DNA of 64,000 bases from Pempheris klunzingeri (lineage: Eukaryota; Chordata; Actinopteri; Acropomatiformes; Pempheridae). A program made the position numbers and the translations under genes. The stretch covers positions 12,156,374 through 12,220,373 of the forward strand of contig NC_092014.1 in the NCBI RefSeq assembly GCF_042242105.1, given 5' to 3'. The notes beneath the pieces are model-generated. The model was given only the letters and a program-made list of their open reading frames with translations, was not told where the DNA came from and did no database searches. Shown piece after piece: positions 1 through 64,000 of this stretch (position 1 is its first letter; each line of letters opens with the position of its first letter).

Positions 1-116
1 TCAAGCCAAATGAAAGCACACAGTCATCAGACATCACAGATAACTCATTAACTAATTCCTACGTTCCTGTTCCTGTCTCACCACAAGCTGTTCCTGCTCG
101 AATGTCACCTTTATAG
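1..116 (+). CDS. SCPP-like secreted protein, last coding exon only (truncated by window edge)
   Basis: The frame that is open from base 3 ends at TAG 114-116 and gives 37 residues: a Ser/Thr/Asn/Asp-rich start (residues ESTQSSDITDNS) and a Val-Pro-rich end finishing in RMSPL. An AATAAA at 142-147 lies 26 bases after the stop, as expected for a terminal exon. The composition fits the Pro/Ser-rich tails of SCPP genes, and an SCPP cluster follows directly. No splice acceptor is visible, so the exon or gene continues upstream of the window. There is no start codon and the family member cannot be named. The reading as an exon rests on the open frame, the poly(A) signal and context. Confidence 0.6.
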   Translation, partial: KPNESTQSSDITDNSLTNSYVPVPVSPQAVPARMSPL

Positions 117-141
117 ATCATTGTTATCATAAGTAGTGACC

Positions 142-147
142 AATAAA
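142..147 (+). terminator. Poly(A) signal of the truncated SCPP gene
   Basis: AATAAA 26 bases downstream of the TAG of the partial exon. Cleavage is expected about 10-30 bases later. Confidence 0.55.
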
Positions 148-149
148 TG

Positions 150-1640
150 ATTGAAGTCAATTACTGAATCTTTCTCGGGTCATTATTCAAATATATGAAT
201 GCAATACATGTTTGATTTCACATCATCTGGGGCCCAATGTGCAAAACACTGAACAACATGAACCAGCGTCATGGGTGTGGTTCCCCTGATGGTAGTTATT
301 TTTGTGTAAGAGACTGGTACGAATATGCACACATTTCTATTTACAGTGCACTGCCAGTGACTACTTGCAACATGGTGATTTGTGTGTGTAAAAATGAAAA
401 ACACCCCTCACACAATATATCATAGCAGAATTCCTGGAGTAACAAATTCTTGTTTGTAAATCCTGTGAAAAACTCAACATGTCTTTATAAATGAATGAAT
501 CATACATATCAGAATGCTTAAACTTACATGGTTAAATTAGGAAATACCTTTTGTCACAGTATTAAACGGCAAACAGGAAGAAAATCTTACTTAATTACTG
601 CATGACAGTCTGTAATTAGTGCAAAGCTCCAGACCAGACCAGACTTCCACAGAGGGTGTTTACCTGGTCTGCTGTGGGCTGCTCAGTCAGCAGCAGCAAA
701 AAAAAAAAAAAAAAAACCTTTCCCAGACAGCCCCAGTATGTAACACCCAGCCAGCCACACAGGGAATGAATGTAATGGCTCTAAACATGTTGAGAAAATT
801 TGCTATTTGTTTGCTTTTTACAAATTAAGCGGTCTGGTCATCGTTGTTGAGCGTAATATCAGTAGCTATTTTAGCACTTGTGTAAGTAAACCAGCTTGAG
901 GCAAATATAAACTCATCACAAATTACAGTAATCCCCTTCTAGACATGCCTGAGGCAAATATTTTAACTTTTCATTATCATACAGCATCTATTCAATTCAA
1001 TTCAATTCAATTCATTTTGTATAGCCCAATATCACAACAGAGTTGTCTCACAGTGCTTTACAAAGTTCACTGAAATAAACAAGAAGTGTAAGCGAACAAA
1101 CAATCTAATAAAGAGTCCAAAAAACATGCACACTTCTGGACATGAGACAAATTAGACGATGTAATTCTCATTCAGCTGTTTTGTAAAGTCACAAACAACC
1201 AACACAAGTCCTGAAGTCACAAACGTCATGCCGCTTGCAGGGAACCGATTTATTAAATTCAACCATACACGTGTTTTACAAGGTTTCTCCACAAAAGGAC
1301 TTGATGATGATGTCAGTTGTTTGCCTCCTGTGACCACAACCCGCAGCATTTAGATGGTTCATACTGGTTTGTAGTTTGTAGCCTCAAGAAACCTCCAAAA
1401 CCCTGTCCAAGACACTGAATCACTCTGTTATTGTTTGTGGTCACTCAGCTGTATTGATAACAATGGAAGAATGTTGAACAGGGTGAAGTGTCCTTAAAAT
1501 ACCCAGCTCACTGCTACATTTCTTTAAATCTTGTGCAGTAGAAAAAGAAGATGTCATATCACAAGTTACCATGACACACAGGTGACAAATATAGTTTATG
1601 AACTAGTCAGTGCTCTCCTCTCTAATTGGTTCATTATAAT
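150..1640. other. Intergenic stretch with a fish interspersed-repeat fragment
   Basis: I see no convincing coding exon here. Contents are an A-run at about 697-716 and, near 993-1080, a run of CAATT units followed by a 'tttgtatagcccaatatcac' motif, which is common in teleost dispersed repeats. An inverted CCAAT box (attgg, about 1625-1629) just precedes the TATA-like box of the next gene. Confidence 0.6.
993..1120. repeat. Teleost dispersed repeat fragment (CAATT-run / 'tatagcccaatatcac' type)
   Basis: Four or more CAATT-type units are followed by the tatagcccaatatcacaaca motif and 'cacagtgctttaca'. This arrangement recurs across fish genomes and resembles the related element at 48.1 kb ('tatagcgccaattcacaac ... 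gacgctttaca'). It is probably the tail of a retroelement. I cannot name the family from sequence alone. Confidence 0.5.
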
Positions 1641-1898
1641 CTCTGGGACTGTTAAAAGGTGCTCTAAATTCAGAGAGCAACTATAGTCGTTGGCACATAA
1701 TATTAGACTGAAGAACAAAATATAAGGTACGTATGTGCAGTTGAGATTTTTTAATAATGTGAACATAAATGTGATGTAATTCAGTACAAAGATAAAGGAA
1801 TAATCATGTTGTAACTAATATCACACACGTTAGCAAAAGATATTTAGTTTAATGAGTTAATTGCATCTTTCGTCTTTTTACAGGTTTCAGGCTACAAA

Positions 1899-3430
<1,532 letters not shown>

Positions 3431-3483
3431 GATGACTGTAAACAACTGACTTTAATCAAATATGCAGGAATTAGGAAAGTGAC

Positions 3484-3489
3484 AATAAA
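3484..3489 (+). terminator. Poly(A) signal of the Met/Gly-rich SCPP gene
   Basis: The first AATAAA after the TAA at 3428-3430 lies about 55 bases downstream. A second occurs near 3575. Confidence 0.65.
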
Positions 3490-3599
3490 TCTTTTGTCTA
3501 TCATGAATGACAATAGAAGTTTTGTGTGTGGTGAATAATTGAGAAACTAACTTTAGAATGAATCTCTGTATGAAAATAAATGATATAAAAAAGTTTGTT

Positions 3600-4517
3600 T
3601 TGTGGAACTGATATCACACAGATGTACTAAATCAGACAATCAACTGTAATCATCGTAGCATGGATTCAAAATGGACCTCTGCTGCCATCTAAAGGATAAA
3701 GAGTATAAAAAATCATGATAAAATTACCACGCAATGCACCACAATGTTTCATGAATACTAGAATAAAACAGGTTTGCTGGAAAATAAAGCTGAAACCATC
3801 ACCAGTTTTAAACAAGGCCCAAAGTAAGAAGAGATTTTTTTAGGTTTCACTAACAACAGTTGAATTTATTTAGTAGGTGATTTATACATTTAATTTGTAA
3901 ATCACCTTTGAAAACAAGAGCTACAAGGTGCTGCACAATAAAAGAACTAATAAAAAACAATAATACCAGAATAAAGAAATTAAGACCTGCACAGAGGATG
4001 ATAATATAAAGGCAATTTAATACACATTACAAAACAAAGCACTTATAAATGCCTGCAAAGGCTCAGTCACCCTCAGTTACAAGCCTGAATTGTGGGACGG
4101 TCAGAAGTCCTGAGGGGCTCAGTGAGCCCACTGTGGCCAGGGGGTGAACAGGAAAGACAGGTTACTGCTAATGCAGATGTAAGCTCTACTGGTGCATCAT
4201 GAATAATCTGTCAGATAGATCATTTTCATGGGAGACATCTAGACATTTGATGTCCCAGTTGGAAAAGCAAGCTATCACACTGCCATGACTTACACCTGAG
4301 TAGAACAGAGCCATCTACCCCTTAAATGATTAATTAATTTATTTTTTCTCCACCAATGCATCATTTTACTTATTATCATTTTACTTACTTTTACTTTATT
4401 TTACTTCTTTATCACAGCTGCATTCCCCGACACTTCATTTTCTCTTTTTGTTCTTTAAACTTCTATTACTGTATTGTACTCTAATATTTATTGTTTCAAT
4501 GTTGTCAATATAGTTAT

Positions 4518-4572
<55 letters not shown>

Positions 4573-5400
4573 TGTCATATTGGTTTTCCTGCTAGTCTAA
4601 ATATTTGCTATTACTATTTTGCTATTACATATTGGGCTTAAAAACAACAGTAAGTTTAAGTTTAATTGTCAATTTAAAATGAAAAATTAGGTATAGCCAA
4701 GCAAAAAGTAAGACATAAAAAACAAGTGCATCATAGAAATGTATTGCAACAATTTCTGTTTCATTTCCCATTAAATATATAGTCATAATCAAGCAGTCCA
4801 GTTTCACCAGACTGAATTACAAAAAAACACAGCTGGTGCAACTTTTTTAGTTTTTTGCTGTTTATCCTCAACCTGAATTCCAACTGAGTCAACTATTAAT
4901 ACCCATGTTTTGCCAATTAGATGCCAGCGTCAGTCAGCACATGGTGAGCAATTTGAACGTCTATGTGTAAGCTCCCAGGCCATGTTTTCCATTTTTTTCC
5001 CACGACACGCCAAAACTCTTGTCTTTCTGTACATCTGTAATTACACCCTGAAGCGCCATGCTGTAACACATAAACTTTACATAAGAGAACGGGTAAGATA
5101 TAAGATATAAGATGCACACATGTCCCCTAAAGTGACAGTCATTGAGCTCTGGTCTGCAAAACTAAAACAGTCAATGAAAAACTGTTGGAAAGCAAAAACA
5201 ATTTTAAATCTTAAATCTTTAGAGACTTGTTAACAACTTGACATAGACCATGTCATGGTGTTTACAGACATGACTTACCCCTAATAACATACTTACCTGT
5301 CCTGTGTTGTAAGTGTCTGAGTCTGATGCCATGAGAAATGTCTGTCACACTGACCACACACTGTCTGGATGGGTTGGCAGTGGACCTCTGACAACTCACA
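3600..5400. other. Intergenic stretch, no gene seen
   Basis: This is AT-rich sequence between the first complete SCPP gene and odam. It holds a (TA)n run at about 4524-4566 and no supported exon. Short open frames here lack splice context or family similarity. Confidence 0.6.
4524..4566. repeat. (TA)n microsatellite
   Basis: An uninterrupted alternating TA tract of roughly 40 bases. Confidence 0.9.
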
Positions 5401-5409
5401 TGGACACAG

Positions 5410-5417
5410 TTTAAAAG
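5410..5417 (+). promoter_or_regulatory. TATA-like box of odam
   Basis: TTTAAAAG lies about 30 bases upstream of a short non-coding exon 1 that ends at a GTAAGA donor (5477). The same TTTAAAA-type box is used by several neighbouring SCPP genes. Confidence 0.5.
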
Positions 5418-5653
5418 GGATATGGACAAGGTGAGGACGCAGGCACACAGAAAGTGAAAGCAAGACCAGAGACACGGTAAGACGGTGTTTGTAATATTCA
5501 ATGTTTGACAAAAAGTTTTATTTCTGTAATTGTGAAGTGTATCGTAGTACTTATAGTATAAAGTTTTGCTAAATTATATAAATTCATGTTTGATTTTTTT
5601 AAACATGCCTCATATCGTATTTTTTATCTAGAATTTTACAGACTATAGACATC

Positions 5654-7852
5654 ATGAAGCTGCAGACTACCCTTCTGTTAGTTTGTCTATTCAGGACAAG
5701 CTTTGCTCTTCCAGTGAGTTAAATCTCTTGTATATTTTAATAAACATAGATTTCTCATATCTTCTAAGATTGCAGAGATGAAGCGTTATTTTATTTTTTT
5801 CACAGTTGCAGATTGGAATTCTTGCAAGTAACAGCAATGAGGTAAACATAGCTGTTAAAACATTGATGTTTGTTGGATGAAAAGTCATTTAGGAATAATA
5901 TTCCAAACTTTAACACCACCCTCTTGCGTGTTCAGATCCTCAGACTGAATGGACTAACTCTGGCAACTCTTGGACAAACACAGGTAGTGGAAGTGTATCT
6001 ACACAAACACTGCTAATAATAATATTGTGCAGTCCTTGAGCCTTACATATGTAAAAAATAACACACAAAATTATATGTGAACTGAACCAAATCCTTTCCT
6101 CTGCAGGCGTCTTCAATATTGCCTCAGTATGTGCTGCAGCAGCAGCAGCCTGAGGTGCTGCTCACTCCACAGGTGGTGAACTTTAACCCTCAAGTGACTA
6201 GTCCCTTCGGTCCCCAGGGGCCTCAGCTGTTTGTCCCCAACCAGGGCAACCAGCCTGTGTTCATCCCCAACGGTCAGCAAGAGCAGCTTGGGCCTCCACA
6301 GGACCCCAATGTTCCTAAGGTCCCTCAGCAGGCCCAAAACCCTGTTCAGGTAGAGCAAAGCAGCATGTTAGATGCTGTGATAGTGTTATCTAATTAATTT
6401 GTGTCATTGAGAAATATGGGGAAATGAGTAACTGTTTTTGATTTCCTTTAGATGTTTCCACACTTCCAGTACCCATCTTATGGGTTTCCTCAACTTCCTA
6501 GACAGCATGTAAGCATTAAAACATATTGCCGTGTCTTCAAAGCTCAGTATCTTATACATTTAGTTGCGCACTGCAGATGTAAATTTATTCTATCATCCAC
6601 AGGGCTTCCCTTACTTTATCCCTCCTTACGGCTATCCCCAGCAGAGGAATAATGTAGTGCTGCAGCCCAACAACGGTCAGCAAACCCTGGAGAGAACCAC
6701 ACAGAGACCACAGCTCCCTCTGCAGGTCAGACATCCAACATGACATGAAATATAGGTGATAAGGTCCAAGTTTTCTCTGGGCTTGTTGATCAAAAACAAA
6801 TTGCAACAATTATCCAAAACATCTCAGCGATTGTGTCTTGCAACATACTTTTTTCTTGCCACTTTGAACTGAGGTTAAGAGCTGATAGCGCAGACTATGA
6901 CGACTGATGGCAAGAATGAATGATCATAACATAGCTGCAGATGTTGGGTCACATACGGCGACTGTGATGCACTGTTGTATGTCTGCCATACTGACCACAG
7001 AGTGGCTGTCTGGCTATGCGGTGGACTGCTGCAATCTTGTCACCTCAGCCACATTACAGTGTTGAATAAGAGTTAAGTAACTCTAAAATGTCTGCGATGT
7101 ACCGCACAAGGTTCATTGCTCAGTACTATTGACTATTCTATTTGTTAATTCATTTTTAGTCATGCAGATGGTGCTTGATGTTACATGTGGTTTATTTGCA
7201 TATGTGCATTTGTGGTTTTGCTATTGTTTTATCTTGATAATCATATATCATATTATCTTATAGGCCTCTTGATATTTTTTTATCTTATCTTTGATGGTTT
7301 AATGTCTACCTGAAAAATACGATGTCGGATCTGAAGAGGTTAATTTAAAATGTACATTAAAATATGTGGGTAAATACTTACACATATACATTTAATACCT
7401 AGGTAATCTTTTGCAATCTAATTTTCCTGCATATCCTCCCATTTTAGCAGGCTTTCCAGCCTAAAGTGCAGACAGAAAAAGTGAGTACACTACATAAGCC
7501 TCATTTTCATAATTGCATCAATAAAGCAAGGAAGCAGACAAGCGTGCACCAGTTACGTCTGAGTTACTGAGTAACTTTCTGTCTCTCTCAGACATGGCCA
7601 CTGGGGACACAAAAAGAGTCCACAACAATTCCTCCTGATCCTCGTGGCGACACATCTGGCCCAGGGATTGATGAGGTATGACTAAATACAATGACACTCA
7701 ACCTTTGAATCTCTTATACATTTATGTACATGCACACAAACAAAACCTTGTTCTCTGCTTTGCGTTTGAATTTGCAGAAGTTGATTCTTTCAAAAACTTA
7801 TTTCATGTTTCTCCAGGGTCACTCCAACTTCCCCTTCCTGTTTGAGCCTTAG
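5654..7852 (+). CDS. odam: Odontogenic ameloblast-associated protein (ODAM), about 239 aa, 9 coding exons
   Basis: Coding exons: 5654-5713, 5806-5841, 5936-5983, 6107-6349, 6452-6508, 6603-6725, 7448-7480, 7592-7675, 7817-7852. All introns are phase 0. The signal peptide is MKLQTTLLLVCLFRTSFA. Next come the hallmark exon with SNSNE (a Ser-x-Glu phosphosite) and ILRLNG, which match the SASNSNELL/NLNNG region of mammalian ODAM. The Gln/Pro-rich body includes FPHFQYP and YFIPPYGYP exons. ODAM is a secreted Pro/Gln-rich protein of maturing enamel/enameloid and junctional epithelium. Exon 9 carries an RGDT tripeptide motif (DPRGDTSG), and the protein ends FEP, like the REP end of mammalian ODAM. 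The acceptor of coding exon 7 is a TAGCAG tandem site, so 10- or 11-codon versions are possible. The 3' UTR appears spliced, with AATAAA at 8040-8045. Confidence 0.92.
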
Positions 7853-8039
7853 ATTTCACTTGGGAAATCACAACAAGGTGATTAGGCAAGAATTTAATAC
7901 TGAGTGTTTAGCCACAGTCGCTCATTCCTCTGTGTGCCATTCGACTAAATGCAATTTGTTTGAAGTCCATTCTTTTTATATTGCACTGAAATTGTTTTGC
8001 TTGTTTCAGGAATCTGCTCTTCGCTTTCACAACAAGTCA

Positions 8040-8045
8040 AATAAA
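8040..8045 (+). terminator. Poly(A) signal of odam
   Basis: AATAAA about 190 bases after the odam TAG. A plausible 3'-UTR intron (donor near 7876, acceptor near 8009) would shorten the spliced distance. Confidence 0.55.
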
Positions 8046-8075
8046 AAACTTTGCCGAAGTAATTTGTTGATGAAT

Positions 8076-8081
8076 TTTATT
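8076..8081 (-). terminator. Candidate poly(A) signal of the minus-strand SCPP-like gene
   Basis: TTTATT on the plus strand reads AATAAA on the minus strand, about 230 bases past the TGA at 8314-8316. Cleavage 10-30 bases beyond it would fall at the odam poly(A) site, giving abutting or overlapping convergent 3' ends. Confidence 0.4.
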
Positions 8082-8313
8082 GTAATACATTATGATTTTA
8101 CAGGAAAATGTCGAATGTCATGAGTGCTCTCCCAAGATACACCACAGGAAGAAAAACAACATTCCTCTTTGGAGTTAATTATTCAAACTTTTAGCTGTTG
8201 GTATCTGCCTGAGAAAAGTACGAGATAAGGAAATTGGTCAGGAACAGTGAGCAAAATGATGATCAGGTCAATAAACTTAATCAGTAACCCTCCATTATCA
8301 CCTTTCATATTTG

Positions 8314-11082
8314 TCAGTAATCTTCCGTTAGATTGTCTTCCTCTCCAACAATCTCTCCAAGGGTCATCTTGAAAATAAAAAAGCAAATGTTCAAATTAAC
8401 CTCACAAGCCCCATTTTGAGGTACATTAATGTCAGTAAATGTGCTAAAATTGCTTTTTATAATTCGGCTAATTCCAAATTATAGGTATAGTATTACAGTT
8501 CTGTATAAAAGGAAACGGTAGGTCTGTGACTGGCCAAGTTGCCATATGCTTACAAATTGTCTGAACTTACAGGCTTCAAAACCCCATACTCAATGGAGAC
8601 TTTGTTCTTCAAATAGAAAAAGAGAAATTATGATTATCATCGAACACAGATAACATAGAATGTATAGTAAATACAGACATCATCATCATTTTTTTGTGTT
8701 CAAGGAGATCACCGGCTCTTTGGAATTGTAGATGAGCTTCACGTATTGCTGAAAAAAAGAGACAAAAATCTCAATGCAGCTGTACTGAAAATAAAATCAA
8801 AGATCAAACTAAACAAAATCTCTGCAAACCATACAACTGAAACCAAAATAAATCAGCCAGAGTAGAATACATGTGTATTCTAAAGTAGCTGACGGAAAGT
8901 AAAGTTTGACAAACAGCCAGTATACCCTGGTCCTCTGAGGCCTGTGTCTTCCTCCCTGTAAAACAAGCAACAGTAAAACTCAAACTGAGTGTCTGAGACT
9001 TAATGCTGTAATCTTTGTCACAAAATATTCAATTACTTTTTATACCTTATGATGGTGAGGTCCTCTTCCACCATGCTATGGATGGATTGTAAGTCAAAAA
9101 ATAAATCTTTATAGTCTTATATCCTTTTATTTAACTGTGTTAAAATCTTATATTGAAATTGATCTTCAGTCACCTACCTTTGGCATCAGAAATATGTTCT
9201 CCCCCTGCAACATTTTCACAACGCGGGTCAGTGTTATCATACAATTTCACAAGTTGGTGTAATTTACAACATAACGTGAATAAATAAATCAAATAACTAA
9301 ATCATATTGTTTACCTCCTTCAGGGTTACATCAGTGATGTTCTGGGGATGAAAGACACACAATTAGTTGAAGAATTGCAATACTGAGTGATGCCTCTGCT
9401 CTCAAACTCATCAAACTCACCATCTTACCTGAAATGTCACGTTGTCAACCTGAAAAGGATTATACACACGAGAATATAAGAGTTTTTACAACTGTTCCTG
9501 TAAATATAAGTTAAAGTTGTCACATTGAGAGATGACAGTGGGCCTACCTTGATCACAGGGGAAAACACCTAAAACAAGAAAGTAGTTGTGTATCACATTT
9601 TATCATATCACAGAACAATGCCGGTTTTGCTTTAAGTTTAAGTATTTTTGATTAATTAAGTTAAGTAAAGCAAAAAGTAATTAAGTTGAATTTCAAAGCC
9701 ATAAAAACACAGACACAATAAAAAAAGCAAAAATAATAAAGAAAAGAAAAACAATTATTATATTTTCAATTAACTTTTTTCATTAAAGTGTAGTTACCAG
9801 CTTACCATTACACCGGGGTTCCTCCTGTTGGGAAACTTGCCTCTTTGAGGTCCTTTGGGTCCGCCCAAATGCCCAGGATGAAGGACTCCAGGCTCATCAG
9901 TCATGAAACCAGAAGCCTGTATGACGCACAGATAATGCGCTCTTACAGTAAATTACATATATAAATAGGTAACAGAACAGCACGGTATGTTGTAGATGGT
10001 CTGAAGATGGTCTGAATATTATAACCTACTGTATGATGCAAGTGTTAAAGACATTTCAGTAAGTAGAGCCACAAGGTGATTTTCCAATATAACACTTTGG
10101 TCTTCTCTATGTCCAAATCACAGTTTACCTTCACTTTGTGCCCCCAATATCACAATATCTGTATTCAACTCCATTGTATTTACATGGAGATTCTGCGTTA
10201 TCATTTCTCTGTGTCAGGATAAACATAGATAATCTCCAAATAGATCCAACGGTGTCACAGCATTTCCATTACTAACCAACACCATGCAGAAGTATAAGAA
10301 GGCAAACAAGTATGAAAGTAAATTTCATCAATATGATGGCACTTTTCTTAAAAGAAACTAGTCTTAGTCCCTGGATGCAGGAGGAAAACAGGTACTCAAT
10401 AATCAATTAATTAATTTAACGACACAACCAGACTGAATAACAAAAAAAGCTGTTGTAAATACCTGTCTTTTGCCCCTAATAGGGACCTCAAAGGGTGTCC
10501 CCAGCTGATGGTCATTCCCATCAGTCCCTTTCTTGAGCCCCGATGGATTTCCATTTCCTGGTCTTCTAGAGGGTCTGTACATCTCATGTGGCTGCCCCGA
10601 ACAAGAAAAGAGACTCATTGATTACCTCTAACTACCAGAGTTACCATGTCTTCACAATTAACTAATAACTATATGACTTGAAATTCCTCATACCAATACT
10701 GGGTGACCTGAGTCCCATTCTGGCCACTGTCCACTTGTCCCCTCATCTCCATCTTCTGGGGCTTGTGTCACCAACTGTTCGTCGTCACCACGCTAAACAA
10801 ATAGGTAATTCAAGGAGAAGTACATGACATGCTATTCATGCTATTCATGTCATGTTATTCATGTCTGCTGACGTTTATTCTGTGTTACCTGAGAGTCTGC
10901 GTCCGGCTTGGGTCCACCAGTAGGCAGAAAATGTTCATCCTGCCAAAAAATAAAGAAAAATAGAATTATAAATAAACAATTTAAAAGTTAAGCATTTTTT
11001 CTGTATAATTTTAAAGTCACTGAAAACTCACATCAGCAGCTACTGCTGAGAAAAGTAAAGCTGCAATGCACAGGAGCTGCAT
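8314..11082 (-). CDS. Minus-strand secreted SCPP-like protein with RGD (240 aa, 14 coding exons)
   Basis: Coding exons in transcription order: 11082-11032, 10939-10889, 10792-10694, 10591-10463, 9916-9806, 9568-9548, 9449-9429, 9341-9315, 9204-9178, 9075-9046, 8955-8926, 8748-8713, 8606-8571, 8367-8314. Every one is a multiple of three with GT-AG ends, so the model is internally strong. The signal peptide is MQLLCIAALLFSAVAA. Exon 3 opens with RGDDEQ. The middle is basic and Gly/Pro-rich. Then come nine very short exons (7-12 codons, plus a 17-codon end), including the two basic exons HGGRGPHHHK and GGRHRPQRTR. NVT and NIT are potential N-glycosylation sites, NSKE is a Ser-x-Glu site, and the protein ends NLTEDY. 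The mature protein has no Cys. The exon layout and neighbours suggest an SCPP. I do not recognise the member, and it could be an unrelated matrix gene. Confidence 0.8.
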
Positions 11083-11196
11083 TACTTCTGAAGAACCTGC
11101 AAGAAAAAGATCTAATATTTAATGTTTGAATGATAATTAACTACACCAGTTTATACCTAAAAACAGACCAAACACTTCACACAGCAAGCGACTTAC

Positions 11197-11240
11197 CGTA
11201 TAACATCTACTATAACACTCCACTGTCTTGTTCAAGTACA
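11197..11240 (-). other. Probable non-coding exon 1 of the minus-strand SCPP-like gene
   Basis: On the minus strand a GTAAGT donor follows base 11197, about 90 bases before the exon 2 acceptor (TTGCAG) that precedes the start codon. A TATAAG box at 11274-11268 is about 30 bases upstream of an inferred start near 11240. Confidence 0.55.
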
Positions 11241-11267
11241 GATGTGTGTCCCATCATTCATTCATAC

Positions 11268-11274
11268 TTATATC
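11268..11274 (-). promoter_or_regulatory. TATA-like box of the minus-strand SCPP-like gene
   Basis: The minus strand reads ATATAAG about 30 bases upstream of the inferred exon 1. Confidence 0.5.
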
Positions 11275-12003
11275 AGACATCAGACACTGAGACACACCAC
11301 ACATTTCTCAAAACAACATGTCTTAGTCACGCTTGATTATGTACAAAACAGCACTTACTTCACACATTATTTGCTAATGTCTTAATCCCTTGATGCTCAA
11401 TCTTAGCAACAGTACACCATGATAGCAATGATGACTGGCAGTGATGATTAATGATAATTAAATGAAAATTAGAAATAGAAACCCTCTTTAGACCACTTTA
11501 ATGAATGAACATTTTATGTGCATATCTATAGTACATAGTTTCTTGGGTAGTAGGGGTAATAGCCACAAGTCATTTCCTAAAACAAGAGGCAGCAAAAGGA
11601 AATGCAGGCTTCATTGGGTGTTGCCTGTTACCTGCCTAAGACGCTAAGTCACTTGACTTAGGTTTGTAATCATGAAACCAGGTATTTCCATGTTTGGAAT
11701 CTGTTTTCTGGTTTGCCAATACTGAAGGGTGGAGAATAAAGAGATTGAACCTACATAACAGTGGTAATAGTGGTAAAATGTTTTCTGCCTCACCTAAAAT
11801 ATTTAGATTTGAATTTTAGATAAATATGGTACATTATTTCTAATATGAGCTATCAAATGAATGCCACTTATCGCACTTCTAGGTGTGGTTTCCCTCACTG
11901 ATAATTAGCCTCACCTTCAAATGTTGAGGTGGAAGATTTCTTAATAATTGCAATTTCTCAACAATGCTGTATGCTAATGAGATGACATCCGCTGCTGTAA
12001 GTG

Positions 12004-12010
12004 TATATAA
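12004..12010 (+). promoter_or_regulatory. TATA box of the first Thr/Ala-rich SCPP gene
   Basis: TATATAA, followed by a non-coding exon 1 ending at 12087 (GTAATT donor). About 100 bases around it are nearly identical to the promoter of the copy at 18.47 kb, including an ATGCTAATGAGATG octamer-like block. Confidence 0.75.
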
Positions 12011-12190
12011 GAAAAGCTCAACGTTCAGGGCGACACTACAACCTCCTCGACTGTGAGATAATCTGCTAAATCTGTCAAGACTTGAAGGTAATTGTATGAA
12101 TCTTTTGTTTCAGTATTTTCTGTGTGATTTTAGAAAAGCTGTTTAAAAGCTGAACAAATCTTTAATATTTTCACTAAGATCACTGTAACC

Positions 12191-12767
12191 ATGCTGAAGC
12201 TAGCCCTGGTGCTTGGATGCCTCCTGAGCCTCGCTCTGGCTCATCCTGTAAGTGAAACATTTTCATACTCAATATCAACACCAGTGTTATTACATTTTGA
12301 TGCCAGTGAGATTATTGCAGTGCGATAATGGAGGTAATATCAAACTTGCAACCTGTGTATTTTCTGCAGATGGCGCACAAACGAGTTGCTCGGTCGAGTT
12401 CTGGCTCCAGCTCCAATGAGTCCAATGAGGTGGGTGCTTTCTTTGTCTTTTACACGTCAATATTCAACACACCTGAATGTCAGTTACTGTAAAATTTCAT
12501 AAAAATTCCTCTGCTGTATATTTTATATGAATGTTTCTGAATGTTTTCCTTTTGAAGCGTCGCCCCGCGGTTCCAAGCATTATGGACCAGTTGCAACAGC
12601 TGAAAACACTGGCGGAGATTATCAGACTCCTCCAGCAACCTGTGACTGCACCACCTACTGCATCTACTACAACTGCGGCTACTACTACTACTAAAGCTGC
12701 CACTACAACTACCGCTGCTGCCACTACCCCTGCCCCAGGCACTACTGCAGCTGCTACTACAAAATAA
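12191..12767 (+). CDS. Small Ser- and Thr/Ala-rich SCPP protein, copy 1 (108 aa)
   Basis: Coding exons: 12191-12247, 12370-12429, 12558-12767. Introns are phase 0. Exon 2 encodes the signal peptide MLKLALVLGCLLSLALA plus HP. Exon 3 is basic then Ser-rich, with two Ser-x-Glu (SNE) kinase sites, preceded by KRVAR, a possible proprotein-convertase site. Exon 4 holds an amphipathic Leu/Gln segment (MDQLQQLKTLAEIIRLLQQP) and a long Thr/Ala tail, a likely target of O-glycosylation. This is a typical short teleost SCPP. A second copy lies at 18.67-19.15 kb with almost identical promoter, signal peptide and intron sequence. Exons 3 and 4 have diverged most, so the mature protein changes faster than the flanks. 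I cannot name the member. Confidence 0.85.
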
Positions 12768-12919
12768 CATCTCAAATTTAGCCAGAGATCAATAAGTGAA
12801 TGAAATCTGATATAGATTGAAAAACATCAGCGTTGCTTGTGTCAGCTTGTCATGATAACTGCTTTTCAATGAATCATGGATCAAACTCACTCTATGTTTG
12901 TTATGATATCTAATTGCTG

Positions 12920-12925
12920 AATAAA
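12920..12925 (+). terminator. Poly(A) signal of Thr/Ala-rich SCPP copy 1
   Basis: AATAAA in the motif ataaacttcataaatggaaa, which is conserved at the same place in the duplicate (19282-19287). Confidence 0.8.
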
Positions 12926-13079
12926 CTTCATAAATGGAAAACACGGACCAAATATGTTTGTTTATCTCAAAATCTATATGCATGAGAAACATTAAACTTA
13001 TCTTAGAAAATTATTAGATAGACAAATGTTAATGTCCATACTATTTATCATAATATTTGAACAAAATGTATTGCATTGA

Positions 13080-13132
13080 AACATTGTTCAAACTTTGAGG
13101 TCAATAAAGCCTTTGAATTGAGTTGAGTTGAC

Positions 13133-13181
<49 letters not shown>

Positions 13182-13182
13182 C
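13080..13182 (+). repeat. Retroelement-like tail plus (TAGA)n microsatellite
   Basis: 'gaggtcaataaagcctttga' runs into a (GATA)n tract at 13133-13180. This 'tcaataaag' plus tetranucleotide tail is common in fish dispersed repeats. A similar one ends near 42.12 kb. Confidence 0.55.
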
Positions 13183-13387
13183 TTTGAGCATATCATAATG
13201 AAGCGGCGCTTGAGTCACATCCAGCTTCAACACCTTATCTCTGTTTCCTAACACCTGCTTCTGTCTTGTGAGGACTGTGGTCAGTATGAGCCACCACATA
13301 CAGGATTTCATCACATTTCACACCATTAATAGAAACACAAAAACAGCCCACTTTGACAGCTGATTGGACGATTGAGTACGAAAAATG

Positions 13388-13396
13388 TATTTAAAA
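13388..13396 (+). promoter_or_regulatory. TATA-like box of Pro-rich SCPP gene 1
   Basis: TATTTAAAA is followed by a non-coding exon 1 ending at 13479 (GTAAGA donor). The upstream motif ctttgacagctgattgg is shared with the gene at 15.8 kb and the pseudogene at 19.55 kb. Confidence 0.65.
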
Positions 13397-13589
13397 AGCG
13401 GACCTGCACAGATGGATAACCACTGTTAAATCTGGCTCCTTATCTGACTGCTATTAAAAACTTAATTATTTAATTTGAGGTAAGAATAATTACTTTGATT
13501 GTTTTTCTTAAATAAGGTGTTTTTAATAACAGCTGATCTTGAACTGTCTCTGTATTTTGCTCTACAAAGGATCATCACACATCTGAGCT

Positions 13590-14097
13590 ATGAAACTGCT
13601 GGTTTTGATTTTGTGCTTCACAGTACTCTGTTCCTCCATCCCAGTAAGTATGGCAAAGCAACTATGACAACAATCTTCAAACCCATCTCAGTCACTTTAA
13701 TTACTGTGGTGGTGTTGTGGTATTGCTTCAGTGCTTAATGCAGGTAATTGAGGTCTGTCAAGAGCATTTTTGATGTGATTTCATTTGAATCTTAAGGTCT
13801 CTGAGAAGAAGAAACGAGTCAAACGTTCAGATGATAGTGATGAGGTCAGTGTCTGGACACATGCTGTAGCTCACTGTCAAAATAATCACACACACACTAC
13901 AGAATATATCTCTGTATGAAATCATTTTTTTTCTTTTGTGTATTTTCCAGATGAACCAGAACTACATGCAGCCCTACATGCAGCCGTTTCCTGTCCCCAT
14001 TCCAGTGCCAATCCCCCGACCTTTTACTTTTCCTCTTGTCATCCCACCCATCCCTCTACCCGTCCCTCCACCAGTCATTCCTCTGGTTGGAAAATGA
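13590..14097 (+). CDS. Small Pro-rich SCPP protein 1 (82 aa)
   Basis: Coding exons: 13590-13643, 13797-13844, 13951-14097, with phase-0 introns. The signal peptide MKLLVLILCFTVLCSS is followed by IP. Exon 3 is KKKRVKR followed by SDDSDE, that is, a furin-like basic site and an acidic Ser cluster that fits Fam20C-type phosphorylation (Ser-x-Glu/Asp). Exon 4 is Met/Gln then a Pro/Val/Ile tract (PVPIPVPIPRP) ending PLVGK. It probably encodes a small matrix peptide. Close relatives are the gene at 15.8 kb and the pseudogene at 19.55 kb. The likely cleavage after VKR would release an Asp/Ser plus Pro-rich peptide. Poly(A) signals are at 14165-14170 and 14176-14181. Confidence 0.85.
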
Positions 14098-14164
14098 AAC
14101 AGGCACCTGGCTGATTGGAAGACTTTAGTGTACATTTACCTTAAACATTGTCCAACTGAAGTGC

Positions 14165-14181
14165 AATAAATGATTAATAAA
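14165..14181 (+). terminator. Two poly(A) signals of Pro-rich SCPP gene 1
   Basis: AATAAA occurs at 14165-14170 and again at 14176-14181, about 70 bases after the stop. Confidence 0.75.
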
Positions 14182-14199
14182 GCAATGTTTGAATAAGAG

Positions 14200-15390
14200 A
14201 TTGACTTCTACATGTTTTGTTTTTCACTTAAACAGTCTTCAGAAGTTGACAAACAGCATTTAAACCAGTCCCACCTCTTTGGGACCAAAATGATCATGCC
14301 AGCATATCAATATATGATGAATTTACAGTTACTTGCTTGTACAATGACTAGATAGTTTTAAAATTAACACTTATTGTCAGGAGCTCTCCAATTTTAACCA
14401 GCTGTGCTTTAAACAGCACTGCTGGGTGAATGAGGTCTCCTGAGTAAAACTAGTACTCAGTGACAGCATGGAAGAAGGAAAACCTTTTTTATAATCTACA
14501 AATTTTGTTGAAAACACACGCCTACTGACATTTATCCTCAGTTTTACTACACCATCACTTGACACAGCAACACATGCTGTTAAAAACCATTTAATAGCCA
14601 CTTACTGACAAATAAGTGTAAGATAAGGAAAGTTTGTACGTAGAGTAATATATTGTCTGTGGGTGTTTTTAGAGGTTGTGAAATGTTAAGAGGCGATAGC
14701 TTTTGAAAATAAAAATTTCCAGCAAACAATGCAAAGACTTCTTCTACCAACTGCTATGAACCTCCCTTCTCCCGTGTATCAGTATCAGCAATAAGGACCA
14801 TTATATTTGTTCAGTCATGTTGCCACTTACTCTCCATTAAACAGAATAAAGTCATTTGTTGGTTTGGAAAAAAAAAAAAAGTGTTAATCAAAAATATTAA
14901 ATTTTTTACTCCTTTATTTCTGACATTTTGAGGAAAACCTAAGGTGCAACATTATACTTGTGCAACAAAAGATTCTTTACAAGACATATAGTGGGTTACA
15001 CAAATAATGATACACAATTATACTGCATGCAATCCATTTGTTGCCAATATCTATAATGACCATATTTTAGTTTTAAGGTGAAGGTTAATTTCTTTATCCA
15101 GTTTATTTTGTTGACAGTTGCAGTCCACTTGTCCTTTGCTGGAGGGTTTGGCTCCAGCCATTTCCATGTGACAACTTTCTTGTGGTTTCAGGGTCCAATA
15201 TTTTATCTGGGGACCATTTGTATTCCAAGCAAAAATATCAAATGTTAAAGTAAAAATGCACTTGAGGTACATCATTGACACGTCTTAATGCAGCTTACAT
15301 AAACAATTTAACCAAATAGCTGATGGACAAGGTCAAATGACCAACCAAGGACAAAGTTGTCAACAACAAAAACCAGCGAATATGAATCAT
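14200..15390. other. Intergenic stretch, no gene seen
   Basis: This is AT-rich sequence with an A-run at about 14869-14880. No exon is supported. Confidence 0.55.
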
Positions 15391-15399
15391 GTAAACACC

Positions 15400-15470
15400 A
15401 CTTCACTGTTTCCCAACAGCTGTGAGATTAGTTCTAAGTCTTACATGGATGGTGGACAAGACGTTTTTAG
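15400..15470 (+). pseudogene. Faint relic of a Pro-rich SCPP signal-peptide exon
   Basis: The segment 'cactgtttcccaacagctgtgagattagttctaa' closely matches 17.82-17.86 kb and resembles the acceptor plus signal-peptide start of the Pro-rich SCPP genes (agct-ATG-aaactgctg at 13586). The start codon position is GTG, and no further exons are recognisable. It is best read as decayed duplication debris, and the identity is weak. Confidence 0.3.
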
Positions 15471-15575
15471 GATTATGCCCCCAAATACACCATTTCATCA
15501 CATTTCACACATTTGAGACAAATATAAAATCAAAACACCTTTGACAGCTGATAGGCTACTGGAGGCAGAGTTTTC

Positions 15576-15583
15576 TTTAAAAA
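15576..15583 (+). promoter_or_regulatory. TATA-like box of Pro-rich SCPP gene 2
   Basis: TTTAAAAA follows the shared 'tttgacagctgatagg' motif. Non-coding exon 1 ends at 15671 with a GTAAGG donor. Confidence 0.6.
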
Positions 15584-15815
15584 GGACACATGGACACTTT
15601 ACTTCAGACCAACATTTACCACTAGACTCTGTGCTTGGTCTGTGTTGTCAACATTACTTTTGACTTTAAAGGTAAGGTTTTTATGTTTAAGGACTTTATA
15701 TAGTTTGCCAGCCTGCAGCTCCTATAACTAAATTCATAATTTAGTTTTAATATATAATTTACCTTTTTACACCTTGTGTTTCAGGTTTTGGAAAGGTTTC
15801 TTGTGTTTTGCAGCG

Positions 15816-16317
15816 ATGAAACTGTTGGTCCTTGGTTTGTGCTTAATGGCCTTAAGTTACACCTTTCCTGTAAGTACTTGTATCACTGTTGACCTACTAT
15901 GTTGTAGTGTCTATGCTTTCAAACTTTGTACAAGGCTGCATGTTTTTTTTAAACGTTCAATTCAGATAAAAAACAATTAATGTGAATTCTTGCAACAATT
16001 GGTGATATATTCTATTCTTAAAGGTCTCTGAGGACAGTGATCGAGTCAAACGCTCAGGGAGTCATGAGGTCAGTCTGTGCAAAAAGATTCATTTACTGAC
16101 AAAATAGTTCTATTCACATTCTATAAAATCATTATTTCATATAAAATGCCACAAAATATATGCTTTTTTCTGTGTTTTCCAGATGAGCCATTATATGCTT
16201 TGGTATCCGTCACTCTACACCACCTATCAACCCAACCAAGACCTGACAGTGTTGCTGCAATTTCTGTTGGCTAGTCTTGCCAATGCAGCTGTTCCTCCTC
16301 CTCCTGCTGGAAAATGA
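15816..16317 (+). CDS. Small Pro-rich SCPP protein 2 (77 aa)
   Basis: Coding exons: 15816-15869, 16024-16068, 16183-16317, with phase-0 introns. The signal peptide is MKLLVLGLCLMALSYTFP. Exon 3 begins VSED and has SDRVKRS then GSHE, keeping the basic cleavage site and a Ser-x-Glu site, as in the gene at 13.6 kb. Exon 4 begins MSHYM and has Tyr/Leu segments before PPPPAGK, so the last two residues (GK) match the paralogue while the middle has diverged strongly. The open frame extends further upstream (to 15774), but an acceptor (TTGCAG, ending 15813) just before the ATG and homology to the paralogue support 15816 as the start. Poly(A) signal at 16392-16397. Confidence 0.82.
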
Positions 16318-16391
16318 GGCAACAAACTGGAAGATAGAGAAAAGATATGACAACTATCTATAGTGTTTTTCATGCTTAGCATTTTTTCTTG

Positions 16392-16397
16392 AATAAA
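16392..16397 (+). terminator. Poly(A) signal of Pro-rich SCPP gene 2
   Basis: AATAAA 75 bases after the TGA. An overlapping AATAAA-like run follows. Confidence 0.75.
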
Positions 16398-16429
16398 ATA
16401 AACAAATCATGAAAAATAAATGTTTTTTT

Positions 16430-17800
16430 TTGGTTCTTTTTTCTTTTCTCTTTACTGACAGGCGCGCGGAAATTATGACACAATATAAAGATCTCGGTTA
16501 CTGTCACCATCTGTGCTCATAATTCCATTGTGTAACTTAAAGGTAAAGTTAGGTTACGCTTTCACACTGCAGCAGTACAGTTTTTACAGTAAGCGGTTGT
16601 TCTGTTTCCTATTTGACACCATACAAATTAAAGGGATTAATAACGGGGCAAGTGAGGGCAAATACAACTACAGAATGCACATGTGCATATGATTACCCAA
16701 CTAAGCTGCCCTCCACTCACCTCCTTGTGTCTAGACAGGTTTACCATTTAAAAAATATCAGAGATGTACTTGCAGGCCCAGGACAGCAAACACATTAACA
16801 ATATTTACTCACAGCTTTTGTTTTTACCCGTCTGGAAAGAGATGGAGAAGTATCTGCTGTCGTACGACTAGACTACAAAGCAACTTCTTTTCTACTATAA
16901 CTTGCATGTCACTGAGCAAACCTGTGTTGCAGAATCCCACTAAATGAACCTTATACCTTGTACCTAATGATCATATTCACAGCTAAAAGCAGCTAAAAGT
17001 GAAAAACAATATAATAACTTTTTCCAGATGTAAATTTGTCCTCGCTTTTTCACAGCTTTCTCAACACCGCGATTTCAGTGATAGATGAAAGCTAGTAATA
17101 GCAAAACAAGCTGCTGAAATACAACAACAACATCTAGAAAGTGGCTAGAAATGACCTGATTGCTTCAATGTGCCAGACCACAGATAGCAATAAAACTGTG
17201 TCCGTGTCTGAGTCTGCAAGGGCTCCAGACTGGGCTCAGGCCCTTCTGGGGCCCTAAGGAAGAACTTACATAATTAACCTGGTGAAACAGCACTCATTTG
17301 GTACAGTTTTCCACAAAAAGAAAGGGCAATAGCAATGAAAATAAAAAAATAAATTAAACCTTTGAGATGCTCTGCCTGATTTTGTTGTGGCCCCACCAAA
17401 TTGAGACAGTGTGAGACAGTGAGCTGGCAGAAATACAACACCTACCTTCAGAGCTGCATGCCACAAAGATGACTCACACATCAGCTGGGAGAGAACATGA
17501 GAGTTTACCATCAATACCTCACACAGAAAATATAGAAACAAAGTACAGAATAGTATAATATACTATTCTGTATAATGTGTCTGTCTGACAAGGCCAGAAA
17601 CTGGTGCAGTCAACCTGACCTTGGAAAATCATCAATACCAATTTGAGATGTTAGTGTCAAACGTATGTATCTACAGTAAATCTCAAACATGAGTCCTCAT
17701 ACTTTTAATATGAAAATGATTAAATAAAACACCCAAAATTTAAAAGACCAAGTGAGCAAATTGTCTTTTTTATATGAAGATAGATTCAAATGTAAATGTT
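16430..17800. other. Intergenic stretch, no gene seen
   Basis: Nothing I can support as an exon. Short open frames have no SCPP features or splice context. Confidence 0.55.
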
Positions 17801-17809
17801 TTTTGAAGT

Positions 17810-17985
17810 GTGCACAAACAAATCACTGTTTCCCCACAGCTATGAGATTAGTTCTAAACCTTGGTGCATTTTCAAAACAACAAATAAGGCTCAATGTTTT
17901 TCTGTTACTTTCATCTTGGATAAAAAGCATGTAATGTGAATTTATGCCACAATCTTTCAGAATATATTAAAACTTTTGAGACCCC
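17810..17985 (+). pseudogene. Relic of a Pro-rich SCPP gene (exon 2 to exon 3 region)
   Basis: 'ccccacagct' followed by ATGAGATTAGTTCTAAACCT would encode MRLVLNLGAFS, resembling the paralogous signal peptide MKLLVLGLCLMALS. About 75 bases further on, 'aatgtgaatttatgccacaa ... atattaaaacttttgagacc' resembles intron 2 and the start of exon 3 of the gene at 15.8 kb (aatgtgaattcttgcaacaa ... tattcttaaaggtctctgag). There is no GT donor after the signal peptide and no SxE exon. I read it as a non-functional duplicate. Similarity was judged by eye. Confidence 0.45.
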
Positions 17986-18473
17986 TAGAGTCCATTTATT
18001 CAGTGGTCAATACACTGAATAGATGATTAATACACATTTTATGAATAGTATCATATCTTTATTTTTATATCATGTAAAGAAATGATGAGAAAATCTCATT
18101 CATCTCATTTATATCTTTAAATTAGAAAACATTTTTGAAAAAAATGTTTGAAACTGTGAATTATTAATATTTTCAGTGATTTAAAGGCATACATATGCTA
18201 TCAATGAAAAAGTCACAAAGAGTCTCCAAAAATGATTCAAAATGAGCCAAACCCCCTAGAGGAGTAGCATTTGAGATAAATCCAGTTAATCATAGTAGAT
18301 TATTTCTGATACGAATGTTTAAATAGATTGTACCATCACACTGTCCAGGTGTGTCTCTGGTCATCACACAGCCTATTTCCTCACCTTGAAATGTTGAGGT
18401 GGAAGATTTCTTAATAACTGCAATTTCCCAACAATGCTGTATGCTAATGAGATGACATCCGCTGCTGTAAGTG

Positions 18474-18480
18474 TATATAA
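18474..18480 (+). promoter_or_regulatory. TATA box of Thr/Ala-rich SCPP copy 2
   Basis: TATATAA within a roughly 100-base promoter stretch nearly identical to that at 12.0 kb. Exon 1 ends at 18561 before GTAATT and contains a 3-base insertion (cac/cag) relative to copy 1. Confidence 0.75.
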
Positions 18481-18664
18481 GAAAAGCTCAACATTCAGGG
18501 CGACACTACAACCTCCTCCACCAGCTGTGAGATAATCTGCTAAATCTGTCAAGACTGGAAGGTAATTGTATGAATCTTTTGTTTCAGTATTTTCTGTGTG
18601 ATTTTAGAAAAGCTGTTTAAAAACTGAACAAATCTTTAATATTTTCACTAAGATCACTGTAACC

Positions 18665-19146
18665 ATGCTGAAGCTAGCCCTGGTGCTTGGATGCCTCCTG
18701 AGCCTCGCTCTGGCTCATCCTGTAAGTGAAACATTTTCATACTCAATATCAACACCAGTGTTATTACATTTTGATGCCAGTGAGATTATTGCAGTGCGAT
18801 AATGGAGGTAATATCAAACTTGCAACTTGTGTATTTTCTGCAGATGGCGCACAAACGAGTTGCTCGGTCTGACTCTGACTCTGACTCCAAGGAGTCCACT
18901 GGGGTGAGTGCTTTTGCTGTCCTTTACACTTTGCCATTCTACACACCTGAATGTCAGTTACTGTAAAATTTCTTAGAAAATCTTCTGCTGTATATTTGAC
19001 AATGAATCTGTCTGATTCTTTTGAAGAGTTCCAACGCCCAACCTCCAAACCTCACGCAACAGTTGCAACAATGGTTGGAGATCCTCAAACTCCTCCGGCA
19101 ACCTGTTACTGCGCCACCTGCTACATCCACCACTACTACAAAATGA
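18665..19146 (+). CDS. Small Ser/Asp- and Gln-rich SCPP protein, copy 2 (78 aa)
   Basis: Coding exons: 18665-18721, 18844-18903, 19027-19146. The signal peptide and the first eight residues of exon 3 (MAHKRVAR) are identical to copy 1. The rest of exon 3 has changed from a Ser-rich SNESNE end to SDSDSDSKEST, keeping Ser-x-Glu/Asp character but with alternating Ser-Asp. Exon 4 keeps the amphipathic Leu/Gln segment (QQLQQWLEILKLLRQPVTAP) but has lost most of the Thr/Ala tail, ending STTTTK. It is intact and probably functional. The pattern shows conserved non-coding sequence and a divergent mature protein. Poly(A) signal at 19282-19287. Confidence 0.85.
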
Positions 19147-19281
19147 AAGCTGAGATTTAACCAGAGAACAGAGAGTGTGAATGAAAACCAGTTTTCAAAT
19201 TTGAAGAATGTTGTCTAAAGCAGAGCGTTTTGCACTCATCATTCTAGTTCAAGTAAACGGGTGGATAAAAAGTATCTGCGA

Positions 19282-19287
19282 AATAAA
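19282..19287 (+). terminator. Poly(A) signal of Thr/Ala-rich SCPP copy 2
   Basis: AATAAA in the same context (ataaacttcataaatggaaa) as copy 1. Confidence 0.78.
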
Positions 19288-19533
19288 CTTCATAAATGGA
19301 AAATGTGCAGTATGTTTGTTTTTCTTTAAAGCCCATATGTATGATGAACGTTCATGAAACTTTGTAAAAAGGTGTGTATCATAGAATGATTATGTTAGAT
19401 TGAAATGCAGTCTAGTATCTGACCAAAAGTGCAAAAACCTGTGAAATGCAGAGTGAACAGTATACTATTTAGGTAAAAAGGGTAGAAATGAATTGACTAA
19501 AATATACAAAGTCTGCCTATAGATAGATAGAGA

Positions 19534-19785
19534 GAAAAACACAAGCAGCCTACTTTGACAGCTGATTGCATGACTTGGGGATAAATTGAGGACTGACGTT
19601 TTGTGCAGTTCATTGAGGTCGGCCAAAAGAGTTTCGGATGTGACTTGATTTGCATCTTAAAATCTCTGAGGAGGAGAACTGAGTCAAATGCTCAGTGTAG
19701 AGTGACGAGGTCAGTATTTGGACACACGCTGTAACCAACTGTCAAAACAACCACATACACCACAGAATATATCTTTGCAGCCTCC
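19534..19785 (+). pseudogene. Pseudogene of Pro-rich SCPP gene 1
   Basis: The segment matches the promoter of the gene at 13.4 kb ('acttt gacagctgatt'), then jumps (exons 1-2 missing) to its intron 2, exon 3 and intron 3 ('gaatatatctytg'). The exon 3 relic, about 19661-19709, still reads like SVKxRS-SDE. However, its acceptor AG has become AA, and an in-frame TAG falls where SDD is encoded in the functional gene. Exon 4 is absent: a LINE fragment begins exactly where the intron 3 match ends. It is clearly non-functional. Confidence 0.82.
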
Positions 19786-19960
19786 GTCTCCTCTGTTGGC
19801 ATCCCGCTGGACCTTTCAGCAGCTTTTGATGCAGTGGACCATCAGATCCTCCTCTCCACCCTTCAAAAAACGTAGAGTCTCAGGCTCTCCACTCTCATTG
19901 TTCACATCCTAGCTTAAGCACTACACTTACAGGGTAACTTGGAGAGAATTTGTGTCTGAA
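19778..19960 (+). mobile_element. LINE reverse-transcriptase fragment (L2/Rex/CR1-like)
   Basis: One frame reads LDLSAAFDAVDHQILLSTLQ, the conserved RT domain A of L2/CR1/Rex-type non-LTR retrotransposons (…DLSAAFDTVDH…). After a frame break come SGSPLSLFTS and YRVTWRE-like stretches, which fit the following segment of the same protein. It is only about 180 bases long, with stops. It abuts the Pro-rich SCPP pseudogene and may have helped destroy its last exon. Confidence 0.8.
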
Positions 19961-19989
19961 TGTGGTAGCCTTACTATACCAATGGTACT

Positions 19990-22920
19990 TACAACTTACT
20001 TTGCTTGTTTGCTTACTGGATAATGATGAGATAATATTCAATCAAAGGTCAGATCAAACGCTCCGACAAAAGATGCAAAAGAAAATGTGAACGTGACAGT
20101 GAAGCGGGTAGAAAGAGATTTGCCGGAAAGATTTATTTAATTTCTCATTTTCATTCTTCATTTCATTTCTTTTTTTACTGGAAATCCAGTCTATTTATTT
20201 GAACATCATTAAATCAAAATTTAAAGGAGTAGCTGTCTAGATGATGTCGAAATGAATCAATGTATGCAACCAGCACAGCAAACAAACATGAAGCTTTTAA
20301 TTGCTTGACGTGGCAGCACATGGGTTACAAAAGAATGTTTGGACACTTGCTGGTTTGTCTGTTTTGTAATAACACTGTTACATTGCTACAGTACAAACAT
20401 GGTCACTATACTGGTAAAGTTAAATTAGACCTTGACTGAGCTTACTGAAGTAAGACATGTCACAAGAATCTACTGCAAATAAAAAGCCATGATGGGATCA
20501 TGCTTTGAATAAGTGTCTCACTGGTTGATCCAATTAAAAGCAATGAAGACCTTTAAAGTGCACTTCATTTCCTTCTGGTCTTTATATTGTGAGGGTCTAA
20601 GATGGGTCTGAGAGGGTCTGAATATGTGGTGTAACTGCTGTGCAGTTTTAGTCTGACATGGGGACAAGCATTTTTGTGACAATAGTTGTCAGTAGTAAAA
20701 AACAGGGTGTAATGTTTTGGTGTCCTGTAAGTGTGCATGTTGACCTCATAGTTGCGTGAAGGAAACCACACCGCCACCAAGCAGCTGTTAAAATGGGCTG
20801 ATATTGCACCAAGGTTCAAGTTCAGACAGGAATCGCCATGGCAACCCCACTGCAGGAAATAGATACATTTCACAAATTGCCATGTCAAAGTAACAACTCA
20901 GAGCTGACCCTGTGAGATTAAGCAGTTTATGTTAGAAATGGTTTCCTCCAGACCTGTCTGATTCTGATTTAACAGGCACACTGCTGATAAAAGCCAGATA
21001 TATATACTTTATTTTTCTTAGTTTAACATGAAAATCCATAAAAATCTTCATACGCACACATATGTGCTTTGATACTCTCTGTTAGTCATAACTGAATCTG
21101 TCTCTCACTAGACAAAATTGTGTTCTCACATTGCTCACGTCTCTTGTGTCTGCAGCTGTTTCTGGTATTTCACTGAAATTTGTTTCCCATAAAATTGAAT
21201 TTCCTCTGGTGACACATTTTACGCCCAGTTTCACACCAGGGATGAATACACCAGCATCACAATCTTTATGGGTTGTTTTAGCCAAGCAAGACTAAAAAGA
21301 AAGAGGCAGTATCCTAGTAAGAGTCATTTTATCTCAAAGTGGCCCGTTAATAAGTAATGTTCTTGTAGGGAGACACATTTTACATCACAAGGAGCAAGAA
21401 TTGTTCCCGTAGATTGGACTGAAAAAGACCTGTGTGGGGGCATGAGGATACTTTACAGAGAGTCAATAAAAAACAGAAAACAGAAAGGCAACATGCACGT
21501 TGTTTGATTGATAAGTAATCTCCAGAAAATACTGTGCAGACATGAAAAACAATTAACATTGCTTCTAAAATAGATTATAACCTTTTAAACCCAAATTTTT
21601 CATTACATTTCTCTTAAACCAGCTTTCAAACTAAATATCTTTTTTTTTCCCCACACTGCTTTAAACGTTTTCTTTGTCTGAATGCAGCTATTTAGCTATT
21701 ATCATCAAGTGTTATGTGATGTTGTGCAATCACACCAAATGATAAATTGTAGATGTCTTTATCTTTCTATCTTTATTTAATGTATCTGAACATATATCTT
21801 GACTCTTTGTGACTTCTTACAACAGTTTAAATTCTTGTGCAAAGCCTGGCCGTGGATCATGACTGTAAAGGCAATAACATGTCTCCTGTATTATAACCAT
21901 GTAGCGAGTCTGAAAGCTACATATCATAAAACCTGTTGCCAAGATGATCTTTATATGAGCTCCTTGTCAGATGCTATTTTTCTTTTTACAGTTTCATGAT
22001 GTATATTCTTAGGTGTTGAAATTGAAGTTGTCAGAGGCCGTTATTCAGTGGAAAATCAAAAACCAAAAGTATTATCAACAGATTACATTTTTGCTTTATG
22101 GAGTCGTCCCTCCCTTCCTTAACCCAGTGTATACTTACTTTGATATCCTGTAGTACCATATTGACATTATCATGGAAAAACCACCTGCCATTATTGTGTA
22201 TGTGGTGTGCTGCATAGTCAGTATAGAGGTGAACTTGTTGAACTCTAACCTGAGGCTATTGCAATTAAAATATAGGACATTCAGTGCTTTTAAATGTAGC
22301 TACATAATAACAATGGCCATAATCATATTGAGACCACGCTGAAAATGAGCAAATTATCAGTGTTGGTCCGCCCGCTCTTGTCCATCATTGGGAAATAAAC
22401 ACTTCTTAAATCTCTGGATGCCACTTGCAACAGGAAATAAAAGAGGTCCACCAAGAGTAAACAAGGTGATTACAGTATTTGGAAAGGATTGAGCAAGTAT
22501 TGTTTTGGCGGTGGAAATATAGCTCTAGGCAACAGATATTACGGTTTCGCAAGTACAGAGCGCTTCAACAACATCAATCATGCCTGACTTTGACAGCAAA
22601 TATGTGGAATACTTTTCTAAATATTACTGTAATGTGTTATAGCGTGTCAATATTCTGGATCGAACTCAGAATTCAGGCCGTGTTGTTTAAACAAAAGGAG
22701 ATGTGTTACGGTGGTTGTGTGTGTGTGATCAGCTGTACAAATTAGGCTTAGCGGTTAATTCAGCTCAACATGTGCTAGAAAATACTTTAAGTCAACAGGA
22801 TTATAAACAGGATGTGGACCTTTAATGTTACAAAAACACAGTCTAGTCGGGTAATGAAATTGTGTTCACGCCTATTTTGGTTTTGTCTCCGGAGGCGGCC
22901 ATGAGACTGACCATATCTGA
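19990..22920. other. Intergenic stretch, no gene seen
   Basis: About 2.9 kb of AT-rich sequence without a supported exon. Open frames such as 20565-20888 (minus) show no SCPP signal peptide, splice pattern or recognised domain. Confidence 0.55.
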
Positions 22921-22935
22921 CATGAAGTAACACAC

Positions 22936-22943
22936 CTTTAAAG
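22936..22943 (+). promoter_or_regulatory. Possible TATA-like box of the Asp/Ser plus Pro/Thr SCPP gene
   Basis: CTTTAAAG lies about 30 bases before a putative non-coding exon 1 that would end at 23014 (GTAGCG donor). A second candidate, TTAAAA at 22975-22980, is too close to that donor. Confidence 0.35.
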
Positions 22944-23125
22944 TGTGAGAGCAATGTGGGCACACTGAGGCTGCTTAAAAGCTAATGGAGTTTCCTGAAG
23001 GGACCAGCTTGAAGGTAGCGAACACAGGCTTAATACTGTATTCATTGTTAAACTGTTGACACTCTACTATGGCTCGCAGGCACCTCTAACTATCAAGGGA
23101 TTTGAATTAGAGTTTGAAGTGCAAG

Positions 23126-23739
23126 ATGGAGTTTTTTCTTCTGATGAATTTCTGCTTGATCAGTATCACCATAGTTGTAAGTACAAAAGGAGGAATGCAT
23201 ATTCTTTTCTTGCAATTATTTTTGATGTCTCTTAAAGGACTTTCAGCGAATTTGAAAACCAAACAAGTATGTTATTCAATGTTTTTTTTTTTGCAGAATT
23301 GTCATCATTATCATAGCAGTGATTCAGACAGTGATGAGGTAAGAACGAATTCTCATCACTCTAGCAGTGAGTCTGACAGTGATGAGGTAAGAATTCTATT
23401 AATCCTACCATTTGTCAGCTCTATTGAAAGATAGCAAAACAGATTTGATTTTTAAAAATGATTTTTAAAACATTATATTTTGTCTTGCTGCAGAGAGGCA
23501 ATTGGTCCCCAAAGCCGATTCCTCCCTGGTTTTCCTTTCCTATCTGGCCTCTGTTTCCTGGTCTGTGGCCACAGCCACCACCTGCCCCACCTCCACCTAC
23601 GACACCAAAACCAACCCCAGCCACAACCAAGAGGCCAACCACAACCTCAACCCCAGCCCCAACCCCAACCCCAGGCCCACAGCCCCCCAAGACAACAGTT
23701 GCTGCTACCACTGAGATCCCTCGAGGAGACAGCGGATGA
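23126..23739 (+). CDS. Acidic-exon plus Pro/Thr-rich SCPP protein with C-terminal RGD (128 or 112 aa)
   Basis: Coding exons: 23126-23176, 23297-23386 (or ending 23338) and 23494-23739. The signal peptide is MEFFLLMNFCLISITIV. Exon 3 is His/Ser/Asp-rich (HHYHSSDSDSDE) and contains a 51-base tandem duplication that also copied the GTAAGA donor. Both donors are in frame, so the gene can make one or two acidic cassettes. The last exon starts NWSPKPIPPWF, has a Trp/Pro/Phe stretch, then Pro/Thr repeats (TPAPTPTPGP) likely to be O-glycosylated, and ends IPRGDSG, a classic integrin-type motif next to the terminus. It is probably a secreted calcium- or mineral-binding matrix protein. I do not recognise the exact member. 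The start at 23126 is the first ATG of this frame. Confidence 0.82.
23297..23396 (+). repeat. 51-bp tandem duplication of an acidic SCPP exon including its splice donor
   Basis: Unit 1 (23297-23347) and unit 2 (from 23348) both read aattNtcatca ... agcagtga ... gacagtgatgaggtaagaa. Unit 2 lacks one codon. Each unit ends in GAG followed by GTAAGA. Confidence 0.88.
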
Positions 23740-24075
23740 GCTATACTGACTGTATAGGAAAAGCAAATTGACTGCTTACTTTACTTCCATTCTCCAACAA
23801 CAGAAAAGGTACTCAGTGATATAAACATGTACGCTGTGTGTGTGTTTTTTGCATTTATATATGTTGGTAGTATTTTATCACGCTGAAGCCATTTTTCAAC
23901 CAGATTTTATTGACTTTTACAAAAACGGACATGTATTTGTTGGCATGTTTTCACATTTCAGTATTGTTTTCTGTTTTTCTTATGACTTCTTGTTGTTTGT
24001 CTTCATGTTTTCTCACTTTTCATATAATTTAATAAGCATTATGTGTTGTTCAACTTTTTTATGCCACAGTGCAGA

Positions 24076-24081
24076 AATAAA
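24076..24081 (+). terminator. Poly(A) signal of the acidic plus Pro/Thr SCPP gene
   Basis: AATAAA about 335 bases after the TGA, the first on this strand past the stop. Confidence 0.5.
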
Positions 24082-24109
24082 ATCTGTAGAATGTAGCGGT
24101 ACATTATGA

Positions 24110-26460
24110 CTTAGAACATGCATAATCGAGACGGGTGCTTCGTCAGAGTGTATTATGAGTTTTGTTGGAGATTGGAGGCTGGAGGATAGTGGTGGAGACA
24201 CCTCATGGAAGAGTGCTGACAACATGCCGGTGTAATATTCAGTCTGTGGGCACATACATCACCATCCCTGGATCAACACAGCTTAGGAAATGGATAAGTG
24301 TTGAGCATGTAATACCTGACTCTTCACCAATGCCGTCTGGCACACGGTACTTTTATCATGACTCAGCCTCTTGGCTAATTTTCCCATTCATTGCACTGCA
24401 TTGCCAACCGTTTGGCACCTTTATTCACAGAAACTTTGACAAGAATATATACAACTGCATTAACATTTTCACAGATGCACACCTGTTTCTTAATGTAAAA
24501 CAGCGACTCATTATGAATGTAAAGTTTGTTGGAATGTCAATTCAAAACTTTGTTGTAAAGTTTGTTAAATGATTTAACCAGCCAAACAACAGGCAGAGGA
24601 TGATGAAAATCAATACTTACACTGAACAATAACGTTTTATAAATTGTATTCAGTGGGGGTTTGCACACTAAAATAAAACTTTGAAATGATCCATGTGTGG
24701 GTGGCATTCTTATTCTAGGGGTGTAAGAACCTGCTGGTCTGTTGATGTTTTAAAACATATTTCTATAAACCCAATTTGACTAAAACGTGGCAGAAATGTC
24801 ATGTGTTGACCACATCGCTGCAAGAATTATCATTTGAATGAATGTTGATCTTGAGTTAATAAATATTGATGTTACAATTGCAGTCCAATTACAGTAATAA
24901 TCATATCAGCCTGTTTTATGTTGTTTGTGCCAAACTAATTGCTCTAATCACTCAGCACGTATGCTGTTCAGAGATAACCAAGATAGTTCTGTTGTCTCTC
25001 TATTTTAAAACCATTGTGTTGTTGCTAAAACAGAGAGGTTTCATACATCAATAAAGGGGGCATTTTGTGACGTCTTTTCCTTTAATTCTGGAAAGTATGT
25101 AGCTTACCCTTACCCTGCAGCTTACACTCATTAAAAATGTGAAGCTGAAGTACTTAAACTCATTCTAATGAATGTATAAATATTGTATGTTATGATGAGA
25201 CTCCAGAGGCAAAATTTACATGTTACAGCAGTACATGAAACAGTCTTAAGATGTATGAAACAGTTGTTTAAAATAATATGAATGCAGTAAATGTCAAAGG
25301 CTATGAATACTGTACATGAAAATAAATGCCAAGCCATATATGTGACATGACATTGTGTGGGAAACTAAGTTACATAAATAACATAAATAAGATACATACG
25401 CAGAAGAAAAGAGTATTTCCAATATTTCTAATTCACTACTTAACAATATCAAGCAACAGTGATTAAGATCTCAACCATTTTCCAAAGACAATATTGTCAA
25501 ATGGGTTTTATACAAAGTCAAGCATCATAGCTATGATTGGGACAGAGTGTTCATCAGTCTATTACTACTGGCCATGTAATAGTGATCTTGCTTCACAGTG
25601 CATGCTGAGATGGACTCCTGAAAGGCCTGTAAAACTGCAAAGGACAATATAAGTAAAGATTGAGTAACATGAAGCAAAGGGTTTGACACATTTGAGTAAC
25701 TATTGTGTTTAATGTCAAGTTGGTTTCTGAGTGAAAAACATTTAAGAAAAAAACTATAAAGATTGTAAGACAATTGACACCTGGGTTGGATATATTTTAA
25801 GTTTCAGTTTCTCTGTTCACTGGAACCTTTAGCTGTCACAGTGCGTACAGCTTTTCTTGGATGAAATGTAGGTCGTGATTCACAGTTTTAAAATTAAAAT
25901 GAAATTCTCTTTACCTCAAGCTTTAGTCTGCCCCCTTGGGCACTTGTATGTATACTAACAATCTCTGACTGCGTCCAAATGAGAAGACATATAGTAAATG
26001 TTCAAACACTAATGATGATCTGTAACATCTGGTGAATTAAGATGTGTTTCATTGATTGATTTGTGTGTCTAATTAATTAATTTACCCTTTATGCTACTTT
26101 TCTACAGCTGAATTTGATGCCTGATGTCCATGATTAAAACATTATACTGACATTTCTACCATTTCCTTATTCATCCTTTTATTGTGTTGTCATTGCACAT
26201 TGCACACATGTTTGGTTTGACCATAATTACTACAGTGAGACACTGACACATCAGCCGCACCCACAGGTGCTCTGAGCAACAGGAAAACCGCAAGTCTGGG
26301 GGTTCTCATGTTTGTTTATTCGCCTCTGTAGACATTACAGCATTATAATTGAAGGACAACAGTTTAGGGCATTCAGCGGATTTTATTTGGTTTCCACCTC
26401 ATTGTTTCATTCACACCAGACGTTTAGGTTAAATTTGTCTGTTTTTTTCTGTCATGTCTG
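24110..26460. other. Intergenic stretch, no gene identified
   Basis: It contains a 136-codon open frame at 24162-24572 (plus) with no recognisable domain or splice context. I see no SCPP exon. The region could hold an old, unrecognised repeat. Confidence 0.5.
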
Positions 26461-26636
26461 TTCTGTCATTGGTTGTTTCACTCTCTGAGCAGTGCATAAG
26501 TCAATGCCCCCTCTCACAGTGTTTCATTGAATTTAAAGTGCTCTAAGAGAACATTCCTTTCAGTTTTCATTGATCCTCTGACAATCAATTCAAAACCAAT
26601 TTCTATTATTTGTTTTGTTTTTGGAAATGATTATCC

Positions 26637-28613
26637 TAATCCTACTGTCATGTTTTACCGTGATGCTGTCAGCAGTGCCAGTAAATGGCTCATTTGTTAA
26701 CAATATTTGAAATGTCACATTTCACATTATCGTATGATGTGAAACCTGTTGTAACAGTGATCATTTAGGGATTTTTCTTTTATATTTTCAGGTCTTTCCT
26801 CCCCTTCTTTCACAAGGAGGAGCCATTCAAGCTCAGAGAGTTGAAGCCACAAACCTGACACCTGACGCTCAGACGCCAGCCCCGCTTTCCCCTGAGGTGG
26901 AGCAACCGCAGCCTGGGGCAACCCAACAGCTGGGTCCTCAAGGTGGCCCCCAGTTCCTGCCTCCCACACAACACTACACCTGGTCTCCACTGGGGGGCAG
27001 TTCAAAGATCATACTGTTGCAGCCAAGTGTCCATGGAGCTCAGCCTGCTAACCAGCCGACACTCCCACAGCAGCTTCAGGTAGGACATAAAACATTTGGA
27101 GAAATATTAACAGATAAAAAATATATATATTTATCTTTATTCCAAAGCTATTTTATTTTTTTACTCATAGCAATAATGTAAATTCTAGAGATACTCTCCA
27201 GTGAATCAGAAGTAACTAAGTTTACTTTGTTGCTGTATTTTTCAGATTTTCTCTCCTTATGGTTACTTTCCTCTTTTTTCATCATCCTACAGAAATCAAC
27301 TGGTAAGATATCATTGAGAAATAATAGTAATGCAAATAGTACAGTGTTCTGTGCTGTGCTACAAACTGTAGATGCAAAACTATTTTCCAACCACAACCCA
27401 GCTTGAAAGATTTCACCTGGAGGGTCTTTAACACATTTCTACAGTGCACATTTTTTTCCTCATATGTGCTGTCAACATGTTCTGTATAGAATAACTGAAA
27501 CAGCTATAACAGTGTTGTGGAAATAAAGACATCTGTACTTTGCCGCAATCTGTCACTTGATTTATGACTCTCTGAGATGGAAACTTAGATACTGTTTCGC
27601 CTTGAGCATGTTTTTCTGTCTCAAGTGATGTTGTAATTGTATTAATTTATCTATTATATACGGTATGCAATTGATGTTTGGTGCAGAATTGCAGTTGTGT
27701 CTTGTCTTTTGCAGAATTTGTTGACAAACATTAAATATAAGATTTTTCTCTCTCTTAGTTTTCCCCATATGGATTCCCAATGATTCTTGAATCACCTCGT
27801 CCACAGACTCCAGCAAATCAACCTCAACCTGCAGAAACACCTTCTGAAGTAGGTCCTTTAGGAGATCCACCTCAGCAACAGCAACAGGTGTGTTATAAAC
27901 TTCAATCAGACAGCAGTGCTCATATAATAAAAAAGACAACATATTCTACTTCAAAATGAGGCTAAAGTTGCATTATGTCTTATTTTCATCCACAGAATCC
28001 CCAAAATGTATACATACTCCAGCAATCCATGGTACGTGCAAAATACACTCTGTAAACTTGGATATACTCATGAATCGTGCTCAGTCTGTCTTTTCTGTCT
28101 GATTATGTTTTATTGGACGTTTGCTGTCATTCTTTACTAGAGCTCTCAACTTGGCAGTCTCAGCTCAGAAGAACTTGAGGTAACACCGCCAAGATTTTTA
28201 TCTGTCTCCCAGCTTGTTCAGACAATCTGCTCAGTGAACTCATTGATCCTATTGATGATCCAATTGTTCTCCCTCCCTTGACTCTAACAGTATTTTTCCT
28301 CTCTTCTATGTCTCAGATGGCAGCTAAAATGGGCCAGCTGGGTGTGTACCTGCCCACTGTGCTTGCAAACCTTCCTGCAGGAGCTGTGCAGCCTGTGAGC
28401 CAGGCGGCTGGGCTCGCAAACACAGACAAGCAAGGCATCGTGCCAACTGTGGGGACCTCGTCAGCCCCACAGACGCAGCAGCTTGCAAGCTCTGGACCAC
28501 AGCCGAACACTAACGGGATCCCTGTAGGTCTGGAAAGACCCATGCAGAGGGAGGCCACTGCCCAAACACCTGTTCAATCCATACTCCAAACCACACAGCG
28601 AACCTTTGTCTGA
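26637..28613 (+). CDS. Pro/Gln-rich SCPP protein with amelotin-like SSEEL block (299 aa, 7 coding exons)
   Basis: Coding exons: 26637-26690, 26792-27079, 27246-27302, 27759-27887, 27996-28031, 28141-28179, 28317-28613. All introns are phase 0. The signal peptide MIILILLSCFTVMLSA is followed by VP. Exon 3 is long and Gln/Pro-rich, and two successive exons start FSPYGYFP and FSPYGFPM. A 13-codon exon then reads LGSLSSEELE, and the last exon starts MAAKMGQLGVYLPTVLANLP. The order LG-x-SSEEL, hydrophobic stretch, Pro/Gly/Ala-rich tail resembles mammalian amelotin (…ILSSEELPQIF…) and, less well, the SSEE region of ameloblastin. Both are enamel-surface SCPPs next to ODAM in tetrapods. I infer an enameloid/collar-enamel protein and leave the symbol open. 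A likely acceptor for exon 2 is TTTCAG at 26563. Confidence 0.85.
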
Positions 28614-28689
28614 GAAAGTCGACACCAGAAGAGATAACTTATAGCAGCATACTGAGAATAAACTAATTATTAATGAAATCTGTAGATTA

Positions 28690-28810
28690 ACAATGAGTCA
28701 ATAAAGGTTTTCATGCATTATGTTTCATCTTAGCAATTTATTAACTGTGAAATTTTTATTTCATTGATTACTGCTATTGTGTATTTAATAAATAATATCA
28801 AATAAAAACA
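28690..28810 (+). terminator. Poly(A) signals of the SSEEL-block SCPP gene
   Basis: Several AATAAA hexamers lie 90-190 bases after the TGA (near 28699, 28788 and 28800). The first is the likeliest. Confidence 0.5.
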
Positions 28811-28819
28811 AAAATGTTT

Positions 28820-30150
28820 TGACTGTGGACACAAAATTGACTTATTATGACCTTATAAGTTGATATGATGAACATGGCACACATCCAGATGACATAGAGC
28901 AACATTAACATTAATTTGCACTCTGTTTTTGATCTCCTACATATGTGACTCTTTAGCTGCAAAACACTCCACAGTGTTCACCAGCTAGTTGCTAACTTTG
29001 ATGGTGTGCTGATTGGTGCTGAGCAGGTAGGGTACAGTGAGCTTTTAAGCAGAAAACAGGTGCCTGCTGCAGCCAAAATGCAGAGTTGATGGTGGAGAGA
29101 TTGAACCTATGCAGTTAATGGGCTGTAAAATGGGCTGTAAAACAAAGACGGTTACAAATGCTAAAACTCTCTCAGTTCTGAGAAGAACTGCTAAAAAAAA
29201 ATACATAATGAAATATATACATTCAGTTTCATGTGCATGCTATTAAATTGGCTTTGAGACTTTCATTACAGCACCTAATTTTTTCAGCAGCACCCTGATC
29301 GTGTGGGAAATATAAGAGGGCACTCTAAACTTCCCTCCACTAGTCTTTGCTATAAATACAAGGGTCTTGGCAAGAAAACACACATTGGCATTTCCTGGGC
29401 TTTAAATTTCAATTGTGTTTTATAAAGTTGGAATAGGTCTCACACATACTTGTATGAGTGAACCTGTGGTAACTTCTTGTGTTTAAGAATTACAATTTAG
29501 CTCAGTTCAAATGTCTTCACTGATAAAGCGTCTTTCTGACCAGTAACATCATTTTTTGTGTGAAGTGATGTTGTAATTGTAATTTAGTCATCATGATGAA
29601 ACCTTTTCTTCCCTACTGTGTCCCTACTGGCTCACATACTGTGCAAGTGACTGTTAAAGTACTGTATTTTCTTGCTGCCACCAATTTACTGTTCCACGAA
29701 AGTCATTAAATCATATTCAACAAAAGGTGAATGAGTTTTAGTCAAAATGAAGAAGTCTTGAAAGGCTCAAAACATCGTAATCATCATAATGATAATCATG
29801 AGGGAATTGCTACAACTATTCTAAAATAATAATATTCATCATCCAATCATCATCTGCTATGATATAGTATATTAGTTAATAATGGTTGTTTCAAAAGCTT
29901 CACTCTACACCCTCTGGATAAATGTGGCTCCTATTTTTATGCAACCCTTGTGCCCTTTTTGGAGTAAAAGATGTTGCAAGTGGGCACCTGATGAAACACA
30001 TCAGTGAGGGATCAAATGTGATTCATGTGCATTTCAAGCCAAAAATGCAATTAGAGGTTTCTTACTGAGAAATACCTGCCAATTCTGTAATCGTAAAAAT
30101 GAAAATCCTTGGCATATCACCAATACCTGTCATGGGTTTGCTCGTCCCTT
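28820..30150. other. Intergenic stretch, no gene seen
   Basis: AT-rich, with a short 'agtgatgttgtaattgta' shared with intron sequence at 27.62 kb. No supported exon. Confidence 0.5.
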
Positions 30151-30374
30151 GTTCTGTCAGCAAATAAATAGGAGTAAATCTCTCCAGTGATCACACTCCT
30201 CCTCAGCAATCATTCAGTTTTCTTGGGCTGCCAGCAAGGAAAGGTAATGTAGACAACTCATATCATTGGCATTCTTTAGGAAAATTTAAAATAATGTTCT
30301 GATTAAATGATCTGTCAGGTGGTACACTGAATATTGTAATAACTCAAAAAGTCTCTTTGACAGCTCCATTCAAA

Positions 30375-32132
30375 ATGAAATTCATCCTACTTGCTGCCTG
30401 TGTCCTTGGGATGGCTGTCTGTGCTCCTGTAAGGAAAACATCCTATTTCTACAATATTTCTCCTTCTTCTGTCAAATATATATTTTGGCACTGCTTTTAC
30501 AAAAAAAAAAAATCCTTATGTCAACTTCCATGTCGCTGTTTTGAAGCTTTCAATCATATCACACAGTACTCATCAGCAAATGGAGTTTGCTCGACTGTCC
30601 TTATAGATGTTCAAACTTTTACTTTTTCTGAGCAGTTCAAAGTCTTTTTGCATTTGTTCTTTATTGACAGTTGTCTGTGGATAATATCTTAAGTTTGTCT
30701 GTGAATTATAGATTTTGCACTGACCTGCATTCCCTTGATTCTGCTGTATTTTCTCTTTTTCAGCCGCAGACTTACATGGAGTTTGACATCCGTTACGCTC
30801 CAGCTGAGGTACAGTAAGATGCAGTTTAGATCAGCTGGTGTATATCATCACATGCACACAAAAACCACAGTAAAAGACACATTTTCGAAAATCACTGAAT
30901 AAGCTCTGCTCACAGGTCTGCTATTATGTGTTCCCAAATGATGGTAATGTCTGTATAGCTGAGCCTGTTGATGTCTCGTTTACTTGTAGTTTGCTGCTTT
31001 TATCAAAATCTGTGTTCATCTGAAGGTTAAAATGATTAATGATCCTTACAGGCAGCCAAGGCTATTCCTGCTGGAGCTCCAGTTGGATCTCTGGATGTTG
31101 TAAGAGCTAATTTATATTGTTTATATGTATCGAATTTTATCTAATGATTATGCTTTTGTATGATAATCTCGACTGTTTTTATTTCCAGCTGCTCCCTGTT
31201 GATGCCCAGAGGCAGCCTATTGGAGGAGCTGTGAGTGCCTTGATTTATGTGTGCATATATTACCAAGATAATTAACAGTATATACAATCCAACAAAAAGT
31301 AGTTTCAGGGACCAAATGTATATCACAGAGCAGAGCTAATTTATACCTGTTTTTAAGTGCGTGCGTGTCTGCATGTGTTTTCAATCAAAGGTCCGTGGCT
31401 TTGTCAAGCAGGAGATCCCCGAGCCAAATGGTAGAGACTCCAAGGATGTGGTAAGAGCCTGCAGATTTTCATTTCTCCAGCAGAAGTAGTATAAGATTTT
31501 ATTGACCTAATGATCTTTTCTTATTCTCACCTGCTCCAGTTCTTCCCCTTTGGTTTTGACCTGCCGGACCCTGCCGCTGCTGCCCCTGCTGCTGCTGCCC
31601 CTGCCGATCCCGTTGCTCCTGCAGATCCCGTTGCTCCTGCAGATCCCATTGCCCCTGCTGATCCCGTTGCTCCTGCTGATCCCGTTGCTCCTGCTGATCC
31701 CGTTGCTCCTGCTGCTCCAGCTGCCCCTATTGTACCTGTCGTTGTTGCTAGTGTCCCCGTAAGAATGACCACAATTTTACATTTTGAAGCATTTAGGTTG
31801 ATAGAAAAATCCAAAAGATTTGGTCACAAGCAGCTGTCAACCATATTAATGGTTTGATTGATTTTAACGTACAATAATAGCTTTAAATGACTGCAGCAGG
31901 CAGGAAACTGTATTGAACTCAAGTGGTGACGAGGGCATCGGGTTCATTCTAATAAATTAGTGTTGCGTCAGAGGAACTGTCTTCCAGCTATTTCTGCTGA
32001 GGTGTTGAGAAACATTGACTAATCAGGACACACACATTAAATGATCCTCTCTCCTGCCTAGCTAATCAGAAGCGTCTGTCATTTTAGGCTGCCAAAACCA
32101 CTGGAGATGATGATGATGATGACGACGACTAA
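30375..32132 (+). CDS. Ala/Pro/Asp-repeat SCPP protein with poly-Asp tail (170 aa, 8 exons incl. non-coding)
   Basis: Non-coding exon 1 ends at 30243. Coding exons: 30375-30428, 30764-30808, 31052-31099, 31189-31230, 31391-31450, 31540-31758, 32088-32132, all phase 0. The signal peptide is MKFILLAACVLGMAVCA plus P. Short exons follow (PQTYMEFDIRYAPAE; AAKAIPAGAPVGSLDV; LLPVDAQRQPIGGA; a Lys/Glu exon with NGRDSKDV). The large exon starts FFPFGFDLPDP and carries an Ala-rich run, then hexapeptide repeats of the type PADPVA. The protein ends TTG followed by eight Asp. It has no Cys outside the signal peptide. The poly-Asp end suggests strong calcium or mineral binding. The repeat style resembles the SCPP gene at 39.4-41.7 kb. 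Poly(A) signal at 32485-32490. The member is not identified. Confidence 0.85.
31618..31725 (+). repeat. 18-bp coding minisatellite (PADPVA hexapeptide)
   Basis: Units of the type gatcccgttgctcctgct, with small variation, encode about six to seven PADPVA/PADPIA hexapeptides inside the large exon. The frame is kept in all units. Confidence 0.88.
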
Positions 32133-32484
32133 AAAAGCAGAGTTAGCAGGGTGTGCACACTTTTGTGCATAGACAGGTACACATGCACACACAGAGTGTT
32201 CATACATTATCTTTCTGGGTGACTGTCTGAATACATGAAAGTTTTCTCATCAAGGACATTTAAGATGTATCTTCTTCCCTTCCCACTGTAGGTGATCAAT
32301 GCAGAAAGACCAGCAGCCTTCCCCGGTATGAGATGACTAGCCAGCAATGCTGTTTCCTTAAGTATGAAAAATATATTGCTATGCCTTTGAAAAAAAGTGG
32401 TGCTCTGCATTTTTAGGGAAAAATGGTGGTATGCACACGGTGCTATGCTTTTCAATGAAAAACTTGAAAAAGTGCTATGCCTCT

Positions 32485-32490
32485 AATAAA
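32485..32490 (+). terminator. Poly(A) signal of the poly-Asp SCPP gene
   Basis: AATAAA about 350 bases after the TAA. The 3' UTR may contain an intron (donor near 32176, acceptor near 32292). Confidence 0.45.
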
Positions 32491-32519
32491 AAGACGATCC
32501 TATACAATGAAATATGAAT

Positions 32520-33640
32520 TACTGCTTGTTGTTTCCTCAGTTTTCTCAATTTGCTATAACTATGCTTCATAATAATATAATATACTATATTCATATAATA
32601 TATTACATATAGAACATTGCAGTAATAAAAACTATATTCATGCAACAATCAGATATTCTTATCCATCTTCAGATTGTTTAAATGTGTAATTCAGTCAAGC
32701 AAAAGTGATGGGAATTATAGTTCTACCTCCTGTGTACATGTTAAGTACATTTATCTTCTTCAGCTGCGTTGATAGTCTGGCCTTAGAAGTTGTTCTGCTC
32801 TGCTGTTGTGATGATTTGGAAACGCAATTAACATGTGAGCAACTGGAAAACAACATCACATTTACATATGTAATGGACATAGCAGTTTCAGATATCGATA
32901 ACACAGTGCTGCAATTGCACTGAAGCAGTAATAATAATAATAATAACAATCATAATAATGATAATAATAATGATAATAATAGAGCCAAGCAAAGCATGGA
33001 CAAAGTTAAAACAAATAGAAAAAAGACAATAAAAACAGTAGAGAGACAGCAGGAGGAAAAATACACAAATGGTACAAAAAGTATAAGACAGTAAAAACAT
33101 TAAAGAATACAAATATAAATAAATACAAATAAAGTAATAAAACCATTAATTAACAAAGCAATACAAAACAAGATGACATCACCTAACAGCAAATCTGTAA
33201 AAATGGGTTTGAATGGGCCCCAACTGTGGATCTAAGGAGTCTACATTTCTGCTATGCAGTGTGGGGCCAGACAAATACGTGCATTAAAAGTAAAATCTTA
33301 AAATCTATGGATGCTTAGATCTGAGTCAAATAGTTCTCTTAGATTTCTGGTGGCTGGCTTCACATTAGTAAACAAGGCAATTTTCAATGAGTCTGATTTG
33401 GACGATTGAACAATATGACTTTCTTATTTTGAGTTACTGAGTTGAAGAAAGTTTTGTGACATCCAGCAGCAGACGTCACTAAGGGTCTAAAACTGTCATG
33501 ATGGTAGAATGAGTAGCACGCAGAGTGAAGGTGTGCACCGCTCTAGACAGTGTAATCAAACAGAGTCTGCTATTACACAGAAAGTGGATTTGACCACTGG
33601 TCATTTAGTAAAGCTGAAGACTAGACGCCGACACTGTACC
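32520..33640. other. Intergenic stretch with low-complexity AAT tract
   Basis: An (AAT/ATA)-rich imperfect trinucleotide tract lies at about 32928-32981, followed by A-rich sequence. No gene seen. Confidence 0.6.
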
Positions 33641-33700
33641 TACTCATTGGGCAACATCACTCCCACTGGCCGTGATTGGCTCTCAGTTGACCTGGCACCC

Positions 33701-33707
33701 TATAAAA
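33701..33707 (+). promoter_or_regulatory. TATA box of the scpp5-like gene
   Basis: Canonical TATAAAA with an inverted CCAAT box (attgg) about 25-30 bases upstream. Non-coding exon 1 ends at 33776 before GTGAGT. Confidence 0.8.
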
Positions 33708-33902
33708 GACAAAGTAACTCTGTGGAAGATCCGATCAACTGGCATCATCTCTCCAGTGGTGAATTGATCACAGAAGGTGAGTTATGAAGAACTTCGGCAT
33801 AGGTTCATGCATGCTCCTTAACAGCACGGCAACCATTTGGTGTGACTTTTTTGGTTAATGTGATGATGAAATGTGTTTGCAGGACTCGGTTAATCTGCAA
33901 AA

Positions 33903-35544
33903 ATGAAATTAACCATCCTGTGCCTTTGTCTGGCAAGCACAGCCACAGCTGCGCCTGTAAGTTTTAGAAAATAGACAAAAGTTGCTCTCATGATTTAATT
34001 CTCTAGACTAAGACAAAATTTTGACATTTATTTGATTAAACTATTTCTGTTTTTCCAGTCCTTCTTTCACTACCTGCCTCATGTAGGTTCCAGACAACAG
34101 GTACCACCCTCACAGGTAATCATGTATATTATGTGCTGTGCTAATATGAATAATAAACAGTACACTACTGAGCAAAGGCTCCTTGTGATAAAGATATGAA
34201 GCACAGTAGAAATATTGCCGTGTGGAATTCACCGTCTACTACCAATCCCAATGTCTTTAATCCATTCAGATGAGAAATCCCTTTACTGCTGGTCAGTCCC
34301 TCCCACAACCTGGACTACATGGCGCTTACAGTGTGGAGCTAGTACGTCACACTATTTCTTTCTTCATATGCTGTTTCATTTCACTGACATTTGTTTTTCA
34401 TGAAATGCTGTGCATGCTGTGATTACAACTCATGCTTACAGTGTAATTGTGCTTTTTCTAAGATTTATCCCCACAGATTTGCTGGTGGTGCAGGTGGGTC
34501 ACAGGTAAGCATGTGTGCGTTTTACAGAAACATCTTTGTAAATGTGATAAAACATCATGTAAATGCTCACTGCTTTTCACTTTTGTTTTTCTCCCTTTTC
34601 CTCAGCCCTTTCCCTCCCAGGGTCTCATCAAGTACTCCATTCCTCAGCCACCAGGCAGACAGAGTGTGGAAATTGTAAGTGTGGTTTCCCATTTTAGACT
34701 GCAGATTACAACATTGGGACTGAAATCACTTCAATTAATGCTCACAGTAGGAGTATATTAGTTGCAATAAACAACTCAATGGAGCAAAATTGATGTTTGA
34801 ACTCTTGTTTTGTTTTTTTTACCTTTGCAGTACTACCCCTATGACTTCTCCCAGCAAAGGGTAAACATTTTAAACCTTGAGATATTATCTGATTCATATT
34901 GTAAATATGACATAATACAAATATACTTCCATATAATTTTACATGATACATGTATCTAATGAGTGTATTTGCTTTTCTTCCAGATACTGACAGACATCCC
35001 GCCTATGACAAATGTCATTCAGATGCAAAATGTGAGACATTATTAATTCTATATTATGCCTTTTAATGTTATTCTTTGATGTTGATCTGTTTCATATTTT
35101 ATGCACCTTTTTTGTTTTCACAGGGGCTTCCATTTGAATATCCCCCTCAAATTATTCCCCAGCAAACTCCAAATGTGAGAAAATTAGATTGATATATTGT
35201 ATATATACAGTATAATATCTCATAGTGCCTTGAAAAAGTTTATTTTATTTGTCTCTGAGCGTTTCTTCACTTTTTCAGATTCCCTCATTTGATGTCAATG
35301 CCCTTCCATCCCAGGATCCTCTGCAGCCTCTCCAGCAGGACCAGCCCATACAGACAAACCAGGTACTTATCAATCTATATATTATTACAGTTCAATAACA
35401 GCTGCATTGAAAATTGATGCAAATATTGAAAATTGCTATTCATATGACCATAAAGGCAATGTCATCTGTATGGAGAGTGTGTGAAATGAACAATATTTGT
35501 TTAAAATTGTTTATTTGTCTTTGCAGATGCCGACAAGGGTTTGA
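33903..35544 (+). CDS. scpp5: Pro/Gln-rich SCPP protein, probably SCPP5 (174 aa, 10 coding exons)
   Basis: Coding exons: 33903-33956, 34059-34115, 34270-34341, 34463-34504, 34606-34674, 34831-34860, 34984-35031, 35124-35174, 35279-35362, 35527-35544. All are phase 0. For the 34463 exon the upstream TCTAAG acceptor keeps the frame, while a later CCACAG does not. The signal peptide is MKLTILCLCLASTATAA plus P. The mature chain starts SFFHYLPH, has Pro/Gln/Tyr-rich modules (QGLIKYSIPQPPG; YYPYDFSQQR; GLPFEYPPQIIPQ), a Gln/Asp-rich exon, and a five-residue last exon (MPTRV). It lacks a strong acidic exon. SCPP5 is a P/Q-rich enameloid/ganoin matrix gene of ray-finned fish. Composition and modules fit what I recall of it, so the gene call is firm and the symbol tentative. 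Confidence 0.75.
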
Positions 35545-35609
35545 AGTGGATGAGAGGCATGAGAAGGCAGCAAAACTATTTCTTCAACCTTAACTTTCAT
35601 TTGTAGTTG

Positions 35610-35615
35610 AATAAA
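35610..35615 (+). terminator. Poly(A) signal of the scpp5-like gene
   Basis: AATAAA 66 bases after the TGA. Confidence 0.8.
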
Positions 35616-36334
35616 TGACGTGAAACAATTGGCTTAAATCCGTTGCAACACCTGTATGTGCTTAAGTTAAAATACTTAACGTAGAATACTATGATGATCA
35701 TAAAATAACCACTTTTTATTTAGAATACTTTTGCAGTAGTACACTAAATCATGATAAGGTCACCTGCATAGAACTGAATATATTTCTGAAGAATTTCTTG
35801 GGCTACTTTATAGTCTTCATAGATTTTTAATATTAATGTTTTAATGAGGCACTTTGTAATGCTGCATTTCCACAGTATTCAACAAATGTATGTCTATTAA
35901 CTCATTTGAACTTTTCCTTAAATGTAATTTTCCTTAAGAATTAAAGTGTATGTCTTCAAGCAATCTTTGGTTTTTCTGTGTTTTTGATTTTAAGAGTTTG
36001 GTTAGTATTATTTGGATGTGGTAATCTGTGTTAAAACACAAATTCTGTTGGAAAAGTTGCTACCCTAGCATTGGGAACAACTGTTTACACTGCAAAGCAA
36101 CCCAAAACAGGAAGTTTTACTACTATAAAAGCAATAAAAAAAAGTAAATATTCGTGAAATGCTTCAGAATGATGAGACTTGCATGATGCTGCTACTTTCA
36201 TTACCCTGTAACAACTAAATGTGTTGCAGTGGTTCGTTAGGTTGTGTCATGGATGTAACGTTATCATAAGACCTCTTCTAACATATACATGGAGTGTGTA
36301 GGAAGATTTACCATGAAAGCAGGCTATGTGTGGC

Positions 36335-36615
36335 TGTGTTAATTATTGCTGATAGTTTAGCCTTCTGCTAACTGTGACATTAGCAAAAGGCTTGTAGCTG
36401 TGGGTAATTCAGTTTATCTGGATAACATTATGCATTGGGATCAAAATCACGTTTGGGATGATTGATGCTGCAAGCTTAATTTTCTGCGATATGTATGCAT
36501 AGATTAATCATGAATTCAGGCAAAGACTCGCTGTGTTAAATGTTGCTAATAGTTTAGTCATGTGCTAATGTTAGCCAAAAGGCCATGTCTGCGGCTAATT
36601 TCAGTTCATGTTCAT
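36335..36615. repeat. Degenerate tandem duplication, unit about 190 bp
   Basis: Both halves contain 'tgtgttaa-t-ttgct-atagttta', then 'gctaa-tgt-a-cattagc-aaaggc' and 'ctg-ggctaattcagtt'. They differ by substitutions and small gaps. No further similarity was found by eye. Confidence 0.4.
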
Positions 36616-38136
36616 GTAGTTCATTAACAAAACAACCACAAATACAAAGCTTTACACAAGTTTGGAAAGAAAACAGGGAAGATGCACAACCGTTTATTGT
36701 AAACATGATTTTAGTAAAAGATATCATCAAGCATTGTCAGAATGACAATAAAAATCAAGATGTTCAAATTATGCAAAAATGGAGTGTGAAAACAATAAAG
36801 GGCCTACGATTGACCCCTGTGGACCCCGCAGGGTAAAGGGCAATGGAAGAAAGACAGCTTTTTAAAATAATGAATTATAATTACACATTTTTAGTGTGGG
36901 AAAGGTAAGAGATATACAAGTCCACAAATACCTCCTTCTTGTTATATAATGGTAAAGTCATAAATCAGTGAACCCAGCATACACAGTACATGCACAATAT
37001 ATGTACTTTACACACTGTATAGGTGACAGTACATCATAATTACAACAACAGTGAACATAATATGCCACAGTGGTTGAGCACATTTCCCCACAGTGAATGG
37101 TAACTGACTTAGAAGAATAAATACTATAGAGGGAAAGGAAAATATCTTCCTAATCCTTGCTCCCCTGGGGACAAATGCCTGTCACAACATGACTTCACAC
37201 TTATCTCTTCAAAGACACTTAAAATACAAAGGAGCCATCGTCTCACGCTATTACTGTTTCTTTCCCACAAGTTCTGTTTCCTGGAACTTTAGAGCACATA
37301 AATTCACAACCTCTATCACCCACAGCAGTGGAGATGTTGACAGCAGGTTTAATAGCCTTAATTTGACTTGTCACAACTGCAGTATGATGGCCTTTGCACT
37401 ATAAGGTACTTCTGTGAAGTTATAAAGTCACATAGACATACACAAACACACAAAAAGAAAGTCTGTAACAAAAAAAACGGTGGAATATTAAGCAGAGGTA
37501 ACAGCTGTAGGTCTAGATGGTTAAAGAAAGAAGAGCAACATGGTTGGAGTAACAGGCTATGTGCGATTTTGATCCTGAACTGTATAAAACAGACACTTAA
37601 TCTGGTGAAATGCTGGCACAGGCAGACATCAAAGTAAGAATAGGAAAAACGCATACTCATGTCTCTGATGCAGTCATACACTGTATTTCTACTTTAAAGA
37701 TTACTATTTCAATGAAGCACCTTACTGCAGTTTACTGTGGAACATGAGATGAACATACTATAAATCGAATACTTCAAAGTTTTCAGCCCCTAAAAAACTA
37801 TAGGCACTGTATTTGGTGTCTCAGTATAACAGGAAAACACTTTATTATTCACTTTTAGATTTAGCTCCATGTGGTGCATCTGCAGTCAAACATTGTTTCT
37901 GTACAACTTTCAAAATGGATTACCATAGGATTACTTCCAAGTCCACCACCACTCTGGGTTTTTTAATATGGATATGGATACTTAGAATGGATACAACTGA
38001 CCGTATATCTTTTTTTGACCCCTCAGTTGTGAACACACTACATAATCAAAACCTGCTTAAAATTAGTTTGTAGTATGGATCTGGGAAACATGCTAGGAGT
38101 CATAGTAGCACTTGGTGTATATATATATATATATAT

Positions 38137-38189
38137 AAGAAACGGTGCTGATATCTTATACTGTATATAAGATATCAGCACCGTTTCTT
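38137..38189. repeat. Perfect 24-bp inverted repeat with 5-base loop next to a TA tract
   Basis: The left arm is 38137-38160 (starts aagaaacggtgctgatatc) and the right arm 38166-38189 (ends gatatcagcaccgtttctt). They are exact reverse complements around ctgta. A (TA)n run at 38118-38136 precedes it. It is possibly the end pair of a tiny palindromic MITE. Confidence 0.93.
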
Positions 38190-39175
38190 TGCCGACAAGC
38201 ATAAATAATTTAAGCTGGCAAAAGTTAAACTTTCCTGTTGGAACAGAGAGTATTATAACCTCATTATCCTTCTCACTGCTGTTCTTCAAGGTAGCTAATA
38301 AAGGAGCAATCACTGTGTGCCAGGATAACAACAGTAAAAGTTTTGAAGGACTAATGAAGAGATTGTTATCTTATGTGCAATTGAGGCTATTAGCTCAGCA
38401 GGTTCAAGGCAAGAATGTCTAGAATATACTTTTGCAGATTACAGTTAGTCTGTCATTATCTAATTTGGAACCACACAAAATAAACATATGAAACCTAAAA
38501 TCCCTGTGATGTATGACCACACCTGCAAAAACAAACATAGGGATCAGTAAAAGCTTAGAATGAAAGACGTACTTCCCATTAGCAATGTGCAAACACACTG
38601 TAGATTTATGTATTTATTCTGATAAAAAATGTTACTGTTGATGTGAAATGAATGTGATGACGCAAACAAACAAATAAACAAAACAAAAAAAACCTGCATT
38701 TCCCTTGAAAGATAGTGGAGTAGAGTATAAACCATCATAAATGGAAAATACTCCAGGGAAAGGAAGAGTACCTAAAATGGTATCTACTGAGTTTCATACA
38801 GGGTATCCTCACCTGCTGACGTTCATTGTATTTTCATTTTAATATTTAGGTTACTAAATATTGTTTATTCCAGTACTAAACTGCCTTAAACAACAAACAC
38901 TTTCTGCAAAATATTTAAAAGCAAAAGTGCTATAATTATCATTTCAATCTTATGTCAGCTTGATGCTGTCTTTTCTTTTTTTTTTTGAGGCTTGTGTAAG
39001 GGCGATAAAGAAAGGGGCATGTGTGCTAAGCATACTTGCACAGCATGTAATTAACTATAAGAGGGGCCTTCACTCACATGCCTCTTTTTTCATTTTTGAA
39101 GTGTAAGGAGATTTCTTCAAACACATAGCTCTGTGTTTTTTACTGGAGGTGATTGGCTGTCACAGGATGCTCCAG

Positions 39176-39182
39176 TATATAA
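39176..39182 (+). promoter_or_regulatory. TATA box of the acidic Ala/Asp/Glu SCPP gene
   Basis: TATATAA with an inverted CCAAT (attgg) about 20-25 bases upstream. Non-coding exon 1 ends at 39269 before GTGAGG, after an unusual A11-12 run. Confidence 0.78.
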
Positions 39183-39444
39183 ATGACATCCATGTTAGAG
39201 ATGAAGTAGATTACTTTCCATCCCTGAGGAAACACATCTTCAATTTCTCTCTGCACCAAAAAAAAAAAGGTGAGGTGGTTTTTTCATATGGACACAATTT
39301 TACACTGTGTTAGAAACATAAACCTACTGATCTTACAGGCTTTGTAGCCAGTTATCTTCCCTTAATTTCAATTTCGTGCTTTCTCTTATTTAACAAAAGA
39401 AAGGGAAAAATTATACGATATATGTTTTATCTCTAGGAACAGTC

Positions 39445-41672
39445 ATGGTGAAGCTATTGGTGTTCATGATGTGCCTGCTGGTTACTGCTTTGGCTGCTCC
39501 TGTGAGTCTTCAGTGTGTCATTTCATCTGCCTACTGATCCCTTTTTAAAGATTTTAAACACTGTTTTTCTTTAAGGAAAAATACGTAAAGTCATTGTTTC
39601 TCAATCTCTCTCGTCATTGTCATTTCTCTTGCTTGGTTTGCAGGTTACGCAGAGTGAAAGTAATGAGGTAAGATTAAGGTTTTAGCTTTTCTGTGAGGAT
39701 TTTGTGTCTGTCTGCTATGGCATGTCATACCATGTTTTTGTCATGTCATCAAATGTAGAGTATGATAGATGAAGAGGATAATTGGCTTAATTGCAGCTCA
39801 TGTCTGGAGATGTCTGGTATTTCCTCTGCAGGTCGCAGCACATGCTAATGAGGCCCTCAGGTGGATGGAGATGTACAGGCTGTACCAGCAGCAGGTAGTG
39901 GGGGTTCATTGTAGCTTAAAAAAAAAAAAATCATACATTATAATCATAAATTAAAATCATGAATCTGTATTTTTTCAGGGAGTAGTTGGAAACCCCTTCC
40001 TTCCTGCTGCTGATGCTCCTGTAAGTGTATGTCTCGTTAGACTCTAGCATGACTTCAGTTTTAGATTTAGGTGAACACTTTAAAACATAAACTACACACG
40101 GGCATATTCATTACAGTTTGTGTGTTTCATGAATTATTCTTTTGTTTAGGCTGATCCAGCTGGGGCAACAGTGGTAAGCACACACAGAAGGCTGCAATAT
40201 CTAACTTGTTTACACTTCAATATTGTTAAAAGTGCTAAAAGTGTTTTATTTGTTCAGGCTGACGCTGCACCAGCCCAGCAAGCTGATGTTGCCCCTGCAG
40301 CAATTGCTGTTGAAGATGCATCAGAGGAGGAGACTGAGGTAGACACATAACCGAAATAAACTATACATGCATATATGATATTGACATACTTTTACCTACT
40401 TGAGGGGAAATATAAGTTCTAAAATTAATTCACCAGTTGTTTGTTTGTAACTAGTTTGGACACAAATTGCACTTCCACTTCCATTAAACTAAAAGAAAGC
40501 TCATGATATATTGTGATTTTTCCATGAACAAAACAAAACACCTCCATTGGATTTGTAATGGAGCACTCATCAATTCATATAAGGTAACAGTTTCATGTCT
40601 CCTGCACTGAATTTCAATTGGGAGCTCTGCCTGCAGTGCATTTCTTTCCCAGACAAAAGGTATCACTCCAAGCATCTTTTTTCTGAATTTTTCTTCTTTG
40701 CTGTTTTTCCACAGAAGATATTTTGACATTTCATTGTAAGAAAATGAGAGGCATTACAAATAATATAGGTGATGGCTCTGCTCTATTCTAGTGTCCAGTA
40801 ATATGTGATTCAGCATGCACAATACTGAAACTGAGGCACCTAAATAGAATTCAGTCTTGATTTTATCACGTAAACCTGTGCTTGTTCTCCATTTAAAAAG
40901 AGAACTGGTAGATATACTCCGCTGATATATGCATATGCTTTGTAATGATGATGAAGGAGTACTCCAAAGGTAGATAACTATTGTACTTATCTTGCTGGCT
41001 GTTATTTCCTACAATGCAACCCCACCCCACCCACATGGTAAATGTACACCTCTTCCAAACGTCGTGCCTCCAGTTTGTACACAGGCTGTTAAAAAAGCAT
41101 AATCTCCAAAAACAACATTTGATTACTCAAGTGATACTTTTCACTGGGTAACTAAATGTATGTGGAATGTATCCATGTTCACTCAAAGTCATTTTCTTTC
41201 TGTCTCCTTGGCACAGGGTGGCAACACTGCCCTGAAAGCTGCTGCTCCTGCTGCTCCCCTAAACTCTGATGAAGTGGAGGAGGCCGAAGAGGTGGAAGCA
41301 GCCGAGGCTGAACCAGCTGTTGTTGAAGCAGCACCAGCAGAGCCGGCAGCAGAGCCGGCAGCAGACCCTGCAGCAGACCCTGCAGCAGACCCTGCAGCAG
41401 ACCCTGCAGCAGCTGTTGAGCCAGCTGTGGTTGACGTTCCCGTAGATTCTGCAACAGTCGATGCTACTGTTGTGGATGTACCTCCTGTTGATGTGGTTCC
41501 TATTGACGTTGCCCCGGCGGCCCCTGAGGTAGCTGCTGATACAACCGCTCCTGCCGCAGCAGATATCCCTGCTGCCGCTGCCGATGCTGCTGCTGCTGCT
41601 GATGCCGGTACTGACCCACAGGCAGCTGAGATCGACATGAATGGAGTGGCAGCAGATCCTGCTGTACTGTAG
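39445..41672 (+). CDS. Acidic Ala/Asp/Glu/Pro-rich SCPP protein (248 aa, 7 coding exons)
   Basis: Coding exons: 39445-39501, 39644-39667, 39832-39894, 39979-40020, 40150-40173, 40258-40338, 41217-41672, all phase 0. The signal peptide is MVKLLVFMMCLLVTALAA plus P. Exon 3 is the classic short SCPP phospho-exon VTQSESNE with two Ser-x-Glu sites. Exon 4 is a conserved-looking helix (ANEALRWMEMYRLYQQQ). Small Ala/Pro exons then lead to SEEETE and a 151-residue last exon that is Ala/Glu/Asp/Val-rich, with no Lys or Arg after its first residues and AADP tetrapeptide repeats. The mature protein is very acidic, which suggests a bone- or dentin-type calcium-binding matrix role. It may be the teleost gene called scpp1, but I cannot confirm this. 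Poly(A) signal at 41811-41816. Confidence 0.88.
41339..41412 (+). repeat. 12-bp coding minisatellite (AAEP/AADP tetrapeptide)
   Basis: About six tandem copies of the type gcagcagaccct (first two with gag-ccg) in the last exon of the acidic SCPP gene. Confidence 0.88.
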
Positions 41673-41810
41673 TTATCTGTACTGTTATTTCTATCCTAAG
41701 TGTTCCTTTGTTAGCTGTGAGAACAGTTTGTAACAACAATGAGTATCATGCAGCACAAAAGGATGAAAAAGCTGTAGCATATTGAATAGAGACTGAGAAA
41801 AACATAAAAA

Positions 41811-41816
41811 AATAAA
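41811..41816 (+). terminator. Poly(A) signal of the acidic SCPP gene
   Basis: AATAAA about 140 bases after the TAG. Confidence 0.7.
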
Positions 41817-41829
41817 GCAAACAATATGG

Positions 41830-43100
41830 GGAAAAATTGGAATGCTTTCTGTAAAGCAAAACCAGAAAATTAAAATGTTTCTTTGTGTTCTTCTTTGTAT
41901 CTTTAATTAAAATACTTTGCAATTCTGTACTTGAAATTCAGTTGTGATTGATTAGTCCAGCACATAAGTATTGTGTTCACAAGATAAAAATAAATATCAT
42001 TCAGGACTTCAGGGACTTCATATGTATGTCTTTTTCACAGCAGTAATGTAATTACATTAGTAAGTACATTCCCAGAAATTCCCCCCGGGGATCAATAAAG
42101 TATTTCTATCTATCTATGTATTAGCAGTGGCTCCGTTCTATTCAAGTGTCACGGTAAGCCATGACAAGCATGCACAACACCAGTCATTGAAAGAAGTTAA
42201 ATAAAATCATTTTATCATTTAAACTTTTCGCACTGTGACACATCACAAATGAAGGACTGGGTATCTAAAACATACAGTAGCTGGTGTCTAGTCATTATTT
42301 TCCTTTCCACTTTCCATCACCAGAAACACACACAACAAAACTATATAACGCAATCAATACTTGTTACAAAATACATCAATATAAAATAAGAGCTGTAGCC
42401 TAAATTGTGTTGTCATGAAGCTGCAAACACCACATCAGCCAACAGGGAGTGCCACTGATCCACAGGATGTCTGCAGCATGCCGGGGAGAAGGCTCTGCTG
42501 CTATTAGGACGGAGCACTCAACACTGATAGAGGTTCAGATTTAATTTCACTCTAATGATTCTTACTCATATAAAAGGACCTGATCCGACTGATCTGAAAT
42601 CTGTAATACCTGGCACGATCTAATAGGATCAGAGCTGGATATGGCTGAGAGTGCTGACTGAGCAGGAGATGGTGGTGTGCGTGTGTCTGTGTGTGTGTTT
42701 GTGTAAACAGACTAAATCCTCTGCTGTTCCGCAAATGGTCAGGAAAATTATGGCCTGTCGCAGATAAAAAATGGGTGTCAACACAAAACGGTTTTCAGTG
42801 CTCTGGATCCTCACTAACAGGTTAACTCAGGGTTGTCCAAACTTCACTTTCATGTATCTCATCTCCCATTGGAGTGTACAAATAAGACGGATGAGTGACT
42901 TTGCCTCTCCTCTACTCAGCCAACTTTAATCCACAAATCCTTATCAGGGTCACTGAGTCTCTATGGCACAGTTAGTTAGACTCAGTGCCTAAAAGTGACA
43001 CTTGTCTTGCTACATTTGATATTTTCATTAGCATCTAATGATTGATACAATAAATCTACTGCTGCTGTGAGTCGCCAATTTCTAGATCTTGAAAAACTAT
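41830..43100. other. Spacer between the SCPP cluster and cnga1
   Basis: Apart from the repeat tail at 42.07-42.12 kb, I see no exon. A (GT)-rich patch at about 42676-42700 is the only other low-complexity sequence. A possible non-coding cnga1 exon ends at 43150 before GTAAGT. Confidence 0.5.
42070..42120 (+). repeat. Retroelement-like tail with short TCTA repeat
   Basis: 'cccccggggatcaataaagt' leads into atttctatctatctatg. This 'ggggatcaataaagtat' plus (TCTA) tail is a frequent end of dispersed fish repeats. Compare 13.1 kb. Confidence 0.6.
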
Positions 43101-43677
43101 TAAAGGATCAAGGGGAAATGGACTTCACATTACAATAACAAGTGGAAAAGGTAAGTTACTTGAAACCAACTGGATTATGCATCATCACTACACTTTTTGA
43201 AGTATCATCTGTTTGTGTGACCAGATTGAACATCACATTATATTGTTTTTCTCAGTTCATTTGATGCAATTCTGTAACTGTGGTTTGGGACTACAAATTT
43301 AGTGATCACAACTTTAAATGCATTCACTTAACTTTTAACAAAGTCTGATTCATTTCACACAACTCTCTTTGCTTTTCACTCAATTGCACAAGTTACACAA
43401 ACTATTTATCAGTATTCAAGATGTCTTAATAAAGAGAATATTACAGTAGGTGTTATTGGATGAAAAGTTTCCCCCTGATGTAAATACAATACTATACATA
43501 TATGGAGAAATAAAAACACTGCATATAATATTTTGCTAATTTTGTATTGCCGCTAAATGACCGTGTTAATGATTTGATGCACTGTAAGAAAGGTTGTTTT
43601 TCCTTTTTGCTCTCTTCTGTGAGGAGAAGATTTATTTATTGATTTATCTTTACAGGGTAAACTGCAGATCTGCCACC

Positions 43678-46600
43678 ATGACCACTTCAATGGCCCCTTC
43701 TCACCTCAATGTGCCACCTCACACTGTAACACAAGTTGCCAGGGGCAGTAAAGAGAGCAACAAGGATGAGCTGTAAGCAAAATTTGCTAATTAAAGCTTT
43801 CTGTACATTAATGAGAAATAAATAACTTGTCACTGAATTAACTTAACATGTAATGTGCTGTGTTTGTTCCAGAAGTGCACCTCAATTAAATCGTCATCAT
43901 CTGCTCAACATGAATAACAATAATAACAGTGAAGAGTAAGTACAATTATGCAGACATAAAGAGATAAGGGGAAGTCTCTTTTTGTAGCTGTAGCTTTGTA
44001 GCTTTTCTGTCATTTCATTAAGGCATTACATTTATTAATTAATCCTAATCCAGGGAGAAAAAGCAAAAAAGGAGAAGAAAGAGGAATTACATTGTATTGC
44101 AAACCTTTTAGCAAATGCTTTAAGTGAATATATGTTGCTCAATATTCTTTAATGCACTTTACAGACAGAAGGAAAAGGAGGCGAAGGAAAATGCAGAAAA
44201 GGAGGCAAAGGAAAAAGAGGAAAAGGAAGCAAAAGAAAAAGCGGAAAAGGAGGCAAAGGAAAAAGAGGAAAGGGAAAAAAAAGAGAAGGAAAAAGAGAAG
44301 TAAGTGCATCATTTAGAGCGCTAATGGCGGCACAATTTCAAACACATTTTCAGATATTTATATTTACACTTTATTTCTCTCTTTTCATAGGCCCAAAGAA
44401 TTATTTGTCATTAATCCTGCTGGGAATTTGTATTACAACTGGCTGTTCATCATCACAATACCTGTCATGTACAACTGGACCATGATCATAGCCAGGTGAC
44501 TTCTATGAATGAGTGATTCTTTTTCAGCAATACAATTTCTCTGCAGGTCAGATGTTCATAGGATTTCACTCAGCTCCAGTAAGCGCTATCAATATTGTAG
44601 TCCACATGAAGGTGTTTCAAATCATTTTCAACAATTTTAGCAGTTTTATCTGACTTTCTGACTTTGTGCAGAAACATAGCCTTGTACTTTCAAAAGTAGT
44701 TGGCAAGTTTTTTGATTTAATATGGATACACTGCAAGAATGAAAGCTATGGTTATTTGAGACTTGTAACACATTGGCTGCAGCAGTTGCACAATAGGATA
44801 ACAATGAGGAACGACAATAATAGGATAATAACATTAGTCATTTGCATAACACACTCATAGTTGGTGGTCCTCCTCTCTTGAAAACAGGGCTTGCTTTGAG
44901 GAGCTGCAGCATAACTTCCTCCTTTACTGGGTCTTTCTGGACTACTCGTCAGACATAATCTACGTGGCTGATATGGTTTTCAGGACAAGAACAGGTGAAA
45001 CGCTGACCTGAGCCTCCCAATCTGCAAAGAGGTTTTCAAAATCTGTTAAAGAATAGGTTCACAATTTTTCCATGTCTGTTTTAAAACAACAACATTCACA
45101 TACTCACATGTACACTGACAACATTGTCGGCGGCTGCTTGTGATTTCGGTGTGAACAAAATCCACAGTCCTTGTTCTGTGTATACGCGCTTTTTAGAGCT
45201 CAGCTGAAGCTAATCTGAGGTTTCAGAAATCTGAGAGAAACAAATTAAAATGGTATTTTACAGGGTTACAATGTTTTAGTGCAAAACTCCCTCTTTGTGT
45301 TATTGTCCTTCCACTGCCTCATATTAGCTTCCGTTGAACCTAAAAATAAATTTTTGCTCAAATATGCCAAAAAACAAAAAAATATGTACAAATACATCTT
45401 GGACTTAGTGTTTCTTTGTTTTACAAATCTGAATCATAATGGATGTAATTGGGGTTTTTTGGGAACCTGTTTAACAGAAAATAAAGACTAATGTCCCCAC
45501 ATTCCTTCACTATAAGATACCTAAATCATTACTGATGACTATTTACATTTGAACAGTGATCATCTGTAATCAAAAAAGAACTTATTGTGTCTATAAACTT
45601 TCTACCTCTTTGAATGCAGGTTACCTTGAGCAAGGACTGTTAATCAAAGACAAGCAGCTGCTACAGGATCGCTACACCAGCAGCTTCCAGTTTCGTCTCG
45701 ATGTTGTCTCCATGTTGCCCACTGACTTCCTCTACCTCTACTTCGGCCTGGACTACCCAGAAATACGCCTCAACAAGCTGCTGCGAATCGGCCGCATGAT
45801 GGAGTTCTTCACAAGGACCGAGACTAAAACCAACTATCCCAACATCTTCCGCATTGGAAACTTGATCATGTACATCCTCATTATCATCCACTGGAATGCC
45901 TGCTTCTACTTCTCTTTCTCCAAAGCCATTGGTTTTGGTGCAGATGACTGGGTTTACCCGGCCCTAGATGATCCAGAGCAGCCTGACTTTGGAAAGCCCA
46001 TGAGAAAGTATTCATTTAGTCTCTACTGGTCCACACTGACCCTCACTACTATTGGAGAAACTCCACCACCAGACCTGGACATTGAATTTCTCTTCCATGT
46101 GTGTGACTTTTTAGTAGGGGTCTTGATCTTTGCCACTATTGTAGGAAACATTGCCACCATGATCTCCAATATGAATGCTGCCCAAGCTCAGTTTCAGTCC
46201 CGGATCGACAACATCAAGCAGTACATGCAGGTATAGATGCATCTCTTTTTACCACTCAAAAAGGTGGAACAAGAATCAGCTCTGATTATATTTTGAATGT
46301 TTGTGTTTTTCTTTTCTTTATAGGTCCGAAAAGTCAGCAAGGATCTCGAGTTGCGAGTCATCAAGTGGTTTGATTATCTGTGGAATAACGGCAAGGCCCA
46401 GGATGAAAGAGAGGTGCTGAGGTATCTTCCAGACAAGCTAAAGGCTGAGATTGCCATCCAAGTCCACATGGACACACTGAAGAAAGTTCGTATTTTTGCA
46501 GACTGTGAGGCAGGCCTGCTGATTGAGCTTGTGCTCAAACTGCGGCCACAGGTGTTCAGCCCTGGAGACTATATCTGCAAAAAGGGTGACATTGGCCGTG

Positions 46601-47241
46601 AGATGTACATTATCAAAGATGGAAAACTGGCAGTAGTTGCTGATGATGGTGTCACACAGTTTGTTGTGCTTGGAAGCGGCAGCTATTTTGGTGAGATCAG
46701 TATCCTTAATATCAAAGGCAGCAAAGCAGGCAACCGGCGTACAGCCAACATCCGCAGCATTGGATACTCAGATCTCTTCTGCCTGTCCAAGGATGACCTG
46801 ATGGAGTCACTGATAGAGTATCCGGATGCTAAAGGCATGCTTGAGGATAAAGGCCGGCAGATCCTGATGAAAGATGGTCTGATAGACTTGGACCCAGCTA
46901 ACATCAAGCCTGAGGCCAAGGAGCTGGAGGAGAAGGTCAACAAATTGTACAGTGCAATGGAGCTGATGCAGTTCAAGCTGAAGAAGATTCTCGTAAATTC
47001 CAAGAGCTCTGATAAGGCTCTCAGATACCGCATCAAAGATCTGGAGCATCTAACAGGCGAGAAGGTAGAAGATGAGGATGACGAGGAAGAAGAGGTGAAA
47101 AAGGAAGAGAAAGAGGTCGAAGGGGAGAAAAAGGAAGATGAAAAATTGGAAGAGGGGGAAGGAGATGGAGAGAAAAAGGAAGAAGAGGAAAAAGAAGAGG
47201 AGAAAAAAGATGAGGAACCTACAGAGGAAGAGAAAAAATAA
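43678..47241 (+). CDS. cnga1: Rod-type cyclic-nucleotide-gated channel alpha subunit (CNGA1), 677 aa
   Basis: Coding exons: 43678-43772, 43873-43935, 44165-44299, 44391-44495, 44888-44994, 45620-46230, 46324-47241. The start ATG is in gccaccATGA, a good Kozak context. After a low-complexity N-terminus there is a Lys/Glu-rich segment, then S1 ([19 protein letters not shown]), S2-S4 with spaced Arg ([15 protein letters not shown]), S5 ([20 protein letters not shown]), the pore ([15 protein letters not shown]) with its Glu filter residue, S6, the C-linker, and the cNMP-binding domain (FGEISIL and the phosphate-binding NRRTAN). A coiled coil (CLZ-like) and a long Glu/Lys tail end the protein. The channel opens on cGMP in photoreceptor outer segments. 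The charged N-terminus and overall sequence match CNGA1 better than CNGA3. All frames join without breaks. Poly(A) signal probably at 47590-47595. Confidence 0.93.
47055..47238 (+). repeat. Glu/Lys low-complexity tail within cnga1
   Basis: Purine-rich gaa/gag/aaa codons encode an almost uninterrupted Glu/Lys/Asp C-terminus of about 60 residues. The opposite-strand Phe/Leu-rich frame here is an artefact of this composition. Confidence 0.88.
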
Positions 47242-47439
47242 AACTATAGTTTCTGTATTTAAAAAAAGCACTTTTCTAAATAGTCACATAGATTCTTTAT
47301 CACAAAGAAATGTTTCTCACTGGACTTGCTTCTTAAATGACTCACAGATGATTAAAAGCTGCAAAAGGCACACTAGAAACTGTCTGAAATGCCTCCCAGA
47401 ACTTATCTTCAAAAGGTACTGCCATTGTATGTATGTGTG

Positions 47440-47456
47440 TGTATATATATATATAT

Positions 47457-47495
<39 letters not shown>

Positions 47496-47525
47496 CAGAT
47501 ATATATATATATATATAGATATATA
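47440..47525 (+). repeat. Compound TA / GATA microsatellite downstream of cnga1
   Basis: A (TA)n run, then (GATA)n at about 47460-47494, then a second (TA)n run. It lies in the likely 3' UTR, upstream of AATAAA at 47590. Confidence 0.92.
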
Positions 47526-47589
47526 ATAAATAATTAAAGACAGAATTCAATGGACAAATATTGCCAATAACAATATTGACATTAAATTC

Positions 47590-47595
47590 AAATAA
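47590..47595 (+). terminator. Probable poly(A) signal of cnga1
   Basis: AATAAA about 350 bases after the TAA. An AATAAA also overlaps the stop region (47236) but is too close to be the sole signal. Confidence 0.45.
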
Positions 47596-48095
47596 AATAT
47601 TGGCTTAAATTTTTTCAGTTTATTTTCTGTTTCTTTTGATTTTCATGACTATATTTGAACATATTCATATACTGTAAAACCCTCTGCTATTCCCGACCCT
47701 GCAGTATAGCTGTCCACATGGGGATAGTAAGCGGCAAGGATTTACAGGTAATCACATCACTGACAGTAGCTCTGCACTATATATTACAAGTCATGCATCT
47801 TAGGAAGCTCTAGGACTGAGGCAATCATTGCACAACAGGCTATATCAACCAAGAACTTATGATAACGATGACTAAAGCAGATGAATGGTTGATGAAGGCA
47901 GTCTATTTTTATGGCAAATTTATGCAGTGCTACAACAGTGGCAGTTAAAAGTGTTTAATACAAAGCATCAAATAAAAGTATGGAACAATAAAAAAAAAAA
48001 AAAAAAAAAGCTTAGTTTAACAATGGATACTTGTAAATGACTCTTCATCACCACACCAGTGATAGATCCTATGGGCTGAACAATACTCCACTACC

Positions 48096-48377
48096 ATGAG
48101 ATTTATCAATCAATCAATCAATCTTTATTTATATAGCGCCAATTCACAACAGCATTATCTCAAGACGCTTTACATAAAGAGCAGGTCTAGACCAAACTCT
48201 TTAATTAGAGAGAGACCCAGCGATTCATGAATTCAAAAACTCCCACATGAGCAAGCATCAGATATTATATTGAGCAACAGTGGCAAGGACAAACTCCCCT
48301 TTAACGGGAAGAAACCTCGAACAGACCCAGGCTCAATGTGGGCAGCTTCTGTAGGGGTCCGCGTTGGGTGGAGGTTG

Positions 48378-48413
<36 letters not shown>

Positions 48414-48690
48414 ACAAACAGCAACCAACGTACTAGCAGTGACTATAGCACTAGCAATAGGAATGTGACTAAAAGACTAGCAGTATGATATTATTGAAAA
48501 GCATGACAAGTGTCCGACGATCCGCAGCAGTGATTCATGAACCAGAGAACCACATCAGCAGGACCAGGACCAGGATCCACAGGAACCTGAGAGATGAGAA
48601 AGCACAGAAAGGCTCCGGGGAAGATAGCAAGTTAGAGGCAGACATTTATTGAGACAATAACAAAACAGCAAAGACACTGAAATCAAAAAC
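48096..48690. repeat. Teleost dispersed repeat with (CAAT)n and (GA)n tracts
   Basis: It starts (TCAA)n then ctttatttatatagcgccaa, 'caagacgctttacataaa', and later 'gggaagaaacctcgaacaga', a combination typical of a high-copy fish element. It contains a (GA)n run at about 48381-48411 and continues to roughly 48.69 kb. The family and strand cannot be fixed by eye. Related to the fragment near 1.0 kb. Confidence 0.65.
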
Positions 48691-48880
48691 CACAAATACT
48701 TCTACGTGGATGCGGGAGTTTTCAGGCCCTCCTTTTTTTTGTTGTTGTTGTCTTCTTTTGTTTTTTTCTCTCTCTTCTGTCAATCCCAATGCAGATGTGC
48801 AACCTGCTTACCTCGTGCACCACATACCCCAGGCACATGTCACACATCTATAATCATCTCTATGACTTTGTCATTGAGAT

Positions 48881-51800
48881 ATGACCTCAAATAATGTACT
48901 AAAGCTTGTATCCTGGAATGTGAAGGGGACCGGCAGTGCCACAAAGCTGGGCCGGGTAATGACCCACCTGGATCGGCTTAAAGATGATATATATACTTTC
49001 TCCAGGAAACACACATGCTTAACAGGGAGACAGTTCGGCTTAAAAAAGGCTGGGTTTGAGACGTTTTCCACTCAACGTTTAATAGCAAGGCCAGGGGTGC
49101 TGCCATACTTATTCACAGGGGCGTGCCATTCATAGCGGACAGATCAATATTAGACCCACACGGGAGGTATGCGATAGTTTCGGGGAGACTCCAAGGCATT
49201 CCTGTTTTGTTTGTTTGTGTCTATGGTCCCAATTGGGATGACAGTCCCTTCATAACCAGACTATTTACGTCCTTTCCAGACCTTGAAGGTCACTATATAA
49301 TCATAGGAGGCGATTTTAATCTGGTTCAGGATCCGGTGCTGGACCGATCATCCAATAAAGTTGCTCCACCATCCAGATCAGCAAAAACCTTATCTACCAT
49401 GTCACAACAATTTGGCCTTACTGACCCGTGGAGACATAGATTTTCGGAAACCAAAACATACTCCTTTTTCTCTCACGTTCACCACTCCTACTACTTTTTC
49501 TTTTAGATGTAAGGTTACTCCCAAAAAAAGTTACAACAGCATATCATAGTATCATTATTTCTGACCATGCCCCAACTTCTCTTGATTTGGCTATGTTTGC
49601 ACGCCCACAACCGCTGAGACCGTGGAGGTTTAACTCTGTCCTTCTAGCGGAAGAACATTACAAACAATTCGTGCACTCATAAATTACAATGTTTTTTGAG
49701 CTGAATGACTTACCCGATACAGGTAGAAGAATACTTTGGGAGGCATCTAAGGCATAGGTCAGGGGCCATCTTACCTCTTTTATATCAAATGTTAAGAAAG
49801 TTGAGAATTCACAAACAGCTAGATTTCTGAGGGATATAAAGGCTATACATGAACGTTATGCTATCAATACAGAGAACGCCTCAAACTACAGACTGACTTT
49901 GACTTTATTTCCACCACTAAAGTCAACACCCTGCTACTAAACCAAACAAATAACCAAACACATAAAAATAAAACAAATAAACTAAGCGATGGAAAGCAGG
50001 CAAAGCTGCTCAATTGCTACGCAAAATTAAATGCATGCAACACATCAAAATTGAATGCATGCAGCACATCAAAATTAAATGCATGCAATAGAATGACCAC
50101 AAGGGCTGCTGTTAGACCATGCGAGGCAAAGCAGGGCGAAGTGGAGCAGCGCGAAGCCGGTCAGAGCAGAACGAAGCAAAGCAAAGCAGCAGAGGTTCCA
50201 CCATAGAGCCACACTTCAGTACAGTCTCTGTTAAGTAAACCTAAATCAATACACGACAATGGTGGATAAAGCTACAAATCGCATGCGGCTTACCTTCCAT
50301 TTAGCTGTCATAGGAGAGAGAGGTGAAGAGCACCTGCTTGCGTAGCGGCGGCAGCAAAGAATGCCAAATCATGCCAGCCGCGGGCGAAACACGCCGACAC
50401 GGGATCCACAAACACACGTGGCTACAAACAAAACATGGAACAATGATTGAGACCGTCAGCGAGGTAAAACGCTGACATCGAAGCAGCTAAGGCTACATTA
50501 CCTGTTACCACGCAGAATGCAGGAAGCGAGGCGACAGGAAGTGGGCAGTCTTGGAGCCAAAGGGCAAGAGGGGCCAAGATAAACAACGCACCCTTATGAA
50601 GAGCGCACTCAGGTGGCGATAGGCTAACTAGCGCAGCTGATTGCAGTGCAGCACACTCATTAGGCCCAGGGATGAGACACTTAATCCTGCCACAATAGGG
50701 CTGGACCAGACTGTTTTTTTGTCAAGCCGACAATCCTTTCACAACACCAGGCGTCTGTTTAACATTGTAGTACCACCCTGTTCTTTATCTCCAGAGGTTG
50801 TGGTATCCCTCGACGCAGAGAAGGCCTTTGACAGGGTTGAGTGGGGCTTTCTATATGAACTGTTGGCCAGGTTTGGGCTCTTTGGTTACGCTCAGATGCT
50901 GGCTTTCCCCCTGGTATTACCCGTTCAGGTACAGTCCACAAGATTTCCTTGTACGCTGATGATCTCCTTCTTTATGTATCGGACCCACTCAGCTCATTCC
51001 CTACAATTTTTAACATTCTTGACGAATACAGTAGTGTTTCTGGATACAAACTCATACCAAAAGAGTGAGATCTTACCGATAAATGACTTAGCCAAACAGG
51101 TTCCGCACTCCATAGTTCCATTTAAATGGTCAAATAATGGTCTCCGCTATTTAGGTATTCATTTTATTACTTCTCTCTCTGACCTCTATTGCAATAATCT
51201 CGCTCCCCTGGTTGTAAAGACTGAAGGAGATTTTGATCGCTGGTCAACTTTACCCTTATCACTGGTGGGCCGAATAAATCTGATTAAGATGGTTGTCCTC
51301 CCCAAGTTTTTATACCTCTTTCAGCACCTCCCTGTTTTGTTGACCAAATCTTTCTTCGTCACTCTGGACAAAAAATTTCAACATTCTTATGAAACGGCAA
51401 ACCGGCAATTCACAAATCAATTTCGCCAAGACAGAGGCGGTTTTGCCCTTCCTGTCTTTAGACATTATTATTAGGCAGCAAACATACAAAAGCTTCTCTT
51501 CTCGTTGTGCGAAGATCAAGAATCCGTGCCTGTGTGGGTACACTTAGAAAACAAAGCCCTCCCATTTTCATTGCGATCAATGTTGTGTGCACAACTTCCT
51601 CTACCTGTATCGAATTTGGCCAGCTGTCCTATTGTTGCTGTCTCTTTAAAGGTCTGGTGTCAGTTCAGAAAGGCTTTTGGCCTACTAGCTCCATCCACTC
51701 TGACCTCCATATACAGAAATTGTACCTTTGAGCCATCTAGTTCCAGCTCAGCCTTCCGGGTCTGGCATAACAATGGTATAAAGTCAGTTAATAATATGTA

Positions 51801-52610
51801 ATCAGACAAGACCTTTTCATCTTTTACACAACTTCAAACTTATTATAACCTCGACATCATCTGTTTTGTTTCTTTCAGATTCGCGGCTGTTAAAAAACTA
51901 TTACCCCACTTTCCAAATCGCCCCCCCAGAAACCTTAGTTGATACTCTTTTAAATACAAATCCGATTGCTAAGGGTTGCATTTCTTTTTTGTATAGGTCT
52001 ATTTCGTCTGCATCTTCTACTTCCCTTACTGCTGTTCAAAGCATATGGGAGGAAAGTCTCAATGTCAAATTGACTGAACAACAATGGTAATCTGCACTTT
52101 GTCTTGTTCACTTGTCGTCGATCTGTGCCCGGCACAAACTGATACAATGTAAGGTCTTATTCAGAACTCACTATACAAATGCAAGACTTGCAAAAATATA
52201 TCCCTCAGTTAATGATACCTGTGGTAGATGCAATTTATCTCCTGCAAATCATGCTCATATGTTCTGGTCTTGTGCTAAACTGGGGCCGTTTTGGGCATAC
52301 ATTTTTGATACATTAACTAGGGCATACGGTTATGCTATTGCTCCAAACAGTTCTGTCTGCGATTTTTGGCATTGCACCCTCCACAAGTGCTCCTAAAAAT
52401 TTGAAACAGGCCTTGGCGTTCTCCACCCTATTAGCTCGTCGTCTGATTCTCCTCAATTGGAAGCTCCCTGGTTCCCCTTCACATTCACGATGGGTTCATG
52501 AGGTACTTTATAATTTGAGAGGTTCTGTGAAATCATTTCATGTTACTTGGGATCTTTTTTTGAACTATATACATTCGCTAGACTTTTCACCTGAGCTGGA
52601 AGATTGAAAT
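48881..52610 (+). mobile_element. Degraded L1/Tx1-type LINE, ORF2 remnant
   Basis: ORF2 starts MTSNNVLKLVSWNVKG, the L1 endonuclease N-terminus. Endonuclease motifs follow in several frames: ETHL-like (KHTCLTGRQ), VYGPN, GGDFN (about 49309-49323) and SDHAP (about 49559). RT parts include DQTVFLSSRQSFHNTRRLFN (from about 50710), VVSLDAEKAFDRVEW, and the catalytic YADD at 50952-50963, one frameshift away. The C-terminal Cys-His knuckle (CGRCN ... H ... C) is near 52231-52275, and the ORF2 end is at 52607. There are many stops, shifts and deletions, including loss of the region between endonuclease and RT and of ORF1, so it is inactive. An unrelated insertion splits it at about 50.0-50.69 kb. 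Confidence 0.9.
49960..50695. mobile_element. Insertion inside the LINE, with short tandem repeats
   Basis: L1-like coding similarity stops shortly after 49.98 kb and resumes about 50.70 kb. The sequence between is more GC-rich and begins with about three copies of a 24-base unit containing aaaattaaatgcatgca (50022-50088), then a gaagc/gcagag-rich stretch. No protein is recognised. It may be a non-autonomous element replacing part of the LINE. Boundaries are approximate. Confidence 0.45.
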
Positions 52611-52619
52611 GTGTAAATC

Positions 52620-53010
52620 TTCATTCATTTATTTAATTAATTATTTATTTTCCTTTCCTTAACTTTTATTTATGTATTTATCCTATTTATTTATTTAATT
52701 TCATGTAATAATTATTTTATTCATCTTCTAGTATAGAATGTTGAATAAGACATACAGCCAGCAAAACAACCAGTCTGCAATTCAGAGGCCCCCTATCTGC
52801 AAATTTATCTACTTCCTTTCCTCGACCAAGTGCACTTCATTCTGGACTCATCAGGTATGGAAGTCCTGGGCAGGGCTACAGACACTAGAGGAAAATGGAC
52901 AAACAGCACAGAGAACAATGACAAAAGCAAAAGCAGACACAAAAGTTACAAACATTTGTGACAAAATAATAGTACTTTCTTTGGTAGATCTCTGGAGAAA
53001 AAACACACTC
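52620..53010. other. Spacer after the LINE, AT-rich (tttatttat) sequence
   Basis: A TTTATTTA-rich stretch at 52620-52720 may be the LINE's 3' UTR or tail. Nothing else is recognised. Confidence 0.45.
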
Positions 53011-53018
53011 TTCTAACC

Positions 53019-54144
53019 CAGTGGTTTCCAACCGTTGTGACCATGGCTTGTGACCTTAAAATTAAGTAGTGTCCGCTTGTGGCCCAACTTCAGAGTTTAT
53101 GGCCTTAGTGTGGATATGAATAGTGAGTAGTTCAAACAACGAGTACGTTTTCCTTCTCAAATTGTTGATGGAGAAATTTGACATATTATGCTCATTTTCA
53201 GGTTCATATATTTATGAACCTTTATTTGATTTGGGGGTTCTACTATAAAGTTTACATGCTGGGATGCTCAAAAAGCGTATCAGTTTTTTCTCCCACTGGA
53301 CATAGCAGCTGCACCTGTGTTCACCCTCTTTCTGAGGACTGTTTTAGTTCCCGTCTCTTTAAGGCTGCACTCCCAAAAAGCTCAGTCTGCTGTCAGCCAT
53401 CCACTGAGTCCTGCATCAGCTGTGCTGTTTCAGATGGGGAACCACATCATCCGTGCGTCATGCTAAAGACTGAGTTTACCAGCCAAGTTACCGGCCCTCT
53501 AAGAAAGCAGTTGGAGTAAAACACATTCACACACATACACATTTGGTTACAATTTTCTTGCTGATATATTTTTCAATGTTTAGCTCACTTTCATCACATC
53601 TGAGATTTTCTTCACAGGCAAAATCTTCCACCACCAAGTAATGGTTTCTGACCCCTGCTTTTGATGAAACATAATAGATAGCATCATAACAATCAATGGT
53701 TGTTGAAAAAAACAGTAGAAAATGTGATAAGCGAGGAACCTGAATCTAGTGGTGGAAAAGGGTCTGGTGGAAATGGGACAACAGGGTGCAACCAGGCTAT
53801 TGCCAAAGTATGTAATTCTGTGTAATTCATGCTTTGTTCAGTTGCTTTGCAGAATAACTCAGATCCTTCTTGGTTGCTACTGAGGATCTTTAAAGAATAT
53901 CTTCACTTCAGAAGTCTGAAGAAGTCTCAACTACAATACACAGGGGGCAGACATTTATGTTAAGATTAAAAAGTGCATTTTGTATAATATATTCCCTTTA
54001 AGAGATCTGAAGAGGTTAAAGTAGCCTATCCAGGATTTAACAAGAAAATCTGAAAAAAAAAATACATGTATAATTTTGTTGAATAGAATTATCCGGCAAA
54101 CAGTTTGCAAAGCGGTTGCAAAGCCTCAAGTTGAGAACCACTTG
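53019..54144. mobile_element. Candidate non-autonomous hAT-type DNA transposon, about 1.1 kb
   Basis: The left end CAGTGGTTTCCAACC resembles hAT terminal repeats. The right end GTTGAGAACCACTTG is its imperfect inverse. The flanking 8-mers ttctaacc and tctaaacc look like a decayed 8-bp target-site duplication. The left subterminal sequence (gtgaccttaaaattaagtag) is also hAT-MITE-like. There is no transposase frame. A piece (ttaaaaagtgcattttNNataat) recurs near 61.1 kb. Confidence 0.5.
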
Positions 54145-54149
54145 TCTAA

Positions 54150-57100
54150 ACCAATCTAGGAAATCTGCCTCCTCTAAAGGGTCAATAGATAAATCTGAGA
54201 TTATGAGATGATTAATGGGAGGGGAAAGAGCAGATTTTAATATTCATCATCTATTGTATATTTGTACTTTTGTGAAATAATGGATCTTATCTCCAGGCCG
54301 TGAAGAATTATTTGGGTTAAAGCATGTGTCTAGAGGGAGAATGTCTCTTTGTTGGAACTGCCAACAACTCATCTGAAAAATGGCAAGGAGCCCCAACAAG
54401 ACACTACTTTATTGAAAGGAGTCTGAAGCCAAGCCACTGGTCTAAACAGCTTGGGTGAATGCATTGATTCTGTGTTGTACAGCATACGACACCCTCTATC
54501 TTTAGACTTGCAATTTGGAGAAGGAAAAAACTTCCCCTACAATCCCTGTTAATCTCTTTACCAGGACAGACATCCATGTAATAGATGTGTGTACACAATA
54601 GACAACATAGTAAAATTACATTATAGGCAATCAGGAAAATTAAACATAAAAAACACAAATTATAACATGGATTGTAAAGACATATGAAGATCAGAGAGGA
54701 CGTGAGACACACAACCTTCTTTCTACCATAGAGACCTGGAAGAGGACAGACAGACTCACAAGACTGTCAAGCACCCTTTTCACACAGGTAGGAGGAATTA
54801 ACAAACGCACAAAGGGAGAGGGAGACAAGAGGAGGAGGCTGAATCCAAACATTTGGAATGAGGCCCTGACAGCCAGGGGAGATAGAGGTCCCAGGATGGC
54901 CAGTGGTGCAGCACAGAAGAGCTTGACTGAAAAGACAGGACAAGAAACACAAACTAGCGTGGGAGAGGGGGGACACTGCTGTTGGGAAATCACATTGGTT
55001 GTCCAGTCTCTGATTTTAAGCCACAGTGCTCAAAGCAATGACAGTAAAACATCTGAATTCTCAAACTACAAAGCGTTTCTACCGGAAGGCAGAGGATTTC
55101 ATTCATTGGACAGACAGAATCTATCGGAAATGTTAGCATTTCCGTATGTGTTTTGTGTGAATGTGTATGACTATTGCACATTGTTCGACATGACTGAACA
55201 TACTTGATTTTGCTGAGAAAAGATTTTGCAAAGGAAAATCTACTTTCACATCAAGAACTCCCTCACACAGCAGCACTCCATACATCACTGCCACCTTTTA
55301 CCTGTGAACAGAACTGAACAATTTACGCACATAGCCAGACATCTGAGGGAACAAAAGATGCCACACACTTACTCTCCTCTGACAGTGTGACAGCAACCGA
55401 GCATGCGACTATTGATCTCTCAGCACATTCCGTCACATTCATAGACTCAAATGCATCAATCAAGTCATTGATAAAGCCAAACCAAGATAAAAAGAAACCA
55501 ATTTGTGACAGATGGCACGACTTAATGGGTAAAACAGAGATGCTGATGATTTTCTTGGAGGAGCTGTGTGCATAACCTTGCCAGTTTCATTCATTTTTTT
55601 TCTGACTTTGTCATATAATTCTATAATTGTCAGTGTGGTGCATTCTGGGAGTAGAAAAATGTCCTTGTGTTAATTAAAGAAGAGACAATGACAGCAGATG
55701 GTTGTTATACTGTACTGTAGAAGGTAGCGATTAAGAATTAAGAAACAACAGGCCTTTGTATTCTGTTATCTTTCCCTAAATCTCTCTTACTTTTTCTATG
55801 AAGTTTGCTAATACACGTGTCTAAAATCATATTCACCACACTCTTATCTCTGCGAAGCTGTTGTAAATCACTTGTTTCAACCTGATGAACGCCATCTCTT
55901 CACAAAGAGGTGCTTTCTCTTGAGACACCCCCGAAACTGCCATATGTGGAGAAAAAAAATCCACTCACTTCCACAGACATTCACATAAATGTTACCAAAC
56001 AGTAAAAAAAAAAGACCACGGATTAGGGATAATTTAATTAACTGCTAATGTGATGTGGCTATGCACTACTGAAGTACCAGATGGTTTATTACACAGAACC
56101 ATCTGGAAAGTCATCTGTAGAAATTGTTTGTAGTTGCAGGCACGTTTTAAAAAATATTTAGCAGGTGACTAGATGAACCATCTGTCTATCATTGTCTAAC
56201 AAAGGCTGATGTCAATCAATCACATTAATGAACCATAGAACATCGTCAAACCTCCTGACGAAGCCAGTCTGGAGAAGTGTTGTTCTTCGCTCTTCTTTCA
56301 ATGATGAAATACTCTCTGGTTCAGAAATAACTTGTGGTTTAGCAGCATCTGTGCCAACCTCTTTAGGAGCCGCCATAGTTATTTTCAAATGAACAGTTGC
56401 TTTTCGCTGTCGTCACACTTACGCTGACTGGTCACAAGCATATAACTGATTCTTGTGTGACTGATTTCACGAATCCAGCTGCCTCTCAAGGTAACCACTG
56501 AAGCAGAATATTAACAAAGGATAAGAGCCTTAAAGAGCAATATAACATCTTAAACATGCTTAAACATGCCCCTTACTCATAATCAGAATGTATTTTTAAA
56601 ATCAAACTTAAAATATGTTCATTACTCATATACTCGTGAATTTCTGTGGTTAGGATTAGGCAGCAAAAGCAGCTAATGAAAAAGGTTTTGGTTAAATGTT
56701 AATAACCGTAACCTTAAAAGGTTTAGCAATGAGGTAGTCACTATTAGCAGATATTGTAATGCAAGAAATGTGCTGGCAGAAAACAAATTGAATACGCTGT
56801 CAGTGAACATTTTATTGATACTTTCAGTATCAACACTTTCCTACTTAGCATATGCATTAATTAACAACATTTTTACGCTAATAGAAAACATAGTCTGGCT
56901 GGCACTTTTCCTTCAAAGAGTATTTCCTGTTGCAAATTACTTATATAACTTTAAATCAAAGGCAACAAGGTTGTCTATTTTCATTACAACTTCACTATGT
57001 ACTAATACTTTTTATGATTTGTCAGTTTTCAGTTGTGTCGGGACTAAGGATACAAATTAGGTGTTGAGTTAACCCCTGCATATTTACAATTGTGGTGGTA

Positions 57101-57200
57101 ATTTTCAGCATTGATCAATGACCCTATAAGTAAACAAATAAACAAACAATGCAATCAAACCCAAGGCCCTGTAAATAAATATGCATAGTGTTGTGCTTCA
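54150..57200. other. Gene-poor stretch, no gene seen
   Basis: About 3 kb without a supported exon. Open frames of 60-103 codons on both strands overlap one another and show no domain. Confidence 0.5.
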
Positions 57201-57239
57201 CTATACAGTGAATAGCACATGGTGAAGACCGCATGTTTC

Positions 57240-57830
57240 TTTGTCTGTGGAACTATTGGACTCCTTTCCCCAATGTCCCCCAGTTTCACAGATAGGTGTG
57301 AAATCACCCCCGCACCCAGCTCCACATTCACCATCGGCCGGAGGGGGGACACATGATTTTACGACCTCAGGCCAACAAAACCAGTTCACCCCCACTGAAC
57401 TCTCTCTCCTTTCCAATGCCTCTCCTGGAGGAGAGACATCTCCTGGCTCTTTCCGGACACCTCTCCTCAAGAGGAGAGAGACAACTCTCTCCTGATCTCT
57501 CCTGAAGAGGAGAGAAGCTCAACTCTGCTAAGCTCTGCCTCAGTGTGGCCTGTACCAGAGCAGCCACCTCCGTCATGGTAGCGACACAAGGTCCTGCCTG
57601 AAGTAAGCAGATCAGCGCCAGCAGACGAACCAGAACCAACAACAGGAGCACACCAGCAAGTTAGCACAGAGCTGCTAACTAACAGGAACAAAGGAGCGAC
57701 CGGATTCCTCCAGCCTGCAACCACACAGCAACGGACAAGAACCACACCTTTCCTCCAGCAACAGGCTGAGAAAGCAGCATCCTCAAGGACACTTCTTCTC
57801 CCCTTTAAGGACTGGTAACAAACTCTAACT
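57240..57830. other. GC-richer island of unknown nature
   Basis: Composition changes sharply from AT-rich flanks. The plus strand has a Ser/Pro/Thr-rich open frame at 57241-57495 and the minus strand several overlapping frames. No conserved domain is recognised. It may be a repeat-element fragment. Confidence 0.4.
57418..57515. repeat. Cluster of three CTCTCCT-AGGAGAG palindromes
   Basis: tctcctggaggaga (57421-57434), ctctcctcaagaggagag (57461-57478) and ctctcctgaagaggagag (57497-57514) are each inverted repeats with 2-4 base loops. They sit in a GC-richer patch (57.24-57.8 kb) unlike its flanks. Confidence 0.85.
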
Positions 57831-58179
57831 GGGCTAGCATAGCATTACTGCATACATGGTTTACCCCTGTTAATGTATTGACTTGCTTTAATGTTCATTT
57901 AGTTTGATTATTGTGATGTGTTGTAGTTACTGTGTAGCCATTAAGTTTAGTGATGTTAGTTTGTTCACACAGACACAGATCTACACACAACTAACCACCT
58001 TTTCTTAACCTGGCGCCTTTATCTCACACACAGTTTCCAACAGGCCACTGAAGGACAAAGCTAAGCTAACAGCACTTAGCTTCTTTTGTCTCCTTTGCCC
58101 CACACCCCAGGGGGTCTGGCCATCACCATTTGGGCTCTCCCCCACCTTTGTGGGCCCATCTCACATTCCTCAGCCTTAT

Positions 58180-58181
<2 letters not shown>

Positions 58182-58240
<59 letters not shown>
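58182..58240. repeat. (CA)n dinucleotide microsatellite
   Basis: About 29 uninterrupted CA units. Confidence 0.97.
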
Positions 58241-58243
<3 letters not shown>

Positions 58244-58259
58244 ATTATTTGTTAGTGTA

Positions 58260-60170
58260 GTCATAGAGACTTAGTTAGATTGTTTGATTGATTTTATTTC
58301 TGTAACAGCAGATGTCTTTAATACCTACTCTGCTTCAGCTGTACTTGCAACCAAAGTACAAGTCCTTCACCTTAACGCATAACAAATGATGTCCCTGCGT
58401 TTTGTTCTGTTTTAATAAATGTTTTAATACCTGCTGTCTCCTTTAATGTTGTACAAGGGTGAACACTGCCAACCTCTACACTGTCAAGAACTCCAAAATC
58501 CTTCAGCTAGCTATCAATGTTGTAATTTTGGTAGTAATTATTAAATTAATTATAAAACATAATTCCAAATTGATAGTTTAGTATTTTTATGAGACTAAAT
58601 CAATTAGAATGGCTATCTTTTCCTCGTTTTTCGAGGTGGTGCCCCAATCCAGGTGGACTTTATTCAAAGTTCCATTCATTTTAATAATTATTAATTATTT
58701 CCGATAGCCAAATTGAACATTACCACTTGTTAAAGCACAACAATAGTATGTAATTTTGTGACTGTATGTTAATATAGGGTGTCACTACATTACATTTTCA
58801 GATTTCCTTTTTTGCTATCACCAGGTCTAATTCTTTGCTTTTATCTGGAACTGTGCAGTGCTCTCTACCTCGTATAAATATTAATGACACATACTCTTAT
58901 TGTTGTCATGATCTCAGTTGTGACAGCCAATGAAAATGTCTGGAGAGCATGTCATTTATCCCGGGGGAAATTGCCACCTATGATGCTGATTTCCCAGAAG
59001 AGGCATTTCTTTGTGGAATTCAAACCTGGAGGGTATTCACCGTATTGAATAGTATTAGCATAGCCATTTTCAAAAGAAGAATAAAGGGGTTATATTTTAG
59101 ATGCAGATATGTAGCTGAGCAGTAGAGCCACTTTTGCGTTAGTGATGATATTACTTTCAGTGACATTCACCAAAGGAATGGTCATGATGCTAATGATCAG
59201 TATCACTAATGAATTAATTGGAAGTGGTGAATAAATTCAACTGTCTGGGAACATCTATTTTCAGTACAAGTATATTTGCTCTATTTACTCAAGAGGACAT
59301 GAACCAAATATTCCCAGCTGTAATCAAACTGGAAATTTGCTGTAGCTATTGTGTTTGTCATAAATGAAAAGACTGGTGTTATTCTATAACTTTGTTATCG
59401 TCAACAAATCTCACAAAAGACAATAACAATATTTACTCCAACAAGCAGACATGGTAGATGTTATCCTTGATAATCCAAAAAAAATCATAACAGACAATGG
59501 CTGAATGATAATTATTCAAGGCACCAACTTAAAAGAACTGTCAAGTAGTCAATGCAGTGCTGAAGTAATCCTACTGAGGAATGCTAGCAGCCACTGCTTA
59601 ACCTTTGCTTTGAGGGGAGACACCTTCTTAATTAAATAAAGCAGTTAAGCATATTTTATTCAGTCCATGGCACCAGTATACAGAATATAACCTTTTACCT
59701 GTCTTTATTTCCATCTGTAAAGATTAAATCTATCTTTACTGGTTCTGATTTTTTTTCTCCTCTTTTTCTTTTTTTTTTGGGAGTTTTGAGTTCAGAGAGA
59801 GATGGGAAATGAAATACATCAGCAGCCGCACACAAACTGGAAACACTTATTAAGACTTATTTGTCTTATTGACTTATTGTCTGTGCTTTATATCTCAGGC
59901 ACCTTAAACTAAGTCTAACCGTAACATCTTCATTTGCTATTATCATGAAGCCCATGATGCTCTGATTGGCCAACTCCCACCAGCCCGATCAGACACCGCC
60001 CATCAAATCTCCAAAGGGTAGCCACGTTAACCAAGCAACATGGTAACACCAAGTTCAACAGACTAGCCTGCCAAGTAAACACGAAAATACAACATAAAAC
60101 ACAGCAAAACCTAGAGCTACAGGTCTGAAGTTGGGTCCCAGATAGCTTGGAGCCCATACTGTTAACAGGT
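58260..60170. other. Gene-poor AT-rich stretch, no gene seen
   Basis: No exon, RNA gene or clear repeat boundary could be supported here. Confidence 0.5.
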
Positions 60171-60174
60171 CTCG

Positions 60175-61150
60175 TTAAGAAAGCAGTCTAAGTAAAATAA
60201 TATTAGCATTCCCGTCACAAGTCCATCCACCTCCATCTTCGCCTCCTTAGATGGTGGGAGGACATGAAACCTTGTGTAGGTTTTTGCAGCCAACAGCAGA
60301 ACAATCTGCTGCTTTGCTCCAACCTACCACATCTTATTACCAGAGCTAGTGTTAGCCACACAGTAGAGGCAGACAGTGAGGTGGATTCAGGTTTTCGGTG
60401 GACTGGACCGTCCATCAGCCTGCTGAGGGGCTGAAGAGGGTAACATGATCAACACATTCCTGCATGTGACAGCACAAGAGAGGCCAAACCTAAATGAAGG
60501 ATGGATGGAACAGGGGACAAAGAGACTGGATGGTCTTTTGTCAGAGTCTGACCCAGGGACACACTGCCTACCTGAGCAGTGCGCTTGAAGTGCAGAACCT
60601 GCTTTTTTTCCCCCACATCCATGTTAACAGGTTAGAGCCACACAGCCCACATTAGCAGCACCACAGGTGCAACTCACACAGCTCGGATGCCGCTCATCTA
60701 GAGAGTTGGGTCTTGCCTATTTTTTCTGTGACACGCACAGTTCACAGCAAAAACAGACCATTAAAATGAACTGTGATAGTTGTATTGATATTATACCAGC
60801 AACATTATACACTTTTCAAGACCGTTTTGATGTCTGTAGCTGTAGAATATGATACAGACGAGGAAGAAAACTTATATAAATTTTCTTAACTGAACACTTG
60901 AATTAAAACAGATAGCCCTGTAGCATTTCTGTAGACAGAATCCTTTCATTTGTTAACAAGGCTTTTATTTGACATCCATTAACAAAGGCAAACTCAATGT
61001 AGAAAGATAGGCTGGCTGGCAGCAGCAGCCACACTGTCCATGTGTCCATGTAGCAGTCATGCACAGGTAGAGTTAGGCAGCGTGGAGCCGGTGTGCAAGT
61101 CCTTAAAAAGTGCATTTTAGATAATGTATCCCCTTTAAGACACTTGGGGA
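60175..61150. repeat. Possible second copy of the 53-kb dispersed element
   Basis: 'taagaaagcagtctaagtaa' (near 60177) parallels 'taagaaagcagttggagtaa' (53500), and 'ttaaaaagtgcattttagat' (61102) parallels 'ttaaaaagtgcattttgtat' (53968), in the same order and direction. The sequence between is diverged or different. Likely related mobile-element copies. Ends not found. Confidence 0.4.
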
Positions 61151-61159
61151 GCATATAGT

Positions 61160-64000
61160 CCTCCAGGTCCTTAAAACTCAGAGCAACAACCAGATCATTA
61201 AAGCCTCTCTCCTGTCTTTCAGTTAATGGAGTTGTATTGACAAAAACTCTCCCCTCAAGTCATATAGGTCTAAAAACACTAATAATGCTTGTGGGGAATG
61301 CCAGTGTGACTCTGTTGTGGTGAAAGTGACCATGCTGATTGGTGTATAAACAAGCACAGCAGGCTTATAGATAAACTGCAGTGCTAGAAGGAGGAAGGAG
61401 GACCACATTTCTTTCTCCATATTTCACTGGTATGCTGACCTTTATGCATATAACATATCTCATTTTCACAAGTATCACTGTCAGGAGCAAGAGTGCTTTC
61501 TTCTTATCAGAGTAGCAGTTGATATTCACAGATAATTGCAGTGGAACATGTTTTCTTAAGGCGCTATACGGTTTTGTCCTACTGCATGAAGAATACCTTA
61601 ACACTGCCTATTTAGCTGTATTGACAAAACTGTCCTATCTATGAATTTGTGTTTCAGTGGCACAAACACGTCCTCTGATAACCTTTGATTGATTAGTATG
61701 TGACAGTCTGTTGGTGGTCAATAGTGACACTTGCTTTGCACACAAAACTCTAATACAGTAAGCCTCAAAGTGAAGCATTCACATGATATTTTTCTTAGGA
61801 ACGTGTCCAGCTGTTAATATCTAAGGTAAGGACTAATTAAGAAATAATTGAAGAGCAACGTTCTTTCATTAGCAAATAAATTGCTTTCCATGGTTACACT
61901 TTGAATTGATCAAAGCAAATAGCCCCGAGCCCTTAGACCGAGTTCTGACATACCACAGAGGCAGCTGTGAAAAGAGCTGATGACAACGCTGCAGCTGAAG
62001 GCATGTTACTGCTGCCCTGATATGCAACGAGAGATGTGCAAAAATGGCATTCCATTTCCAAAAATGTAATTACCTAATGATATGCATATCACAAAGTCAT
62101 GGCCAGACATTGAGCCCACAGCACCTCATTAAGCAGCCAGTCACAACAGACGGGTCAAACAATATGCATCACATGCAAATGAAGTATTTTTTAACCTTGG
62201 ATCTTTTGTTTTTGTCACAGTGTTCTTTGACAGCTATTACATAATGCTACTTTGACAATATGTTCACAATATGCCTAATGGGCAGTAGTGTTTCTGTGTC
62301 ATGTATTTGAAGACCAAACATTTAAAACTGCTTTTTGCTCTCAAATTTAAATCATCATGATCTTTTCTCCCTTTTAAAATGCAAATATCAGAGGCAGGCT
62401 TTTAGTCTTGTGTGTTAAGATGCATTTATGTAACCACAATGTCCCTGATTCAATTCTGGTCTGGCAACATTTTTAATGTAAACCTTTCTAACAGCTTTTC
62501 AAAATTCACCTGGTCCAGACTTCTCAGCATTAGTTGTAAACTGTGTTTGTGAAAGTAAAGCAATCACCAAAAGATTTATCTTCCCTTGTTGTTGTGCAAT
62601 ATGAAACTTCCTAGCATATATTTCCACAATATTTCTCAGTGAGTTGAACTCTCTATTTCCAACAGACCTCTAAATATTGCAATTCACTTACTGTGGCATA
62701 CACAATATGCAACTGCTTCTATTAGTTGTTATTGATATCCTGGACTCATATTATTGAGCAACAGTGTGGGTCTGCAGATCCACTGGAGGGGACAAAAAGG
62801 CTCAGGTGCTACAAAAGCTCAGGAACCTGCAGAAAATAATTGTTTTCCCATAGAACTGTATTGTGGTCTTTAATGCTTTTCTCATAATACTGCACTCAAA
62901 ACTAAACCAGGGTTTTATATGCAAATATTTGTACAGGATTAATTTGTTAACACCTCAATGTATTGTTCTAACACATGTGGCCATATGCATCCTTTTAATT
63001 ATTACTTAATGGCAAGACTTCCACTACTTTTTAATAAAACTCAGTCATATCAGACATAGAAGTGGGCAGCCCCTCAGGGTTTTTATTAGTGATCAAAGCC
63101 TCAAAGTGAAAGCCTTAGAGATGAGGCCAATGCCGTCTGTCAGTGGTTACCTCAATGTAACCTGCATACTAAAGTTGCAGCTCTTTCTGTTACTCCATTT
63201 TCAACTCATAGACTTACTCTCTAGGGAAAATGTAACTTTAACATTGCTCACATTGAGGTCTTTCAATAACAATTTTCTTTCAGTTCACATATGAACAATG
63301 CCACAGCAGAGTTCAAGCTGAAGGTGACTCAAAATCTTAACATCAACCTCTACCTAACATCAGTATTCATATTTGTATCAATACCCATCAATTCATATAA
63401 ACGAATCACTGACTATGTATCGTCTATTTTGATGCTGCAAACACTGCTTTTATATTAAATTGTGTCCATCATATGTTTGGCAGTATGTACGTATCCTCAG
63501 GGGCAAAACTTCAAAATTGCCATTGTCTCATATGAATTTGAATCAGAACTAGAATGCAGGACTGGAGAGTAGGACAAAAAGCTCATTTGATTAACGCGTG
63601 CTGGGTCTAACACATAAATCCCTTATTCTAAATGACTGCAACAATCAATCATTTTAACAACATATCGTAATAATTCAGTGATTTCTTAATTAGGAGTAAT
63701 TTAGGTTTTGTTCCTGCATCACTCCCTCTTGATCCCTCTTGATTCCTCCAACATAAATTTCCGGTAGGATGCGTTAGAGAGCATCATAGAATCTCTGAAT
63801 ACAACTATGCTGTTTATGATAAAATGTGATAAGAATGTATGATGCATCGGTGTTGCACCACAAGTAAGACTGTTAAGAGACTAATCACCGCTCTCTTTAG
63901 TCTGGTGCAGTACAGTGAAAATGTTCTATGACTGCCCTCTCAAATATTCTGCAGATTCAGTGGTCATTTCGACTCATTTTTTTATCTGATATGAAGAGTT
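61160..64000. other. Gene-poor tail of the window, no gene seen
   Basis: AT-rich sequence without recognisable exons, tRNA or repeat structure. Confidence 0.5.

Follow-up and report, generated by a model that had tools for sequence, protein, structure and literature searches.

An SCPP-type gene row in Pempheris klunzingeri compatible with teleost cluster Ia, with a duplicated and partly decayed scpp3 array

Gene content and order of the cluster

The window, that is, the whole stretch of 64,000 nucleotides of Pempheris klunzingeri DNA analysed here, very probably contains the teleost SCPP gene cluster Ia from scpp9 to enam, with genes for SCPP-type secreted proteins. One partial and twelve complete gene models (A–M) were rebuilt in positions 1..41816, in agreement with the count of one partial and twelve complete genes and nearly 80 exons in a first-pass annotation; they comprise 78 coding exons, 77 of them in the twelve complete genes, and 6,162 of the 41,816 bases are coding. 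The models and the right-hand neighbour are as follows.

A, 3..116, + strand: final coding exon only, the gene being truncated at the window edge; scpp9-type, name from position only
B, 1899..3430, + strand: 8 coding exons, 178 aa, M/G/P/Q-rich; scpp9a by position
C, 5654..7852, + strand: 9 coding exons, 238 aa, 31% P/Q; odam
D, 8314..11082, − strand: 14 coding exons, 240 aa, the sole minus-strand gene; scpp16 by position
E, 12191..12767, + strand: scpp3-type, 3 coding exons, 108 aa
F, 13590..14097, + strand: scpp3-type, 3 coding exons, 82 aa; FDCSP-like along nearly its full length
G, 15816..16317, + strand: scpp3-type, 3 coding exons, 77 aa; sub-threshold Pfam FDC-SP match
H, 18665..19146, + strand: scpp3-type, 3 coding exons, 78 aa; shares an identical leader exon with E
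I, 23126..23739, + strand: 3 coding exons, 112 aa, or 128 aa if the longer form of exon 3 is used; scpp3-type or scpplpq4, name by position
J, 26627..28613, + strand: 7 coding exons, 299 aa; ambn by position
Within J, 28141-28179, + strand: amelotin-like small SSEEL exon
K, 30375..32132, + strand: 7 coding exons, 170 aa; scpp7 (or scpp5) by position
L, 33903..35544, + strand: 10 coding exons, 174 aa; scpp5 (or scpp7) by position
M, 39445..41672, + strand: 7 coding exons, 248 aa; enam (fa93e10) by position
Neighbour of M, 43678..47241, + strand: CNGA1-like gene for a cyclic-nucleotide-gated channel alpha subunit (two stretches tested; ATG and stop from sequence)

Teleost cluster Ia, in PMC13367325 and PMC5713400, consists of enam, scpp5, scpp7, ambn, scpplpq4, scpp3, scpp16, odam, scpp9a/b and scpp1, with sparcl1. 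The order found here is compatible with enam–scpp5/scpp7–ambn–scpp3–odam–scpp9, where the published order is taken from text lists (the ODAM/SCPP9 sequence varies within PMC5713400) and the names of A, B, D, I, K, L and M rest on position. Because exon plan, motifs and gene content fit published cluster Ia, the cluster is best regarded as real and ordinary, and such a row of tooth and scale matrix genes is well known; the first-pass annotation had spoken of the main P/Q-rich plus acidic cluster of the species. Exon anatomy, motifs, gene content and order, and duplication are direct observations. The window shares with cluster Ia the signal-peptide exon, the short phase-0 exons, the richness in P/Q and the position of odam beside several scpp3 copies; it differs in that scpp1 and sparcl1 were not found in it and in having its own scpp3-type set, with an apparently converted pair and two relics.

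Exon plan and splice sites

All 78 coding exons have lengths divisible by three, a count that is partly by construction because the frame guided the choice of boundaries; a boundary of L (34,463-34,504) was shifted once to keep the frame. Fifty of the 78 fall between 20 and 60 nt, which bears out the earlier remark on many exons of that size, and no exon contains a whole complete gene, so that the description of the genes as unannotatable as single open frames was correct in substance. The published reason for missed SCPP genes is fast evolution combined with dependence on similarity searches, and the cluster, with 52/78 coding exons of 60 bases or less, is a good specimen of this annotation difficulty. 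None of the twelve complete proteins reaches a Pfam family cut-off.

Internal boundaries carry AG...GT throughout the final models. Ranked against all GT and AG of the window, the 65 donors have a median percentile of 97.8% and the 65 acceptors one of 98.6%; ten sites lie below the cut-offs for weak sites (donor <90%, acceptor <85% percentile): one is the B acceptor at 2737 (37th percentile), and five of the remaining nine belong to D. In SCPP genes the introns between coding exons are in phase 0. The signal peptide is encoded by exon 2, according to PMC4373244, and exon 1 is non-coding. A leader exon is present in 12/12 complete models, and a putative non-coding exon 1, recognized as a TATA-like box followed by a donor 5′ of the ATG exon, is visible in ten, with I ambiguous and none found in J. 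SxE/SxD motifs occur in 11 of the 12 complete models, gene B having none, and an SxE closes the first mature exon in six (C, E, F, G, I and M).

This anatomy suggests that every complete gene would give rise to a secreted and probably disordered protein, in which a signal-peptide exon is followed by mostly short phase-0 exons, many of them P/Q-rich. Ser-x-Glu sites near the N terminus would suit a secretory-pathway kinase. Dental epithelium, odontoblasts or scale-forming cells would release the proteins, which would associate with calcium phosphate in the matrix of enameloid, dentin and scale. We infer secretion, phosphorylation, mineral binding, tissue and function from what holds for the SCPP family. 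Since the introns are in phase 0, exons could be gained, lost or skipped without breaking the frame.

Tests not guided by reading frame

When every strong acceptor was joined to the nearest strong donor irrespective of frame, the + strand of 1-41,816 gave 105 intervals at the 95% quantile, 54 of them divisible by three; frames 0, 1 and 2 were open in 36, 29 and 15 of these 54, respectively. Repeating the test with one interval per donor at the 90, 93, 95 and 97% quantiles gave 61/141, 50/101, 36/70 and 24/37 (P = 0.009, 0.0006, 0.001 and 0.0001). The corresponding controls were 45/120, 24/74, 12/48 and 7/25 for both strands of 42–64 kb, and 34/102, 19/59, 14/31 and 7/10 for the − strand without D, the last with P 0.02 at small n. 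The contrast in multiples of three is clear against the flank and less clear against the − strand at the strictest thresholds, and this frame-blind excess backs the claim that every coding exon is a multiple of three. An earlier, over-strict version yielded too few intervals (11/18 on the + strand of 1-41,816 and 3/7 on the − strand). A blind scan of the whole window on both strands for an acceptor, an ATG, a hydrophobic stretch and an in-phase donor recovered 9/12 leaders, missing B, I and J, together with three false ones, in support of the proposed signal-peptide exon 2; 60 Markov copies of 1-41,816, on one strand, gave a mean of 0.8 and a maximum of 6. The scans took in positions 58,001-64,000.

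There is only a slight chance that selection for frame has strung random AG...GT intervals together into over-fitted models, chiefly in D and in parts of B. Weak splice sites in B and D would fit such an origin, as would the frame-chosen boundary of L and the result for D alone, which is not significant in the frame-blind test (9/20, P 0.19), but D has 14 successive in-phase exons and a leader recovered blind, its addition to the − strand raises the count at the 95% quantile from 14/31 to 22/43, and a P-rich pattern runs through the B peptides from exon to exon.

Genes flanking the scpp3 array

Gene A is possibly scpp9b, which is single-exon in Acanthomorpha; the 12 ATG-initiated open frames in 1-43,000 that reach 90 aa include no evident single-exon scpp9b. 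The second coding exon of C ends in ASNSNE, a string also present in a provisional human ODAM sequence. Against this provisional human ODAM, C scores above 300/300 plain shuffles, 25/400 exon-wise shuffles reach its score, and BLASTP gives no match at E 1; against a provisional human AMBN sequence, BLASTP gives E 3e-4 with the leader included. Because C has no match to the Pfam ODAM profile, for which the provisional human ODAM gives 4e-146 in the same library, it is called odam by motif and place rather than by profile. In catfish, odam likewise adjoins scpp3 copies in the published account.

At 299 aa, J is close to the 309 aa of humphead wrasse ambn. Its exon at 27759-27887 has 8 Gln, and exon 4 as published for two teleosts has 6-8, but the exon numbers disagree, the exon numbered 4 here having 1 Gln. 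With leaders removed, 42/300 shuffles reach the score of J against the provisional human AMBN. K and L have one module in common. A match of K to amelogenin (z 4.4, 0/400 shuffles) was set aside as a matter of judgement, because shuffling destroys the APADPV repeat of K.

M is Ala-rich and acidic (31% A, 18.5% D/E) and, from its far-end place in the published text lists, is most easily read as enam (fa93e10). The locus had been described as P/Q-rich plus acidic; the first part is supported, and the second is doubtful, since M stands in the enam place and a provisional human SPARC query gave no SPARC-like match anywhere in the window. Published clusters place the acidic scpp1 together with sparcl1, so that an acidic M of scpp1 type would be expected to have sparcl1 beside it; M adjoins the CNGA1-like, non-SCPP gene instead. 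Both scpp1 and sparcl1 could be located to the left of base 1, or in another region as is the case in zebrafish. Kawasaki 2026 distinguishes four teleost SCPP clusters (Ia, Ib, IIa and IIb), and therefore the window would not be the whole SCPP repertoire.

The scpp3 array and a tract common to E and H

The array holds four or five scpp3-type genes, two relics and one apparently converted pair, and includes the following further features.

12084..12395, + strand: tract of E common to H, 2 mismatches in 312 sites, with its 3′ end inside the phosphoserine exon; probable gene conversion
17823..17953, + strand: relic of G-type sequence, two pieces matching the upstream flank and intron 2 of G
19533..19777, + strand: relic of an F-type gene 3′ of H, with upstream and exon-3 remnants and two stops in exon 3
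23297..23386, + strand: exon 3 of gene I, with 48 bases duplicated in frame, the duplicated part having its own donor

Exon 3 of gene I could end at 23338 or 23386, which would give one or two SDSDE clusters. The pairs E/H, F/G and K/L are paralogous and clearly tandem duplicates, as expected from the earlier statement that SCPP genes evolve by tandem duplication, and the array may serve as an example of such multiplication. Copy numbers of scpp3 vary as published, parrotfish having 2 and gilthead bream 8, and the array illustrates such change through block duplication, decay and apparent conversion.

The longest comparable stretch in 2000 permutations was 133 bases, against the 312 observed, and the sequence flanking the tract is 16-33% diverged. 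Mismatches number 1/90 in intron 1, 1/122 in intron 2 and 20/122 in intron 3, and the F relic behind H has 78% identity. The pattern suggests that E and H share the tract through gene conversion, which is its best reading; the apparent conversion would re-homogenize promoter and leader while the mature protein diverges. It is rather unlikely that E and H arose by plain recent duplication, without conversion, followed by fast divergence of their 3′ halves under selection. Such an origin draws on the 5′ side, where only 7/175 sites differ from 11,909 onward and no clear homology is found further 5′ (137/285, compared with a mean of 0.433 and a maximum of 0.492 for unrelated controls); because homology 5′ of 11,909 is unclear, the 5′ limit of the tract could equal the edge of a duplicated block. 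Introns 1 and 2 have changed far less, however, than intron 3 and the F relic 3′ of H, a difference that selection at the protein level does not explain. More improbable again is that several copies are pseudogenes in a decaying array, with only part of the twelve genes expressed. The two relics amid the scpp3 copies would agree with decay, as would the tails of E and H, which have a dN/dS of about 0.8 and diverge faster than intron 3, but open frames and splice sites are intact in all twelve models, and extensive substitution is described as normal for the SCPP family in PMC13367325.

Likeness of scpp3-type genes to FDCSP

A less expected lead is the resemblance of a putative fish tooth gene to a mammalian gene that has been proposed as the ancestor of a milk protein. 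F aligns with a provisional human FDCSP sequence along nearly its full length, and 0/5000 plain and 0/400 exon-wise shuffles reach the score; J has an alignment with amelotin. G matches Pfam FDC-SP at E 0.02-0.04, below the cut-off, and unaltered F gives no match to this profile. In mammals the segment continues with AMBN-ENAM after AMTN. C with its ASNSNE, the FDCSP-like F and J with its SSEEL exon stand in the mammalian order ODAM-FDCSP-AMTN (PMC4174742); the difference is that J occupies the place expected for ambn. None of the papers searched contains both scpp3 and FDCSP.

On the basis of one fish and provisional human sequences, we tentatively consider, as a possibility short of even, that teleost scpp3 is the ray-finned counterpart of FDCSP, that J, in the ambn place, has an amelotin-type C terminus, and that the ODAM-FDCSP-AMTN/AMBN-ENAM run is older than the split between ray-finned and lobe-finned fishes. 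As part of the same tentative reading, F would retain the ancestral form (FP/IP-VS...KRS..DSDE, then a Pro-rich tail), from which E and H would have diverged. If the run does predate the split, FDCSP would be no late offshoot of ODAM. The descent of all caseins has been proposed from ODAM via FDCSP and SCPPPQ1; the lineage proposed for kappa-casein would then also be older than the split, with its root in an epithelial tooth gene that early bony fishes possessed. Were scpp3 FDCSP, the origin of FDCSP and kappa-casein could be tested in the existing gar, bichir, coelacanth and lungfish genomes.

A provisional human CSN3 (kappa-casein) sequence gave no significant match (best z 2.1). Statherin and histatin 1, tried as scpp3-type relatives, had no clear support, the lowest value being 12/500 for E and histatin. 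At the level of gene structure, kappa-casein is similar in having an untranslated exon 1, a leader exon, a short exon and a large P/Q-rich exon, as given in PMC8081666.

Gene content and order of the cluster

The stretch is a real SCPP cluster, well explained and of a kind already described. Models built exon by exon from bases 1–58,000 of the window comprise one partial gene (3–116) and 12 complete genes, 11 on the plus strand and one on the minus strand, in agreement with the gene count of the first-pass annotation; its claim that every coding exon is a multiple of three likewise holds for 78 of 78 exons, 50 of which measure 20–60 bases. Coding bases account for 6,162 of 41,816. Ser-x-Glu forms the end of the first exon after the leader (the signal-peptide exon) in six of the 12 genes (C, E, F, G, I and M), and neither SxE nor SxD was found along the whole protein of gene B. 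A perfect TCTA microsatellite of 138 bases (1951–2088) lies 10 bases behind the B leader exon, and the gap between L and M holds a direct repeat (36304–36417 and 36501–36609, 74% identical).

SCPP products are secreted phosphoproteins of enameloid, dentin and scale matrix, and from family knowledge the genes of the window would encode such proteins. PMC13367325 reports expression of scpp3 in the outer dental epithelium, of odam in the inner one, and of scpp5 in the latter as well as in odontoblasts; medaka expression of scpp2/odam and scpp5 is covered in PMC10568847. For cluster Ia, PMC13367325 (Kawasaki 2026) gives two lists, enam, scpp7, scpplpq4, scpp3, scpp9a, scpp1 and scpp5, ambn, scpp16, odam, scpp9b, with sparcl1, which were merged here into a single order. 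PMC5713400 lists fa93e10 (enam), SCPP5, SCPP7, SCPP6 (ambn), ODAM, SCPP9, SPARCL1 and SCPP1, but in another place puts SCPP9 ahead of ODAM. In catfish, odam and scpp3 copies lie on one scaffold. Taken from its other end, the published order, as read from these text lists, fits the gene run of the window, and most of the names below rest on that fit.

Gene models from left to right
3–116, gene A (partial), scpp9
1899–3430, plus, gene B, scpp9
5654–7852, plus, gene C, odam
8314–11082, minus, gene D, scpp16
12191–12767, plus, gene E, scpp3
13590–14097, plus, gene F, scpp3
15816–16317, plus, gene G, scpp3
18665–19146, plus, gene H, scpp3
23126–23739, plus, gene I, scpp3 or scpplpq4
26627–28613, plus, gene J, ambn
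30375–32132, plus, gene K, scpp7/scpp5
33903–35544, plus, gene L, scpp7/scpp5
39445–41672, plus, gene M, enam

The second coding exon of C ends in ASNSNE, which occurs in human ODAM as well. Against human ODAM, C scores above 300 of 300 plain shuffles but above only 375 of 400 exon-wise shuffles, and BLASTP at E 1 returned no such match. J (299 aa) is close in length to the 309 aa ambn of humphead wrasse (PMC10932694), yet its score against human AMBN is equalled by 42 of 300 shuffles. On its right the cluster adjoins a CNGA1-like channel gene, and a search of the window for SPARC-like sequence found none; therefore, M is probably not acidic scpp1, which tells against the acidic half of the earlier label "P/Q-rich plus acidic". 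Degenerate non-LTR retroelement pieces occupy 48878–52607, where one open fragment resembles the Pfam endonuclease family (E 0.0045) and another the reverse transcriptase family (E 0.0055), both weakly and below cut-off.

Frame-blind test of the exon structure

The frame coherence of the models is partly a product of the modeller, and a test was therefore run without reading frame, in which an interval ran from every strong acceptor to the strong donor closest to it, with one interval retained per donor, at the 90, 93, 95 and 97% quantiles. On the plus strand of 1–41,816, intervals divisible by three number 61/141, 50/101, 36/70 and 24/37 (P 0.009, 0.0006, 0.001 and 0.0001), and in the flank control (42–64 kb, both strands) 45/120, 24/74, 12/48 and 7/25. 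The minus strand of the cluster without D gives 34/102, 19/59, 14/31 and 7/10. P is 0.02 for the last of these, so that at strict thresholds the plus strand stands out less from the minus strand; once D is included, the minus-strand figure at the 95% quantile is 22/43 (P 0.012). An earlier version lacking the one-per-donor filter gave 54/105 at 95%, these 54 being open in frames 0, 1 and 2 in 36, 29 and 15 cases, with 9/20 for D alone and P 0.02 in 2 of 20 control rows. A blind scan for leader exons recovered nine of 12 (C, D, E, F, G, H, K, L and M), missed B, I and J, and made three false calls; on 60 Markov copies of a single strand of 1–41,816 its mean was 0.8 and its maximum 6.

Likeness of scpp3 to FDCSP and of gene J to amelotin

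The interest of the locus lies in a lead to FDCSP and an apparently converted scpp3 pair, not in the cluster itself. In an exon-wise shuffle comparison of 72 pairs (12 genes by six human SCPP proteins), the top three were J–AMTN (z 6.4), F–FDCSP (z 5.2) and K–AMELX (z 4.4), each with 0/400; K–AMELX was set aside as repeat-driven. F scores 101 against FDCSP, the maximum in 5,000 plain shuffles being 74. The remaining scpp3-type copies are weaker, both exon-wise (I 5/400, G 15/400) and in plain shuffles (H 44/1,000, E 154/1,000). G reaches E 0.02–0.04 against Pfam FDC-SP, below cut-off, and unaltered F gave no match to that family.

The mammalian order ODAM, FDCSP, AMTN (PMC4174742) is the same as that of C, F and J. 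The FDCSP protein, Pro-rich and of 8 kDa, occurs in junctional epithelium and has reported hydroxyapatite binding; in fugu, scpp3a/b expression has similarly been reported from the epithelium that covers jaw and teeth. The current view (PMC8081666) derives caseins from ODAM via FDCSP and SCPPPQ1. In the literature searched, whose SCPP coverage is incomplete, scpp3 and FDCSP were not found in one paper, nor, among the papers listed, scpp3 and the full name of FDCSP, and FDCSP with SCPP and teleost gave no fish study by title.

The small exon of J at 28141–28179 reads SSQLGSLSSEELE. According to PMC4373244, amelotin requires its phosphorylated SSEEL motif for its mineralizing property, and a small SxxE exon is common to AMTN and AMBN; the amelotin likeness of J may therefore reflect only that kinship.

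Probable homogenization, and relics, among the scpp3 copies

Over 12084–12395 (18558–18869 in H), E and H have just 2 mismatches in 312 sites. The tract takes in the leader exon together with most of intron 1 before it and intron 2 behind it, and stops after the first part of the phosphoserine exon; 2,000 permutations yielded no such run longer than 133. Past the tract, differences rise to 11/34 in the rest of the phosphoserine exon, 20/122 in intron 3 and 40/121 in exon 4. On the 5′ side, 11,909–12,083 holds 7 mismatches in 175 sites and a 4-base gap, and upstream of 11,909 no clear homology was found (137/285; controls mean 0.433, maximum 0.492). A relic of F behind H (78% identity, two stops in exon 3) repeats the arrangement of F after E, and thus the E–F block was probably duplicated earlier, its second F then decaying. 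The promoter-leader part of E and H was probably homogenized later, most simply by gene conversion. Beyond the breakpoint, coding sequence is more diverged than intron 3 (Fisher P 0.002, a value that depends on an alignment with many gaps); its NG86 dN/dS is ~0.8. A second relic at 17,823–17,953 consists of two pieces matching G flank and intron.

In gene I, a 48-base in-frame tandem duplication (23297–23386) copies an exon with its own splice donor, and alternative donors would yield one or two SDSDE clusters. RVKR or RVAR, a basic motif and possible furin-type site, immediately precedes the serine cluster in all four copies E–H.

Basic motif with serine cluster (plus strand)
12370–12429, gene E
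13797–13844, gene F
16024–16068, gene G
18844–18903, gene H
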